Assembly (NCBI RefSeq): GCF_008831285.2
Contig: NC_045148.1
Span: 8,129,001 to 8,193,000, forward strand
Length of the DNA stretch: 64,000 nucleotides
Direction: 5' to 3'
Origin: Nymphaea colorata
Taxonomy: Eukaryota; Streptophyta; Magnoliopsida; Nymphaeales; Nymphaeaceae
Of the stretch, positions 1-64,000 are shown in pieces (the stretch's first letter is position 1; each line of letters begins with the position of its first letter). The notes under the pieces were generated by a model. That model did no database searches. It was not told the DNA's origin and was given only the letters and a program-made list of their open reading frames with translations. The position numbers and the translations under genes are program-made.

Positions 1-541
1 AGTAGTGGGCCACGATCAATGGTCTTATTTGATCGAAACTTTGTTGAGTCTGCAACTAGTAGTGGGCTTGGATCAGTGGTCTTACCCGATCCCAAAATTG
101 TTGGATTCGAATTTGCTTATTTCAAAAAGTTTATCAAAATGACAATAAGGGCTTTCTTGACAACGTCCATAATGGTTGTAGTCGTCCAACTGATGATTTA
201 ATTTCATGTTGAGCAGCTCTTGCATGGGTTTTCAAATCCAAGAGTCTTGAATGCACAAAATACCACCCAAGAATTCCAACATGGGCATCTTCATTGCCTC
301 TCACTTCTCCATTTCATTCAATCACCATTGATTTTCTTCAAAAACGCTTCTAAGATGAGGCTGAAAGATCCTCCAACAACACTCTAATTTCTCTTGGCAT
401 TCAACACCTCCCTTTCATGCACTTCACAAAACGCATGATCCTATTGTTGCTCTGGATGACTAGTCTTATCTCATCCAGAGGCTATTGAATTGGATATGGC
501 CATGGGTCTGGCTTCAAGAATTGTAGGACGTCGATCTGGTA

Positions 542-850
542 ATGGGTGTAGATCAGTGGTCTTATCTGATCCGAAAATCGTTGGATTTAGATCTTCGTAT
601 GTGCCTCGATCAGTGGTCTTTTCTGATCCAGAAATTATTGTATTGGGATTTGACTAGGGGTCAAGATCGGTGGTCTCACCTGATCGAACAATCGTTGTAT
701 TTAAAACTAGTAGTGGGCCACGATCAATGGTCTTATTTGATCGAAACTTTGTTGAGTATGCAACTAGTAGTGGGCTTCGATCAGTGGTCTTACCCGATCC
801 TAAGATTGTTGGATTCGAATTTGCTTATTTCAAAAAGTTCATCAAAATGA
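542..850 (+). other. Representative A-type repeat reading frame (102 codons), probably not a gene
   Basis: Reading frame made of five 19-codon repeats of the pattern DQWSYLI-x-K-L/S-L, ending at the conserved TGA after SKSSSK. It begins at a true ATG (context GTAATGGGTG). The same frame recurs in A monomers at 2859, 5174, 8391, 11664, 27491, 31607, 35723, 38059 and 40374. It exists because the 57-bp subrepeat is exactly 19 codons; a shifted plus frame and a minus frame are open over the same bases. The repeated peptide has an aromatic/leucine pattern that could form amphipathic helices, but I know no matching family. No splice, promoter or poly(A) evidence is visible. Transcription and dN/dS are unknown, so I treat it as a by-product of the repeat. 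Confidence 0.25.
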
Positions 851-1190
851 CAGTAAGGGCTTTCTTGACAATGTCCATAATGGTCGTAGTTGTCTAAGTG
901 ATGATTTAATTTCATGATGAGCAGCTCCTCCATGGGTTTCCAAATCCAAGACTCCAGAATGCACAAAATACCAGCGAAGAATTGTAATATGGGCATCTTC
1001 ATTTCCTCACTTCCTCATTTCATTCGTTAACCATTGGTTTTCTTCAAAAACGCTTCCTTGATGAGGCAGAAAGATCCTCCAACAACAATCTAATTTCTCT
1101 TGGCATTCAACACCTCCCTTTCAGGAACTTCACAAAACGCATGATCCAATTGTTGCTTTGGATGACTAGTCTTATCTCATCCAGAGGCTA

Positions 1191-1556
1191 TTGAATTGGA
1201 TATGGTTGTGGGAGTGGTTACAAAAATTGTTCGACGTCGATCTCGAAACAGGTGTAGATCAGTGGTCTTATCTGATCCGAAAATCGTTGGATTTAGATAT
1301 CCGCATGTGCCTCGATCAGTTGTCTCATCTGATCCAAAAATTGTTGTATTGGGATCTGACTAGGAGTTTAGATCAGTGGTCTCATCTGATCGAAAAATCG
1401 TTGTATTTGAAAATAGTAGGGGGCCAAGATCAATTGTCTTATTTGATCCGAACTTTGTTGAGTCTGCAACTAGTGGACGGCCTGGATCAGTGGTCTTACC
1501 TGATCTTAAGATTGTTGCATTCGAATTTGCTTGTTTCAAAAAGTTCATCAAAATGA
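1191..1556 (+). other. Representative B-type repeat reading frame (121 codons), probably not a gene
   Basis: Open frame through the B monomer with a tryptophan-rich head (NWIWLWEWLQKLFDVDLE) followed by five 19-codon units and the shared stop after SKSSSK. It is open from a TTG, not an ATG; the first in-frame ATG lies well inside the repeats. Copies of the frame lie at 3508, 5823, 9040, 12313, 28140, 32256, 38708 and 41023. The lack of a conserved ATG argues against translation as drawn. No family is recognised. Confidence 0.2.
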
Positions 1557-1872
1557 CAGCAAGGGCTTTCTTGACAACATCCATAATGTTTGTAGTTGTC
1601 TAACTGATGATTTAATTTTGTGTTGAGCAGCTCCACCATGCGTTTCCAAATCCAAGAGTCTTGAATGCACAAAATACCACCCAATAATTCTAACATGGGC
1701 ATCTTCATTGTCTCACTTCCCCATTTCATTCGATCACCATTGGTTTTCTTCAAAAACGCTTCCATGATGAGACAGAAAGATCCTCCAACAACACTCTAAT
1801 TTCTCTTGGCATTCAACACCTCCCTTTCATGCACTTCACAAAACGCATGATCCTATTGTAGGTCTGGATGAC

Positions 1873-2457
1873 TTGTCTTATCTCATCCAGAGGTTATGGA
1901 ATTGGATATGTTTGTGGGACTGGTCACAAAAATTGTTCGACATTGATCTCGAAACGGGTGTAGATCAGTGGTCTTATCCCATCCGAAAATCGTTGGATTT
2001 AGATCTCCGCATGTGCCTAGATCAGTTGTCTTATCTGATCAAGAAATTGTTGTATTGGGATCACGCTAGGAGTCTAGATCAGTGGTCTCATCTGATCGAA
2101 AAATCGTTGTGGGAGTGGTCACAAAAATTGTTCGACGTCGATCTCAAAACGGGTGTAGATCAGTGGTCTTATCTGATCCGAAAATCGTTGGATTTAGATC
2201 TCCGCATGTGCCTCGATCAGTTGTCTTATCTGATCCTGAAATTGTTGTATAGGGATTTGGCTAGGAGTCTAGATCAGTGGTCTCATCAGATAGAAAAATC
2301 GTTGTATTTGAAAATAGAAGGGGGCCACGATCAATTGTCTTATTTGATCCGCACTTTATTGAGTCTGCAACTAGTAGTGGGCTTGGATCAGTGGTTTTAC
2401 CCGATCCTAAAATTGTTGGATTCGAATTTGCTTATTTCAAAAAGTTCATCAAAATGA
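1873..2457 (+). other. Representative C-type repeat reading frame (194 codons), probably not a gene
   Basis: Longest repeat frame: a W-rich head, then 19-codon units with one 27-codon variant unit (DQWSHLIEKSLWEWSQKLF...) in the middle, ending at the same TGA as types A and B. It opens at TTG rather than ATG. Intact 194-codon copies lie at 4190, 24703, 29723, 33839 and 37075. A 213-codon version at 10623 has one extra 19-codon unit. Other C copies are cut by a single-base loss (near 6,990, 31,075 and 35,190) or by a stop in the first unit (near 9,835 and 28,935). This mixture of intact and broken frames suggests no strong selection. Confidence 0.22.
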
Positions 2458-2861
2458 CAGTAAGGGCTTTGTTAAAAACGTCCATAATGGTCGTAGTCGT
2501 CTCACTGATGATTTAATTTCATGTTGAGCAGCTCCTGCATGGGTTTTCAAATCCAAGAGTCTTGAATGCAAAAAATACCACCCAAGAATTCTAACATGGG
2601 CATCTTCATTGCCTCTCACTTCCCCATTTCATTCAATCACACCATTGATTTTCTTCAAAAACGCTTCTAAGATGAGGCTGAAAGATCCTCCAACAACACT
2701 CTAATTTCTCTTGGCATTCAACACCTCCCTTTCATGCACTTCACAAAACGCATGATCCTATTGTTGCCCTGGATGACTATTCTTATCTCATCCAGAGGCT
2801 ATTGAATTGGATATGGCCATGGGTCTGGCCTGAAGAATTGTAGGACGTCGATCTGGTAATG

Positions 2862-5176
2862 GGTGTAGATCAGTGGTCTTATCTGATCCGAAAATCGTTG
2901 GATTTAGATCTTCGTATGTGCCTCGATCAGTGGTCTATTCTGATCCAGAAATTATTGTATTGGGATTTGACTAGGGGTCAAGATCGGTGGTCTCACATGA
3001 TCGAACAATCGTTGTATTTGAAACTAGTAGTGAGCCACGATCAATGGTCTTATTTGATTGAAACTTTGTTGAGTCTGCAACTAGTAGTGGGCTTCGATCA
3101 GTGGTCTTACCCGATCCTAAAATTGTTGGATTCGAATTTGCTTATTTCAAATAGTTCATCAAAATGACAGTAAGGGCTTTCTTGACAACGTCCATAATGG
3201 TCGTAGTTGTCTAAGTGATGATTTAATTTCATGATGAGTAGCTCCTGCATGGGTTTCCAAATCCAAGAGTCTAGAATGCACAAAATACCAGCCAAGAATT
3301 CTAATATGGGCATCTTCATTTTCTCACTTCCTCATTTCATTCGTTAACCATTGGTTTTCTTCAAAAACGCTTCCTTGATGAGGCAGAAAGATCCTCCAAC
3401 AACACTCTAATTTCTCTTGGCATTCAACACCTCCCATTCAGGAACTTCACAAAACGCATGATCCTATTGTTGCTTTGGATGACTAGTCTTATCTCATCCA
3501 GAGGCTATTGAATTGGATATGGTTGTGGGAGTGGTTACAAAAATTGTTCGACGTCGATCTCGAAACAGGTGTAGATCAGTGGTCTTATCTGATCCGAAAA
3601 TCGTTGGATTTAGATATCCGCATGTGCCTCGATCAGTTGTCTTATCTGATCCAAAAATTGTTGTATTGGGATCTGACTAGGAGTTTAGTTCAGTGGTCTT
3701 ATCTGATCGAAAAATCGTTGTATTTGAAAATAGTAGGGGGCCACGATCAATTGTTTTATTTCATCCGAACTTTGTTGAGTCTGCAACTAGTGGAAGGCCT
3801 AGATCAGTGGTCTTACCTGATCTTAAGATTGTTGCATTCGAATTTGCTTGTTTCAAAAAGTTCATCAAAATGACAGTAAGGGCTTTCTTGACAACATCCA
3901 TAATGTTTGTAGTTGTCTAACTGATGATTTAATTTTGTGTTGAGCAGCTCCTGCATGCGTTTCCAAATCCAAGAGTCTTGAATGCACAAAATACCACCCA
4001 ATAATTCTAACATGGGCATCTTCATTGTCTCACTTCCCCATTTCATTCGATTACCATTGGTTTTCTTCAAAAACGCTTCCATGATGAGGCTGAAAGATCC
4101 TCCAACAACACTCTAATTTCTCTTGGCATTCAACACCTCCCTTTCATGCACTTCACAAAACGCATGATCCTATTGTAGGTCTGGATGACTTGTCTTATCT
4201 CATCCAGAGGTTATGGAATTGGATATGTTTGTGGGACTGGTCACAAAAATTGTTCGACATTGATCTCGAAACGGGTGTAGATCAGTGGTCTTATCCGATC
4301 CGAAAATCGTTGGATTTAGATCTCCGCATGTGCCTAGATCAGTTGTTTTATCTGATCAAGAAATTGTTGTATTGGGATCACGCTAGGAGTCTAGATCAGT
4401 GGTCTCATCTGATCGAAAAATCGTTGTGGGAGTGGTCACAAAAATTGTTCGACGTCGATCTCAAAACGGGTGTAGATCAGTGGTCTTATCTGATCCGAAA
4501 ATCGTTGGATTTAGATCTCCGCATGTGCCTCGATCAGTTGTCTTATCTGATCCTGAAATTGTTGTATAGGGATTTGGCTAGGAGTCTAGATCAGTGGTCT
4601 CATCAGATAGAAAAATCGTTGTATTTGAAAATAGAAGGGGGCCACGATCAATTGTCTTATTTGATCCGCACTTTATTGAGTCTGCAACTAGTAGTGGGCT
4701 TGGATCAGTGGTTTTACCCGATCCTAAAATTGTTGGATTCGAATTTGCTTGTTTCAAAAAGTTCATCAAAATGACAGTAAGGGCTTTGTTAAAAACGTCC
4801 ATAATGGTCGTAGTCGTCTCACTGATGATTTAATTTCATGTTGAGCAGCTCCTGCATGGGTTTTCAAATCCAAGAGTCTTGAATGCAAAAAATACCACCC
4901 AAGAATTCTAACATGGGCATCTTCATTGCCTCTCACTTCCCCATTTCATTCAATCACCATTGATTTTCTTCAAAAACGCTTCTAAGATGAGGCTGAAAGA
5001 TCCTCCAACAACACTCTAATTTCTCTTGGCATTCAACACCTCCCTTTCATACACTTCACAAAACGCATGATCCTATTGTTGCTCCGGATGACTAGTCTTA
5101 TCTCATCCAGAGGCTATTGAATTGGATATGGCCATGGGTCTGGCTTGAAGAATTGTAGGACGTCGATCTGGTAATG
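2862..5176 (+). repeat. Higher-order unit A-B-C (2,315 bp)
   Basis: A at 2862, B at 3568, C at 4274. Nearly the same length and order as the preceding unit, and aligned type-to-type it is far more similar than A, B and C are to one another. That is the definition of a higher-order repeat. Confidence 0.9.
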
Positions 5177-8100
5177 GGTGTAGATCAGTGGTCTTATCTG
5201 ATCCGAAAATCGTTGGATTTAGATCTTCGTATGTGCCTCGATCAGTGGTCTATTCTGATCCAGAAATTATTGTATTGGGATTTAACTAGGTGTCAAGATC
5301 GGTGGTCTCACCTGATCGAACAATCGTTGTATTTGAAACTAGTAGTGGGCCACGATCAATGGTCTTATTTGATCGAAACTTTGTTGAGTCTGCAACTAGT
5401 AGTGGGCTTCGATCAGTGGTCTTACCCGATCCTAAAATTGTTGGATTCGAATTTGCTTATTTCAAATAGTTCATCAAAATGACAGTAAGGGCTTTCTTGA
5501 CAACGTCCATAATGGTCGTAGTTGTCTAAGTGATGATTTAATTTCATGATGAGTAGCTCCTCCATGGGTTTCCAAATCCAAGAGTCTAGAATGCACAAAA
5601 TACCAGCCAAGAATTCTAATATGGGCATCTTCATTTTCTCACTTCCTCATTTCATTCGTTAACCATTGGTTTTCTTCAAAAACGCTTCCTTGATTACGCA
5701 GAAAGATCCTCCAACAACACTCTAATTTCTCTTGGCATTCAACACCTCCCATTCAGGAACTTCACAAAACGCATGATCCTATTGTTGCTTTGGATGACTA
5801 GTCTTATCTCATCCAGAGGCTATTGAATTGGATATGGTTGTGGGAGTGGTTACAAAAATTGTTCGACGTCGATCTCGAAACAGGTGTAGATCAGTGGTCT
5901 TATCTGATCCGAAAATCGTTGGATTTAGATATCCGCATGTGCCTCGATCAGTTGTCTTATCTGATCCAAAAATTGTTGTATTGGGATCTGACTAGGAGTT
6001 TAGATCAGTGGTCTCATCTGATCGAAAAATCGTTGTATTTGAAAATAGTAGGGGGCCACGATCAATTGTCTTATTTGATCCGAACTTTGTTGAGTCTGCA
6101 ACTAGTGGAGGGCCTGGATCAGTGGTCTTACCTGATCTTAAGATTGTTGCATTCGAATTTGCTTGTTTCAAAAAGTTCATCAAAATGACAGTAAGGGCTT
6201 TCTTGACAACATCCATAATGTTTGTAGTTGTCTAACTGATGATTTAATTTCGTGTTGAGCAGCTCCTGCATGCGTTTCCAAATCCAAGAGTCTTGAATGC
6301 ACAAAATACCACCCAAGACTTCTAACATGGGCATCTTCATTGTCTCACTTCAACATTTCATTCGATTACCATTGGTTTTCTTCAAAAACGCTTCCATGAT
6401 GAGGCTGAAAGATCCTCCAACAACACTCTAATTTCTCTTGGCATTCAACACCTCCCTTTCATGCACTTTACAAAACGCATGATCCTATTGTAGGTCTGCA
6501 TGACTTGTCTTATCTCATCCAGAGGTTATGGAATTGGATATGTTTGTGGGACTGGTCACAAAAATTGTTCGACATTGATCTCGAAACGGGTGTAGATCAG
6601 TGGTCTTATCCGATCCGAAAATCGTTGGATTTAGATCTCCGCATGTGCCTAGATCAGTTGTTTTATCTGATCAAGAAATTGTTGTATTGGGATCACGCTA
6701 GGAGTCTAGATCAGTGGTCTCATCTGATCGAAAAATCGTTGTGGGAGTGGTCACAAAAATTGTTCGACGTCGATCTCAAAACGGGTGTAGATCAGTGGTC
6801 TTATCTGATCCGAAAATCGTTGGATTTAGATCTCCGCATGTGCCTCGATCAGTTGTCTTATCTGATCCTGAAATTGTTGTATAGGGATTTGGCAAGGAGT
6901 CTAGATCAGTGGTCTCATCAGATCGAAAAATCGTTGTATTTGAAAATAGAAGGGGGCCACGATCAATTGTCTTATTTGATCCGAACTTATTGAGTCTGCA
7001 ACTAGTAGTGGGCTTGGATCAGTGGTTTTACCCGATCCTAAAATTGTTGGATTCGAATTTGCTTATTTCAAAAAGTTCATCAAAATGAAAGTAAGGGCTT
7101 TGTTAAAAACGTCCATAATGGTCGTAGTCGTCTAACTGATGATTTAATTTCATGTTGAGCAGCTCCTGCATGGGTTTTCAAATCCAAGAGTCTTGAATGC
7201 ACAAAATACCACCCAAGAATTCTAACATGGGCATCTTCATTGCCTCTCACTTCCCCATTTCATTCAATCACCATTGATTTTCTTCAAAAACGCTTCTAAG
7301 ATGAGGCTGAAAGATCCTCCAACAACACTGTAATTTCTCTTGGCATTCAACACCTCCCTTTCATGCACTTCACAAAACGCATGATCCTATTGTTGCTCTG
7401 GATGACTAGTCTTATCTCATCCAGAGGCTATTGAATTGGATATGGCCATGGGACTGGTCACAAAAATTGTTCGACATTGATCTCGAAACGGGTGTAGATC
7501 AGTGGTCTTATCTGATCCGAAAATCGTAGGATTTAGATATCCGCATGTGCCTAGATCAGTTGTCTTATCTGATCCAGAAATTGTTGTATTGGGATCACGC
7601 TAGGAGTCTAGATCAGTGGTCTCATCTGATCGAAAAATCGTTGTGGGAGTGGTCACAAAAATTGTTCCACGTCGATCTCAAAACGGGTGTAGATCAGTGG
7701 TCTAATCTGATCAGAAAATCGTTGGATTTAGATCTCCGCATGTGCCTCGATCAGTTGTCTTATCTGATCCTGAAATTGTTGTATTGGAATTTCGCTAGGA
7801 GTCTAGATCAGTGGTCTCATCTGATCGAAAAATCGTTGTATATGAAAATAGTAGGGGGCCGCGATCAATGGTCTTATTTGATCCGAACTTTGTTGAGTCT
7901 GCAACTAGTGGAGGGCTTGGATCAGTTGTCTTATCCGATCCTAAAATTGTTGGATTCGAATTTGCTTGTTTCAAAAAGTTCAACAAAATGACAGTAAGGG
8001 CTTTCTTGACAACGTCCATAATGGTTGTAGTCGTCTAACTAAAGATTTAATTTCATGTTGAGCAGCTCCTGCATGGGTTTTCAAATCCAAGAGTCTTGAA

Positions 8101-8393
8101 TGCACAAAATACCACCCAAGAATTCTAACATGGGCATCTTCATTGCCTCTCACTTCCCCATTTCATTCAATCACCATTGATTTTCTTCAAAAACGCTTCT
8201 AAGATGAGGCTGAAAGATCCTCCAACAACACTCTAATTTCTCTTGGCATTCAACACCTCCCTTTCATGCACTTCACAAAACGCATGATCCTATTGTTGCT
8301 CTGGATGACTAGTCTTATCTCATCCAGAGGCTATTGAATTGGATATGGCCATGGGTCTGGCCTGAAGAATTGTAGGACGTCGATCTGGTAATG
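5177..8393 (+). repeat. Higher-order unit A-B-C-C (3,217 bp)
   Basis: A at 5177, B at 5883, C at 6589, then a second C-like monomer at 7491. The start of that extra monomer is a hybrid: the A-type leader GGATATGGCCATGGG runs directly into the C-type ACTGGTCACAAAAATTG at about 7440-7460, marking a recombination between unlike monomers. Confidence 0.88.
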
Positions 8394-11300
8394 AGTGTAG
8401 ATCAGTGGTCTTATCTGATCCGAAATTCGTTGGATTTAGATCTTCGTATGTGCCTCGATCAGTGGTCTATTCTGATCCAGAAATTATTGTGTTGGGATTT
8501 GACTAGGGGTCAAGATCGATGGTCTCACCTGATCGAACAATCGTTGTATTTGAAACTAGTAGTGGGCCACGATCAATGGTCTTATTTGATCGAAACTTTG
8601 TTGAGTCTGCAACTAGTAGTGGGCTTCGATCAGTGGTCTTACCCGATCCTAAAATTGTTGGATTCGAATTTGCTTATTTCAAATAGTTCATCAAAATGAC
8701 AGTAAGGGCTTTCTTGACAACCTCCATAATGGTCGTAGTTGTCTAAGTGATGATTTAATTTCATGATGAGCAGCTCCTCCATGAGTTTCCAAATCCAAGA
8801 GTCTAGAATGCACAAAATACCAGCCAAGAATTCTAATATGGGCATCTTCATTTCCTCACTTCCTCATTTCATTCGTTAACCATTGGTTTTCTTCAAAAAC
8901 GCTTCCATGATGAGGCAGAAAGATCCTCCAACAACACTCTAATTTCTCTTGGCATTAAACACCTCCCTTTCAGGAACTTCACAAAACGCATGATGCTATT
9001 GTTGCTCTGCATGACTAGTATTATCTCATCCAGAGGCTATTGAATTGGATATGGTTGTGGGAATGGTTACAAAAATTGTTCGACGTCGATCTCGAAACAG
9101 GTGTAGATCAGAGGTCTTATCCGATCCGAAAATCGTTGGATTTAGATATCCGCATGTGCCTCGATCAGTTGTCTTATCTGATCCAAAAATTGTTGTATTG
9201 GGATCTGACTAGGAGTTTAGATCAGTGGTCTCATCTGATCGAAAAATCGTTGTATTTGAAAATAGTAGGGGGCCACGATCAATTGTCTTATTTGATCCGA
9301 ACTTTGTTGAGTCTGCAACTAGAGGAGGGCCTGGATCAGTGGTCTTACCTGATCTTAAGATTGTTGCATTCGAATTTGCTTGTTTCAAAAAGTTCATCAA
9401 AATGACAGTAAGGGCTTTCTTGACAACATCCATAATGTTTGTAGTTGTCTAACTGATGATTTAATTTCGTGTTGAGCAGCTCCTGCATGCGTTTCCAAAT
9501 CCAAGAGTCTTGAATGCACAAAATACCACCCAAGAATTCTAACATGGGCATCTTCATTGTCTCACTTCCCCATTTCATTCGATCACCATTGGTTTTCTTC
9601 AAAAACGCTTCCATGATGAGGCTGAAAGATCCTCCAACAAAACTCTAATTTCTCTTGGCATTCAACACCTCCCTTTCATGCACTTCACAAAACGCATGAT
9701 CCTATTGTAGGTCTGGATGACTTGTCTTATCTCATCTAGACGTTATGGAATTGGATATGTTTGTGGGACTGGTCACAAAAATTGTTCGACATTGATCTCG
9801 AAATGGGTGTAGATCACTGGACTTATCTGATCTGAAAATCGTTGGATTTAGATCTCCGCATGTGCGTAGATCAGTTGTCTTATCTGATCCAGAAATTGTT
9901 GTATTGGGATCACGCTAGGAGTCTAGATCAGTGGTCTCATCTGATCGAAAAATCGTTGTGGGAGTGGTCACAAAAATTGTTCGACGTCGATCTCAAAACG
10001 GGTGTAGATCAGTGGTCTTATTTGATCCGAAAATCGTTGGATTTAGATCTCTGCATGTGCCTCGATCAGTTGTCATATCTGATCCTGAAATTGTTGTATT
10101 GGGATTTGGCTAGGAATCTAGATCAGTGGTCTGATCTGATCGAAAAATCGTTGTATTTGAAAATAGAAGGGGGCCACGATCAATTGTCTTATTTGATCCG
10201 AACTTTGTTGAGTCTGCAACTAGTAGTGGGCTTGGATCAGTGGTCTTACCCTATCCTAAAATTGTTGGATTCGAATTTGCTTATTTCAAAAAGTTCATCA
10301 AAATGACTGTAAGGGCTTTGTTGAAAACGGCCATAATGGTTGTAGTCGTCTAACTGATGATTTAATTTCATGTTAAGCAGCTCCTGCATGGGTTTCCAAA
10401 TCCAAGAGTCTTGAATGCACAAAATACCACCCAAGAATTCTAACATGGGCATCTTCATTGTCTCACTTCCCCATTTCATTCGATCACCATTGGTTTTCTT
10501 CAAAAAAGCTTCCATGATGAGGCTGAAAGATCCTCCAACAACACTCTAATTTCTCTTGGCATTCAACACCTCCCTTTCATGCACTTCACAAAACGCATGA
10601 TCCTATTGTAGGTCTGGATGACTTGTCTTATCTCATCCAGACGTTATGGAATTGGATATGTTTGTGGGACTGGTCACAAAAATTGTTCGACATTGATCTC
10701 GAAACGGGTGTAGATCAGTGGTCTTATCCAATCCGAAAATCGTTGGATTTAGATCTCCGCATGTGCCTAGATCAGTGGTCTTATCTGATCCGAAAATCGT
10801 TGGATTTAGATCTCCGCATGTGCCTAGATCAGTTGTCTTATCTGATCCAGAAATTGTTGTATTGGGATCACGCTAGGAGTCTAGATCAGTGGTCTCATCT
10901 GATCGAAAAATCGTTGTGGGGGTGGTCACAAAAATTGTTCAACGTCGATCTCAAAACGGGTGTAGATCAGTGGTCTTATCTGATCCGAAAATCGTTGGAT
11001 TTAGATCTCCGCATGTGCCTCGATCAGTTGTCTTATCTGATCCTGAAATTGTTGTATTGGGATTTGGCTAGGAGTCTAGATCAGTGGTCTCATCTGATCG
11101 AAAAATCGTTGTATATGAAAATAGTAGGGGGCCGCGATCAATGGTCTTATTTGATCCAAACTTTGTTGAGTCTGCAACTAGTGGAGGGCTTGGATCAGTT
11201 GTCTTATCCGATCCTAAAATTGTTGGATTCGAATTTGCTTGTTTCAAAAAGTTCAACAAAATGACAGCAAGGGCTTTCTTGACAACGTCCATAATGGTTG

Positions 11301-11666
11301 TATTCGTCTAACTAATGATTTAATTTCATGTTGAGCAGCTCCTGCATGGGTTTCCAAATCCAAGAGTCTTGAATGCACAAAATACCACCCAAGAATTCTA
11401 ACATGGGCATCTTCATTGCCTCTCACTTCCCCATTTCATTCAATCACCATTGATTTTCTTCAAAAACGCTTCTAAGATGAGGCTGAAAGATCCTCCAACA
11501 ACACTCTAATTTCTCTTGGCATTCAACACCTCCCTTTCATGCACTTCACAAAACGCATGATCCTATTGTTGCTCTGGATGACTAGTCTTATCTCATCCAG
11601 AGGCTATTGAATTGGATATGGCCATGGGTCTGGCTTCAAGAATTGTAGGACGTCGATCTGGTAATG
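8394..11666 (+). repeat. Higher-order unit A-B-C-C with one extra 57-bp subrepeat (3,273 bp)
   Basis: A at 8394, B at 9100, C at 9806, C at 10707. The last monomer is 960 bp instead of 901-904 because one complete 57-bp subrepeat is duplicated around 10,730-10,840. The two copies differ only at a base or two (TCCAATCC against TCTGATCC). Confidence 0.9.
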
Positions 11667-13765
11667 GGTGTAGATCAGTGGTCTTATCTGATCCGAAAAT
11701 CGTTGGATTTAGATCTTCGTATGTGCCTCGATCAGTGGTCTTTTCTGATCCAGAAATTATTGTATTGGGATTTGACTAGGGGTCAAGATCGGTGGTCTCA
11801 CCTGATCGAACAATCGTTGTATTTAAAACTAGTAGTGGGCCACGATCAATGGTCTTATTTGATCGAAACTTTGTTGAGTCTGCAACTAGTAGTGGGCTTC
11901 GATCAGTGGTCTTACCCGATCCTAAGATTGTTGGATTCGAATTTGCTTATTTCAAAAAGTTCATCAAAATGACAGTAAGGGCTTTCTTGACAATGTCCAT
12001 AATGGTCGTAGTTGTCTAAGTGATGATTTAATTTCATGATGAGCAGCTCCTCCATGGGTTTCCAAATCCAAGACTCCAGAATGCACAAAATACCAGCGAA
12101 GAATTGTAATATGGGCATCTTCATTTCCTCACTTCCTCATTTCATTCGTTAACCATTGGTTTTCTTCAAAAACGCTTCCTTGATGAGGCAGAAAGATCCT
12201 CCAACAACAATCTAATTTCTCTTGGCATTCAACACCTCCCTTTCAGGAACTTCACAAAACGCATGATGCTATTGTTGCTCTGCATGACTAGTATTATCTC
12301 ATCCAGAGGCTATTGAATTGGATATGGTTGTGGGAGTGGTTACAAAAATTGTTCGACGTCGATCTCGAAACAGGTGTAGATCAGAGGTCTTATCCGATCC
12401 GAAAATCGTTGGATTTAGATATCCGCATGTGCCTCGATCAGTTGTCTTATCTGATCCAAAAATTGTTGTATTGGGATCTGACTAGGAGTTTAGATCAGTG
12501 GTCTCATCTGATCGAAAAATCGTTGTATTTGAAAATAGTAGGGGGCCACGATCAATTGTCTTATTTGATCCGAACTTTGTTGAGTCTGCAACTAGTGGAG
12601 GGCCTGGATCAGTGGTCTTACCTGATCTTAAGATTGTTGCATTCGAATTTGCTTGTTTCAAAAAGTTCATCAAAATGACAGTAAGGGCTTTCTTGACAAC
12701 ATCCATAATGTTTGTAGTTGTCTAACTGATGATTTAATTTCGTGTTGAGCAGCTCCTGCATGCGTTTCCAAATCCAAGAGTCTTGAATGCACAAAATACC
12801 ACCCAAGAATTCTAACATGGGCATCTTCATTGTCTCACTTCCCCATTTCATTCGATCACCATTGGTTTTCTTCAAAAACGCTTCCATGATGAGGCTGAAA
12901 GATCCTCCAACAAAACTCTAATTTCTCTTGGCATTCAACACCTCCCTTTCATGCACTTCACAAAACGCATGATCCTATTGTAGGTCTGGATGACTTGTCT
13001 TATCTCATCTAGACGTTATGGAATTGGATATGTTTGTGGGACTGGTCACAAAAATTGTTCGACATTGATCTCGAAATGGGTGTAGATCAGTGGTCTTATC
13101 TGATCCGAAAATCGTTGGATTTAGATCTCCGCATGTGCGTAGATCAGTTGTCTTATCTGATCCAGAAATTGTTGTATTGGGATCACGCTAGGAGTGTAGA
13201 TCAGTGGTCTCATCTGATCGAAAAATCGTTGTGGGAGTGGTCACAAAAGTTGTTCGACGTCGATCTCAAAACAGGTGTAGATCAGTGGTCTTATCTGATC
13301 CGAAAATCGTTGGATTTAGATCTCTGCATGTGCCTCGATCAGTTGTCATATCTGATCCTGAAATTGTTGTATTGGGATTTGGCTAGGAATCTAGATCAGT
13401 GGTCTCATCTGATCGAAAAATCGTTGTATTTGAAAATAGAAGGGGGCCACGATCAATTGTCTTATTTGATCCGAACTTTGTTGAGTCTGCAACTAGTAGT
13501 GGGCTTGGATCAGTGGTCTTACCCGATCCTAAAATTGTTGGATTCGAATTTGCTTATTTCAAAAAGTTCATCAAAATGACTGTAAGGGCTTTGTTGAAAA
13601 CGTCAATAATGGTTGTAGTCGTCTAACTGATGATTTAATTTCATGTTAAGCAGCTCCTGCATGGGTTTCCAAATCCAAGAGTCTTGAATGCACAAAATAC
13701 CACCCAAGAATTCTAACATGGGCATCTTCATTGTCTCACTTCCCCATTTCATTCGATCACCATTG

Positions 13766-13770
13766 GTTTT
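13766..13770 (+). other. Target site duplication GTTTT, left of element 1
   Basis: GTTTT immediately before the 5' LTR is repeated immediately after the 3' LTR. Removing the element and one copy restores the normal array sequence CATTGGTTTTCTTC. Confidence 0.93.
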
Positions 13771-14070
13771 TGTTGACGGGTTTTGTTATTCGGGTCCGGA
13801 TCCGTACCCGATCCGGTTTGTCCTAATTAGGACTACTTATACTTCTGTAAACCCTAATCTTGGTGTTAATGAAGTGTTGAAGAGAGAGAGTGTCTGGAGG
13901 CTAGTGGGCACCAGACCTCCTCACCCGTGGTTTTTCTTCCCTCGAGTCGAGGGTTTTCCACGTTACATCTGTGTGCTTTCTTCTACTCTCGTGCACATTT
14001 TGTTTCTACAGGGTTTTCCACGTTACATCTGTGTGCTTTCTTCTACTCTCGTGCACATTTTGTTTCTACA
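13771..14070 (+). repeat. 5' LTR of element 1 (300 bp)
   Basis: Starts TGTTGACGGG and ends TTGTTTCTACA, with the TG...CA ends of LTRs. Its last 120 bp are a perfect tandem duplication of 60 bp (13951-14010 and 14011-14070), which explains why it is 60 bp longer than the LTRs of element 2. The U3/R/U5 limits cannot be set from sequence alone. Confidence 0.95.
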
Positions 14071-14082
14071 TGGTATCAGAGC
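14071..14082 (+). promoter_or_regulatory. Primer-binding site of element 1
   Basis: TGGTATCAGAGC directly after the LTR is complementary to the 3' end of plant initiator methionine tRNA, the usual primer for copia minus-strand synthesis. Confidence 0.93.
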
Positions 14083-14151
14083 CGTCGGACTTGGAGAAAA
14101 CAAAATCTGTTTTTTGTTCTATGGTTGTGAAGTTCCAACCCTGACTGCCGC

Positions 14152-14240
14152 CGCCGCTACCACCACCGCCGCCGCTGCCCTTGCTGCGCCGCCGCTGCCC
14201 TTGCTGCGCCGCCGCTGCCCTTGCTGCGCCGCCGCTGCCC
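14152..14240 (+). repeat. GC-rich 20-bp tandem repeats in the element 1 leader
   Basis: Between the primer-binding site and gag lies a GC-rich leader of about 520 bp. Its core holds three full copies and a partial copy of a 20-bp unit (GCCGCTGCCCTTGCTGCGCC). A 20-bp period is not a codon multiple, in keeping with a non-coding leader. Element 2 has fewer copies and a different arrangement. Confidence 0.8.
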
Positions 14241-14593
14241 TGGCCGTGACCGTGACCACCGCCGCTGTCGCCGCACCGTGGCCGCGTGACTGCCTCCGTC
14301 GCTGCCCCGCCGTGGCTGTGACCGCTGCTGCGTCGCTGGTGTCGTGACTGCCGACGCCAACGTCTCTGCCAACGCTTCTGCCGACGCCGACGTCCGACCA
14401 CCGACGCCGACGTCCAACGCCGTCGCCTCTTCTCGGCGCGCGCTGCCAAGCGCGGCCCTCTGCTTCCGCCGCGTCCTGCTGCTTCCGCAGCTCCCGCCGC
14501 TTCCGCCGTTGATCCCCGACTGCGTCATCTCACCTCTTCTCTCGGTTACTGCTGCTGTGTGTGTTCTTTGGCAGCCACTTCTACCTCGTGATC

Positions 14594-16864
14594 ATGGCTG
14601 ACTCGTCTTCTTCTTCAGTCAACACTACTCTGCCTGATGTTGTGTCTGCGCGGACTGATCATGTACCGGTTCAGGTTACCACCATTCAACTTACCAAGGA
14701 GAACTATTCCCGATGGTCTGCTGCGATTACCATGGGGATTGCTGGGCGAGGACGCATTGCCTATGTGAATGGGAGAAAGGTTGAACCTGCTGCAGATAGT
14801 CTGGCTTGGGATACATGGTTTCTTGAAGACAACCAGGTCAAAACCTGGATTGTCAATTCAGTGTCCCCGGATATCCAACCCCTCATTCTTCGTAAGAAGA
14901 CTGCAAGGGATATGTGGATTATTTTGGAGCAGATGTATGGCCAAAAGAAAAGGAAAGTTCGTGTGTATCAACTTATGAAGGATGTGTATTCCCTGCGACA
15001 AGGTGCTCTCTCGGTTGCAGACTTTTATGCAGCATTAAAATCTAAGTGGGAGGACCTTGACTATCACTCTGATATTCCATGGAGGTGTCCTCACGACCAG
15101 ATGCAGTACATGACTGATAAATGGGAAAACAGGGTATTCCTTTTCTTATCCGGACTGAATGATGACTTTGAAAATATAAGGAGTCAGATTCTTAACTCTG
15201 ACGAATCATTTAGTATTGAAGATGTCTATTCCCGTGTTGAAGCTGAAGAACAGAGAAGGCTGCTCTCTAGTGGACGAAAGGGGGAAGAACAGTCTGCCTA
15301 TGTTAGCCGTGCCCCTGTGGGAACTCCTCGTTCTTCTCGAAAATGTACTCATTGCAAAAAACTTGGTCATACTAGGGATTTTTGTTGGGACCTGTATCCA
15401 GAGAAGAAGGATAGTAGGGGGAGGTCTTCGAGTGGGAAGAAGTCTGTATCGTCTGCAACAAGTCTGAGTGATGGGAAAGGTTCTATTTCTGCAGAGCAGA
15501 TCCGTGAGCTACGAGCATATTTGAGCAAGATTGATGTTGGTCAGGCAGATACACCAGATGAGGTGAAGATCAATCAGGCATTGGCTGTTTCAGGGGGAGA
15601 AGGTACTTCTTCTATGGGTGAATGGATTGTTGACAGCGGTGCCACTCATCACATGACTGGCAACCCCAAGCTTTTCCATGACTACAAGCTATCCTCGGGA
15701 AAGGAACGTGTGTCCCTTGCCGATGGTTCCTTTACTTCAGTGGCAGGGAAAGGGAGTCTTTCCTTGTTAAATAATTTTTTAGTTCATGATGCCTTACATG
15801 TTCCTCATCTTCCCTTAAATTTGTTATCTGTTAGTAAGATTACCAAGGAACTGAAGTGTGAGCTTATATTTTCTGAAAAACGTTGTGTTTTGCAGGACTT
15901 GGTGACAGGGAAGAGGATTGGGATTGGTTTGGTGTCTGATGGGCTGTATCGGCTTCCTATACGCGTTGTCACAGCTCTTATGTCAGCAGTCAGCAGAACA
16001 GAGAAGAAGGAGGAAGAGTGTCGTCAGTTATTTTTGTTTTGGCATGAACGCCTTGGTCATCTCCCATTTGGGATTTTGAAACATTTGTTCCCTGAACTAT
16101 GTTCTAGTTTAAACATTTCCATGTTATCATGTGATGTGTGTCAGTTTGCGAAGCATGTTAGAGCTTCTTATCCAATTTCAAATAGTCGTTCTAATAAAGC
16201 TTTCTCCTTGGTTCATTCTGATGTGTGGGGGCCTTCGGGCATTCATTCTCGTGGTGGTTTTCAATACTTTATAACCTTTATAGATGATTATTCAAGATGT
16301 ACCTTTGTGTATTTGTTGAAAGATCGTAGTGAGGTGCCTCACATTATTGAAACTTTCATCCTCCTAGTGGAAAACCAATATGGAAATTCTGTCAAGACTT
16401 TTCGGTCTGATAATGCTCGTGAATATCTGTGTCTCACTGTTGAAGAATTCTTTCGAAAGAGGGGGATTGTTCATGAGACATCCTGTAGTTATACCCCCCC
16501 TCAAAATGGGGTTGCTGAGAGGAAAAATCGTCAGTTGCTCAATGTCACCCGAGCCATACTGTTCCAAAGACATCTCCCAAAATACTATTGGGGTGATGCA
16601 ATCCTTACTAGTGTCTACTTGATTAATCGCATGCCCAGTCGTGTGCTAAAGGGTCGTACTCCATACTCTATGCTTCCAGGGAGTAGTCAACCTTTTCATC
16701 TTCCTCCTCGAGTCTTTGGATGTGTGTGTTTCATACATAACCACAGTCCCAATGTGAAAAAACTTGATCCCAAATCTATTAAGGGCGTCTTTCTTGGGTA
16801 TTCTTCCACTCAAAAAGGTTATAAATGTCTAGATCCTACCACTGGTCGTCTTCACATTACCAAA
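14594..16864 (+). pseudogene. Copia gag-pol, 5' part (Gag, protease, integrase), split by element 2
   Basis: The first 757 codons of the element 1 polyprotein, from ATG 14594 (MADSSSS) to HITK at 16864. Gag of the UBN2/copia type occupies about residues 1-270, with a CCHC zinc knuckle (CTHCKKLGH...C) from residue 251. The aspartic protease motif DSGATHHM has its Asp at residue 347. The integrase has an HHCC zinc domain from H484 and catalytic D543, D606 and E642, giving D-62-D-35-E spacing. The frame is intact until element 2 begins at 16865, after which 15 foreign codons lead to a stop. Only this insertion disables the gene: the frame continues at 22200. As it stands the copy could make Gag, protease and most of integrase but no RT. 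Confidence 0.95.
16860..16864 (+). other. Target site duplication CCAAA, left of element 2
   Basis: CCAAA in the codons for T-K of HITK, repeated at 22195-22199. Five-base duplication typical of copia. Confidence 0.93.
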
Positions 16865-17104
16865 TGTAGAAACAAAATGTGCACGAGAGAAGAAGAAAGC
16901 ACACGGATGTAACGTGGAAAACCCTCGACTCGAGGGAAGAAAAACCACGGGTGAGGAGGTCTGGTGCCCACTAGCCTCCAGACACTCTCTCTCTTCAACA
17001 CTTCATTAACACAAAGATTAGGGTTTACAGAAGTATAAGTAGTCCTCATTAGGACAAACCGGATCGGGTACGGATCCGGACCCGAACAACAAAACCCGTC
17101 AACA
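16865..17104 (-). repeat. 3' LTR of element 2 (240 bp)
   Basis: Reads TGTAGAAAC...CCGTCAACA on the plus strand, the reverse complement of the family LTR. It has a single copy of the 60-bp block that is doubled in element 1. Confidence 0.95.
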
Positions 17105-20100
17105 CTCCCCCTCAAGTTGGGCATACATATCAAACATGCCCAACTTGGATACATTTCTCTCAAATGGAGTTACACTTAAGGCCTTGGTTAGGACATCAGC
17201 AGTTTGGTCTTCAGACTTCATGTAAGGTAGCGTTAATTCCTTAGCATCAATTCTTTCTCTGATGAAGTGACGGTCGATCTCCACATGCTTTGTTCGATCA
17301 TGAAGAACCGGGTTGTTAGCCAAGTTAATTGCAGACTTATTATCACAATACATCCTCATAGGCCCTTCAATCTCTATTCCAATATCTGTCAGTAAGATCT
17401 TCAGCCATAACAATTCTGATACCCCAGTAGCCACAGCCCTATATTCAGCCTCTGCACTCGAGCGGGAACACACATCTTGTCTCTTGCTTCTCCAAACAAC
17501 CAAATTTCCCCCCAAGTAGACGCAGTATCCTGAAGTAGATCTTCTGGTGTCAACACAGCCTGCCCAGTCTGCATCAGAATACCCTTCAACTTCAATAGAT
17601 CTTTGTTGCACATATAGAAGTCCCTTTCCGGGATTCTTCTTCAAGTAGCACAAAATTCTATCTACAGCCTTCAAGTGCATATCTGTAGGTGCATGCATGA
17701 ACTGGCTCATCACATTTACAGCAAATGTGATATCAGGTCTAGTCAGAGTGAGATAAATCAGTTTGCCAACTAGACGTTGATATCTCCCTTTAGCTTCTTC
17801 ACCCAACAGTTCTCCATCTTTGCTACCAAGTTTATGCCCAGCATCTATAGGAGTAGAGGCTGGTCTGCATCCCAGTTTTCCTGTCTCCTTTAGTAGATCC
17901 AGGGTATACTTCCTTTGACTAAGTGCAAGAGTTGTACCTGATCTAGCAATTTCAATACCCAGAAAATACTTCAGCTTACCAAGATCTTTTAGATCGAATT
18001 CAGTAGATAGTAAACCCTTTAATCTTGCTATCTCTTCCTTATCATCACCTGTAACAATCATATCATCAACATAAACCAATAGTAGAGTAACTTTACTCTC
18101 TCTTCTCTTTACAAACAGGGTATGATCTCCATTTCCTTGTTTGTAGCCATGTTTCTTCATAACAAGTCTGAGCCGTTCAAACCATGCTCGGGGAGACTGT
18201 TTCAGCCCATACAAAGCTTTCTTCAATTTACAACATTTTCCAGGCTTCTCAAAACCTGGTGGCATGCACATGTACACTTCCTCTTCGAGATCTCCATTGA
18301 GAAAGGCATTTTTTACATCAAGTTGGCACATCTCCCAACCCTTCAGCACCGCCAATGAAATAATAACTCTAACAGTCTTCATCTTTGCAACAGGAGCAAA
18401 CGTCTCTAAGTAGTCGATCCCATATTTCTGACTGAACCCCTTGGCCACCAATCGTGCTTTGTACCTTTCAATGCTACCATCTGGTTTGTACTTAACAGTG
18501 TAGACCCACTTCGACCCAACCAAGTGGGCTGCTTCAGGAATATCAACCACCTCCCATGTCTGATTTCTGTCTAAAGCTTCCATCTCTTCTTTCATTGCAT
18601 GAGACCACTTAGTGTCACCCTGAGCCTCTGTAGCATTCCTGGGAATCACAACCACAGCCAAGGAGGATACAAAACATTTATAGTCAGTGCTCAATCTAGA
18701 GTAAGATACGAAGTTACCAATAGGGTGCTGGGTACATGACCTGACCCCCTTTCTCAAGGCAATAGGAAGATCCTCCTTTTCTTTTCCAACATCTTGCTTC
18801 TGAACACGACTTGGATCATCCAAGGAAGAAGTAGGATTGGGATTCGGTGTAACCTCCTCATCATCAATCACCTTGTCAGTACAAGCTCTTCTCCTGGAAT
18901 ACACCTGTCCAAACATACGATTACCCTCTTGTTCTGTCACCAAAGGATGCTCTCCCTCCTTCTCCTGTTCATGTACATCAGTAGTCGTCCCCTCTTCATC
19001 TTTGCCATCTTCATCTTTGCCAAGCACCTTGGCAACAGGATTCTCTTCACGCCTGTAATCCATAAAGTCTGTAAACTGAATTTCCTGTGTGGGAGAATAC
19101 TCTTCCTTAGACATCAATTTCTCCCCCTGAAGAGAATTCTCACCAAAATAGGAAACATGTTCCAAGAATGTGACATCTTTGGTAATGTGAAGACGACCAG
19201 TGGTAGGATCTAGACATTTATAACCTTTTTGAGTGGAAGAATACCCAAGAAAGACGCCCTTAATAGATTTGGGATCAAGTTTTTTTACATTGGGGCTGTG
19301 GTTATGTATGAAACACACACATCCAAAGACTCGAGGAGGAAGATGAAAAGGTTGACTACTCCCTGGAAGCATAGAGTATGGAGTACGACCCTTTAGCACA
19401 CGAGTGGGCATGCGATTAATCAAGTAGACACTAGTAAGGATTGCATCACCCCAATAGTATTTTGGGAGATGTCTTTGGAACAGTATGGCTCGGGTGACAT
19501 TGAGCAACTGACGATTTTTCCTCTCAGCAACCCCATTTTGAGGGGGGGTATAACTACAGGATGTCTCATGAACAATCCCCCTCTTTCGAAAGAATTCTTC
19601 AACAGTGAGACACAGATATTCACGAGCATTATCAGACCGAAAAGTCTTGACAGAATGTCCATATTGGTTTTCCACTAGGAGGATGAAAGTTTCAATAATG
19701 TGAGGCACCTCACTACGATCTTTCAACAAATACACAAAGGTACATCTTGAATAATCATCTATAAAGGTTATAAAGTATTGAAAACCACCACGAGAATGAA
19801 TGCCCGAAGGCCCCCACACATCAGAATGAACCAAGGAGAAAGCTTTATTAGAACGACTATTTGAAATTGGATAAGAAGCTCTAACATGCTTCGCAAACTG
19901 ACACACATCACATGATAACATGGAAATGTTTAAACTAGAACATAGTTCAGGGAACAAATGTTGCAAAATCCCAAATGGGAGATGACCAAGGCGTTCATGC
20001 CAAAACAAAAATAACTGACGACACTCTTCCTCCTTCTTCTCTGTTCTGCAGACTGCTGACATAAGAGCTGTGACAACGCGTATAGGAAGCCGATACAGCC

Positions 20101-21446
20101 CATCAGACACCAAACCAATCCCAATCCTCTTCCCTGTCACCAAGTCCTGCAAAACACAACGTTTTTCAGAAAATATAAGCTCACACTTCAGTTCCTTGGT
20201 AATCTTACTAACAGATAACAAATTTAAGGGAAGATGAGGAACATGTAAGGCATCATGAACTAAAAAATTATTTAACAAGGAAAGACTCCCTTTCCCTGCC
20301 ACTGAAGTAAAGGAACCATCGGCAAGGGACACACGTTCCTTTCCCGAGGATAGCTTGTAGTCATGGAAAAGCTTGGGGTTGCCAGTCATGTGATGAGTGG
20401 CACCGCTGTCAACAATCCATTCACCCATAGAAGAAGTACCTTCTCCCCCTGAAACAGCCAATGCCTGATTGATCTTCACCTCATCTGGTGTATCTGCCTG
20501 ACCAACATCAATCTTGCTCAAATATGCTCGTAGCTCACGAATCTGCTCTGCAGAAATAGAACCTTTCCCATCACTCAGACTTGTTGCAGACGATACAGGC
20601 TTCTTCCCACTCGAAGACCTCCCCTATTATCCTTCTTCTCTGGATACAGGTCCCAACAAAAATCCCTAGTATGACCAAGTTTTTTGCAATGAGTACATTT
20701 TCGGGAAGAACGAGGAGTTCCAACAGGGGCACGGCTAACATAGGCAGACTGTTCTTCCCCCTTTCGTCCACTAGAGAGCAGCCTTCTCTGTTCTTCAGCT
20801 TCAACACGGGAATAGACATCTTCAATACTAAATGATTCGTCAGAGTTAAGAATCTGACCCCTTATATTTTCAAAGTCATCATTCAGTCCGGATAAGAAAA
20901 GGAATACCCTGTTTTCCCATTTATCAGTCATGTACTGCATCTGGTCGTGAGGACACCTCCATGGAATATCAGAGTGATAGTCAAGGTCCTCCCACTTAGA
21001 TTTTAATGCTGCATAAAAGTCTGCAACCGAGAGAGCACCTTGTCGCAGGGAATACACATCCTTCATAAGTTGATACACACGAACTTTCCTTTTCTTTGGC
21101 CATACATCTGCTCCAAAATAATCCACATATCCCTTGCAGTCTTCTTACGAAGAATGAGGGGTTGGATATCCGGGGACACTGAATTGACAATCCAGGTTTT
21201 GACCTGGTTGTCTTCAAGAAACCATGTATCCCAAGCCAGACTATCTGCAGCAGGTTCAACCTTTCTCCCATTCACATAGGCAATGCGTCCTCGCCCAGCA
21301 ATCCCCATGGTAATCGCAGCAGACCATCGGGAATAGTTCTCCTTGGTAAGTTGAATGGTGGTAACCTGAACCGGTACATGATCAGTCCGCGCAGACACAA
21401 CATCAGGCAGAGTAGTGTTGACTGAAGAAGAAGACGAGTCAGCCAT
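17099..21446 (-). pseudogene. Copia gag-pol of element 2, with two 1-base deletions in gag
   Basis: Same polyprotein as in element 1, from ATG (complement of 21444-21446) to the stop at 17099-17101. Compared with element 1, one A is missing from an A-run (21095-21097, three A instead of four) and one G from a G-run (20621-20624, four instead of five). Gag is therefore read in the wrong frame between the two sites, and the zinc knuckle is separated from protease. From about 20,620 down the frame is open for over 1,140 codons: protease DSG at complement 20402-20410, integrase core about 19,400-19,880, RT YVDD at complement 18062-18073, RNase H about 17,150-17,600. Both losses are in homopolymers, so sequencing error is a possible alternative to real decay. 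Confidence 0.92.
17105..17115 (-). promoter_or_regulatory. Polypurine tract of element 2
   Basis: CTCCCCCTCAA on the plus strand, complementary to TTGAGGGGGAG, adjacent to the 3' LTR. Confidence 0.87.
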
Positions 21447-21942
21447 GATCACGAGGTAGAAGTGGCTGCCAAAGAACACACACAGCAGCAACCGAGAGAA
21501 GAGGTGAGATGACGCAGTCGGGGATCAACGGCGGAAGTGGCGGGAGCTGCGGAAGCAGCAGGACGCGGCGGAAGCAGAGGGCCGCGCTTGGCAGCGCGCG
21601 CCGAGAAGAGGCGACGACGTCGGATGTCCGCGGCGGCGGAGGCGTCAGCAGAGACGTTGGCGTCGACAGTCACGACACCAGCGATGCAGCAGCGGTCACA
21701 GCCACGGCGGGGCAGCAAGGGCAGCGGCGGCGGTCACGGTCACGGCCACGGTGCGGCGACAGCGGCGGTGGTCACGGTCACGGCCAGGGCAGCGGCGGCG
21801 CAGCAAGGGCAGCGGCGGCGCAGCAAGGGCAGCGGCGGCGGTGGTGGTAGCGACGGCGACGGTGGTAGCGGCGGCGGCAGTCAGGGTTGGAACTTCACAA
21901 CCATAGAACAAAAAACAGATTTTGTTTTCTCCAAGTCCGACG

Positions 21943-21954
21943 GCTCTGATACCA
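21943..21954 (-). promoter_or_regulatory. Primer-binding site of element 2
   Basis: GCTCTGATACCA on the plus strand is the reverse complement of the initiator-Met tRNA binding site, adjacent to the 5' LTR. Confidence 0.92.
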
Positions 21955-22194
21955 TGTAGAAACAAAATGTGCACGAGAGAAGAAGAAAGCACACGGATGT
22001 AACGTGGAAAACCCTCGACTCGAGGGAAGAAAAACCACGGGTGAGGAGGTCTGGTGCCCACTAGCCTCCAGACACTCTCTCTCTTCAACACTTCATTAAC
22101 ACAAAGATTAGGGTTTACAGAAGTATAAGTAGTCCTCATTAGGACAAACCGGATCGGGTACGGATCCGGACCCGAACAACAAAACCCGTCAACA
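21955..22194 (-). repeat. 5' LTR of element 2 (240 bp)
   Basis: Identical by eye to the LTR at 16865-17104. It lies next to the primer-binding site, so it is the 5' LTR on the minus strand. Confidence 0.95.
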
Positions 22195-22199
22195 CCAAA
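22195..22199 (+). other. Target site duplication CCAAA, right of element 2
   Basis: Second copy of the duplication. The gag-pol frame of element 1 continues with GATGTC directly after it. Confidence 0.93.
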
Positions 22200-24278
22200 G
22201 ATGTCACATTCTTGGAACATGTCTCCTATTTTGGTGAGAATTCTCTTCAGGGGGAGAAATTAATGTCTAAGGAAGAGTATTCTCCCACACAGGAAATTCA
22301 GTTTACAGACTTTATGGATTACAGGCGTGAAGAGAATCCTGTTGCCAAGGTGCTTGGCAAAGATGAAGATGACAAAGATGAAGAGGGGACGACTACTGAT
22401 GTACATGAACAGGAGAAGGAGGGAGAGCATCCTTTGGTGACAGAACAAGAGGGTAATCGTATGTTTGGACAGGTGTATTCCAGGAGAAGAGCTTGTACTG
22501 ACAAGGTGATTGATGATGAGGAGGTTACACCGAATCCCAATCCTACTTCTTCCTTGGATGATCCAAGTCGTGTACAGAAGCAAGATGTTGGAAAAGAAAA
22601 GGAGGATCTTCCTATTGCCTTGAGAAAGGGGGTCAGGTCATGTACCCAGCACCCTATTGGTAACTTCGTATCTTACTCTAGATTGAGCACTGACTATAAA
22701 TGTTTTGTATCCTCCTTGGCTGTGGTTGTGATTCCCAGGAATGCTACAGAGGCTCAGGGTGACACTAAGTGGTCTCATGCAATGAAAGAAGAGATGGAAG
22801 CTTTAGACAGAAATCAGACATGGGAGGTGGTTGATATTCCTGAAGCAGCCCACTTGGTTGGGTCGAAGTGGGTCTACACTGTTAAGTACAAACCAGATGG
22901 TAGCATTGAAAGGTACAAAGCACGATTGGTGGCCAAGGGGTTCAGTCAGAAATATGGGATCGACTACTTAGAGACGTTTGCTCCTGTTGCAAAGATGAAG
23001 ACTGTTAGAGTTATTATTTCATTGGCGGTGCTGAAGGGTTGGGAGATGTGCCAACTTGATGTAAAAAATGCCTTTCTCAATGGAGATCTCGAAGAGGAAG
23101 TGTACATGTGCATGCCACCAGGTTTTGAGAAGCCTGGAAAATGCTGTAAATTGAAGAAAGCTTTGTATGGGCTGAAACAGTCTCCCCGAGCATGGTTTGA
23201 ACGGCTCAGACTTGTTATGAAGAAACATGGCTACAAACAAGGAAATGGAGATCATACCCTGTTTGTAAAGAGAAGAGAGAGTAAAGTTACTCTACTATTG
23301 GTTTATGTTGATGATATGATTGTTACAGGTGATGATAAGGAAGAGATAGCAAGATTAAAGGGTTTACTATCTACTGAATTCGATCTAAAAGATCTTGGTA
23401 AGCTGAAGTATTTTCTGGGTATTGAAATTGCTAGATCAGGTACAACTCTTGTACTTAGTCAAAGGAAGTATACCCTGGATCTACTAAAAGAGACAGGAAA
23501 ACTGGGATGCAGACCAGCCTCTACTCCTATAGATGCTGGGCATAAACTTGGTAGCAAAGATGGAGAACTGTTGGGTGAAGAAGCTAAAGGGAGATATCAA
23601 CGTCTAGTTGGCAAACTGATTTATCTCACTCTGACTAGACCTGATATCACATTTGCTGTAAATGTGATGAGCCAGTTCATGCATGCACCTACAGATGTGC
23701 ACTTGAAGGCTGTAGATAGAATTTTGTGCTACTTGAAGAAGAATCCCGGAAAGGGACTTCTATATGTGCAACAAAGATCTATTGAAGTTGAAGGGTATTC
23801 TGATGCAGACTGGGCAGGCTGTGTTGACACCAGAAGATCTACTTCAGGATACTGCGTCTACTTGGGGGGAAATTTGGTTGTTTGGAGAAGCAAGAGACAA
23901 GATGTGTGTTCCCGCTCGAGTGCAGAGGCTGAATATAGGGCTGTGGCTACTGGGGTATCAGAATTGTTATGGCTGAAGATCTTACTGACAGATATTGGAA
24001 TAGAGATTGAAGGGCCTATGAGGATGTATTGTGATAATAAGTCTGCAATTAACTTGGCTAACAACCCGGTTCTTCATGATCGAACAAAGCATGTGGAGAT
24101 CGACCGTCACTTCATCAGAGAAAGAATTGATGCTAAGGAATTAACGCTACCTTACATGAAGTCTGAAGACCAAACTGCTGATGTCCTAACCAAGGCCTTA
24201 TGTGTAACTCCATTTGAGAGAAATGTATCCAAGTTGGGCATGTTTGATATGTATGCCCAACTTGAGGGGGAGTGTTGA
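22200..24278 (+). pseudogene. Copia gag-pol, 3' part (integrase C-terminus, RT, RNase H)
   Basis: Continuation of the element 1 polyprotein from GAT at 22200, directly after the second copy of the CCAAA duplication, to TGA 24276-24278; 692 codons, about 1,449 for the whole polyprotein, usual for copia. An acidic linker is followed by reverse transcriptase (about 22,810-23,540) with the catalytic YVDD box at 23304-23315, then RNase H (about 23,790-24,220) with YSDADWAGC at 23796 and an SSAEAEY motif. No stop or frameshift is seen. It lacks its own start because element 2 separates it from gag. Confidence 0.94.
24262..24272 (+). promoter_or_regulatory. Polypurine tract of element 1
   Basis: TTGAGGGGGAG directly before the 3' LTR is the plus-strand primer site. 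It overlaps the last codons of gag-pol. Confidence 0.88.
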
Positions 24279-24572
24279 CGGGTTTTGTTATTCGGGTCCG
24301 GATCCGTACCCGATCCGGTTTGTCCTAATTAGGACTACTTATACTTCTGTAAACCCTAATCTTGGTGTTAATGAAGTGTTGAAGAGAGAGAGTGTCTGGA
24401 GGCTAGTGGGCACCAGACCTCCTCACCCGTGGTTTTTCTTCCCACGAGTCGAGGGTTTTCCACGTTACATCTGTGTGCTTTCTTCTACTCTCGTGCACAT
24501 TTTGTTTCTACAGGGTTTTCCACGTTACATCTGTGTGCTTTCTTCTACTCTCGTGCACATTTTGTTTCTACA
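24273..24572 (+). repeat. 3' LTR of element 1 (300 bp)
   Basis: Matches the 5' LTR at all but one position and has the same internal 60-bp duplication (24453-24512, 24513-24572). The gag-pol stop codon (TGA, 24276-24278) lies inside its first bases. Confidence 0.95.
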
Positions 24573-24577
24573 GTTTT
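24573..24577 (+). other. Target site duplication GTTTT, right of element 1
   Basis: Right-hand copy of the 5-bp duplication made by the copia integrase, followed by the continuing monomer sequence CTTCAAAAAAGC. Confidence 0.93.
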
Positions 24578-27493
24578 CTTCAAAAAAGCTTCCATGATGA
24601 GGCTGAAAGATCCTCCAACAACACTCTAATTTCTCTTGGCATTCAACACCTCCCTTTCATGCACTTCACAAAACGCATGATCCTATTGTAGGTCTGGATG
24701 ACTTGTCTTATCTCATCCAGAGGTTATGGAATTGGATATGTTTGTGGGACTGGTCACAAAAATTGTTCGACATTGATCTCGAAACGGGTGTAGATCAGTC
24801 GTCTTATCTGATCCGAAAATCGTTGGATTTAGATCTCCACATGTGCCTAGATCAGTTGTCTTATCTGATCCAGAAATTGTTGTATTGGGATCACGCTAGG
24901 AGTCTAGATCAGTGGTCCCATTTGATCGAAAAATCGTTGTGGGAGTGGTCACAAAAATTGTTCCACGTCGATCTCAAAACGGGTGTAGATCAGTGGTCTA
25001 ATCTGATCAGAAAATCGTTGGATTTAGATCTCCGCATGTGCCTCGATCAGTTGTCTTATCTGATCCTGAAATTGTTGTATTGGGATTTGGCTAGGAGTTT
25101 AGATCAGTGGTCTCATCTGATCGAAAAATCGTTGTATTTGAAAATAGTAGGGGGTCGCGATCAATGGTCTCATTTGATCCGAACTTTGTTGAGTCTGCAA
25201 CTAGTGGAGGGCTTGGATCAGTTGTCTTACCCGATCCTAAAATTGTTGGATTCGAATTTGCTTGTTTCAAAAAGTTCAACAAAATGACACTAAGGGCTTT
25301 CTTGACAACGTCCATAATGGTTGTAGTCGTCTAACTAATGATTTAATTTCATGTTGAGCAGCTCCTGCATGGGTTTTCAAATCCAAGAGTCTTGAATGCA
25401 CAAAATACCACCCAAGAATTCTAACATGGGCATCTTCATTGCCTCTCACTTCCCCATTTCATTCAATCACCATTGATTTTCTTCAAAAACGCTTCTAAGA
25501 TGAGGCTGAAAGATCCTCCAACAACACTCTAATTTCTCTTGGCATTCAACACCTCCCTTTCGTGCACTTCACAAAACGCATGATCCTATTGTAGGTCTGG
25601 ATGACTTGTCTTATCTCATCTAGAGGTTATGGAATTGGAAATGTTTGTGGGACTGGTCACAAAAATTGTTCGACATTGATCTCGAAATGGGTGTAGATCA
25701 GTGGTCTTATCTGATCTGAAAATCGTTGGATTTAGATCTCCGCATGTGCGTAGATCAGTTGTTTTATCTGATCCAGAAATTGTTGTATTGGGATCACGCT
25801 AGGATTCTAGATCAGTGGTCTCATCTGATCGAAAAATCGTTGTGGGAGTGGTCACAAAAATTGTTCGACGTCGATCTCAAAACGGGTGTAGATCAGTGGT
25901 CTTATCTGATCCGAAAATCGTTGGATTTAGATCTCTGCATGTGCCTCGATCAGTTGTCATATCTGATCCTGAAATTGTTGTATTGGGATTTGGCTAGGAG
26001 TCTAGATCAGTGGTCTTATCTGATCGAAAAATCGTTGTATTTGAAAATAGAAGGGGGCCACGATCATTTATCTTATTTGATCCGAACTTTGTTGAGTCTG
26101 CAACTAGTAGTGGGCTTGGATCAGTTGTCTTACCCGATCCTAAAATTGTTGGATTCGAATTTGCTTATTTCAAAAAGTTCATCAAAATGACTGTAAGGGC
26201 TTTGTTGAAAACGTCCATAATGGTTGTAGTCGTCTAACTAATGATTTAATTTCATGTTGAGCAGCTCCTGCATGGGTTTCCAAATCCAAGAGTCTTGAAT
26301 GCACAAAATACCACCCAAGAATTCTAACATGGGCATCTTCATTGTCTCACTTCCCCATTTCATTCGATCACCATTGGTTTTCTTCACAAAAGCTTCCATG
26401 ATGAGGCTGAAAGATCCTCCAACAACACTCTAATTTCTCTTGGCATTCAACACCTCCCTTTCACGCACTTCACAAAACGCATGATCCTATTGTAGGTCTG
26501 GATGACTTGTCTTATCTCATCCAGAGGTTATGGAATTGGATATGTTTGTGGGACTGGTCACAAAAATTGTTCGACATTGATCTCGAAACGGGTGTAGATC
26601 AGTGGTCTTATCTGATCCGAAAATCGTAGGATTTAGATCTCCGCATGTGCCTAGATCAGTTGTCTTATCTGATCCAGAAATTGTTGTATTGGGATCACGC
26701 TAGGAGTCTAGATCAGTGGTCTCATCTGATCGAAAAATCGTTGTGGGAGTGGTCACAAAAATTGTTCCACGTCGATCTCAAAACGGGTGTAGATCAGTGG
26801 TCTAATCTGATCAGAAAATCGTTGGATTTAGATCTCCGCATGTGCCTCGATCAGTTGTCTTATCTAATCCTGAAATTGTTGTATTGGAATTTGGCTAGGA
26901 GTCTAGATCAGTGGTCTCATCTGATCGAAAAATCGTTGTATATGAAAATAGTAGGGGGCCGCGATCAATGGTCTTATTTGATCCGAACTTTGTTGAGTCT
27001 GCAACTAGTGGAGGGCTTGGATCAGTTGTCTTATCCGATCCTAAAATTGTTGGATTCGAATTTGCTTGTTTCAAAAAGTTCAACAAAATGACAGCAAGGG
27101 CTTTCTTGACAACGTCCATAATGGTTGTAGTCGTCTAACTAAAGATTTAATTTCATGTTGAGCAGCTCCTGCATGGGTTTCCAAATCCAAGAGTCTTGAA
27201 TGCACAAAATACCACCCAAGAATTCTAACATGGGCATCTTCATTGCCTCTCACTTCCCCATTTCATTCAATCACCATTGATTTTCTTCAAAAACGCTTCT
27301 AAGATGAGGCTGAAAGATCCTCCAACAACACTCTAATTTCTCTTGGCATTCAACACCTCCCTTTCATGCACTTCACAAAACGCATGATCCTATTGTTGCT
27401 CTGGATGACTAGTCTTATCTCATCCAGAGGCTATTGAATTGGATATGGCCATGGGTCTGGCCTGAAGAATTGTAGGACGTCGATCTGGTAATG

Positions 27494-30400
27494 GGTGTAG
27501 ATCAGTGGTCTTATCTGATCCGAAAATCGTTGGATTTAGATCTTCGTATGTGCCTCGATCAGTGGTCTATTCTGATCCAGAAATTATTGTATTGGGATTT
27601 GACTGGGGGTCAAGATCGGTGGTCTCACATGATCGAACAATCGTTGTATTTGAAACTAGTAGTGAGCCACGATCAATGGTCTTATTTGATTGAAACTTTG
27701 TTGAGTCTGCAACTAGTAGTGGGCTTCGATCAGTGGTCTTACCCGATCCTAAAATTGTTGGATTCGAATTTGCTTATTTCAAATAGTTCATCAAAATGAC
27801 AGTAAGGGCTTTCTTGACAACGTCCATAATGGTCGTAGTTGTCTAAGTGATGATTTAATTTCATGATGAGCAGCTCCTCCATGAGTTTCCAAATCCAAGA
27901 GTCTAGAATGCACAAAATACCAGCCAAGAATTCTAATATGGGCATCTTCATTTCCTCACTTCCTCATTTCATTCGTTAACCATTGGTTTTCTTCAAAAAC
28001 GCTTCCTTGATGAGGCAGAAAGATCCTCCAACAACACTCTAATTTCTCTTGGCATTAAACACCTCCCTTTCAGGAACTTCACAAAACGCATGATGCTATT
28101 GTTGCTCTGCATGACTAGTATTATCTCATCCAGAGGCTATTGAATTGGATATGGTTGTGGGAGTGGTTACAAAAATTGTTCGACGTCGATCTCGAAACAG
28201 GTGTAGATCAAAGGTCTTATCCGATCCGAAAATCGTTGGATTTAGATATCCGTATGTGCCTCGATCAGTTGTCTTATCTGATCCAAAAATTGTTGTATTG
28301 GGATCTGACTAGGAGTTTAGATCAGTGGTCTCATCTGATCGAAAAATCGTTGTATTTGAAAATAGTAGGGGGCCACGATCAATTGTCTTATTTGATCCGA
28401 ACTTTGTTGAGTCTGCAACTAGTGGAGGGCCTGGATCAGTGGTCTTACCTGATCTTAAGATTGTTGCATTCGAATTTGCTTGTTTCAAAAAGTTCATCAA
28501 AATGACAGTAAGGGCTTTCTTGACAACATCCATAATGTTTGTAGTTGTCTAACTGATGATTTAATTTCGTGTTGAGCAGCTCCTGCATGCGTTTCCAAAT
28601 CCAAGAGTCTTGAATGCACAAAATACCACCCAAGAATTCTAACATGGGCATCTTCATTGTCTCACTTCCCCTTTTCATTCGATCACCATTGGTTTTCTTC
28701 AAAAACGCTTCCATGATGAGGCTGAAAGATCCTCCAACAAAACTCTAATTTCTCTTGGCATTCAACACCTCCCTTTCATGCACTTCACAAAACGCATGAT
28801 CCTATTGTAGGTCTGGATGACTTGTCTTATCTCATCTAGACGTTATGGAATTGGATATGTTTGTGGGACTGGTCACAAAAATTGTTCGACATTGATCTCG
28901 AAATGGGTGTAGATCACTGGTCTTATCTGATCTGAAAATCGTTGGATTTAGATCTCCGCATGTGCGTAGATCAGTTGTCTTATCTGATCCAGAAATTGTT
29001 GTATTGGGATCACGCTAGGAGTCTAGATCAGTGGTCTCATCTGATCGAAAAATCGTTGTGGGAGTGGTCACAAAAATTGTTCGACGTCGATCTCAAAACA
29101 GGTGTAGATCAGTGGTTTTATCTGATCCGAAAATCGTTGGATTTAGATCTCTGCATGTGCCTCGATCAGTTGTCATATCTGATCTTGAAATTGTTGTATT
29201 GGGATTTGGCTAGGAATCTAGATCAGTGGTCTCATCTGATCGAAAAATCGTTGTATTTGAAAATAGAAGGGGGCCACGATCAATTGTCTTATTTGATCCG
29301 AACTTTGTTGAGTCTGCAACTAGTAGTGGGCTTGGATCAGTGGTCTTACCCGATCCTAAAATTGTTGGATTCGAATTTGCTTATTTCAAAAAGTTCATCA
29401 AAATGACTGTAAGGGCTTTGTTGAAAACGTCCATAATGGTTGTAGTCGTCTAACTGATGATTTAATTTCATGTTAAGCAGCTCCTGCATGGGTTTCCAAA
29501 TCCAAGAGTCTTGAATGCACAAAATACCACCCAAGAATTCTAACATGGGCATCTTCATTGTCTCACTTCCCCATTTCATTCGATCACCATTGGTTTTCTT
29601 CAAAAAAGCTTCCATGATGAGGCTGAAAGATCCTCCAACAACACTCTAATTTCTCTTGGCATTCAACACCTCCCTTTCATGCACTTCACAAAACGCATGA
29701 TCCTATTGTAGGTCTGGATGACTTGTCTTATCTCATCCAGAGGTTATGGAATTGGATATGTTTGTGGGACTGGTCACAAAAATTGTTCGACATTGATCTC
29801 GAAACGGGTGTAGATCAGTGGTCTTATCTGATCCGAAAATCGTTGGATTTAGATCTCCGCATGTGCCTAGATCAGTTGTCTTATCTGATCCAGAAATTGT
29901 TGTATTGGGATCACGCTAGGAGTCTAGATCAGTGGTCTCATCTGATCGAAAAATCGTTGTGGGAGTGGTCACAAAAATTGTTCCACGTCGATCTCAAAAC
30001 GGGTGTAGATCAGTGGTCTAATCTGATCAGAAAATCGTTGGATTTAGATCTCCGCATGTGCCTCGATCAGTTGTCTTATCTGATCCGGAAATTGTTGTAT
30101 TGGGATTTGGCTAGGAGTCTAGATCAGTGGTCTCATCTGATCGAAAAATCGTTGTATTTGAAAATAGTAGGGGGTCGCGATCAATGGTCTTATTTGATCC
30201 GAACTTTGTTGAGTCTGCAACTAGTGGAGGGCTTGGATCAATTGTCTTACCCGATCCTAAAATTGTTGGATTCGAATTTGCTTGTTTCAAAAAGTTCAAC
30301 AAAATGACAGTAAGGGCTTTCTTGACAACGTCCATAATGTTTGTAGTTGTCTAACTGATGATTTAATTTCGTGTTGAGCAGCTCCTGCATGCGTTTCCAA

Positions 30401-31609
30401 ATCCAAGAGTCTTGAATGCACAAAATACCACCCAAGAATTTTAACATGGGCATCTTCATTGTCTCACTTCCCCATTTCATTCGATTACCATTGGTTTTCT
30501 TCAACAACGCTTCCATGATGAGGCTGAAAGATCCTCCAACAACACTCTAATTTCTCTTGGCATTCAACACCTCCCTTTCATGCACTTTACAAAACGCATG
30601 ATCCTATTGTAGGTCTGGATGACTTGTCTTATCTCATCCAGAGGTTATGGAATTGGATATGTTTGTGGGACTGGTCACAAAAATTGTTCGACATTGATCT
30701 CGAAACGGGTGTAGATCAGTGGTCTTATCCGATCCGAAAATCGTTGGATTTAGATCTCCGCATGTGCCTAGATCAGTTGTCTTATCTGATCAAGAAATTG
30801 TTGTATTGGGATCACGCTAGGAGTCTAGATCAGTGGTCTCATCTGATCGAAAAATCGTTGTGGGAGTGGTCACAAAAATTGTTCGACGTCGATCTCAAAA
30901 CGGGTGTAGATCAGTGGTCTTATCTCATCCGAAAATCGTTGGATTTAGATCTCCGCATGTGCCTCGATCAGTTGTCTTATCTGATCCTGAAATTGTTGTA
31001 TAGGGATTTGGCTAGGAGTCTAGATCAGTGGTCTCATCAGATAGAAAAATCGTTGTATTTGAAAATAGAAGGGGGCACGATCAATTGTCTTATTTGATCC
31101 GCACTTTATTGAGTCTGCAACTAGTAGTGGGCTTGGATCAGTGGTTTTACCCGATCCTAAAATTGTTGGATTCGAATTTGCTTATTTCAAAAAGTTCATC
31201 AAAATGACAGTAAGGGCTTTGTTAAAAACGTCCATAATGGTCGTAGTCGTCTCACTGATGATTTAATTTCATGTTGAGCAGCTCCTGCATGGGTTTTCAA
31301 ATCCAAGAGTCTTGAATGCAAAAAATACCACCCAAGAATTCTAACATGGGCATCTTCATTGCCTCTCACTTCCCCATTTCATTCAATCACCATTGATTTT
31401 CTTCAAAAACGCTTCTAAGATGAGGCTGAAAGATCCTCCAACAACACTCTAATTTCTCTTGGCATTCAACACCTCCCTTTCATACACTTCACAAAACGCA
31501 TGATCCTATTGTTGCTCCGGATGACTAGTCTTATCTCATCCAGAGGCTATTGAATTGGATATGGCCATGGGTCTGGCTTGAAGAATTGTAGGACGTCGAT
31601 CTGGTAATG
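27494..31609 (+). repeat. Higher-order unit A-B-C-C-C, copy 1 of a 4,116-bp pair
   Basis: A at 27494, B at 28200, C at 28906, 29807 and 30708. From the B monomer onward it matches the next unit at a constant offset of 4,116 bp, including private changes such as a one-base loss in the GGGGGCACGATC stretch near 31,070, which recurs near 35,190. Confidence 0.92.
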
Positions 31610-34600
31610 GGTGTAGATCAGTGGCCTTATCTGATCCGAAAATCGTTGGATTTAGATCTTCGTATGTGCCTCGATCAGTGGTCTATTCTGATCCAGAAAT
31701 TATTGTATTGGGATTTGACTAGGTGTCAAGATCGGTGGTCTCACCTGATCGAACAATCGTTGTATTTGAAACTAGTAGTGGGCCACGATCAATGGTCTTA
31801 TTTGATCGAAACTTTGTTGAGTCTGCAACTAGTAGTGGGCTTCGATCAGTGGTCTTACCCGATCCTAAAATTGTTGGATTCGAATTTGCTTATTTCAAAT
31901 AGTTCATCAAAATGACAGTAAGGGCTTTCTTGACAACGTCCATAATGGTCGTAGTTGTCTAAGTGATGATTTAATTTCATGATGAGTAGCTCCTCCATGG
32001 GTTTCCAAATCCAAGAGTCTAGAATGCACAAAATACCAGCCAAGAATTCTAATATGGGCATCTTCATTTTCTCACTTCCTCATTTCATTCGTTAACCATT
32101 GGTTTTCTTCAAAAACGCTTCCATGATGAGGCAGAAAGATCCTCCAAGAACACTCTAATTTCTCTTGGCATTAAACACCTCCCTTTCAGGAACTTCACAA
32201 AACGCATGATGCTATTGTTGCTCTGCATGACTAGTATTATCTCATCCAGAGGCTATTGAATTGGATATGGTTGTGGGAGTGGTTACAAAAATTGTTCGAC
32301 GTCGATCTCGAAACAGGTGTAGATCAAAGGTCTTATCCGATCCGAAAATCGTTGGATTTAGATATCCGTATGTGCCTCGATCAGTTGTCTTATCTGATCC
32401 AAAAATTGTTGTATTGGGATCTGACTAGGAGTTTAGATCAGTGGTCTCATCTGATCGAAAAATCGTTGTATTTGAAAATAGTAGGGGGCCACGATCAATT
32501 GTCTTATTTGATCCGAACTTTGTTGAGTCTGCAACTAGTGGAGGGCCTGGATCAGTGGTCTTACCTGATCTTAAGATTGTTGCATTCGAATTTGCTTGTT
32601 TCAAAAAGTTCATCAAAATGACAGTAAGGGCTTTCTTGACAACATCCATAATGTTTGTAGTTGTCTAACTGATGATTTAATTTCGTGTTGAGCAGCTCCT
32701 GCATGCGTTTCCAAATCCAAGAGTCTTGAATGCACAAAATACCACCCAAGAATTCTAACATGGGCATCTTCATTGTCTCACTTCCCCTTTTCATTCGATC
32801 ACCATTGGTTTTCTTCAAAAACGCTTCCATGATGAGGCTGAAAGATCCTCCAACAAAACTCTAATTTCTCTTGGCATTCAACACCTCCCTTTCATGCACT
32901 TCACAAAACGCATGATCCTATTGTAGGTCTGGATGACTTGTCTTATCTCATCTAGACGTTATGGAATTGGATATGTTTGTGGGACTGGTCACAAAAATTG
33001 TTCGACATTGATCTCGAAATGGGTGTAGATCACTGGTCTTATCTGATCTGAAAATCGTTGGATTTAGATCTCCGCATGTGCGTAGATCAGTTGTCTTATC
33101 TGATCCAGAAATTGTTGTATTGGGATCACGCTAGGAGTCTAGATCAGTGGTCTCATCTGATCGAAAAATCGTTGTGGGAGTGGTCACAAAAATTGTTCGA
33201 CGTCGATCTCAAAACAGGTGTAGATCAGTGGTTTTATCTGATCCGAAAATCGTTGGATTTAGATCTCTGCATGTGCCTCGATCAGTTGTCATATCTGATC
33301 TTGAAATTGTTGTATTGGGATTTGGCTAGGAATCTAGATCAGTGGTCTCATCTGATCGAAAAATCGTTGTATTTGAAAATAGAAGGGGGCCACGATCAAT
33401 TGTCTTATTTGATCCGAACTTTGTTGAGTCTGCAACTAGTAGTGGGCTTGGATCAGTGGTCTTACCCGATCCTAAAATTGTTGGATTCGAATTTGCTTAT
33501 TTCAAAAAGTTCATCAAAATGACTGTAAGGGCTTTGTTGAAAACGTCCATAATGGTTGTAGTCGTCTAACTGATGATTTAATTTCATGTTAAGCAGCTCC
33601 TGCATGGGTTTCCAAATCCAAGAGTCTTGAATGCACAAAATACCACCCAAGAATTCTAACATGGGCATCTTCATTGTCTCACTTCCCCATTTCATTCGAT
33701 CACCATTGGTTTTCTTCAAAAAAGCTTCCATGATGAGGCTGAAAGATCCTCCAACAACACTCTAATTTCTCTTGGCATTCAACACCTCCCTTTCATGCAC
33801 TTCACAAAACGCATGATCCTATTGTAGGTCTGGATGACTTGTCTTATCTCATCCAGAGGTTATGGAATTGGATATGTTTGTGGGACTGGTCACAAAAATT
33901 GTTCGACATTGATCTCGAAACGGGTGTAGATCAGTGGTCTTATCTGATCCGAAAATCGTTGGATTTAGATCTCCGCATGTGCCTAGATCAGTTGTCTTAT
34001 CTGATCCAGAAATTGTTGTATTGGGATCACGCTAGGAGTCTAGATCAGTGGTCTCATCTGATCGAAAAATCGTTGTGGGAGTGGTCACAAAAATTGTTCC
34101 ACGTCGATCTCAAAACGGGTGTAGATCAGTGGTCTAATCTGATCAGAAAATCGTTGGATTTAGATCTCCGCATGTGCCTCGATCAGTTGTCTTATCTGAT
34201 CCGGAAATTGTTGTATTGGGATTTGGCTAGGAGTCTAGATCAGTGGTCTCATCTGATCGAAAAATCGTTGTATTTGAAAATAGTAGGGGGTCGCGATCAA
34301 TGGTCTTATTTGATCCGAACTTTGTTGAGTCTGCAACTAGTGGAGGGCTTGGATCAATTGTCTTACCCGATCCTAAAATTGTTGGATTCGAATTTGCTTG
34401 TTTCAAAAAGTTCAACAAAATGACAGTAAGGGCTTTCTTGACAACGTCCATAATGTTTGTAGTTGTCTAACTGATGATTTAATTTCGTGTTGAGCAGCTC
34501 CTGCATGCGTTTCCAAATCCAAGAGTCTTGAATGCACAAAATACCACCCAAGAATTTTAACATGGGCATCTTCATTGTCTCACTTCCCCATTTCATTCGA

Positions 34601-35725
34601 TTACCATTGGTTTTCTTCAACAACGCTTCCATGATGAGGCTGAAAGATCCTCCAACAACACTCTAATTTCTCTTGGCATTCAACACCTCCCTTTCATGCA
34701 CTTTACAAAACGCATGATCCTATTGTAGGTCTGGATGACTTGTCTTATCTCATCCAGAGGTTATGGAATTGGATATGTTTGTGGGACTGGTCACAAAAAT
34801 TGTTCGACATTGATCTCGAAACGGGTGTAGATCAGTGGTCTTATCCGATCCGAAAATCGTTGGATTTAGATCTCCGCATGTGCCTAGATCAGTTGTCTTA
34901 TCTGATCAAGAAATTGTTGTATTGGGATCACGCTAGGAGTCTAGATCAGTGGTCTCATCTGATCGAAAAATCGTTGTGGGAGTGGTCACAAAAATTGTTC
35001 GACGTCGATCTCAAAACGGGTGTAGATCAGTGGTCTTATCTCATCCGAAAATCGTTGGATTTAGATCTCCGCATGTGCCTCGATCAGTTGTCTTATCTGA
35101 TCCTGAAATTGTTGTATAGGGATTTGGCTAGGAGTCTAGATCAGTGGTATCATCAGATAGAAAAATCGTTGTATTTGAAAATAGAAGGGGGCACGATCAA
35201 TTGTCTTATTTGATCCGCACTTTATTGAGTCTGCAACTAGTAGTGGGCTTGGATCAGTGGTTTTACCCGATCCTAAAATTGTTGGATTCGAATTTGCTTA
35301 TTTCAAAAAGTTCATCAAAATGACAGTAAGGGCTTTGTTAAAAACGTCCATAATGGTCGTAGTCGTCTCACTGATGATTTAATTTCATGTTGAGCAGCTC
35401 CTGCATGGGTTTTCAAATCCAAGAGTCTTGAATGCAAAAAATACCACCCAAGAATTCTAACATGGGCATCTTCATTGCCTCTCACTTCCCCATTTCATTC
35501 AATCACCATTGATTTTCTTCAAAAACGCTTCTAAGATGAGGCTGAAAGATCCTCCAACAACACTCTAATTTCTCTTGGCATTCAACACCTCCCTTTCATA
35601 CACTTCACAAAACGCATGATCCTATTGTTGCTCCGGATGACTAGTCTTATCTCATCCAGAGGCTATTGAATTGGATATGGCCATGGGTCTGGCTTGAAGA
35701 ATTGTAGGACGTCGATCTGGTAATG
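31610..35725 (+). repeat. Higher-order unit A-B-C-C-C, copy 2 of a 4,116-bp pair
   Basis: A at 31610, B at 32316, C at 33022, 33923 and 34824. Near-identical to the previous unit at an exact 4,116-bp offset. Differences I noticed are single bases, for example GTGGCCTTATC near 31,622 and TGGTATCATC near 35,146. This is a very recent block duplication. Confidence 0.92.
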
Positions 35726-38061
35726 GGTGTAGATCAGTGGTCTTATCTGATCCGAAAATCGTTGGATTTAGATCTTCGTATGTGCCTCGATCAGTGGTCT
35801 ATTCTGATCCAGAAATTATTGTATTGGGATTTGACTAGGTGTCAAGATCGGTGGTCTCACCTGATCGAACAATCGTTGTATTTGAAACTAGTAGTGGGCC
35901 ACGATCAATGGTCTTATTTGATCGAAACTTTGTTGAGTCTGCAACTAGTAGTGGGCTTCGATCAGTGGTCTTACCCGATCCTAAAATTGTTGGATTCGAA
36001 TTTGCTTATTTCAAATAGTTCATCAAAATGACAGTAAGGGCTTTCTTGACAACGTCCATAATGGTCGTAGTTGTCTAAGTGATGATTTAATTTCATGATG
36101 AGTAGCTCCTCCATGGGTTTCCAAATCCAAGAGTCTAGAATGCACAAAATCCCAGCCAAGAATTCTAATATGGGCATCTTCATTTTCTCACTTCCTCATT
36201 TCATTCGTTAACCATTGGTTTTCTTCAAAAACGCTTCCTCATCGATCTCGAAACAGGTGTAGATCAGTGGTCTTATCTGATCCGAAAATCGTTGGATTTA
36301 GATCTCCGCATGTGCCTAGATCAGTTGTCTTATCTGATCCAGAAATTGTTGTATTGGGATCACGCTAGGAGTCTAGATCAGTGGTCTCATCTGATCGAAA
36401 AATCGTTGTGGGAGTGGTCACAAAAATTGTTCCACGTCGATCTCAAAACGGGTGTAGATCAGTGGTCTAATCTGATCAGAAAATCGTTGGATTTAGATCT
36501 CCGCATGTGCCTCGATCAGTTGTCTTATCTGATCCTGAAATTGTTGTATTGGGATTTGGCTAGGAGTCTAGATCAGCGGTCTCATCTGATCGAAAAATCG
36601 TTGTATTTGAAAATAGTAGGGGGTCGCGATCAATGGTCTTATTTGATCCGAACTTTGTTGAGTCTGCAACTAGTGGAGGGCTTGGATCAATTGTCTTACC
36701 CGATCCTAAAATTGTTGGATTCGAATTTGCTTGCTTCAAAAAGTTCAACAAAATGACAGTAAGGGCTTTCTTGACAACGTCCATAATGGTTGTAGTCGTC
36801 TAACTAATGATTTAATTTCATGTTGAGCAGCTCCTGCATGGGTTTTCAAATCCAAGAGTCTTGAATGCACAAAATACCACCCAAGAATTCTAACATGGGC
36901 ATCTTCATTGCCTCTCACTTCCCCATTTCATTCAATCACCATTGATTTTCTTCAAAAACGCTTCTAAGATGAGGCTGAAAGATCCTCCAACAACACTCTA
37001 ATTTCTCTTGGCATTCAACACCTCCCTTTCATGCACTTCACAAAACGCATGATCCTATTGTAGGTCTGGATGACTTGTCTTATCTCATCCAGAGGTTATG
37101 GAATTGGATATGTTTGTGGGACTGGTCACAAAAATTGTTCGACATTGATCTCGAAACGGGTGTAGATCAGTGGTCTTATCTGATCCAAAAATCGTTGGAT
37201 TTAGATCTCCGCATGTGCCTAGATCAGTTGTCTTATCTGATCCAGAAATTGTTGTATTGGGATCACGCTAGGAGTCTAGATCAGTGGTCTCATCTGATCG
37301 AAAAATCGTTGTGGGAGTGGTCACAAAAATTGTTCCACGTCGATCTCAAAACGGGTGTAGATCAGTGGTCTTATCTGATCCGAAAATCGTTGGATTTAGA
37401 TCTCCGCATGTGCCTCGATCAGTTGTCTTATCTGATCCTGAAATTGTTGTATTGGGATTTGGCTAGGAGTCTAGATCAGTGGTCTCATCTGATCGAAAAA
37501 TCGTTGTATATGAAAATAGTAGGGGGCCGCGATCAATGGTCTTATTTGATCCAAACTTTGTTGAGTCTGCAACTAGTGGAGGGCTTGGATCAGTTGTCTT
37601 ATCCGATCCTAAAATTGTTGGATTCGAATTTGCTTGTTTCAAAAAGTTCAACAAAATGACAGCAAGGGCTTTCTTGACAACGTCCATAATGGTTGTATTC
37701 GTCTAACTAATGATTTAATTTAATGTTGAGCAGCTCCTGCATGGGTTTCCAAATCCAAGAGTCTTGAATGCACAAAATACCACCCAAGAATTCTAACATG
37801 GGCATCTTCATTGCCTCTCACTTCCCCATTTCATTCAATCACCATTGATTTTCTTCAAAAACGCTTCTAAGATGAGGCTGAAAGATCCTCCAACAACACT
37901 CTAATTTCTCTTGGCATTCAACACCTCCCTTTCATGCACTTCACAAAACGCATGATCCTATTGTTGCCCTGGATGACTATTCTTATCTCATCCAGAGGCT
38001 ATTGAATTGGATATGGCCATGGGTCTGGCCTGAAGAATTGTAGGACGTCGATCTGGTAATG
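35726..38061 (+). repeat. Deleted higher-order unit: truncated A, then C-C
   Basis: The A monomer starting at 35726 is only 530 bp. Its tail (CTTCAAAAACGCTTCCT) jumps at about 36,240 straight to ATCGATCTCGAAACAGG, the B-type leader, and then to a C-type body. About 176 bp of tail, plus the B body, are missing. C monomers follow at 36256 and 37159. Confidence 0.88.
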
Positions 38062-41000
38062 GGTGTAGATCAGTGGTCTTATCTGATCCGAAAATCGTTG
38101 GATTTAGATCTTCGTATGTGCCTCGATCAGTGGTCTATTCTGATCCAGAAATTATTGTATTGGGATTTGACTAGGGGTCAAGATCGGTGGTCTCACCTGA
38201 TCGAACAATCGTTGTATTTGAAACTAGTAGTGGGCCACGATCAATGGTCTTATTTGATCGAAACTTTGTTGAGTCTGCAACTAGTAGTGGGCTTCGATCA
38301 GTGGTCTTACCCGATCCTAAAATTGTTGGATTCGAATTTGCTTATTTCAAATAGTTCATCAAAATGACAGTAAGGGCTTTCTTGACAACCTCCATAATGG
38401 TCGTAGTTGTCTAAGTGATGATTTAATTTCATGATGAGCAGCTCCTCCATGAGTTTCCAAATCCAAGAGTCTAGAATGCACAAAATACCAGCCAAGAATT
38501 CTAATATGGGCATCTTCATTTCCTCACTTCCTCATTTCATTCGTTAACCATTGGTTTTCTTCAAAAACGCTTCCATGATGAGGCAGAAAGATCCTCCAAC
38601 AACACTCTAATTTCTCTTGGCATTAAACACCTCCCTTTCAGGAACTTCACAAAACGCATGATGCTATTGTTGCTCTGCATGACTAGTATTATCTCATCCA
38701 GAGGCTATTGAATTGGATATGGTTGTGGGAGTGGTTACAAAAATTGTTCGACGTCGATCGCGAAACAGGTGTAGATCAGAGGTCTTATCCGATCCGAAAA
38801 TCGTTGGATTTAGATATCCGCATGTGCCTCGATCAGTTGTCTCATCTGATCCAAAAATTGTTGTATTGGGATCTGACTAGGAGTTTATATCAGTGGTCTC
38901 ATCTGATCGAAAAATCATTGTATTTGAAAATAGTAGGGGGCCACGATCAATTGTCTTATTTGATCCGAACTTTGTTGAGTCTGCAACTAGTGGAGGGCCT
39001 GGATCAGTGGTCTTACCTGATCTTAAGATTGTTGCATTCGAATTTGCTTGTTTCAAAAAGTTCATCAAAATGACAGTAAGGGCTTTCTTGACAACATCCA
39101 TAATGTTTGTAGTTGTCTAACTGATGATTTAATTTCGTGTTGAGCAGCTCTTGCATGCGTTTCCAAATCCAAGAGTCTTGAATGCACAAAATACCACCCA
39201 AGAATTCTAACATGGGCATCTTCATTGTCTCACTTCCCCATTTCATTCGATCACCATTGGTTTTCTTCAAAAACGCTTCCATGATGAGGCTGAAAGATCC
39301 TCCAACAAAACTCTAATTTCTCTTGGCATTCAACACCTCCCTTTCATGCACTTCACAAAACGCATGATCCTATTGTAGGTCTGGATGACTTGTCTTATCT
39401 CATCTAGACGTTATGGAATTGGATATGTTTGTGGGACTGGTCACAAAAATTGTTCGACATTGATCTCGAAATGGGTGTAGATCAGTGGTCTTATCTGATC
39501 TGAAAATCGTTGGATTTAGATCTCCGCATGTGCGTAGATCAGTTGTCTTATCTGATCCAGAAATTGTTGTATTGGGATCACGTTAGGAGTCTAGATCAGT
39601 GGTCTCATCTGATCGAAAAATCGTTGTGGGAGTGGTCACAAAAATTGTTCGACGTCGATCTCAAAACGGGTGTAGATCAGTGGTCTTATCTGATCCGAAA
39701 ATCGTTGGATTTAGATCTCCGCATGTGCCTCGATCAGTTGTCTTATCTGATCCTGAAATTGTTGTATTGGGATTTGGCTAGGAGTCTAGATCAGTGGTCT
39801 CATCTGATCGAAAAATCGTTGTATATGAAAATAGTAGGGGGCCGCGATCAATGGTCTTATTTGATCCGAACTTTGTTGAGTCTGCAACTAGTGGAGGGCT
39901 TGGATCAGTTGTCTTATCCGATCCTAAAATTGTTGGATTCGAATTTGCTTGTTTCAAAAAGTTCAACAAAATGACAGCAAGGGCTTTCTTGACAACGTCC
40001 ATAATGGTTGTATTCGTCTAACTAATGATTTAATTTCATGTTGAGCAGCTCCTGCATGGGTTTCCAAATCCAAGAGTCTTGAATGCACAAAATACCACCC
40101 AAGAATTCTAACATGGGCATCTTCATTGCCTCTCACTTCCCCATTTCATTCAATCACCATTGATTTTCTTCAAAAACGCTTCTAAGATGAGGCTGAAAGA
40201 TCCTCCAACAACACTCTAATTTCTCTTGGCATTCAACACCTCCCTTTCATGCACTTCACAAAACGCATGATCCTATTGTTGCTCTGGATGACTAGTCTTA
40301 TCTCATCCAGAGGCTATTGAATTGGATATGGCCATGGGTCTGGCCTCAAGAATTGTAGGACGTCGATCTGGTAATGGGTGTAGATCAGTGGTCTTATCTG
40401 ATCCGAAAATCGTTGGATTTAGATCTTCGTATGTGCCTCGATCAGTGGTCTATTCTGATCCAGAAATTATTGTATTGGGATTTGACTAGGGGTCAAGATC
40501 GATGGTCTCACCTGATCGAACAATCGTTGTATTTGAAACTAGTAGTGGGCCACGATCAATGGTCTTATTTGATCGAAACTTTGTTGAGTCTGCAACTAGT
40601 AGTGGGCTTCGATCAGTGGTCTTACCCGATCCTAAAATTGTTGGATTCGAATTTGCTTATTTCAAATAGTTCATCAAAATGACAGTAAGGGCTTTCTTGA
40701 CAACGTCCATAATGGTCGTAGTTGTCTAAGTGATGATTTAATTTCATGATGAGCAGCTCCTCCATGGGTTTCCAAATCCAAGAGTCTAGAATGCACAAAA
40801 TACCAGCCAAGAATTCTAATATGGGCATCTTCATTTCCTCACTTCCTCATTTCATTCGTTAACCATTGGTTTTCTTCAAAAACGCTTCCATGATGAGGCA
40901 GAAAGATCCTCCAAGAACACTCTAATTTCTCTTGGCATTCAACACCTCCCTTTCAGGAACTTCACAAAACGCATGATGCTATTGTTGCTCTGCATGACTA

Positions 41001-42689
41001 GTCTTATCTCATCCAGAGCCTATTGAATTGGATATGGTTGTGGGAGTGGTTACAAAAATTGTTCGACGTCGATCTCGAAACAGGTGTAGATCAGTGGTCT
41101 TATCTGATCCGAAAATCGTTGGATTTAGATATCCGCATGTGCCTCGATCAGTTGTCTTATCTGATCCAAAAATTGTTGTATTGGGATCTGACTAGGAGTT
41201 TAGATCAGTGGTCTCATCTGATCGAAAAATCGTTGTATTTGAAAATAGTAGGGGGCCACGATCAATTGTCTTATTTGATCCGAACTTTGTTCAGTCTGCA
41301 ACTAGTGGAGGGCCTGGATCAGTGGTCTTACCTGATCCTAAGATTGTTGCATTCGAATTTGCTTGTTTCAAAAAGTTCATCAAAATGACAGTAAGGGCTT
41401 TCTTGACAACATCCATAATGTTTGTAGTTGTCTAACTGACGATTTAATTTCGTGTTGAGCAGCTCCTGTATGCGTTTCCAAATCCAAGAGTCTTGAATGC
41501 ACAAAATACCACCCAAGAATTCTAACATGGGCATCTTCATTGTCTCACTTCCCCATTTCATTCGATCACCATTTGTTTTCTTCAAAAATGCTTCCATGAT
41601 GAGGCAGAAAGATCCTCCAACAACACTCTAATTTCTCTTGGCATTAAACACCTCCCTTTCATGCACTTCACAAAACGCATGATCCTATTGTAGGTCTGGA
41701 TGACTAGTCTTATCTCATCCAGAGGTTATGGAATTGGATATGGTTGTGGGACTGGTCACAAAAATTGTTCGACATTGATCTCGAAACGGGTGTAGATCAG
41801 TGGTTTTATCAGATCCAAAATCATTGGATTTAGATCTCCGCATGTGCCTAGATCAGTTGTCTTATGTGATCCAGAAATTATTGTATTGGGATCTGGCTAG
41901 GAGTCTAGATCAGTGGTCTCATCTGATCGAAAAATCGTTGTGGGAGTGGTCACAAAAATTGTTCCACGTCGATCTCAAAACGGGTGTATATCAGTGGTCT
42001 TATCTGATCCGAAAATCGTTGGATTTAGATCTCCGCATGTGCATTGATCAATTGTCTTATCTGATCCAAAAATTGTTGTATTGGGATCTGACTAGGAGTC
42101 TAGATCAGTGGTCTCACCTGATAGAAAAATCGTTGTATTTGAAAATAGAAGGGGTCCACGATCAATTGTCTTATTTGATCCGAACATTGTTGAGTCTGCA
42201 ACTAGTAGTGGGCTTGGATCAGTGGTCTCACCCGATCCTAAAATTGTTGGATTCGAATTTGCTTATTTCAAAAAGTTCATCAAAATGACAGTAAGGGCTT
42301 TCTTGACAACGTCCATAATGGTTGTAGTCGTCTAACTAATGATTTAATTTCATGTTGAGCAGCTCCTGCATGGGTTTCCAAATCCAAGAGTCTTGAATGC
42401 ACAAAATACCACCCAAGAATTCTAACATGGGCATCTTCATTGCCTCTCACTTCCCCATTTCATTCGATCACCGTTGGTTTTCTTCAAAAACACTTCTAAG
42501 ATGAAGCTGAAAGATCCTCCAACAACACTCTAATTTCTCTTCGCATTCAACACCTCCCTTTCATGCACTTCACAAAAGCATGATCCTATTGTTGCTCTGG
42601 ATGACTAGTCTTATCTCATCTAGAGGTTATGGAATTGAATATGGTTGTGGGACTGGTCACAAAAATTGTTCGACGTTGATCTCGAAACG
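38062..42689 (+). repeat. Two further A-B-C higher-order units
   Basis: A-B-C at 38062/38768/39474 (2,315 bp) and 40377/41083/41789 (2,313 bp). They return to the canonical 2.3-kb period seen at the left end. The last C monomer (41789) already carries more private changes than inner copies. Confidence 0.88.
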
Positions 42690-45600
42690 GGTGTAGATCA
42701 GTGGTCTTATCTGATCCGAAAATCGTTGGATTTAGATCTCCGCATGTGCCTCGATCAGTTGTCTTATCTGATCCTGAAATTGTTGTATTGGGATTTGGCT
42801 AGGAGTCTAGATCAGTGGTCTCATTTGATCGAAAAATCGTTGTATTTGAAAATAGTAGGGGGCACGATCAATGGTCTTATTTGATCCGAACTTCGCTGAG
42901 TCTACAACTAGTGGAGGGCTTCGATCAGTGGTCTTACCTGATCCTAAAATTCTTGGATTCGAATTTGCTTATTTCAAAAACTTCATCAAAATGACAGTAA
43001 GGGCTTTCTTGACAACGTCCATAATGGTTGTAGTCGTCTAACTGATGATTTAATTTCATGTTGAGCAGCTCCTGCATGGGTTACCAAATCCAAGAGTCTT
43101 GAATGCACAAAATACCACCCAAGAATTCTAACACGGGCATCTTCATTGCCTCTCACTTCCCCATTTCATTCGATCACCATCGGTTTTCTTCAAAAACGCT
43201 TCTAAGATTAGGTTAAAAGATCCTCCAACAACACTCTAATTTCTCTTGGCATTCAACACCTCCCTTTCAAGAACTTCACAAAACGCATGATCCTATTGTT
43301 GCTCTGGATGACTAGTCTTATCTCATCCGGAGGCTATTGAATTGGATATGGCCATGGGTCTGGCTAGAAGAATTGTAGGACATCGATCTGGTAACGGGTG
43401 TAGATCAGTGGTCTTATCTAATCTGAAAATCGTTGGATTTAGATCTTCGTATGTGCCTCGATCAGTGGTCTTATCTGATCCAGAAATTATTGTATTGGGA
43501 TCTGACTAGGGGTCAAGATCGGTGGTCTCACCAGATCGAAAAATCGTTGCATTGGAAACTAGTAATGGGCTACGATCAATGGTCTTATTTGATCGAAACT
43601 TTGTTGAGTCTGCAACTAGTAGTGGACTTGGATCAGTGGTCTTACCCGATCCTAAAATTATTGGATTCGAATTTGTTTATTTCAAAAAGTTCATCAAAAT
43701 GACAATAAGGGCTTTCTTGACAACATCCATAATGGTTGTAGTTGTCTAACTGATGATTTAATTTCATGTTGAGCAGCTCCTGCATGGGTTTCCAAATCAA
43801 AGAGTCTTGAATGCACAAAATACCACGCAAGAATTCTAACATGGGCATCTTCATTGCTTCTCACTTCCCCATTTCATTCGTTCACCATTGGTTTTCTTCA
43901 AAAACGTTTCTAAGATGAGGCTGAAAGATCCTCCAACAACACGCTAATTTCTCTTGGCATTCAACACCTCCCTTTCAGGAACTTCACAAAACGCATGATC
44001 CTATTATTGATCTGGATGACTAGTCTTATCTCATCCAGAGGCTATTGAATTGGATATGGCCATGGGTCTGGCTTGAAGAATTGTAGGATGTCGATCTGGT
44101 AACAGGTGTAGATCAGTGGTCTTATCTGATCCGAAAATCGTTGGATTTAGATCTTCATATGTGCCTCGATCAGTAGTCTTATCTGATCCAGAAATTATTG
44201 TATTGGGATCTGACTAGGGGTCAAGATCGGTGGTCTCACCTGATCGAAAAATCGTTGTATTTGAAACTAGAAGTGGGCCACGATCAATTGTCTTATTTGA
44301 TCGAAACTTTGTTGAGTCCGCAACTAGTGGAGGGCTTCCCCATTTCATTCGTTCACCATTGGTTTTCTTCAAAAACTTTTCTAAGAGGAGGCTGATAGAT
44401 CCTCCAACAACACTCTAATTTCTCTTGGCATTCAACACCTCCCTTTCAGGAACTTCACAAAACGCATGATCCTATTGTTGCTCTGGATGACTAATCTTAT
44501 CTCATCCAGAGGCTACTGAATTGGATATGGCCATGGGTATGGCTTGAAGAATTGTAGGACGTCGATCTGGTAACGAGTGTAGATCAATGGTCTTATCTAA
44601 TCCGAAAATCGTTTGATTTAGATCTTCGTATGTGCCTCGATCAGTGGTCTTATCTGATCCAAAAATTATTGTACTGAGATCTGACTAGGGGTCAAGATCG
44701 GTGGTCTCACCTGATCGAAAAATCATTGTATTTGAAACTAGTAGTAGGCCACGATCAATGGTCTTATTTGATCGAAACTTTGTTGAGTCTGCAACTAGTA
44801 GTGGGCTTGGATCATTGGTCTTTCCTGATCCTAAAATTGTTGGATTCGAATTTGCTTATTTCAAAAAGTTCATCAAAATGGCAGTAAGGGCTTTCTTGAC
44901 AACGTCCATAATGGTTGTAGCTGTCTAAGTGATGATTTAATTTCATGATGAGCAGCTCCTGCATGGGTTTCCAAATCCAAGAGTCTAGAATGCACAAAAT
45001 ACCACCCAAGAATTCTAACATGGGCATCTTCATTTCCTCACTTCCTCATTTCATTCATTAACCATTGGTTTTCTTCAAAAACGCTTCTATGATGAGGCTG
45101 AAAGATCCTCCAACAACACTCTAATTTCTCCTGGCATTCAACACCTCCCTTTCATGCACTTCACAAAACGCATGATCCTATTGTAGGTCGGGATGATTAG
45201 TCTTATCTCATCCAGAGGTTATGGAATTGGATATGGTTTTGGGACTGGTCACAAAAATTGTTCGACGTCGATCTCGAAATGGGTGTAGATCAGTGGTCTT
45301 ATCTGATCCGAAAATCGTTGGATTTAGATCTCCGCATGTGCCTCGATCAGTTGTCTTATCTGATCTAGAAATTGTTGTATTGGGATCGGACTAGGGGTCT
45401 AGATCAGTGGTCTCATCTAATCGAAAAATCGTTGTATTTGAAACTAGTAGGGGGCCAAGATCAATGGTCTTATTTGATCCGAACTTTGTTGAGTCTGCAA
45501 CTAGTAGTGGGCTTGGATCAGTGTTTCATACATGAACCTAAAATTGTTGGATTCGAATTTCTCATTTCAAAAAGTTCATCAAAATGACAGTAAGGGCTTT

Positions 45601-45864
45601 CTTGACAATGCCAGTAATGCTTGTAGTTGTATAAGTGATAATTTAATTTCATGTTGAGCAGCTCCTACATGGGTTTCCTAATGAAAGAGTCTTGAATGCA
45701 CAATATACCACCTAAGAATTCTAACATGGGCATCTTCATTGCCTCTCACTTCCTCATTTCATTTGTTAACCTTTGGTTTCTTCCACAACGCTTCTAAGGT
45801 AAGGCTGAAAGATCCTCCAACAACGCTTTAATTTCTCCTTGCATTCATCACCTCCCTTTCATGG

Positions 45865-45990
45865 ACTTCACAAAACACCAAATAACAATGCACATGCCCT
45901 AGGCGACCAAACTACTTCAAAAACCTAAAAACAACCTAAAACTAGCTAAATCCAAGGCTAAAAGTACATTATTCGAACAAAATTTAAGCA
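45865..45990 (+). repeat. Tail extension found only in edge monomers, copy 1
   Basis: About 125 bp beginning after ACTTCACAAAAC, including GCGACCAAACTAC, CAAAAACCTAAAA, CTAGCTAAATCC and a closing CATTATTCGAACAAAA. It is absent from every monomer left of 45 kb. Confidence 0.75.
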
Positions 45991-46799
45991 AAAAAAAAAA
46001 GTGGAACCAGATCAGGGTCTTGTTTGATCCAAAAAAAATTTAGCTTTGGAATTGGTACTGAGCTTCCATATACAGTTCTATCTCACTCAAAAATAGTTGG
46101 CTTATGATCCGATTGTAGGTTTGGATGACTACTCTTATCTCATCCAGAGGTTATTGAATTGGATATGGCTTGTGGGTCTGATCTCAAAAATTGTTGGGCG
46201 TCGATCTCGTAATGGGTGTAGATCAGTGATCTTATCTGATCCGAAAATCATTGGATTTAGATCTCCGCATGTGCCTCGATCAATTGTCTTATCTGATCCA
46301 GAAATTGTTGTATTGAGATCTGACTAGTGGTCTAGATCAGTGGTCTCATCGGATCGAAAAATCGTTGTATTTGAAACTAGTAGGGGGCCAAGATCAATGG
46401 TCTTATTTGATCCGAACTTTGTTGAGTCTGCAACTAGTAGTGGGCTTGGATCAGTGGTCTTAGCTAGAAAATTAAATTGTTTGATTTGTATTTGCTTATT
46501 TCAAAAAGTTCATCAAAATGACAGTAAGGGCTTTCTTGACAATGTCAATAATGGTTGTAATTGTATAATTGATGACTTAATTTCATGTTGAGCAGCTCAC
46601 GTTGAGCTGTATGGGTTTCCTAATGCAAGAGTCATGTAAGCACAAAATACCACCTAAGAAGTCTAATATGTGCATCTTCATTGCCTCTCACCTCCTCATT
46701 TCATTCGTTAAACATTGGTTTTCTTCCACAACGATTCTAATATGAGGTTGAAAAATCCTCCAACAGCACTCTAATTTCTCCTTGCATTCATCATCTCCC

Positions 46800-46925
46800 T
46801 TTCATGCACTTCACAAACAGCCAAATAATGATGCACACGCACTATGCGACCAAACTACATCAAAAACCTAAAAGTAGCTAAATCCTAGGCTAACAGCACA
46901 TTATTCAAACAAAATGTAAGCAAAA
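46800..46925 (+). repeat. Tail extension found only in edge monomers, copy 2
   Basis: Diverged partner of the sequence at 45,865-45,990, sharing GCGACCAAACTACATC, AAAAACCTAAAA, GTAGCTAAATCC and CACATTATTCAAACAAAA. It runs directly into the non-repetitive flank, so it probably shows the monomer before the inner copies lost this part. Confidence 0.75.
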
Positions 46926-46930
46926 ACATA

Positions 46931-48434
46931 AGTGACACTGCTTTGTAGACAACCATGCAAACAGGTCTAGAACCGTTCCAATCTCATAAAATTGCTAACC
47001 ATGCTTCAGACAAACTAATCACAACCAAACAAAACAAGCTTTCTAATAAAAAAAGCTATTAGCACAGCAAAAACAAGCAATCAATTTCAAACGTCAAATA
47101 CAAATAACTATGATACTCTATCCCCACCTGTCTAATCGCTCCTTCCTTGCGCTTTAAGCTCAATAACTTCAAGAATTCAAACAAAGAGAAAAGCAATTTC
47201 AAACCATTGGGAAGAGAATGACACCAAGAAAATGAAATAAACCCATATTGACTTGACTAAGTTGAACCCTATCTTTACTAACCACAAGATCCCACACCAA
47301 CAAACAAAATAATAAAGCAAGACAAAATACATACCTTTCCACCAGTGCCTTGCAATGTTAATGAGAAAGATTCAAACTTCTAACAAGAAAATAATGACAT
47401 AGTAAATAATGTAGCAAATCCAACTTGAGGCCCAACCAAAAGCTGGTTTCCATTTTACAGATATCAAAGTAGTTACAGATAGAAATACAGAATTTCAAAG
47501 GCGGTTTTATACGTTAATATGATATTTAATCTAGTGAAAATTCTGTTAGAAATAGAGAACTGCAGCAACAATTGCTAGACTACTTCAAAAATTATCCTAA
47601 AAATTAAAATTCTAGGTTCTCCAAAGAAATCATATTAGCATGACAAAAACAGCCAATTAAGCAATCAAATTCAAAAATGAAACACAAATAGGTTTATTCT
47701 ACTCTATCCCCAAAAGTCTAGTCACTCCTTGCACTTTAAGCTTAATAAACACTTCCACTACTTGCATGTGAAGTTAATGAGAAACAGAACTGGTTTGCGC
47801 ATTCTGGAAATTGTAAATTCCAAACATACAAATCCAACCTAAGAGGCGTAACTGAAAACTGGTCTCCATTTTACAGCTTTCAAAGAAGTTCCAGAAAAGT
47901 GAAAAAAACAGAATTTCCGGATGTGGTTTCATAATTTAAAACAATTTTTTAATCTGGTGAAAATTCTGTTAGAAACATATAGCAGCTGCTATAATTCCAA
48001 GACCAATTAAAAACTGAACATAAAAATAAAAAATTCTAAGTTCTCCAACAAAAGCAAATGTTATTAGCATATCAAAAACAGAAACTAATACTCAATTAAA
48101 TTCAAAAATCAAACACAATTAATGTGTTCACAAATACCGATAGAATATGATCTGCTGTGGCTTCCGTCCAGTTGCCCTTCGAAAAGAAAAGAGAAGCTCA
48201 CTAAGACCACAAGAAAAGCACAAACAAAATGGAATTATTTTTAAATAATTTCAATAAGTTTCAGCTGATCACAATAAATACATCACAAAATATAGCACAT
48301 CTGGGCACTTACCATTTCAGAGTATATTCATATTACTTGCCCCAAACGTGCATGCAAGTACCGTATGCTCCCTAGACAAGCTTCAACTACTGATACAACT
48401 GCTAAATTGCTGGGTCTTTGAATAGCTGAACCTT
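46931..48434. other. AT-rich non-coding flank with a diverged tandem duplication
   Basis: No gene is visible. Two sections resemble each other at an offset of about 423 bp: 47,410-47,640 and 47,835-48,068. Both contain CCATTTTACAG, GTGAAAATTCTGTTAGAAA, a TTCTCCAA stretch and ATTAGCAT followed by CAAAAACAG. A CTCCTT...GCACTTTAAGC motif also recurs (47,140 and 47,730). The last part (ATTAGCA with AAACACAA) returns a third time near 47,060. The AT-rich composition and many short A-runs look like plant intron or intergenic DNA. Confidence 0.65.
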
Positions 48435-48716
48435 GTTTATCCAACTGCTGGTTGACAATGTTAATGCCCTCCTAGTCCATAACATCGTAGACTACCTTCC
48501 AAAGAAGAGAAATACAACATTTTTTCAATTCTAGCAGCTGAAACAAGAGAAACATAGGCTCAAACAATGTGACATTCTAAAACCTAATCAACGCATAGAA
48601 AATAGCACGAAGAGGAACTAACAGGCTTGAAGCAGCCAACTTACAACAACGCCATGAGTGCCATGGTAGTAGCTGCTGGAAATGGCCCTAAGGTTTTCCT
48701 GCCCAGCAGTATCCCA
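48435..48716 (-). pseudogene. Rab GTPase (Rab1/RabD-like) gene fragment with a stop codon
   Basis: Minus strand. One 24-codon segment (48645-48716) reads [20 protein letters not shown] then HGVV, matching the switch II region of Rab1-type GTPases ([22 protein letters not shown]). It is preceded by an AG acceptor and followed by a GTAAGT donor. After a 149-bp intron-like gap (48496-48644) ending in AG, the reading resumes with VVYDVMD, then a TAG stop (complement of 48472-48474), then EGINIVNQQLD, matching the following VVYDVTDQESFNNVKQWL segment. The stop replaces the usual Gln codon. No P-loop (GDSGVGKS) exon, NKCDL exon or prenylation tail was found. Keeping an intron rules out a processed copy. 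Likely a decayed or captured gene fragment. Confidence 0.72.
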
Positions 48717-48719
48717 CTG

Positions 48720-51514
48720 CATAGTATCAACAAGAGGACAAGATTTCAGTACATATTTGAAAAGTTACTTAAAAGATGAACTCAATTTCTAATAAGTACA
48801 ATCAAACAAGGCCCTTAAAAGCAAAGAAACCAAGTGATCCTAAGAATGGCTACTAGCTACATGAAATGTTTCAAAAGCATGTGGTCACAATCAAACACAT
48901 AATTTGCCATCCTCCAAACTTATATCATAGAAACAGTGACTTACAGGTTGAAGCTAAATAGTCTTCCTATCCAGCTCCACTATCTAAATTTTCTGCAAGA
49001 AAAATACCCACAGTTATTTAAGGAATGGCCATACCCTTCCAAGATAAAAAAAAAAACAAGGCTCATTGACATGAAGCTTATGCAGGAAAATTCAACATCT
49101 GGCAGAAAGAAAATCAGGCATGTACTTATAAAATCAAAAAATCAGGTATTTACAAAATCAACTCCTATGGTACTGATCAACTGATGTAACTTTTAAGTTG
49201 TGAATCATCATGCACACGGTAAGAAATGGTTAAAAAACTATTTTTGTGTGAACTAAATCAAACTGAGCAACGAACATGTATTTAGTTTGACAAAGAACAT
49301 ATTTCCTAATATTGCTCACATGTGAGAGCAGATGAGTTCCAGATGTTGCATGACATGTGAACTCTTAAGAGAGAATGATCTAAGAAGTTACTCTCCAAAA
49401 AAGCTCAATTCTATACATTGACTCCTAAACAGATCAAACAAGGATAAGGAAAGAAGTCAACATGTGAATCCCTGTGCCAAGCTTCTAAGTTAGTGTATAA
49501 CCATGAAATAGTACATGAGTGTGTATGTTTGTCTTGGCCTCCTTGATTAAAATGTTTAATGCCCCGGACATATCAAGACCTACACCTATGTAAAAATTTT
49601 GGAAGCAATTGAACAGTTAATTGCAGAACATGTTCAACATGTTGCCATACCTCAATTATGTGGAAAAGTAAAAATATGTTGCCTAAAACGATGATGGGAA
49701 CTACACCTTTCTGAACATACAGTCTGACTTCATTAAATGTAATGGAGAGATATTTATTCGCAACAGCTTCCATGATGGTTCCAAAATTGCAATAACATGG
49801 AGACCATGATTAGGATCAATTTGTTGACCGCTTGTCTTAGTTTTTTCTCAGAACAGTTTGTCAGCACACATAAAATGAACACTATTCTAAAATGTTTTCA
49901 TCCCGAACCAGATATTCATATTAAGACCAAAAGCCAAAGTAGCAATCAACACTTGTCACATTGCCCTATGCATGAAACCAACAATAAATGACAAAAGTAT
50001 CTAGCACTAAAAACATCAAATCTGGATAATATAGGAGATATTAGAAAAAGTGAATCAAGTTATGCATCATCCAACACTTTAACTAAAATATCACTATTAC
50101 CTACTATTTCTGACATTTTTCTCAATCAATTATTTTCCTAAATATCAACTGCATAGCAACCTGTACTAATTTCAACATAAGATAGTCCTTTTCTTCATCA
50201 CTTACAAAGTTCCTGCCTAAATAATTTGTTTCTTGTTCAGATGATTCTATATCTAGTTTAACGTGTACTCTATGCCAATGAGATACAATCTATGAAACAA
50301 TATTGACCTCTCCCATTACCATTCGGAACGAGTGAAATCTCTGCAACAATTCTAAGTCAAGTATTCACTCAGTTACAATAAAACTCATAAAACAATGAAT
50401 TGCAATTTAGCATAACATCATATAGTCAGGTTGCCCATTGAATAACAACTTCAGCCCAACGGCAAAGACAGAAGTTTTTGGCCAAGGGGCACTGTTACTT
50501 TAAATTTCAATTTTTAAGGGTCACTCCGCTCCGCTACCAATTTAGCCTAAACACACCACAGTCAATGCCTCCAAATGTAAGATACCGCCAGCTTACAAAC
50601 TTACAACATATATAAATGACCCTAAAACTTTGGAGCTTTCTATGTTTAAAAACCAGTGCAGGCAATAATTCTAACATGAACGATCATCACTTCCTCTGCC
50701 CAGAAATGGAAACCAAAAGGCAGATTTGCCTTCATGTCGATCTAGGAAAACCTTTTCTCAATCAAATTAGCTACAAGCCTTATTTAAAAGCAAGTATCGT
50801 TTAGAATTACCAAAAGCTGTTGACAAGACTCGGTCAGGGGCTTACACCGCATCTGTCACAAGCATAAAATCCTTACAACTCAACCATCTGGGATATTGTC
50901 TCTTAACTTTGTAAGCTATAATTTCTTCAACTAAGACTGTGAAAAAGAACAATGACATTGAGGAGGAGCACCAAAACGGTGCTAGTTGATCTTAATAACA
51001 AACAAACAAAAGCAGGAGATTCAATCACTCCCTAACATCCTAACAAGTCTCAACTAAATAAGCAAAAATCCCAGAATTCCATCGTAACAAAAGACAACCC
51101 CAAGAAACGCCCCGAATCAGTGTCAGGTCCAAACATAAAAACTGCTCAAATTGCTGGAAAACCCCAACTCACCAAATCATTACTACAAACCCCTAAAAAA
51201 TACAACTCCAGCCCCTCGCCCGAACCACAGCCCCAATATGAACGAGGTCAAAATTCCCATGCGCCAATACGCCCACTCCAACTGATTCCATTAATTTACA
51301 CCAAATATCCATTGAACATCAGAAGCAATAATTCAATAACCTAGATCAGATCCATCACAAGCATCAATGATGGATAAATTTATTTGTTCCACCATGCTAA
51401 TTAGGAGAAAAACAACCAATATGCAAACAATATAACCCCCAAAAAAAAAGGAATAGCAGTACAACAAACCGAAAAAAAAGACATAGGAATTCCAATCGAC
51501 AAAAAAAAATATAC
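48720..51514. other. Non-coding stretch between the Rab-like and RPL8-like fragments
   Basis: AT-rich with short open stretches on both strands, the longest about 65-75 codons, none of which I recognise. A stretch at about 50,461-50,560 (CCAAGGGGCACTG...CACTCCGCTCCGCTACC) resembles the ends of short plant dispersed repeats. No splice-consistent coding series is visible. It could be the intron or internal part of a transposon that carries both gene fragments, but no termini were identified. Confidence 0.5.
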
Positions 51515-51765
51515 CTGGTGGTTCCAGTGTCGGGGCTATAGGAGATGAAGGCAGCGTGGTCCTTGGAGGATCGAGCGAAAACACGGTATTTCGCCAACAT
51601 GGTGCCCGATGTTGCGTAGATAGCTCCCTTGGGAATCGATCGAAATGGCGCACATTGCCAGTGGAGAGGGCAGCCTTGTTGCCATCGGCGGCGATGAATA
51701 GCTACTTTTGATGCTTGTAGCGGAAGAGTGGGCGGAAGATGGGAGATGAAGAGTGGGAGACCCCT
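51515..51765 (-). pseudogene. RPL8: 60S ribosomal protein L8 (uL2) gene fragment, frameshifted
   Basis: Minus strand. Pieces of the RPL8/uL2 N-terminal half appear in order but in different frames: RG-x-PL near 51765, FRYKHQK followed by a TAG stop where the family has Glu, then LFIAADG (51701 down), NKAALSTGNV, RSIPKGAI, HHVGE, and finally FARSSKDHAAFISYSPDTGT ending at a GT splice-donor-like site at 51514. In functional plant RPL8 these correspond to RYKHQKELF(V/I)AAEG, GNVLPLRSIPEGAVV, EHHVGDRG and FARASGDYAIVISHNPDNGT. About 13 residues after AADG are missing. The second half, including the conserved GGGNHQHIGH region, is not found downstream. A stop, frame changes and a deletion show that it is not functional. 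The retained donor suggests a DNA-level copy rather than a processed one. Confidence 0.72.
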
Positions 51766-52578
51766 TTCTTGCTTCAACCTCCTCTCTCTCTCTCACGCGA
51801 GACCGCTTTCTTGCTTTATCCGGGACTTTCTTGCTATACCCTCGAGAAGCGGGAATGACGGTTTATTTGAATGAAAGGAAGGCAGTGCAGTCGGTTGATC
51901 AACTCGTTAGGAAAGTTGAAAGTAACGCAGCTGTCTAAAAAAAAAGATGGTCACAAAAGTAACCATGGCTTCTTTGGCGATAACGCGTTGTGTTTGATAG
52001 ACAGGGATAAGTTAACCATGGTTTCATTGGTGATGATCAGGAGCGACAAGTCTTTCTTTTTCAATGAAGAAATAATACTCAAAATTCGAATTTTTAAGTA
52101 TAATATAAATTATTTTATAGTCACCATGCCCTTTAGGCAACAAATTCAATTCTGATGGTATGCCTGAAAACGAGGCTTATGACCAAATAATTCTGAAAAA
52201 TAAGTCTTGGGTATCCACAATAGGACACGACAATGCATTGAACAGTGCTACAGTACGATTCAACTGTATCGTTTGTGAACTGAGAAAAATTAAAACAATA
52301 TATAAAAATCAATAGAGAAACAAAAGCAAGGTAAATCAGTACATCCAAGTGTCCCAGAAAAGACCATGTGCACTGAAGAGTAAGAGTAGGCGAAGAAGAA
52401 AATAATGGTTAAAATTAATATTCATATGCTTTTGATACAATATTTATATGCTTCAAGGACACTTTCTCGCCTTCAATTCTTAAATATCATAGCACATTCA
52501 TATATCAGTTATGGTTATACCAGTTTGGCTCTTTGAATTGTTGATAAGAAATTTCATAGTGCAAGCGGTCAGTGGTAA
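51766..52578. other. Intergenic stretch, no gene seen
   Basis: Contains a short (CT)n run at about 51,778-51,795. A repeated phrase is seen: AACCATGG..TC.TTGG.GAT near 51,960 and AACCATGGTTTCATTGGTGAT near 52,013. Otherwise AT-rich. Nothing coding is supported. Confidence 0.5.
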
Positions 52579-52580
52579 CT

Positions 52581-52756
52581 AGGGATGCACAACGAGCCGA
52601 GCCAACTTGAGCTCGACTCAAATTCGATCGAAAAAACTCAGAGGCTTAAATTCGATTCATTTATAAACGAGCCAAGTTTGAGCTTAAAAAGATATTCGAA
52701 ATGATAAGCGAGTCGACTTTCAGGAACTCGACTTGTTTATACTCTACTCGGCTCAC
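52581..52756. repeat. Dispersed GAGCTCGAG-rich repeat, copy a
   Basis: About 175 bp starting AGGGATGCACAACGAGCCGAG and ending CTACTCGGCTCAC, rich in GAGC/GCTC and TCGA motifs. Two further copies lie at 56,121-56,255 and 59,143-59,420. The ends are roughly inverted (CGAGCCGAG against CTCGGCTC), so it may be a small non-autonomous element. Confidence 0.6.
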
Positions 52757-53226
52757 AAAATGGTACTCTATATAATATTGTCAAAACCAGTTTCACAAGG
52801 TACACGACTTAACTCTTACAGGAGTTATACTGTACCTATTCCTTTTCCTCTGATCCTCTGATCGGACGGTGGTTGGTGGAGATATTTGTTGAACCTAGAA
52901 GTCATATTAATAAGGCAGCTTTAAAAAATGTTGAATATACTTGTAATTTGAGAATACAGCTGGTTCATTTTCACAATCCATGCACCAAAGATGTATTTGT
53001 ACAAATGCATTTGAAACTATGTTTCTCATGTTCTGCTATATCGTGGAGGTCTAGATCAAAGGATCCATATGCCGAAGTCCACTCATCATTATCCAGATCC
53101 GGTGGGAAAGATGGCCACGTAAAGACATCCAACATCAAGTCAATGACCACCTTTCTCTAGTCTTTGTAAGCAAAGGGGCATCTAAAATATATCGTTCTGA
53201 AGATGAAAGGACAAAAAAAAAGCCTC

Positions 53227-53333
<107 letters not shown>

Positions 53334-53654
53334 AGTAGGAATTTTGCTTTCTCAGCTCAAAATGCCATGAACTTTTCCTTTTATTTTAAGCATATAATTT
53401 GCTTCGCTGTCATTGTTCACATTCGTAATAGGGGGAGGGATTAAAGAAACAAATTGGTGCAATATATTATGTAGAATGCAGCTCAAAAACACAAAAAATT
53501 ATTAAACCGTTGATTTTTGTCATGCTAACACACTAAGCATAGTGAATGTTATTTCTCATATTCTTAGTTTTTTCTTTCAAATTCTGCTTTTTTTTTTAAA
53601 TAAAAGGTGTTTGCCTAGCCTATTGTACCTAAAACCACACAGGGGAGCTGCTGG

Positions 53655-53656
<2 letters not shown>

Positions 53657-53699
<43 letters not shown>
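53657..53699. repeat. Microsatellite (TA)n
   Basis: About 21 TA units after GGAGCTGCTGGCT. Confidence 0.93.
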
Positions 53700-53702
<3 letters not shown>

Positions 53703-54060
53703 ATTAATGTATCTCTTTGCTAAGCACCAACAATTTATGTAATAAACCCCATTTACATTTCATCTCTCAGTTACCCCCAGATTAATTTAAGATGTGGTAA
53801 TAGAAGTAAAGAACTTGCAAACAATGTGTAGGTCCTCAAAATTATGCTAAATTATCTTAATTCATAAACATGTACAACATCCCACAAGATACATGTTACA
53901 TAACATTTCAGGCTTAAGTTGCTTTGTTTATAGCATGACACCTCATTGATACATGTTACGTAACATTTAATTTAGTGCAATGAGTTCTATTTGTTAGTTG
54001 ATTTCTTAATTTTCTTTATAGATATGTCAATACCACCAATGATTTCTACCTCGGTGATGA

Positions 54061-54593
54061 CACTACTGAAAAAGCATAATTATGTTTTTACTTTTGTGAC
54101 TTTGAAATGTAGGATTCCGTTGTATTGTAATTTAAGTTCTAACATTTGTTATACATATATGTTTGGTTTATGAACGTTTAGTTGCATTATTTGTTTCGTT
54201 TGATACATGAGAAATGTAGGCAGATATATTTTATATGTATTTTCAATTTTTGAAAAAATATCTCCTACATGAATTAAGAAAAAAAATTAAAACACTTTCA
54301 GTGATGCGTTAATTTTCATCAATGATGATTAATAGGAACGTTTAGTTGGATGTCGGTTAAAAATTTATCGACGTACAAGACAAGTGTCAGTATAAAGTTT
54401 TACTGACGTTTACTTAAATGTTAGGAAAACAAACTATTACCGATGTGTTTGGACGTCAGCAATAAAGCATTGTGCTAGTGACGATTTTTATCAACACTAT
54501 CTTCATCTACGTTGGAAGGAAACGTCTGTAAAACCTTTACTAATGCATTGCCATGTTTCAGCCGTCGGTAACACCTAGGTTTTTTTGGTAGTA
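54061..54593. mobile_element. Possible small CACTA-type (Spm/En-like) non-autonomous element
   Basis: Left end CACTACTGAAAAAGC and right end GGTTTTTTGGTAGTA (reverse complement TACTACCAAAAAACC) form imperfect CACTA-type inverted ends, 533 bp apart. The right part holds subterminal motifs in both orientations of the type ACCGATG/GTCGGTAA (ACCGATGTGTTTGGACGTC, GCCGTCGGTAACACC, GATGTCGGTTAAAAA), as expected of plant CACTA elements. The last base is A rather than G and the flanking 3-bp duplications (TGA, TTG) do not match, so the borders are uncertain. There is no transposase. Confidence 0.4.
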
Positions 54594-56120
54594 TTGGTTC
54601 TTTGTTTCATTATCTTTTAACCATAAAAACATGAAAATTTAATTTCTGGATGTTGGCGGTTTGTTTTTTAGCATAATTTCAAAAATTTCTTTTCTCATCT
54701 TTAGAACTGGACTCTTTTTTAATTTACTGTTGCTCAACTATTGTTAGAAACATATAAGTATTTAAGTTCCATTTTACAAACAAACATGGTATTAAAATAT
54801 TCAAAAAAGTTATAGGAAATCAAACAAATAGGGGTATATGAAAGGTGGCACAAAAATACCACCAAAATGTACCCGATACTAAATACTCAGCGTTCAGATG
54901 CTGAGATATTTAGTTCCAAGTATTTAAACATTACCTTAGGAAAACCCCTCGAACTGAGAAACTTAGCCGTTTGTTCATCCAGCGGTGTAAAACTCTACAT
55001 GTCCTTTGGCACTAAAATTGAGTAATAAAATTGGTTAGGTAAGGTTAGACTTTACCCCGGCCTTTCTTCACTACATTTCTTGACTTTTTTTGACATGTTC
55101 CTGAGAAGTTATTTACACAATCAAACATGGTTTAAAGATTTCTGAAGTCCCAGCCTTAAGTCATTCTTCCCTGCAGATATGAACAATTTATATTGAAAAG
55201 TTTAGAACATTCTTGAAAAAGTCACTAACTTCCAAGCTTCTGAAGACTTGTCTATTCATGCATAATACAATAAAGCCAACAAGAGCACCACCCACCCAGC
55301 TAAAGAGAAGACTCTAAATAGTTGGAAGTCAATAAAACAGTCAACGTAAACTCATCTTGGTTCGAGTCTTGACACGGTTGTTTCGAGGACACGAGCTTTT
55401 CTAAGGTCTTGACCTGGTAAGACTTGAGGCCATGTCCAAATCCGGATTTTGAGTTGGGGATCTCGGATCTGGTGAGCTCGGGACATTTTAAACTCCCTTT
55501 AATTAAGGGGTGCCGACGGATCGAGAGGCAGAGATAGGTGGGCTCTCTAACTTAGGGGTGCCAATGGATCCCGAGGCAGAGATAAGTGGGCTCTCTGTAC
55601 TCTGTAAGCATAATTTAATGGTTGGATTTGGGTGGACCTAAGTCCAGTTATATAGGACAGCCCCACAAGACTGCCTTTACACAATGTAAAATCCCCATCG
55701 TTTTCAAGATTCTAGATCTAAAAGTTATTTATAAGATTAAAAATTTGGGCTGATACTAGCTCTCTACCAAATCCAAAGGCCCATACTAGCTGAAAGTTAA
55801 ACTCCTTTTTAAATTTTTTAATTTCCCTCCTTCTTTTCTATCTCTTCACCCACTCAGCCAAGTTTCTCTTTCCTCACCACTCATTCATTTTTCCTTCCCT
55901 TTTTCTCCCTTTTTCTTTTTTCCCATGCTTCCTCCTCCACATCGTCATTTCCCTTTTTCTCTTTTTGGAGCACACCCCTTTTTCTCCTTTTCTCCTCCTC
56001 ACGTCGTCATTTCCTTCCTTTTTTCTCTTTTCCTAATACACTGCCTTTTCTCCTCCCCCACATCGTCCCAAACATAGCCGTCGATTGCAGCGAAAAAAGA
56101 AGGCATTATCGGGTTTAAAC
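54594..56120. other. Intergenic stretch, no gene seen
   Basis: AT-rich. A local direct repeat appears at about 55,500-55,600: GGGGTGCC(G/A)A(C/T)GGATC, GAGGCAGAGATA and GTGGGCTCTCT, twice at a spacing of about 50 bp. A CT- and T-rich stretch with repeated CCTTTTTCTC and CACATCGTC(A/C) phrases lies at 55,810-56,075. No coding evidence. Confidence 0.5.
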
Positions 56121-56255
56121 GAGCCGGGAGCTCGTGCTCAAAGACAGTCACTCGAGTCAAGCTCGAGCTGAAGCTGTGAAGTTCGTGTCAAGCTCGAGTT
56201 GACTAAACATGAGTCGAGCCGAGCTCGAGCTCGACTCGGCTTATGTGCAGCCCTA
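56121..56255. repeat. Dispersed GAGCTCGAG-rich repeat, copy b
   Basis: Starts GAGCCGGGAGCTCG and ends CTCGGCTTATGTGCAGCCCTA. It has the same motif set (AAGCTCGAG, GAGTCGAGCCGAGCTCG) as the copies at 52.6 and 59.2 kb. Its right end mirrors the left end of copy a (TAGGG-TGCACA). Confidence 0.6.
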
Positions 56256-56260
56256 GATGA

Positions 56261-56690
56261 AGACCACCCCTTTGCAAGTGGCTCTCACTTTTTTCCTTAG
56301 GTTCGGACCCAACCAAATGAGGCCCACAATATGAGCAGAATCAAAAAAATTTTGTGAAGGAGACCAAATTAAAGTTTTTAAATTTTGACACTGTCCAAAA
56401 TATCATTTTTCAAAATTTTTATATAAGACAAATAAATTTTTTAAAATTTACATGTAAATTTAAAAAAAAAAGGCCTTTTGAGGTGGGCCCAAGGGCGATG
56501 GGGTGCCCCCTTGCTCTGCCCCTGTCGACAATGATATGAAGGTTGGCGACGGACTAGCGGCAGCTAAGCAAAACTCCATGACTGCTCTGTACTGATCCAT
56601 CGGATGTGCCCAAGGGGTGGACCCTCTTGGGCCCCAAACGTTTGTCGATTGATCTGACTCTTTCCTGGTCAAGTTGCTCTCTTCGTCTTT
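56261..56690. repeat. Dispersed repeat X, copy 1, carrying a 197-bp insertion
   Basis: Shares long stretches with 60,365-60,600 in direct orientation: TTTGCAAGTGG, AAATGAGGCCCACAAT, TGCTCTGTACTGATCCATCG against TGCTCTGTACTAATCCATCG, then GGATGTGCCCAAGGGGTGG. The copy is split by an insertion (56,331-56,527) flanked by ACAAT duplications. No coding function is seen. Confidence 0.8.
56331..56527. mobile_element. Short insertion with 5-bp ACAAT target duplication
   Basis: 197 bp absent from repeat copy 2, flanked by ACAAT at 56326-56330 and 56528-56532. It is AT-rich in the middle with a GGTGGGCCCAAGGGC...CCCTTGCTCTGCCCCTG end, like short plant repeats that end in gene-poor 'GGCGGAG/CTCCGCC' motifs. 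No clear terminal inverted repeat. Confidence 0.55.
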
Positions 56691-56918
56691 AGTTTCAACT
56701 GCCTTTGAACCTCTGAGTTCCTTTTTAAGATCCACTCAGTGACTCACCTGGTTAGGTACCAAAAATCAGACTATCGACATGCAACTGAGTTGCTGGAGTC
56801 CCATATTGTAGCTCGCTCTTGCTTTCTAGTTTTTTTTTTTTTTTCCAAATGATGTAATTAACTACCCAATACTTATAAACTTGATGAAATCATTGCAATA
56901 TAAAAGAAAAACATGGTA

Positions 56919-57014
<96 letters not shown>
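56919..57014. repeat. Compound microsatellite (CT)n(AT)n(AG)n, palindromic
   Basis: About 11 CT, 28 AT and 9 AG units in a row. The outer parts are complementary and the AT core is self-complementary, so the whole 96 bp is an inverted repeat able to form a cruciform or hairpin. Confidence 0.93.
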
Positions 57015-57962
57015 CCGATAAAATGGGAATATAACAAAATTTGAGGACAAGAGGTCCCCTAAATACAAAAACAATCCGCAAAGAACAAAATTACACAAAA
57101 AAACACAAGCAGGAGGAACAAATATACAATACAATGCACAAGAAAGAGAGAGAGAGAGAACTAACTGGTTCAGCCTCCTTATTTTTGCTTTTTCCATACC
57201 AATTCAAAAAACTGGGTCAAATGACTTTTAATTGGTAATTTAGTTACGTATTGCCAATACTCATATTGTGCCTGATTTGAACAATTCTCAACTGAGTCAG
57301 CTGATTCTTGGCCGAGTCTTGATGGATATTGTTTGGGTACTAATGGCGATTCCCAAATTGGATCACTGGGTTTGCCAACTGTGGATGAAAGATTGTGTTT
57401 CTAATTATTTAGATTCTGCTGACTTGAAGACACCGTGTTCACATCTAGATCGGTCCTTTTTAAAAAGGAGAAAACAAATCCATTCATGGGCATTCATTGC
57501 GTCTCAAAATGCGCCAATTCAGCCATGTATAAAGACAGCTGGAATTTTCATGGTCGTAGCTGGCTGCACGTCAGTACAAATATGTTCAATTAAACTATAA
57601 TATCGTTTAAGCAACTTCCCCTCAAAAAACTATGTTCAATTAAACTATAATAAAACACTCGCTTATAATGAAGTTTAGGATGTGGCAGGGATGGGGAAGG
57701 CGGGGACGTGGTCGAATATAAAAGAGTAGCTCGCACAAAAATCGAATTGACGACCAGACTTTCAATGGTCCACTAGTTCAACTAGCTATATTGAGAATGG
57801 GAGTCAAAATGCAGTATAGAACATACACCTATCGTGATAACAAATGGTCTCAATACTTCTATCACTCATCCCAGCAGAGACGAGGAACCGGTCAAATGTC
57901 TCAACTAAGCAGGAAAAGAACACGTCAAATGTCTCAACTACGCTGCCCGTCAAATGTCTCTT
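57015..57962. other. Intergenic stretch, no gene recognised
   Basis: An open stretch of 110 codons (57268-57600, plus strand) has no family resemblance I know. A perfect 21-bp direct repeat (ATGTTCAATTAAACTATAAT plus A or neighbouring base) occurs at 57,583 and 57,631. The phrase GTCAAATGTCTC occurs three times between 57,892 and 57,962. Confidence 0.45.
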
Positions 57963-58012
57963 TCATCTTGGGTTGGGCTTACTGCTTAGATGCTTTCAGC
58001 TCCGCATTTGGC
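57963..58012 (-). other. Plastid 23S rRNA-like fragment (nuclear plastid DNA insert)
   Basis: On the minus strand the sequence reads GCCAAATGCGGAGCTGAAAG then CATCTAAGCAGTAAGCCCAA and CCCAAGATGA. This matches the 3' part of plant plastid 23S rRNA (GCCAAGTGCGGAG...GCTGAAAGCATCTAAG(T)AGTAAGCCCA(C)CCCAAGATGA), with a gap of about 9-10 bases between GCGGAG and CTGAAAGC. Too short and altered to be a functional rRNA. Confidence 0.7.
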
Positions 58013-59142
58013 ATCCATGGGCACTATTTCTCCTGTTTTGATGGCTGATCAAGTTCATGGAATTCAGTTTGCAAGCAATATGTAAATTGTGTTCACATGG
58101 ATAGAAGAATCCAATACAGAAAATTTTTAAGTTAATTTTATGTTTTTTCTATTGGGTTTACTTTTTTTTTTTTTAAATTTTTAAGGATTTTTTAAAATTT
58201 CCAAATCTTTCCCCAGATTTTCAGCGTCAGCCAAAAAATACATGAGAAAAACCTTATTTCAAACACGTTAATGATATTTGTGATTACGCATAAAATTCAA
58301 GAAAAGACATCACATCAGGCCAGCAGGATCTCCAATTCGCCATCCATCTCGCCGGATGTAAGAACTTCAGAGTTCAGGCCTTCAAGCTGAAGTTTCAATA
58401 CGTGGGTATATTTCTTGGCATGAACTGGCAGATACCTGCCTGGTCCCAGCTTGCCTAACAAAAGAAAAATGATGAAGAAGAAGAAAGCAGAACAGGTGAT
58501 CAGCCAAATGAGCATCATCTACTTGTGGTGGCATAGAATCCCCACCAGCAACCAATTGACATCTTTACGGGATGGTCGATCAAATTATTCAGTGGTCAGA
58601 AGGATGACAGAACACAATCGAGTCATGATAAAGGCCGATAGTTAAGTCGGCTCTTCCATTTCAAATGAGAAGATCATATTTAAGACGGTTTAACATTTCC
58701 ACCGCCCATGGCAGAGATCAGCGGTCATCACAACAGGTAATCATCTTTTATTGTGCGTTTTAGGAATATGCTTAGATCGGAACTGCAGATGATGGAGATG
58801 TAGAAGGGCTTTAGTACAACCAACACGACCACACAGCCTATAGACTTAGGTTCATGATTATATTTAGATCAATTATGTATCGTTTGTTTTAATTGGGCTA
58901 TCATAAGGTACTTCAAATTGGGAAACCGAGAGGGAGGGAGAGAGAGAGAGCAGCAGCTTTGCCACTAGACGCTTTAACGTTCACAAGAATCAAACTGAAG
59001 ACTACCTACCCATCAACCAAACCAGCTATGGTCGAGACATCCAAAACACAAAAGCAAATAGACGTTGCTGGTGGAAACACGGCTGCAAGCATCTCTAAGA
59101 ATCTGGTCATTAAATTCTAGCCACACCGGCCACCAGCAATTA
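58013..59142. other. Intergenic stretch, no gene recognised
   Basis: Contains poly(T) runs near 58,160, and a short (GA)n run near 58,930-58,950. A minus-strand open stretch of 67 codons (58,315-58,518) has a hydrophobic head (WLITCSAFFFFIIFLLLGKL), but there is no known family and no further support. Confidence 0.45.
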
Positions 59143-59420
59143 GGAGTGAACAACAAGTCGAGGTACTCGAGACATAACTGCCGAGTCAAGCTCGAGCCTT
59201 AATCAAGTCGATATATTCAAATGAGTTTACGAGTTTGTCGAGTCTTAATTGACTAGAGCTCAAGCTCAATACGTAACAATGAATATTAATTCTATCCAGA
59301 CGAGTTTGTTGAGCCTTAATCCAGTTGAGCTCGAGCTCAGGACGTAACTACCAAATCGAGCAAGCTATTCTCGAGCTCGAGCTCACTAAACTCGGACTCG
59401 ACTCGGCTCGTGTTCACCCT
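59143..59420. repeat. Dispersed GAGCTCGAG-rich repeat, copy c
   Basis: Longest copy, about 278 bp, starting GGAGTGAACAACAAGTCGAGG and ending CTCGGCTCGTGTTCACCC. The ends are inverted (GTGAACA against TGTTCAC) and lie between TA dinucleotides, compatible with a TA target duplication. Inner part rich in AAGCTCGAG, GAGCTCGAGCTCA and GAGTTT(A/G)(C/T)(G/C)AG motifs. Confidence 0.62.
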
Positions 59421-60364
59421 ACTAGCAACAGATGTAGCTAATATTTTTATTAAGCGGCTCTATTATTAGTAGTCAACCAAAAAAACTTGTTGGTGGCCTT
59501 GATAGGATGACTTGTGAAGCTTGTCAAGTTGGAATGGACGTCTTGGATCGAAACCCTTGGGTTCTTGAAGCCTAGGTATGTGCAAACGCAGATATTAATT
59601 AAGAAGGTGTATTAAACACAAAGATATGTCAAATTTAATGGTATGATGTGCATGGTCAGATTGCAAGATTATACTTTGTCTGACCACGCAACCAAGTTTA
59701 ATCATACCAGTGATGCCCATGTCACTTATTATGGAAACTAATTAGGTGAACAGGAAGGAAGGAAGAGCATTTCATCTTACCACCCAACAAGAGTGCCGAA
59801 ACCTTTATCCTTTTATCCATTCGTCCATGTACCAAGCCGACTTTTAGTACCTCAAGATAGTACCCTCACGATACTTCAACTTGCATATCAGTTTCCATTT
59901 TTTTGCAATACAAGAAGTTGACATCGAACTTTTAAAAGAGAAACCATCCCCCTGTCAGGGATTTGCATGGTAACTAGGGGAAGATGCCAGGAGTGGTCCT
60001 TTTATTTTTTTAACAGTAGCGGAGCTACTGTGCGTCTAGCATGGGCCATTGCCCACACCAGCTCCTGATAACTTGCATTGTGATTAAGCTGGACCTAGGT
60101 TCAGCCAGGTCCGGCCACATGTGGTGCCCACACCAAACTGAGACGGTGCCATGCAATCACTCATGAAGATCAGTTAGTGCCCCTCAGCCAAAATTTTCTG
60201 GCTCTGCCACAGCCCTCGAGCGGTCTCCCCTAAAAATTTACATATGCCAATTTGTTCTGATAAAGTCTTTCTACCACAATGATCCGCAGATGCCTTTTCT
60301 TTTCTGAGCGTCCATTGAGTGGGAGTTGTTTAATGATCCAGTCACGATGATGATAGGAGAAATG
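59421..60364. other. Intergenic stretch with a possible short repeat
   Basis: No gene seen. At 60,013-60,212, GTAGCGGAGCTACTGTG and, about 200 bp on, TTTTCTGGCTCTGCCACAG form rough inverted ends around GGGCCATTGCCC. This is the look of a common short plant dispersed repeat; assignment is tentative. Confidence 0.4.
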
Positions 60365-60600
60365 GAGACCACCCGTTTGCAAGTGGACTCACACTTTTTC
60401 TCCTCGGGTTCGGCCCCTACTAAATGAGGCCCACAATGACATGAAGGGTTGGCGAAGGAACAGTGAAATCCATGCAAAACTCCATGTCTGCTCTGTACTA
60501 ATCCATCGGATGTGCCCAAGGGGTGGACCCTCTTTGGAACAAGATGTCTGTTGATTGAGCTGACTCCTTTCTTGTCAATTTGATCTTGTCTATATTCCAG
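60365..60600. repeat. Dispersed repeat X, copy 2 (without the insertion)
   Basis: Direct-orientation partner of 56,261-56,690, with CCCACAATGACATGAAGG uninterrupted where copy 1 has the 197-bp insertion. A further short duplication follows: TTGTCTATATT(C/G)CAGTGGTAAAA at 60,588 and 60,655. Confidence 0.8.
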
Positions 60601-63600
60601 TGGTAAAAACATAATACTACATCGGGGTCACGTTGTCTGGTCAAGTTAACTTTGTCTATATTGCAGTGGTAAAAGGATAATCTTATAAATCTAATTGTGT
60701 AGATAGGGACGTTAACGGATCATATTTGAATCATAAAAGTTGGATATGGAGAAAATTTTAACGTCTGATTGAAAAGTCAGATCAATTAATTCAAACTTAA
60801 GAAAAGACACCCAATCAGATCCGAATTTGGTTATAGATAAATTTCAATAAACTCTATCAATAAATTCAAAATTATGTTCTTTATACGATTCGATTATATA
60901 TATAAAAAGTCTGATAATAAAAGCCGGATTTGGATTCAAATGTGAAATAAAAATTGGATGCATATATGGACATTATGAAAAGTCTTGGACTGCCTTTTTA
61001 TAATTCAAGTTTCAAGTGCGGACAAAGTGAATCCCGAAAGGTGGGTGCAATCTGACTATTTAAATACAAAACAGATTTGTCAATTACAAAATAAACTGAT
61101 TTGTAACATGATGTTCAAAACTCAGCAAAAGTTGATTTCAAAAGCTACTTTCTTTCATTAAAAGATGAATTTTAAATGCAAGTAATTACAAGGTGCAGTA
61201 GATAAGGGAAGACGAAGAAAGGTTGGATCTAAGTCGTTTGCTTATCTCTGAGGGATCTTTTTTAGATCATGATCATCAGCAACCTTGATAATGACATGCA
61301 GTAGGATTGATTCGACATATCACCAACCAAAAATGGTAGGCCCCGGTTCATCAAATAAATCAATTTTTTGTGAAAGAGCAGTCCCTACCTCTATTTGTTC
61401 AATCACGGTGGCCTGCTTAAGTGGTGGGGCATTTGACAGGCACTCATACTTAACCATTTATCACTTTTTTGATAGCTTTCTTTCTCAGTCTCTCTCTCTC
61501 TCTAGATCTCTCTCGATCTCCGATAACCATTCATCGCTTTTGATATCTCTCCCTCTGTTTATCTCGGAGACGCTTTATTCCTACCTTTTTCTTCCTCTTC
61601 ACACACACACACACACACATATGCACATATGTACCATAGCATTAGATCAGGAACAAAAACAAAAACAAAAAACAAATAGCTTAAATGTGACATTTACAGT
61701 GTTTTCTTTTTGGCAATCTAGCGTTACTTTTATGATCTTAAGAATAGGTTGATGTAAAACATATATTAAGTTGATTATTTTTTTGACTTTGATAGTGTTT
61801 TATAATAAGCAAAAACAAATGACTGCCATAGCATCAACGTTATGATAATAGAAAAATCTACATTTTTCATCGAAACATCTTGAATCAAAGCATGTTTTAT
61901 ATCAAAATAGTTTTTTTACAAATATGTTAGGATGTCCTTATTTTATTTAAAGTAATTTTTCGACAAAAACTTAAAGGGTTTGGTTTTTTATGCGGACCTA
62001 ATGATCTGGCTTTTACTAATTTCTCTCTTATATATATGTATGTGTGTGTGTGTTCAACTAGTCATGTTTTTCATATTTATCTTGCCTTATTTAGCTATAG
62101 AAATGAACAAAAAAATGTTAAAATATATAAACTCATGAATACATCAAATGCCTGAGTTAGATTTCATACTCTTAGTTTCTTGCCTTACAAAGTTTAAGCA
62201 TCGGTTTTGATGGTTATTTTTCATTCCTATAACTTCGTAAAATTTTATATGTTCGTTCGTTTAATTTATGAAACCAAATTTATATAAAAAATACTTAAAA
62301 GTACTGAGAGCATATTTGAGGAGACATACGCTAAGCACATATCAAAGAACCGTCTTTTTGACTTAGTGTAGTGCCTCTCTAGTCGAGATGAGTTATCATG
62401 CGCAAGCAAACCACTGTGATGTGTATAATAATTCACTTTCGCACCCAAAATACTCTTCAAAGCAAGTATTTATAGACCATGTTATCTAAGATGATGTGTG
62501 GAGCGTCCAGTAGCTTTTTGAAAAGGTTTGTGAAATTTTAGAACTGGCAAGTCAGTGAAAATCATATCATCAGTTTGATTTTTGTGGGTTATTTTTCTCA
62601 ACTCCAAACAATAGATCGGATGCACTAAAGTATACTTTAGAGTGTCTGGACTTCACTATATCACCTCCCCACCCAAATCCCAAAGTAGTCTCACCTTCAA
62701 CAAAGTCACTTCCATCCATTTCAAACTCTGGTTGCAACAACTCGTTATGTTATATAGGGGAAACACCGATATCCAAGTTGAAATACAGTGGGGGTATCAC
62801 CTAGTCACTAAGACTAGCCTTACATCACAGAGAATGAGATGAACGAAAGAAAAAAAAGAGAGTGGCCAGCTCACACAGGCTTTTCATTTTTTTATTTTAA
62901 TTTTTACGTTAAGATTGTTTAATATTTTCAGTGAAAACCTGTTGAGGGATAGATCATAGACCCTCATCCATTTTATTAGCAAAAAATGGAAAGATTGTTT
63001 AATATTTACTTTGTTATATATATATAAGTATTTTTTTGAAAGCGTATGAAACCTACGGATCAAACATATGAAACTTACGGATCAGTATGAAAACCTGAAA
63101 CCTACGGATCAGTATGAATGAATCAGTGCCGTCAACAGGCCGTCAACAGAGACAGAGACAAAGGCACATTCAAGGGAAAGCAAGAAAGTCGGACCATGAG
63201 CTTTACTTATCCACTATCCTGAACAACCATTTTACTCGCTTTGTGACAGATGCTGCAGAAAGATGACTTTAGTTCGTTGATTCATACCAAACCGGTCTAT
63301 GAAAACCAGGAGGAAAAAAAAAAGAGAAGCCAACGACGATTAACACAATTAGTAGATCTCAAAATTATATCTATGTGGGGTCATATTATAGATCTAATAA
63401 ATACGCAAAATATGAGAGAAAATTTATTCCGACTAAATTGGCGATCACAACACCTCCTTAGTCACGCCTTGATTGAAGATTTACATTGATTATAAGAAAT
63501 TTACACCGAATCGAGAGCCTTCCCTCCCCGACTCGTTTCGTTTTGCAGAGACCAACCCAAGCCGACGGACCCACTTTCCCGAATATATTCCTCCCATCTC

Positions 63601-63780
63601 CGGCCTCAAAGACGCCGGCTTCCGTCCCCCGGAAAATTCCCAACCGCCGGATACCGGCGATATTTCCGGAGACAAAGGTCGAAACTGCACAACCCGAACC
63701 CAACACCCCAAGACTACGGTTTGCACAGTTACAGAGGCGAAAACCGCCTCGATCGGACCCCAAGCCGAGAAATCCGGCTC
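60601..63780. other. Mostly AT-rich intergenic DNA up to the wound-induced-protein gene
   Basis: Short microsatellites: (TC)n at about 61,485-61,503, (CA)n at 61,601-61,618, (TA)n/(TG)n at 62,030-62,051. A triple repeat of GAAACCTACGGATCA-type phrases lies at 63,048-63,115. From about 63,500 the composition turns GC-rich; this would be the 3' untranslated side of the minus-strand gene at 63,781. Open stretches of about 100 codons there on both strands (63,458-63,803) are typical of GC-rich DNA and show no recognised family. Confidence 0.45.
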
Positions 63781-63999
63781 TTAGTTCTGTCCCCAGCAGC
63801 TGACGTACATCACCGTCCGCAGCGACTCGTCGGCCTGCCTTCGCCTCTCCTCGGCCTTTCCGTTCGCCGGGACCGAGCCCCGCTCGGAGCCAGGCGCGGA
63901 AGAGCCGAATCTAGGCGAGCCCAGGGCGCACAAGGAGGACCTAACGGACCCCAGATCCATGGACCGGACGGTGGGGTTCCATTTAAGGCCGGGATCCGC
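63781..63999 (-). CDS. Wound-induced protein family (DUF3774), 3' part, cut by window end
   Basis: Minus strand, stop TAA at complement 63781-63783, open for all 72 codons up to the window edge. The C-terminus reads ADESLRTVMYVSCWGQN, the signature of the small plant wound-induced/wound-responsive proteins (family form AEESLRTVMYLSCWGPN). Further upstream, GLKWNPTVRSM aligns with the family's GLCRWNYTLRSM/I segment, followed by a Ser/Gly-rich linker and a charged KAEERRRQ stretch. Family members are about 80-100 residues, so only the first 20-30 residues (usually MSS..RAW.AAASVGAVEALKDQ) should lie beyond the window. The internal ATG at the M of MDLGS is not the likely start. Molecular function is not well defined; family transcripts rise after wounding. 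GC-rich, unlike the AT-rich flank. Confidence 0.85.
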   Translation of the reverse strand, partial: ADPGLKWNPTVRSMDLGSVRSSLCALGSPRFGSSAPGSERGSVPANGKAEERRRQADESLRTVMYVSCWGQN

Positions 64000-64000
64000 G

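Follow-up and report, generated by a model that had tools for sequence, protein, structure and literature searches.

The window, by which we mean the whole stretch of 64,000 nucleotides that was analysed (C11:8129001-8193000 of the Nymphaea colorata genome), opens inside a tandem array that is interrupted by two nested retrotransposons, ends at position 46930 and is followed by a dispersed module. The features of the array in the window are:

1..13770, + strand, tandem array, left part in the window; 57-bp subrepeats in A, B and C monomers, order A-B-C(n)
123..830, + strand, example of an A monomer, 708 bp
831..1536, + strand, example of a B monomer, 706 bp; spacer at 831-1254 followed by five 57-bp subrepeats at 1255-1536
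1537..2437, + strand, example of a C monomer, 901 bp; similar to B but carrying an internal tandem duplication of 195 bp at 1912-2305
13771..24572, + strand, outer Ty1/copia LTR retrotransposon, placed inside a C monomer, LTRs at 13771-14070 and 24273-24572, target duplication GTTTT
16865..22194, - strand, inner copia element of the same family, in opposite orientation; LTRs 16865-17104 and 21955-22194, target duplication CCAAA
24573..46930, + strand, tandem array, right part, reaching the right end of the array
28033..32034, + strand, block with a second copy at 32149-36150, the newest duplication seen
42269..46930, + strand, diverged edge units m40-m46
45877..46103, + strand, extension segment, present whole or in part in relatives on C2, C12, C657, C1 and C8, and not in 1-13770 or the left-hand C11 loci

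Order and homogeneity of the array

TRF, self-BLAST and a subrepeat HMM agree on a nested tandem array of 57-bp subrepeats with the order A-B-C(n) and units of 2.3-5.0 kb, as a preliminary description of this DNA had claimed. The unit lengths are 2315, 2317, 3217, 3273, 5025, 4116, 4116, 2336, 2315 and 3020 bp. The HMM gave 288 subrepeat matches at E up to 0.1, all of them within 1-46930, with a spacing that is mostly 54-61 bp and with a few positions missed; the subrepeats come in groups of five, or of eight in C monomers, where the group runs across an 81-bp step. Spacer matches and clustering yield 46 monomers in 1-46930 and divide them into 13 A (about 708 bp), 10 B (706 bp) and 21 C (about 901 bp), with two divergent edge units set apart, and the mean identity within types in the clustering of all 46 is 0.963, 0.972 and 0.959 respectively. 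Of the monomer lengths of 706 and about 902 bp given earlier, the longer one needs correcting: it is the 706-bp monomer plus a 195-bp internal duplication that contributes three more subrepeats. One C monomer (10287-11244) carries a further 57 bp. The part of the monomer without recognised subrepeats had been put at about 290 bp and called unique; we measure it at about 424 bp, with a degenerate subrepeat at its right end. The earlier range for the array, 1-46930, is right for its outer limits and has to be corrected for 13771-24572, as 10.8 kb of it is the nested copia pair. Repeat DNA in the window totals 36128 bp with that insert left out.

Distinct monomer types recur in a repeating order, and corresponding monomers are more alike than neighbours: among the 39 monomers that begin to the left of 42200, those of one type are 0.968 identical and those of different types 0.906, with 0.903 for neighbours of unlike type. 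It is thus a higher-order repeat (HOR) array, with four real levels, namely subrepeat, monomer, unit and block. The duplicated 4.1-kb unit noted previously is borne out by the block at 28033-32034 (4002 bp), which recurs at a shift of 4116 bp with 2 differences as counted from exact stretches. Within types there is no decay of identity with distance (Spearman 0.06, -0.19 and -0.06, none significant), and this together with the near-identical 4002-bp copy points to block-wise duplication.

It is distinctly unlikely that the length and order of the array are mainly an assembly artefact. An exact repeat of 3000 bp, the 4002 bp that have only 2 differences and the PacBio RSII reads that underlie the assembly, according to a passage of PMC7015852, speak for such an artefact; the near-identical copies of about 4 kb could in part be an assembly effect, which would also count against the origin proposed below. 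However, outside the newest block most interior monomers are about 0.1-4% from their nearest relative, the edges grade into diverged units, and the related arrays found on other contigs are built alike.

The insert has the LTRs, the target duplication and the order of integrase before reverse transcriptase that are expected of Ty1/copia. The LTRs differ at 1 of 300 positions in the outer element and at 0 of 240 in the inner, and both copies are very young, late insertions; since the outer one interrupts a C monomer, copia is younger than the array at that place. A 60-bp tandem duplication is present in the outer LTRs and missing from the inner. Copia was also considered as a source of the array and rejected, a C monomer giving one 17-bp match to it and the edge units none.

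Edge divergence was analysed at the right side of the array, where identity to the nearest other monomer drops from 0.957 (m39) to 0.852 (m46). The outermost right units bear the extension segment of about 227 bp, part of which is found again at 46818-46930. Compared with 1-13770, the extension gave a match of 28 bp only, and with the left-hand C11 loci, five in all (L009-L013), it gave no match. It is matched at all five of the related array places L014, L015, L017, L019 and L020, and in part by the C1 and C8 relatives; L016, which lies at the tail of a C12 array and has four subrepeat matches, lacks it. As the extension is common to relatives and missing from the interior compared, the right-edge units probably keep an older form of the unit. 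Smith in 1976 is said to have argued that exchange should homogenise the middle of an array more than its ends, and an older form at the edge fits that expectation.

Extent, relatives and the dispersed module

The whole-genome search covered 407,766,735 bases in 783 contigs, and only the best candidates were scored (the best 7 of 105 in one search), so that all match counts are lower bounds. On C11 the array extends past the left end of the window to C11:8085889, with monomer matches at 8085889-8092489, 8097861-8109883, 8109984-8142770 and 8153573-8175926, or 73,765 bp of repeat in a span of 90,038 bp. It is thus a satellite in the sense of a long contiguous head-to-tail array. Its left end is ordered differently, in 1416-bp dimers, and inside the left part lies a Ty3/gypsy remnant with protease, RNase H and integrase-end pieces (C11:8092490-8097860, which is L010:2490-7860).

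Monomer matches listed genome-wide fall on C11, C12, C2 and C657 only, these being lower bounds from the best candidates scored, and a large diverged population of the repeat may exist in the genome. Among the matches listed, those on C2, C12 and C657 are shorter diverged arrays, about 68-80% identical to the C11 array where aligned; further relatives, on C1 and C8, were found through copies of the flank, which their arrays adjoin. The placed arrays are:

C2, 7.990-7.994 Mb, relative array
C12, 14.509-14.511, 14.584-14.590 and, inverted, 14.686-14.692 Mb, relative arrays

The relatives pair the 57-bp repeats with the same spacer as the C11 array, and of the 4 kb examined on C8 some 3 kb consist of one 57-bp repeat after another. 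The monomer had been called unusual; the relatives, having the same repeats next to the same spacer, give a simple account of it. Between C12 and C657 the copies mostly agree at 95-99% and are recent duplications, or in the case of C657 perhaps an alternative haplotype. Among the places L015, L017 and L020, arrays on C12 have similar flanks (94-98% in long matches) and lie inverted about 100 kb apart, and the unplaced contig C657 is near-identical; we suggest recent segmental duplication or a haplotype.

To the right of the array lie:

46931..53223, strand not assigned, right flank, dispersed module; about 75-91% identity with C2 and C1, in part with C8 and C12
48624..48764, - strand, exon of Rab-GTPase type, broken, within the module; best E 4.8e-8, with Pfam Ras scoring above cut-off

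The stretch 46931-51900 has 84 genome matches including itself, with near-collinear copies on C2 (two), C1 and C8 and partly on C12, at 22.4 Mb. The 57-bp subrepeats adjoin the flank in four of the five copies examined (C11, C2a, C1 and C8), C2b having a spacer piece only, and we therefore take the minisatellite to be part of the dispersed module. A second Rab exon relic near 48475-48495 is followed by a stop that C2 also has in its copy, and the spread of the module thus probably came later than the breaking of the Rab fragment. C1, C2a and C11 have more rightward sequence in common than C8 and C2b. In the module copies compared we found no module ends, target duplications, LTRs or other element ends, and no LTR pair flanks the C11 array, the left and right sides of which have five short similarities of 100-249 bp. 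The module may be a transposable element or a segmental duplication. A common ancestral site on C11 and C2 was considered and dropped, as the similarity on the left resembles a decayed copia (an integrase-like stretch judged by eye, to which Pfam gave no match) and the right side is dispersed repeat. Part of the flank, 47069-47686, matches C3, C4, C5, C6, C8 and C431 at about 71-73% and would be an older, more abundant repeat. Near the right end of the module and beyond it there are perfect AT, TG and TA microsatellites, at 53229-53331, 53657-53699 and 56942-56997.

Reading frame and the 21-bp core

With regard to coding, 57 bp is 19 codons, and in this frame the array of 46 monomers has 40 stretches that stay open for 90 codons or more, which would suit a cluster of genes for a 19-residue repeat protein. 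In simulations five subrepeats remain without a stop at a probability of 0.02-0.05 per type, the types not being independent, and we count this as weak evidence for such genes. Against them, the 29 repeat ORFs of at least 120 aa start with TTG in 26 cases, GTG in 1 and ATG in 2, the tool taking the first of the three. Between subrepeats, dN/dS comes to 0.70 for the open frame, the other frames having 0.66-0.94, and for the core it is 0.30 (null P = 0.32) with 0.22 in another frame. The three repeat ORFs tested fall below every Pfam cut-off, the one tested has no PDB relative, and AlphaFold2 gave a mean pLDDT of 34 on 11 sequences. A gene cluster thus finds no good support in six-frame dN/dS, stop simulation, Pfam, PDB or AlphaFold2, and we regard it as extremely unlikely; the array appears to be non-coding DNA in which one frame has stayed open, with no coding signal in the dN/dS, domain or fold tests. 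Together with the lack of an Rfam match in the window at gathering score, the Pfam and PDB results are in line with the earlier statement that no family is recognised. A spacer of RNA genes was rejected on the same Rfam result and as ARAGORN found no tRNA in the window.

Each subrepeat holds a 21-bp core, GATCAG-N9-CTGATC, which is a spaced palindrome (GATCA...TGATC) with GATC half-sites. Among subrepeat positions r1-r5 the divergence of the core is 0.14 against 0.46 for the rest (permutation p 0.0008), and was 0.12 against 0.46 (p 0.001) when repeated. The core shows no depletion of recent variants, with 33 in 357 positions against 40 in 612 (p = 0.13), and those in the core arms are one-sided in 28 cases and both-sided in 0. 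The evidence for compensatory changes in the dyad is mixed. In 16 chosen subrepeats there are 4 both-sided cells, a value reached in 1 of 500 shuffles, and 2 pairs with such change, reached in 59 of 500. For larger sets the subrepeats were found with a core-seeded model, which favours a conserved core, and gapped matches were dropped: the 118 distinct cores outside C11 have 8 both-sided cells, where shuffles average 6.1 (maximum 11), and a paired fraction of 0.811, above every shuffle (maximum 0.804), and all 238 distinct cores have 21 both-sided cells against a shuffled mean of 12.1 (maximum 21). When four subrepeats were folded as single strands z ranged from -1.2 to -2.4, a 10-bp periodicity of AA/TT/TA is not clear, and the exact 21-base pattern is absent from the viral and prokaryote collections searched. 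From these comparisons the core is an old motif that has been conserved between ancient paralogues and that shows no sign of selection at present.

The core could be an old binding site for a protein that bends DNA or promotes recombination and so drives repeated out-of-register exchange. We think this very unlikely, but if it is true the core lets one dispersed minisatellite module become a multi-level satellite wherever a locus takes off.

The core also bears on the suggestion that this is a centromeric (or, in the preliminary description, knob) satellite. Such a centromeric or pericentromeric array would help to organise the kinetochore or heterochromatin, and its HOR order, the conserved core with GATC half-sites in each subrepeat and the young retrotransposons inside it are all in keeping with that role. 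However, centromeric satellites are usually, if not universally, abundant on most chromosomes, and the matches listed in 407.8 Mb, which are lower bounds, fall in few places, on C11, C12, C2 and C657 with C1 and C8 added through the flank. The figures for recent variants in the core, given above, also count against it. The suggestion is thus unsupported and we consider a centromeric role unlikely.

Origin of the array and comparison with known satellites

Our preferred reading, to which we give a probability of about 0.78, is that of a non-coding satellite with higher-order repeats, formed locally and recently, that grew from a minisatellite in a dispersed module. The family would have started from a minisatellite of 57 bp within a module that included a fragment of a Rab gene, and transposition or segmental duplication would have taken the module to several chromosomes. 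On C11 a unit of the edge type would then have lost the extension, after which unequal exchange and block duplication between out-of-register copies would have fixed the three monomer types and the order A-B-C(n), with homogenisation working on monomer blocks and not on single 57-bp repeats. The array is probably without sequence-specific function. It counts against this reading that the common module copies could be segmental duplications, that a large diverged population of the repeat may exist beyond the best candidates scored, and that the subrepeat frame is open to a degree that chance would not readily produce.

The route from minisatellite to large HOR satellite is usually hidden, as the early stages are gone. 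This one genome seems to hold several stages, with mainly 57-bp repeats in the C8 piece fetched, short arrays of the older form on C2, C1 and C12, and the young multi-level array on C11, at the edge of which the older unit can still be seen. The coexistence of these stages makes the order of events, the unit of duplication and the rate testable in related plants.

We found no match for five sequence strings of the array and no description of this satellite family in the open-licence literature, and in the main text of PMC7015852 neither "satellite" nor "tandem repeat" occurs. The satellite is of a known kind. In Lathyrus sativus, as given in passages of PMC7004042, FabTR-2 has a 49-bp unit, varied HORs and arrays over 30 kb, and no HORs were detected in FabTR-53. 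The C11 array differs from both, as described there, in sequence and lengths (57 bp and a spacer of about 424 bp) and in having the subrepeat, monomer, unit and block levels together. It resembles the Ogre-derived satellites of the same passages in having tandem repeats within a dispersed element and longer arrays at some places; unlike those, the module here has a broken Rab exon and LTRs or element ends were not found in it. Long monomers are also known from Vicia faba, where internal subrepeats of an irregular kind are present in VfSat8 and, in contrast to the C11 array, dot-plots showed none in the other long monomers tested; several of these satellites were mapped to centromeres (parts of PMC5895790). 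Finally, satellites of Meloidogyne with CENP-B-box-like motifs, as presented in parts of PMC3694981, are like the present family in having short conserved motifs in divergent satellites, and HORs.
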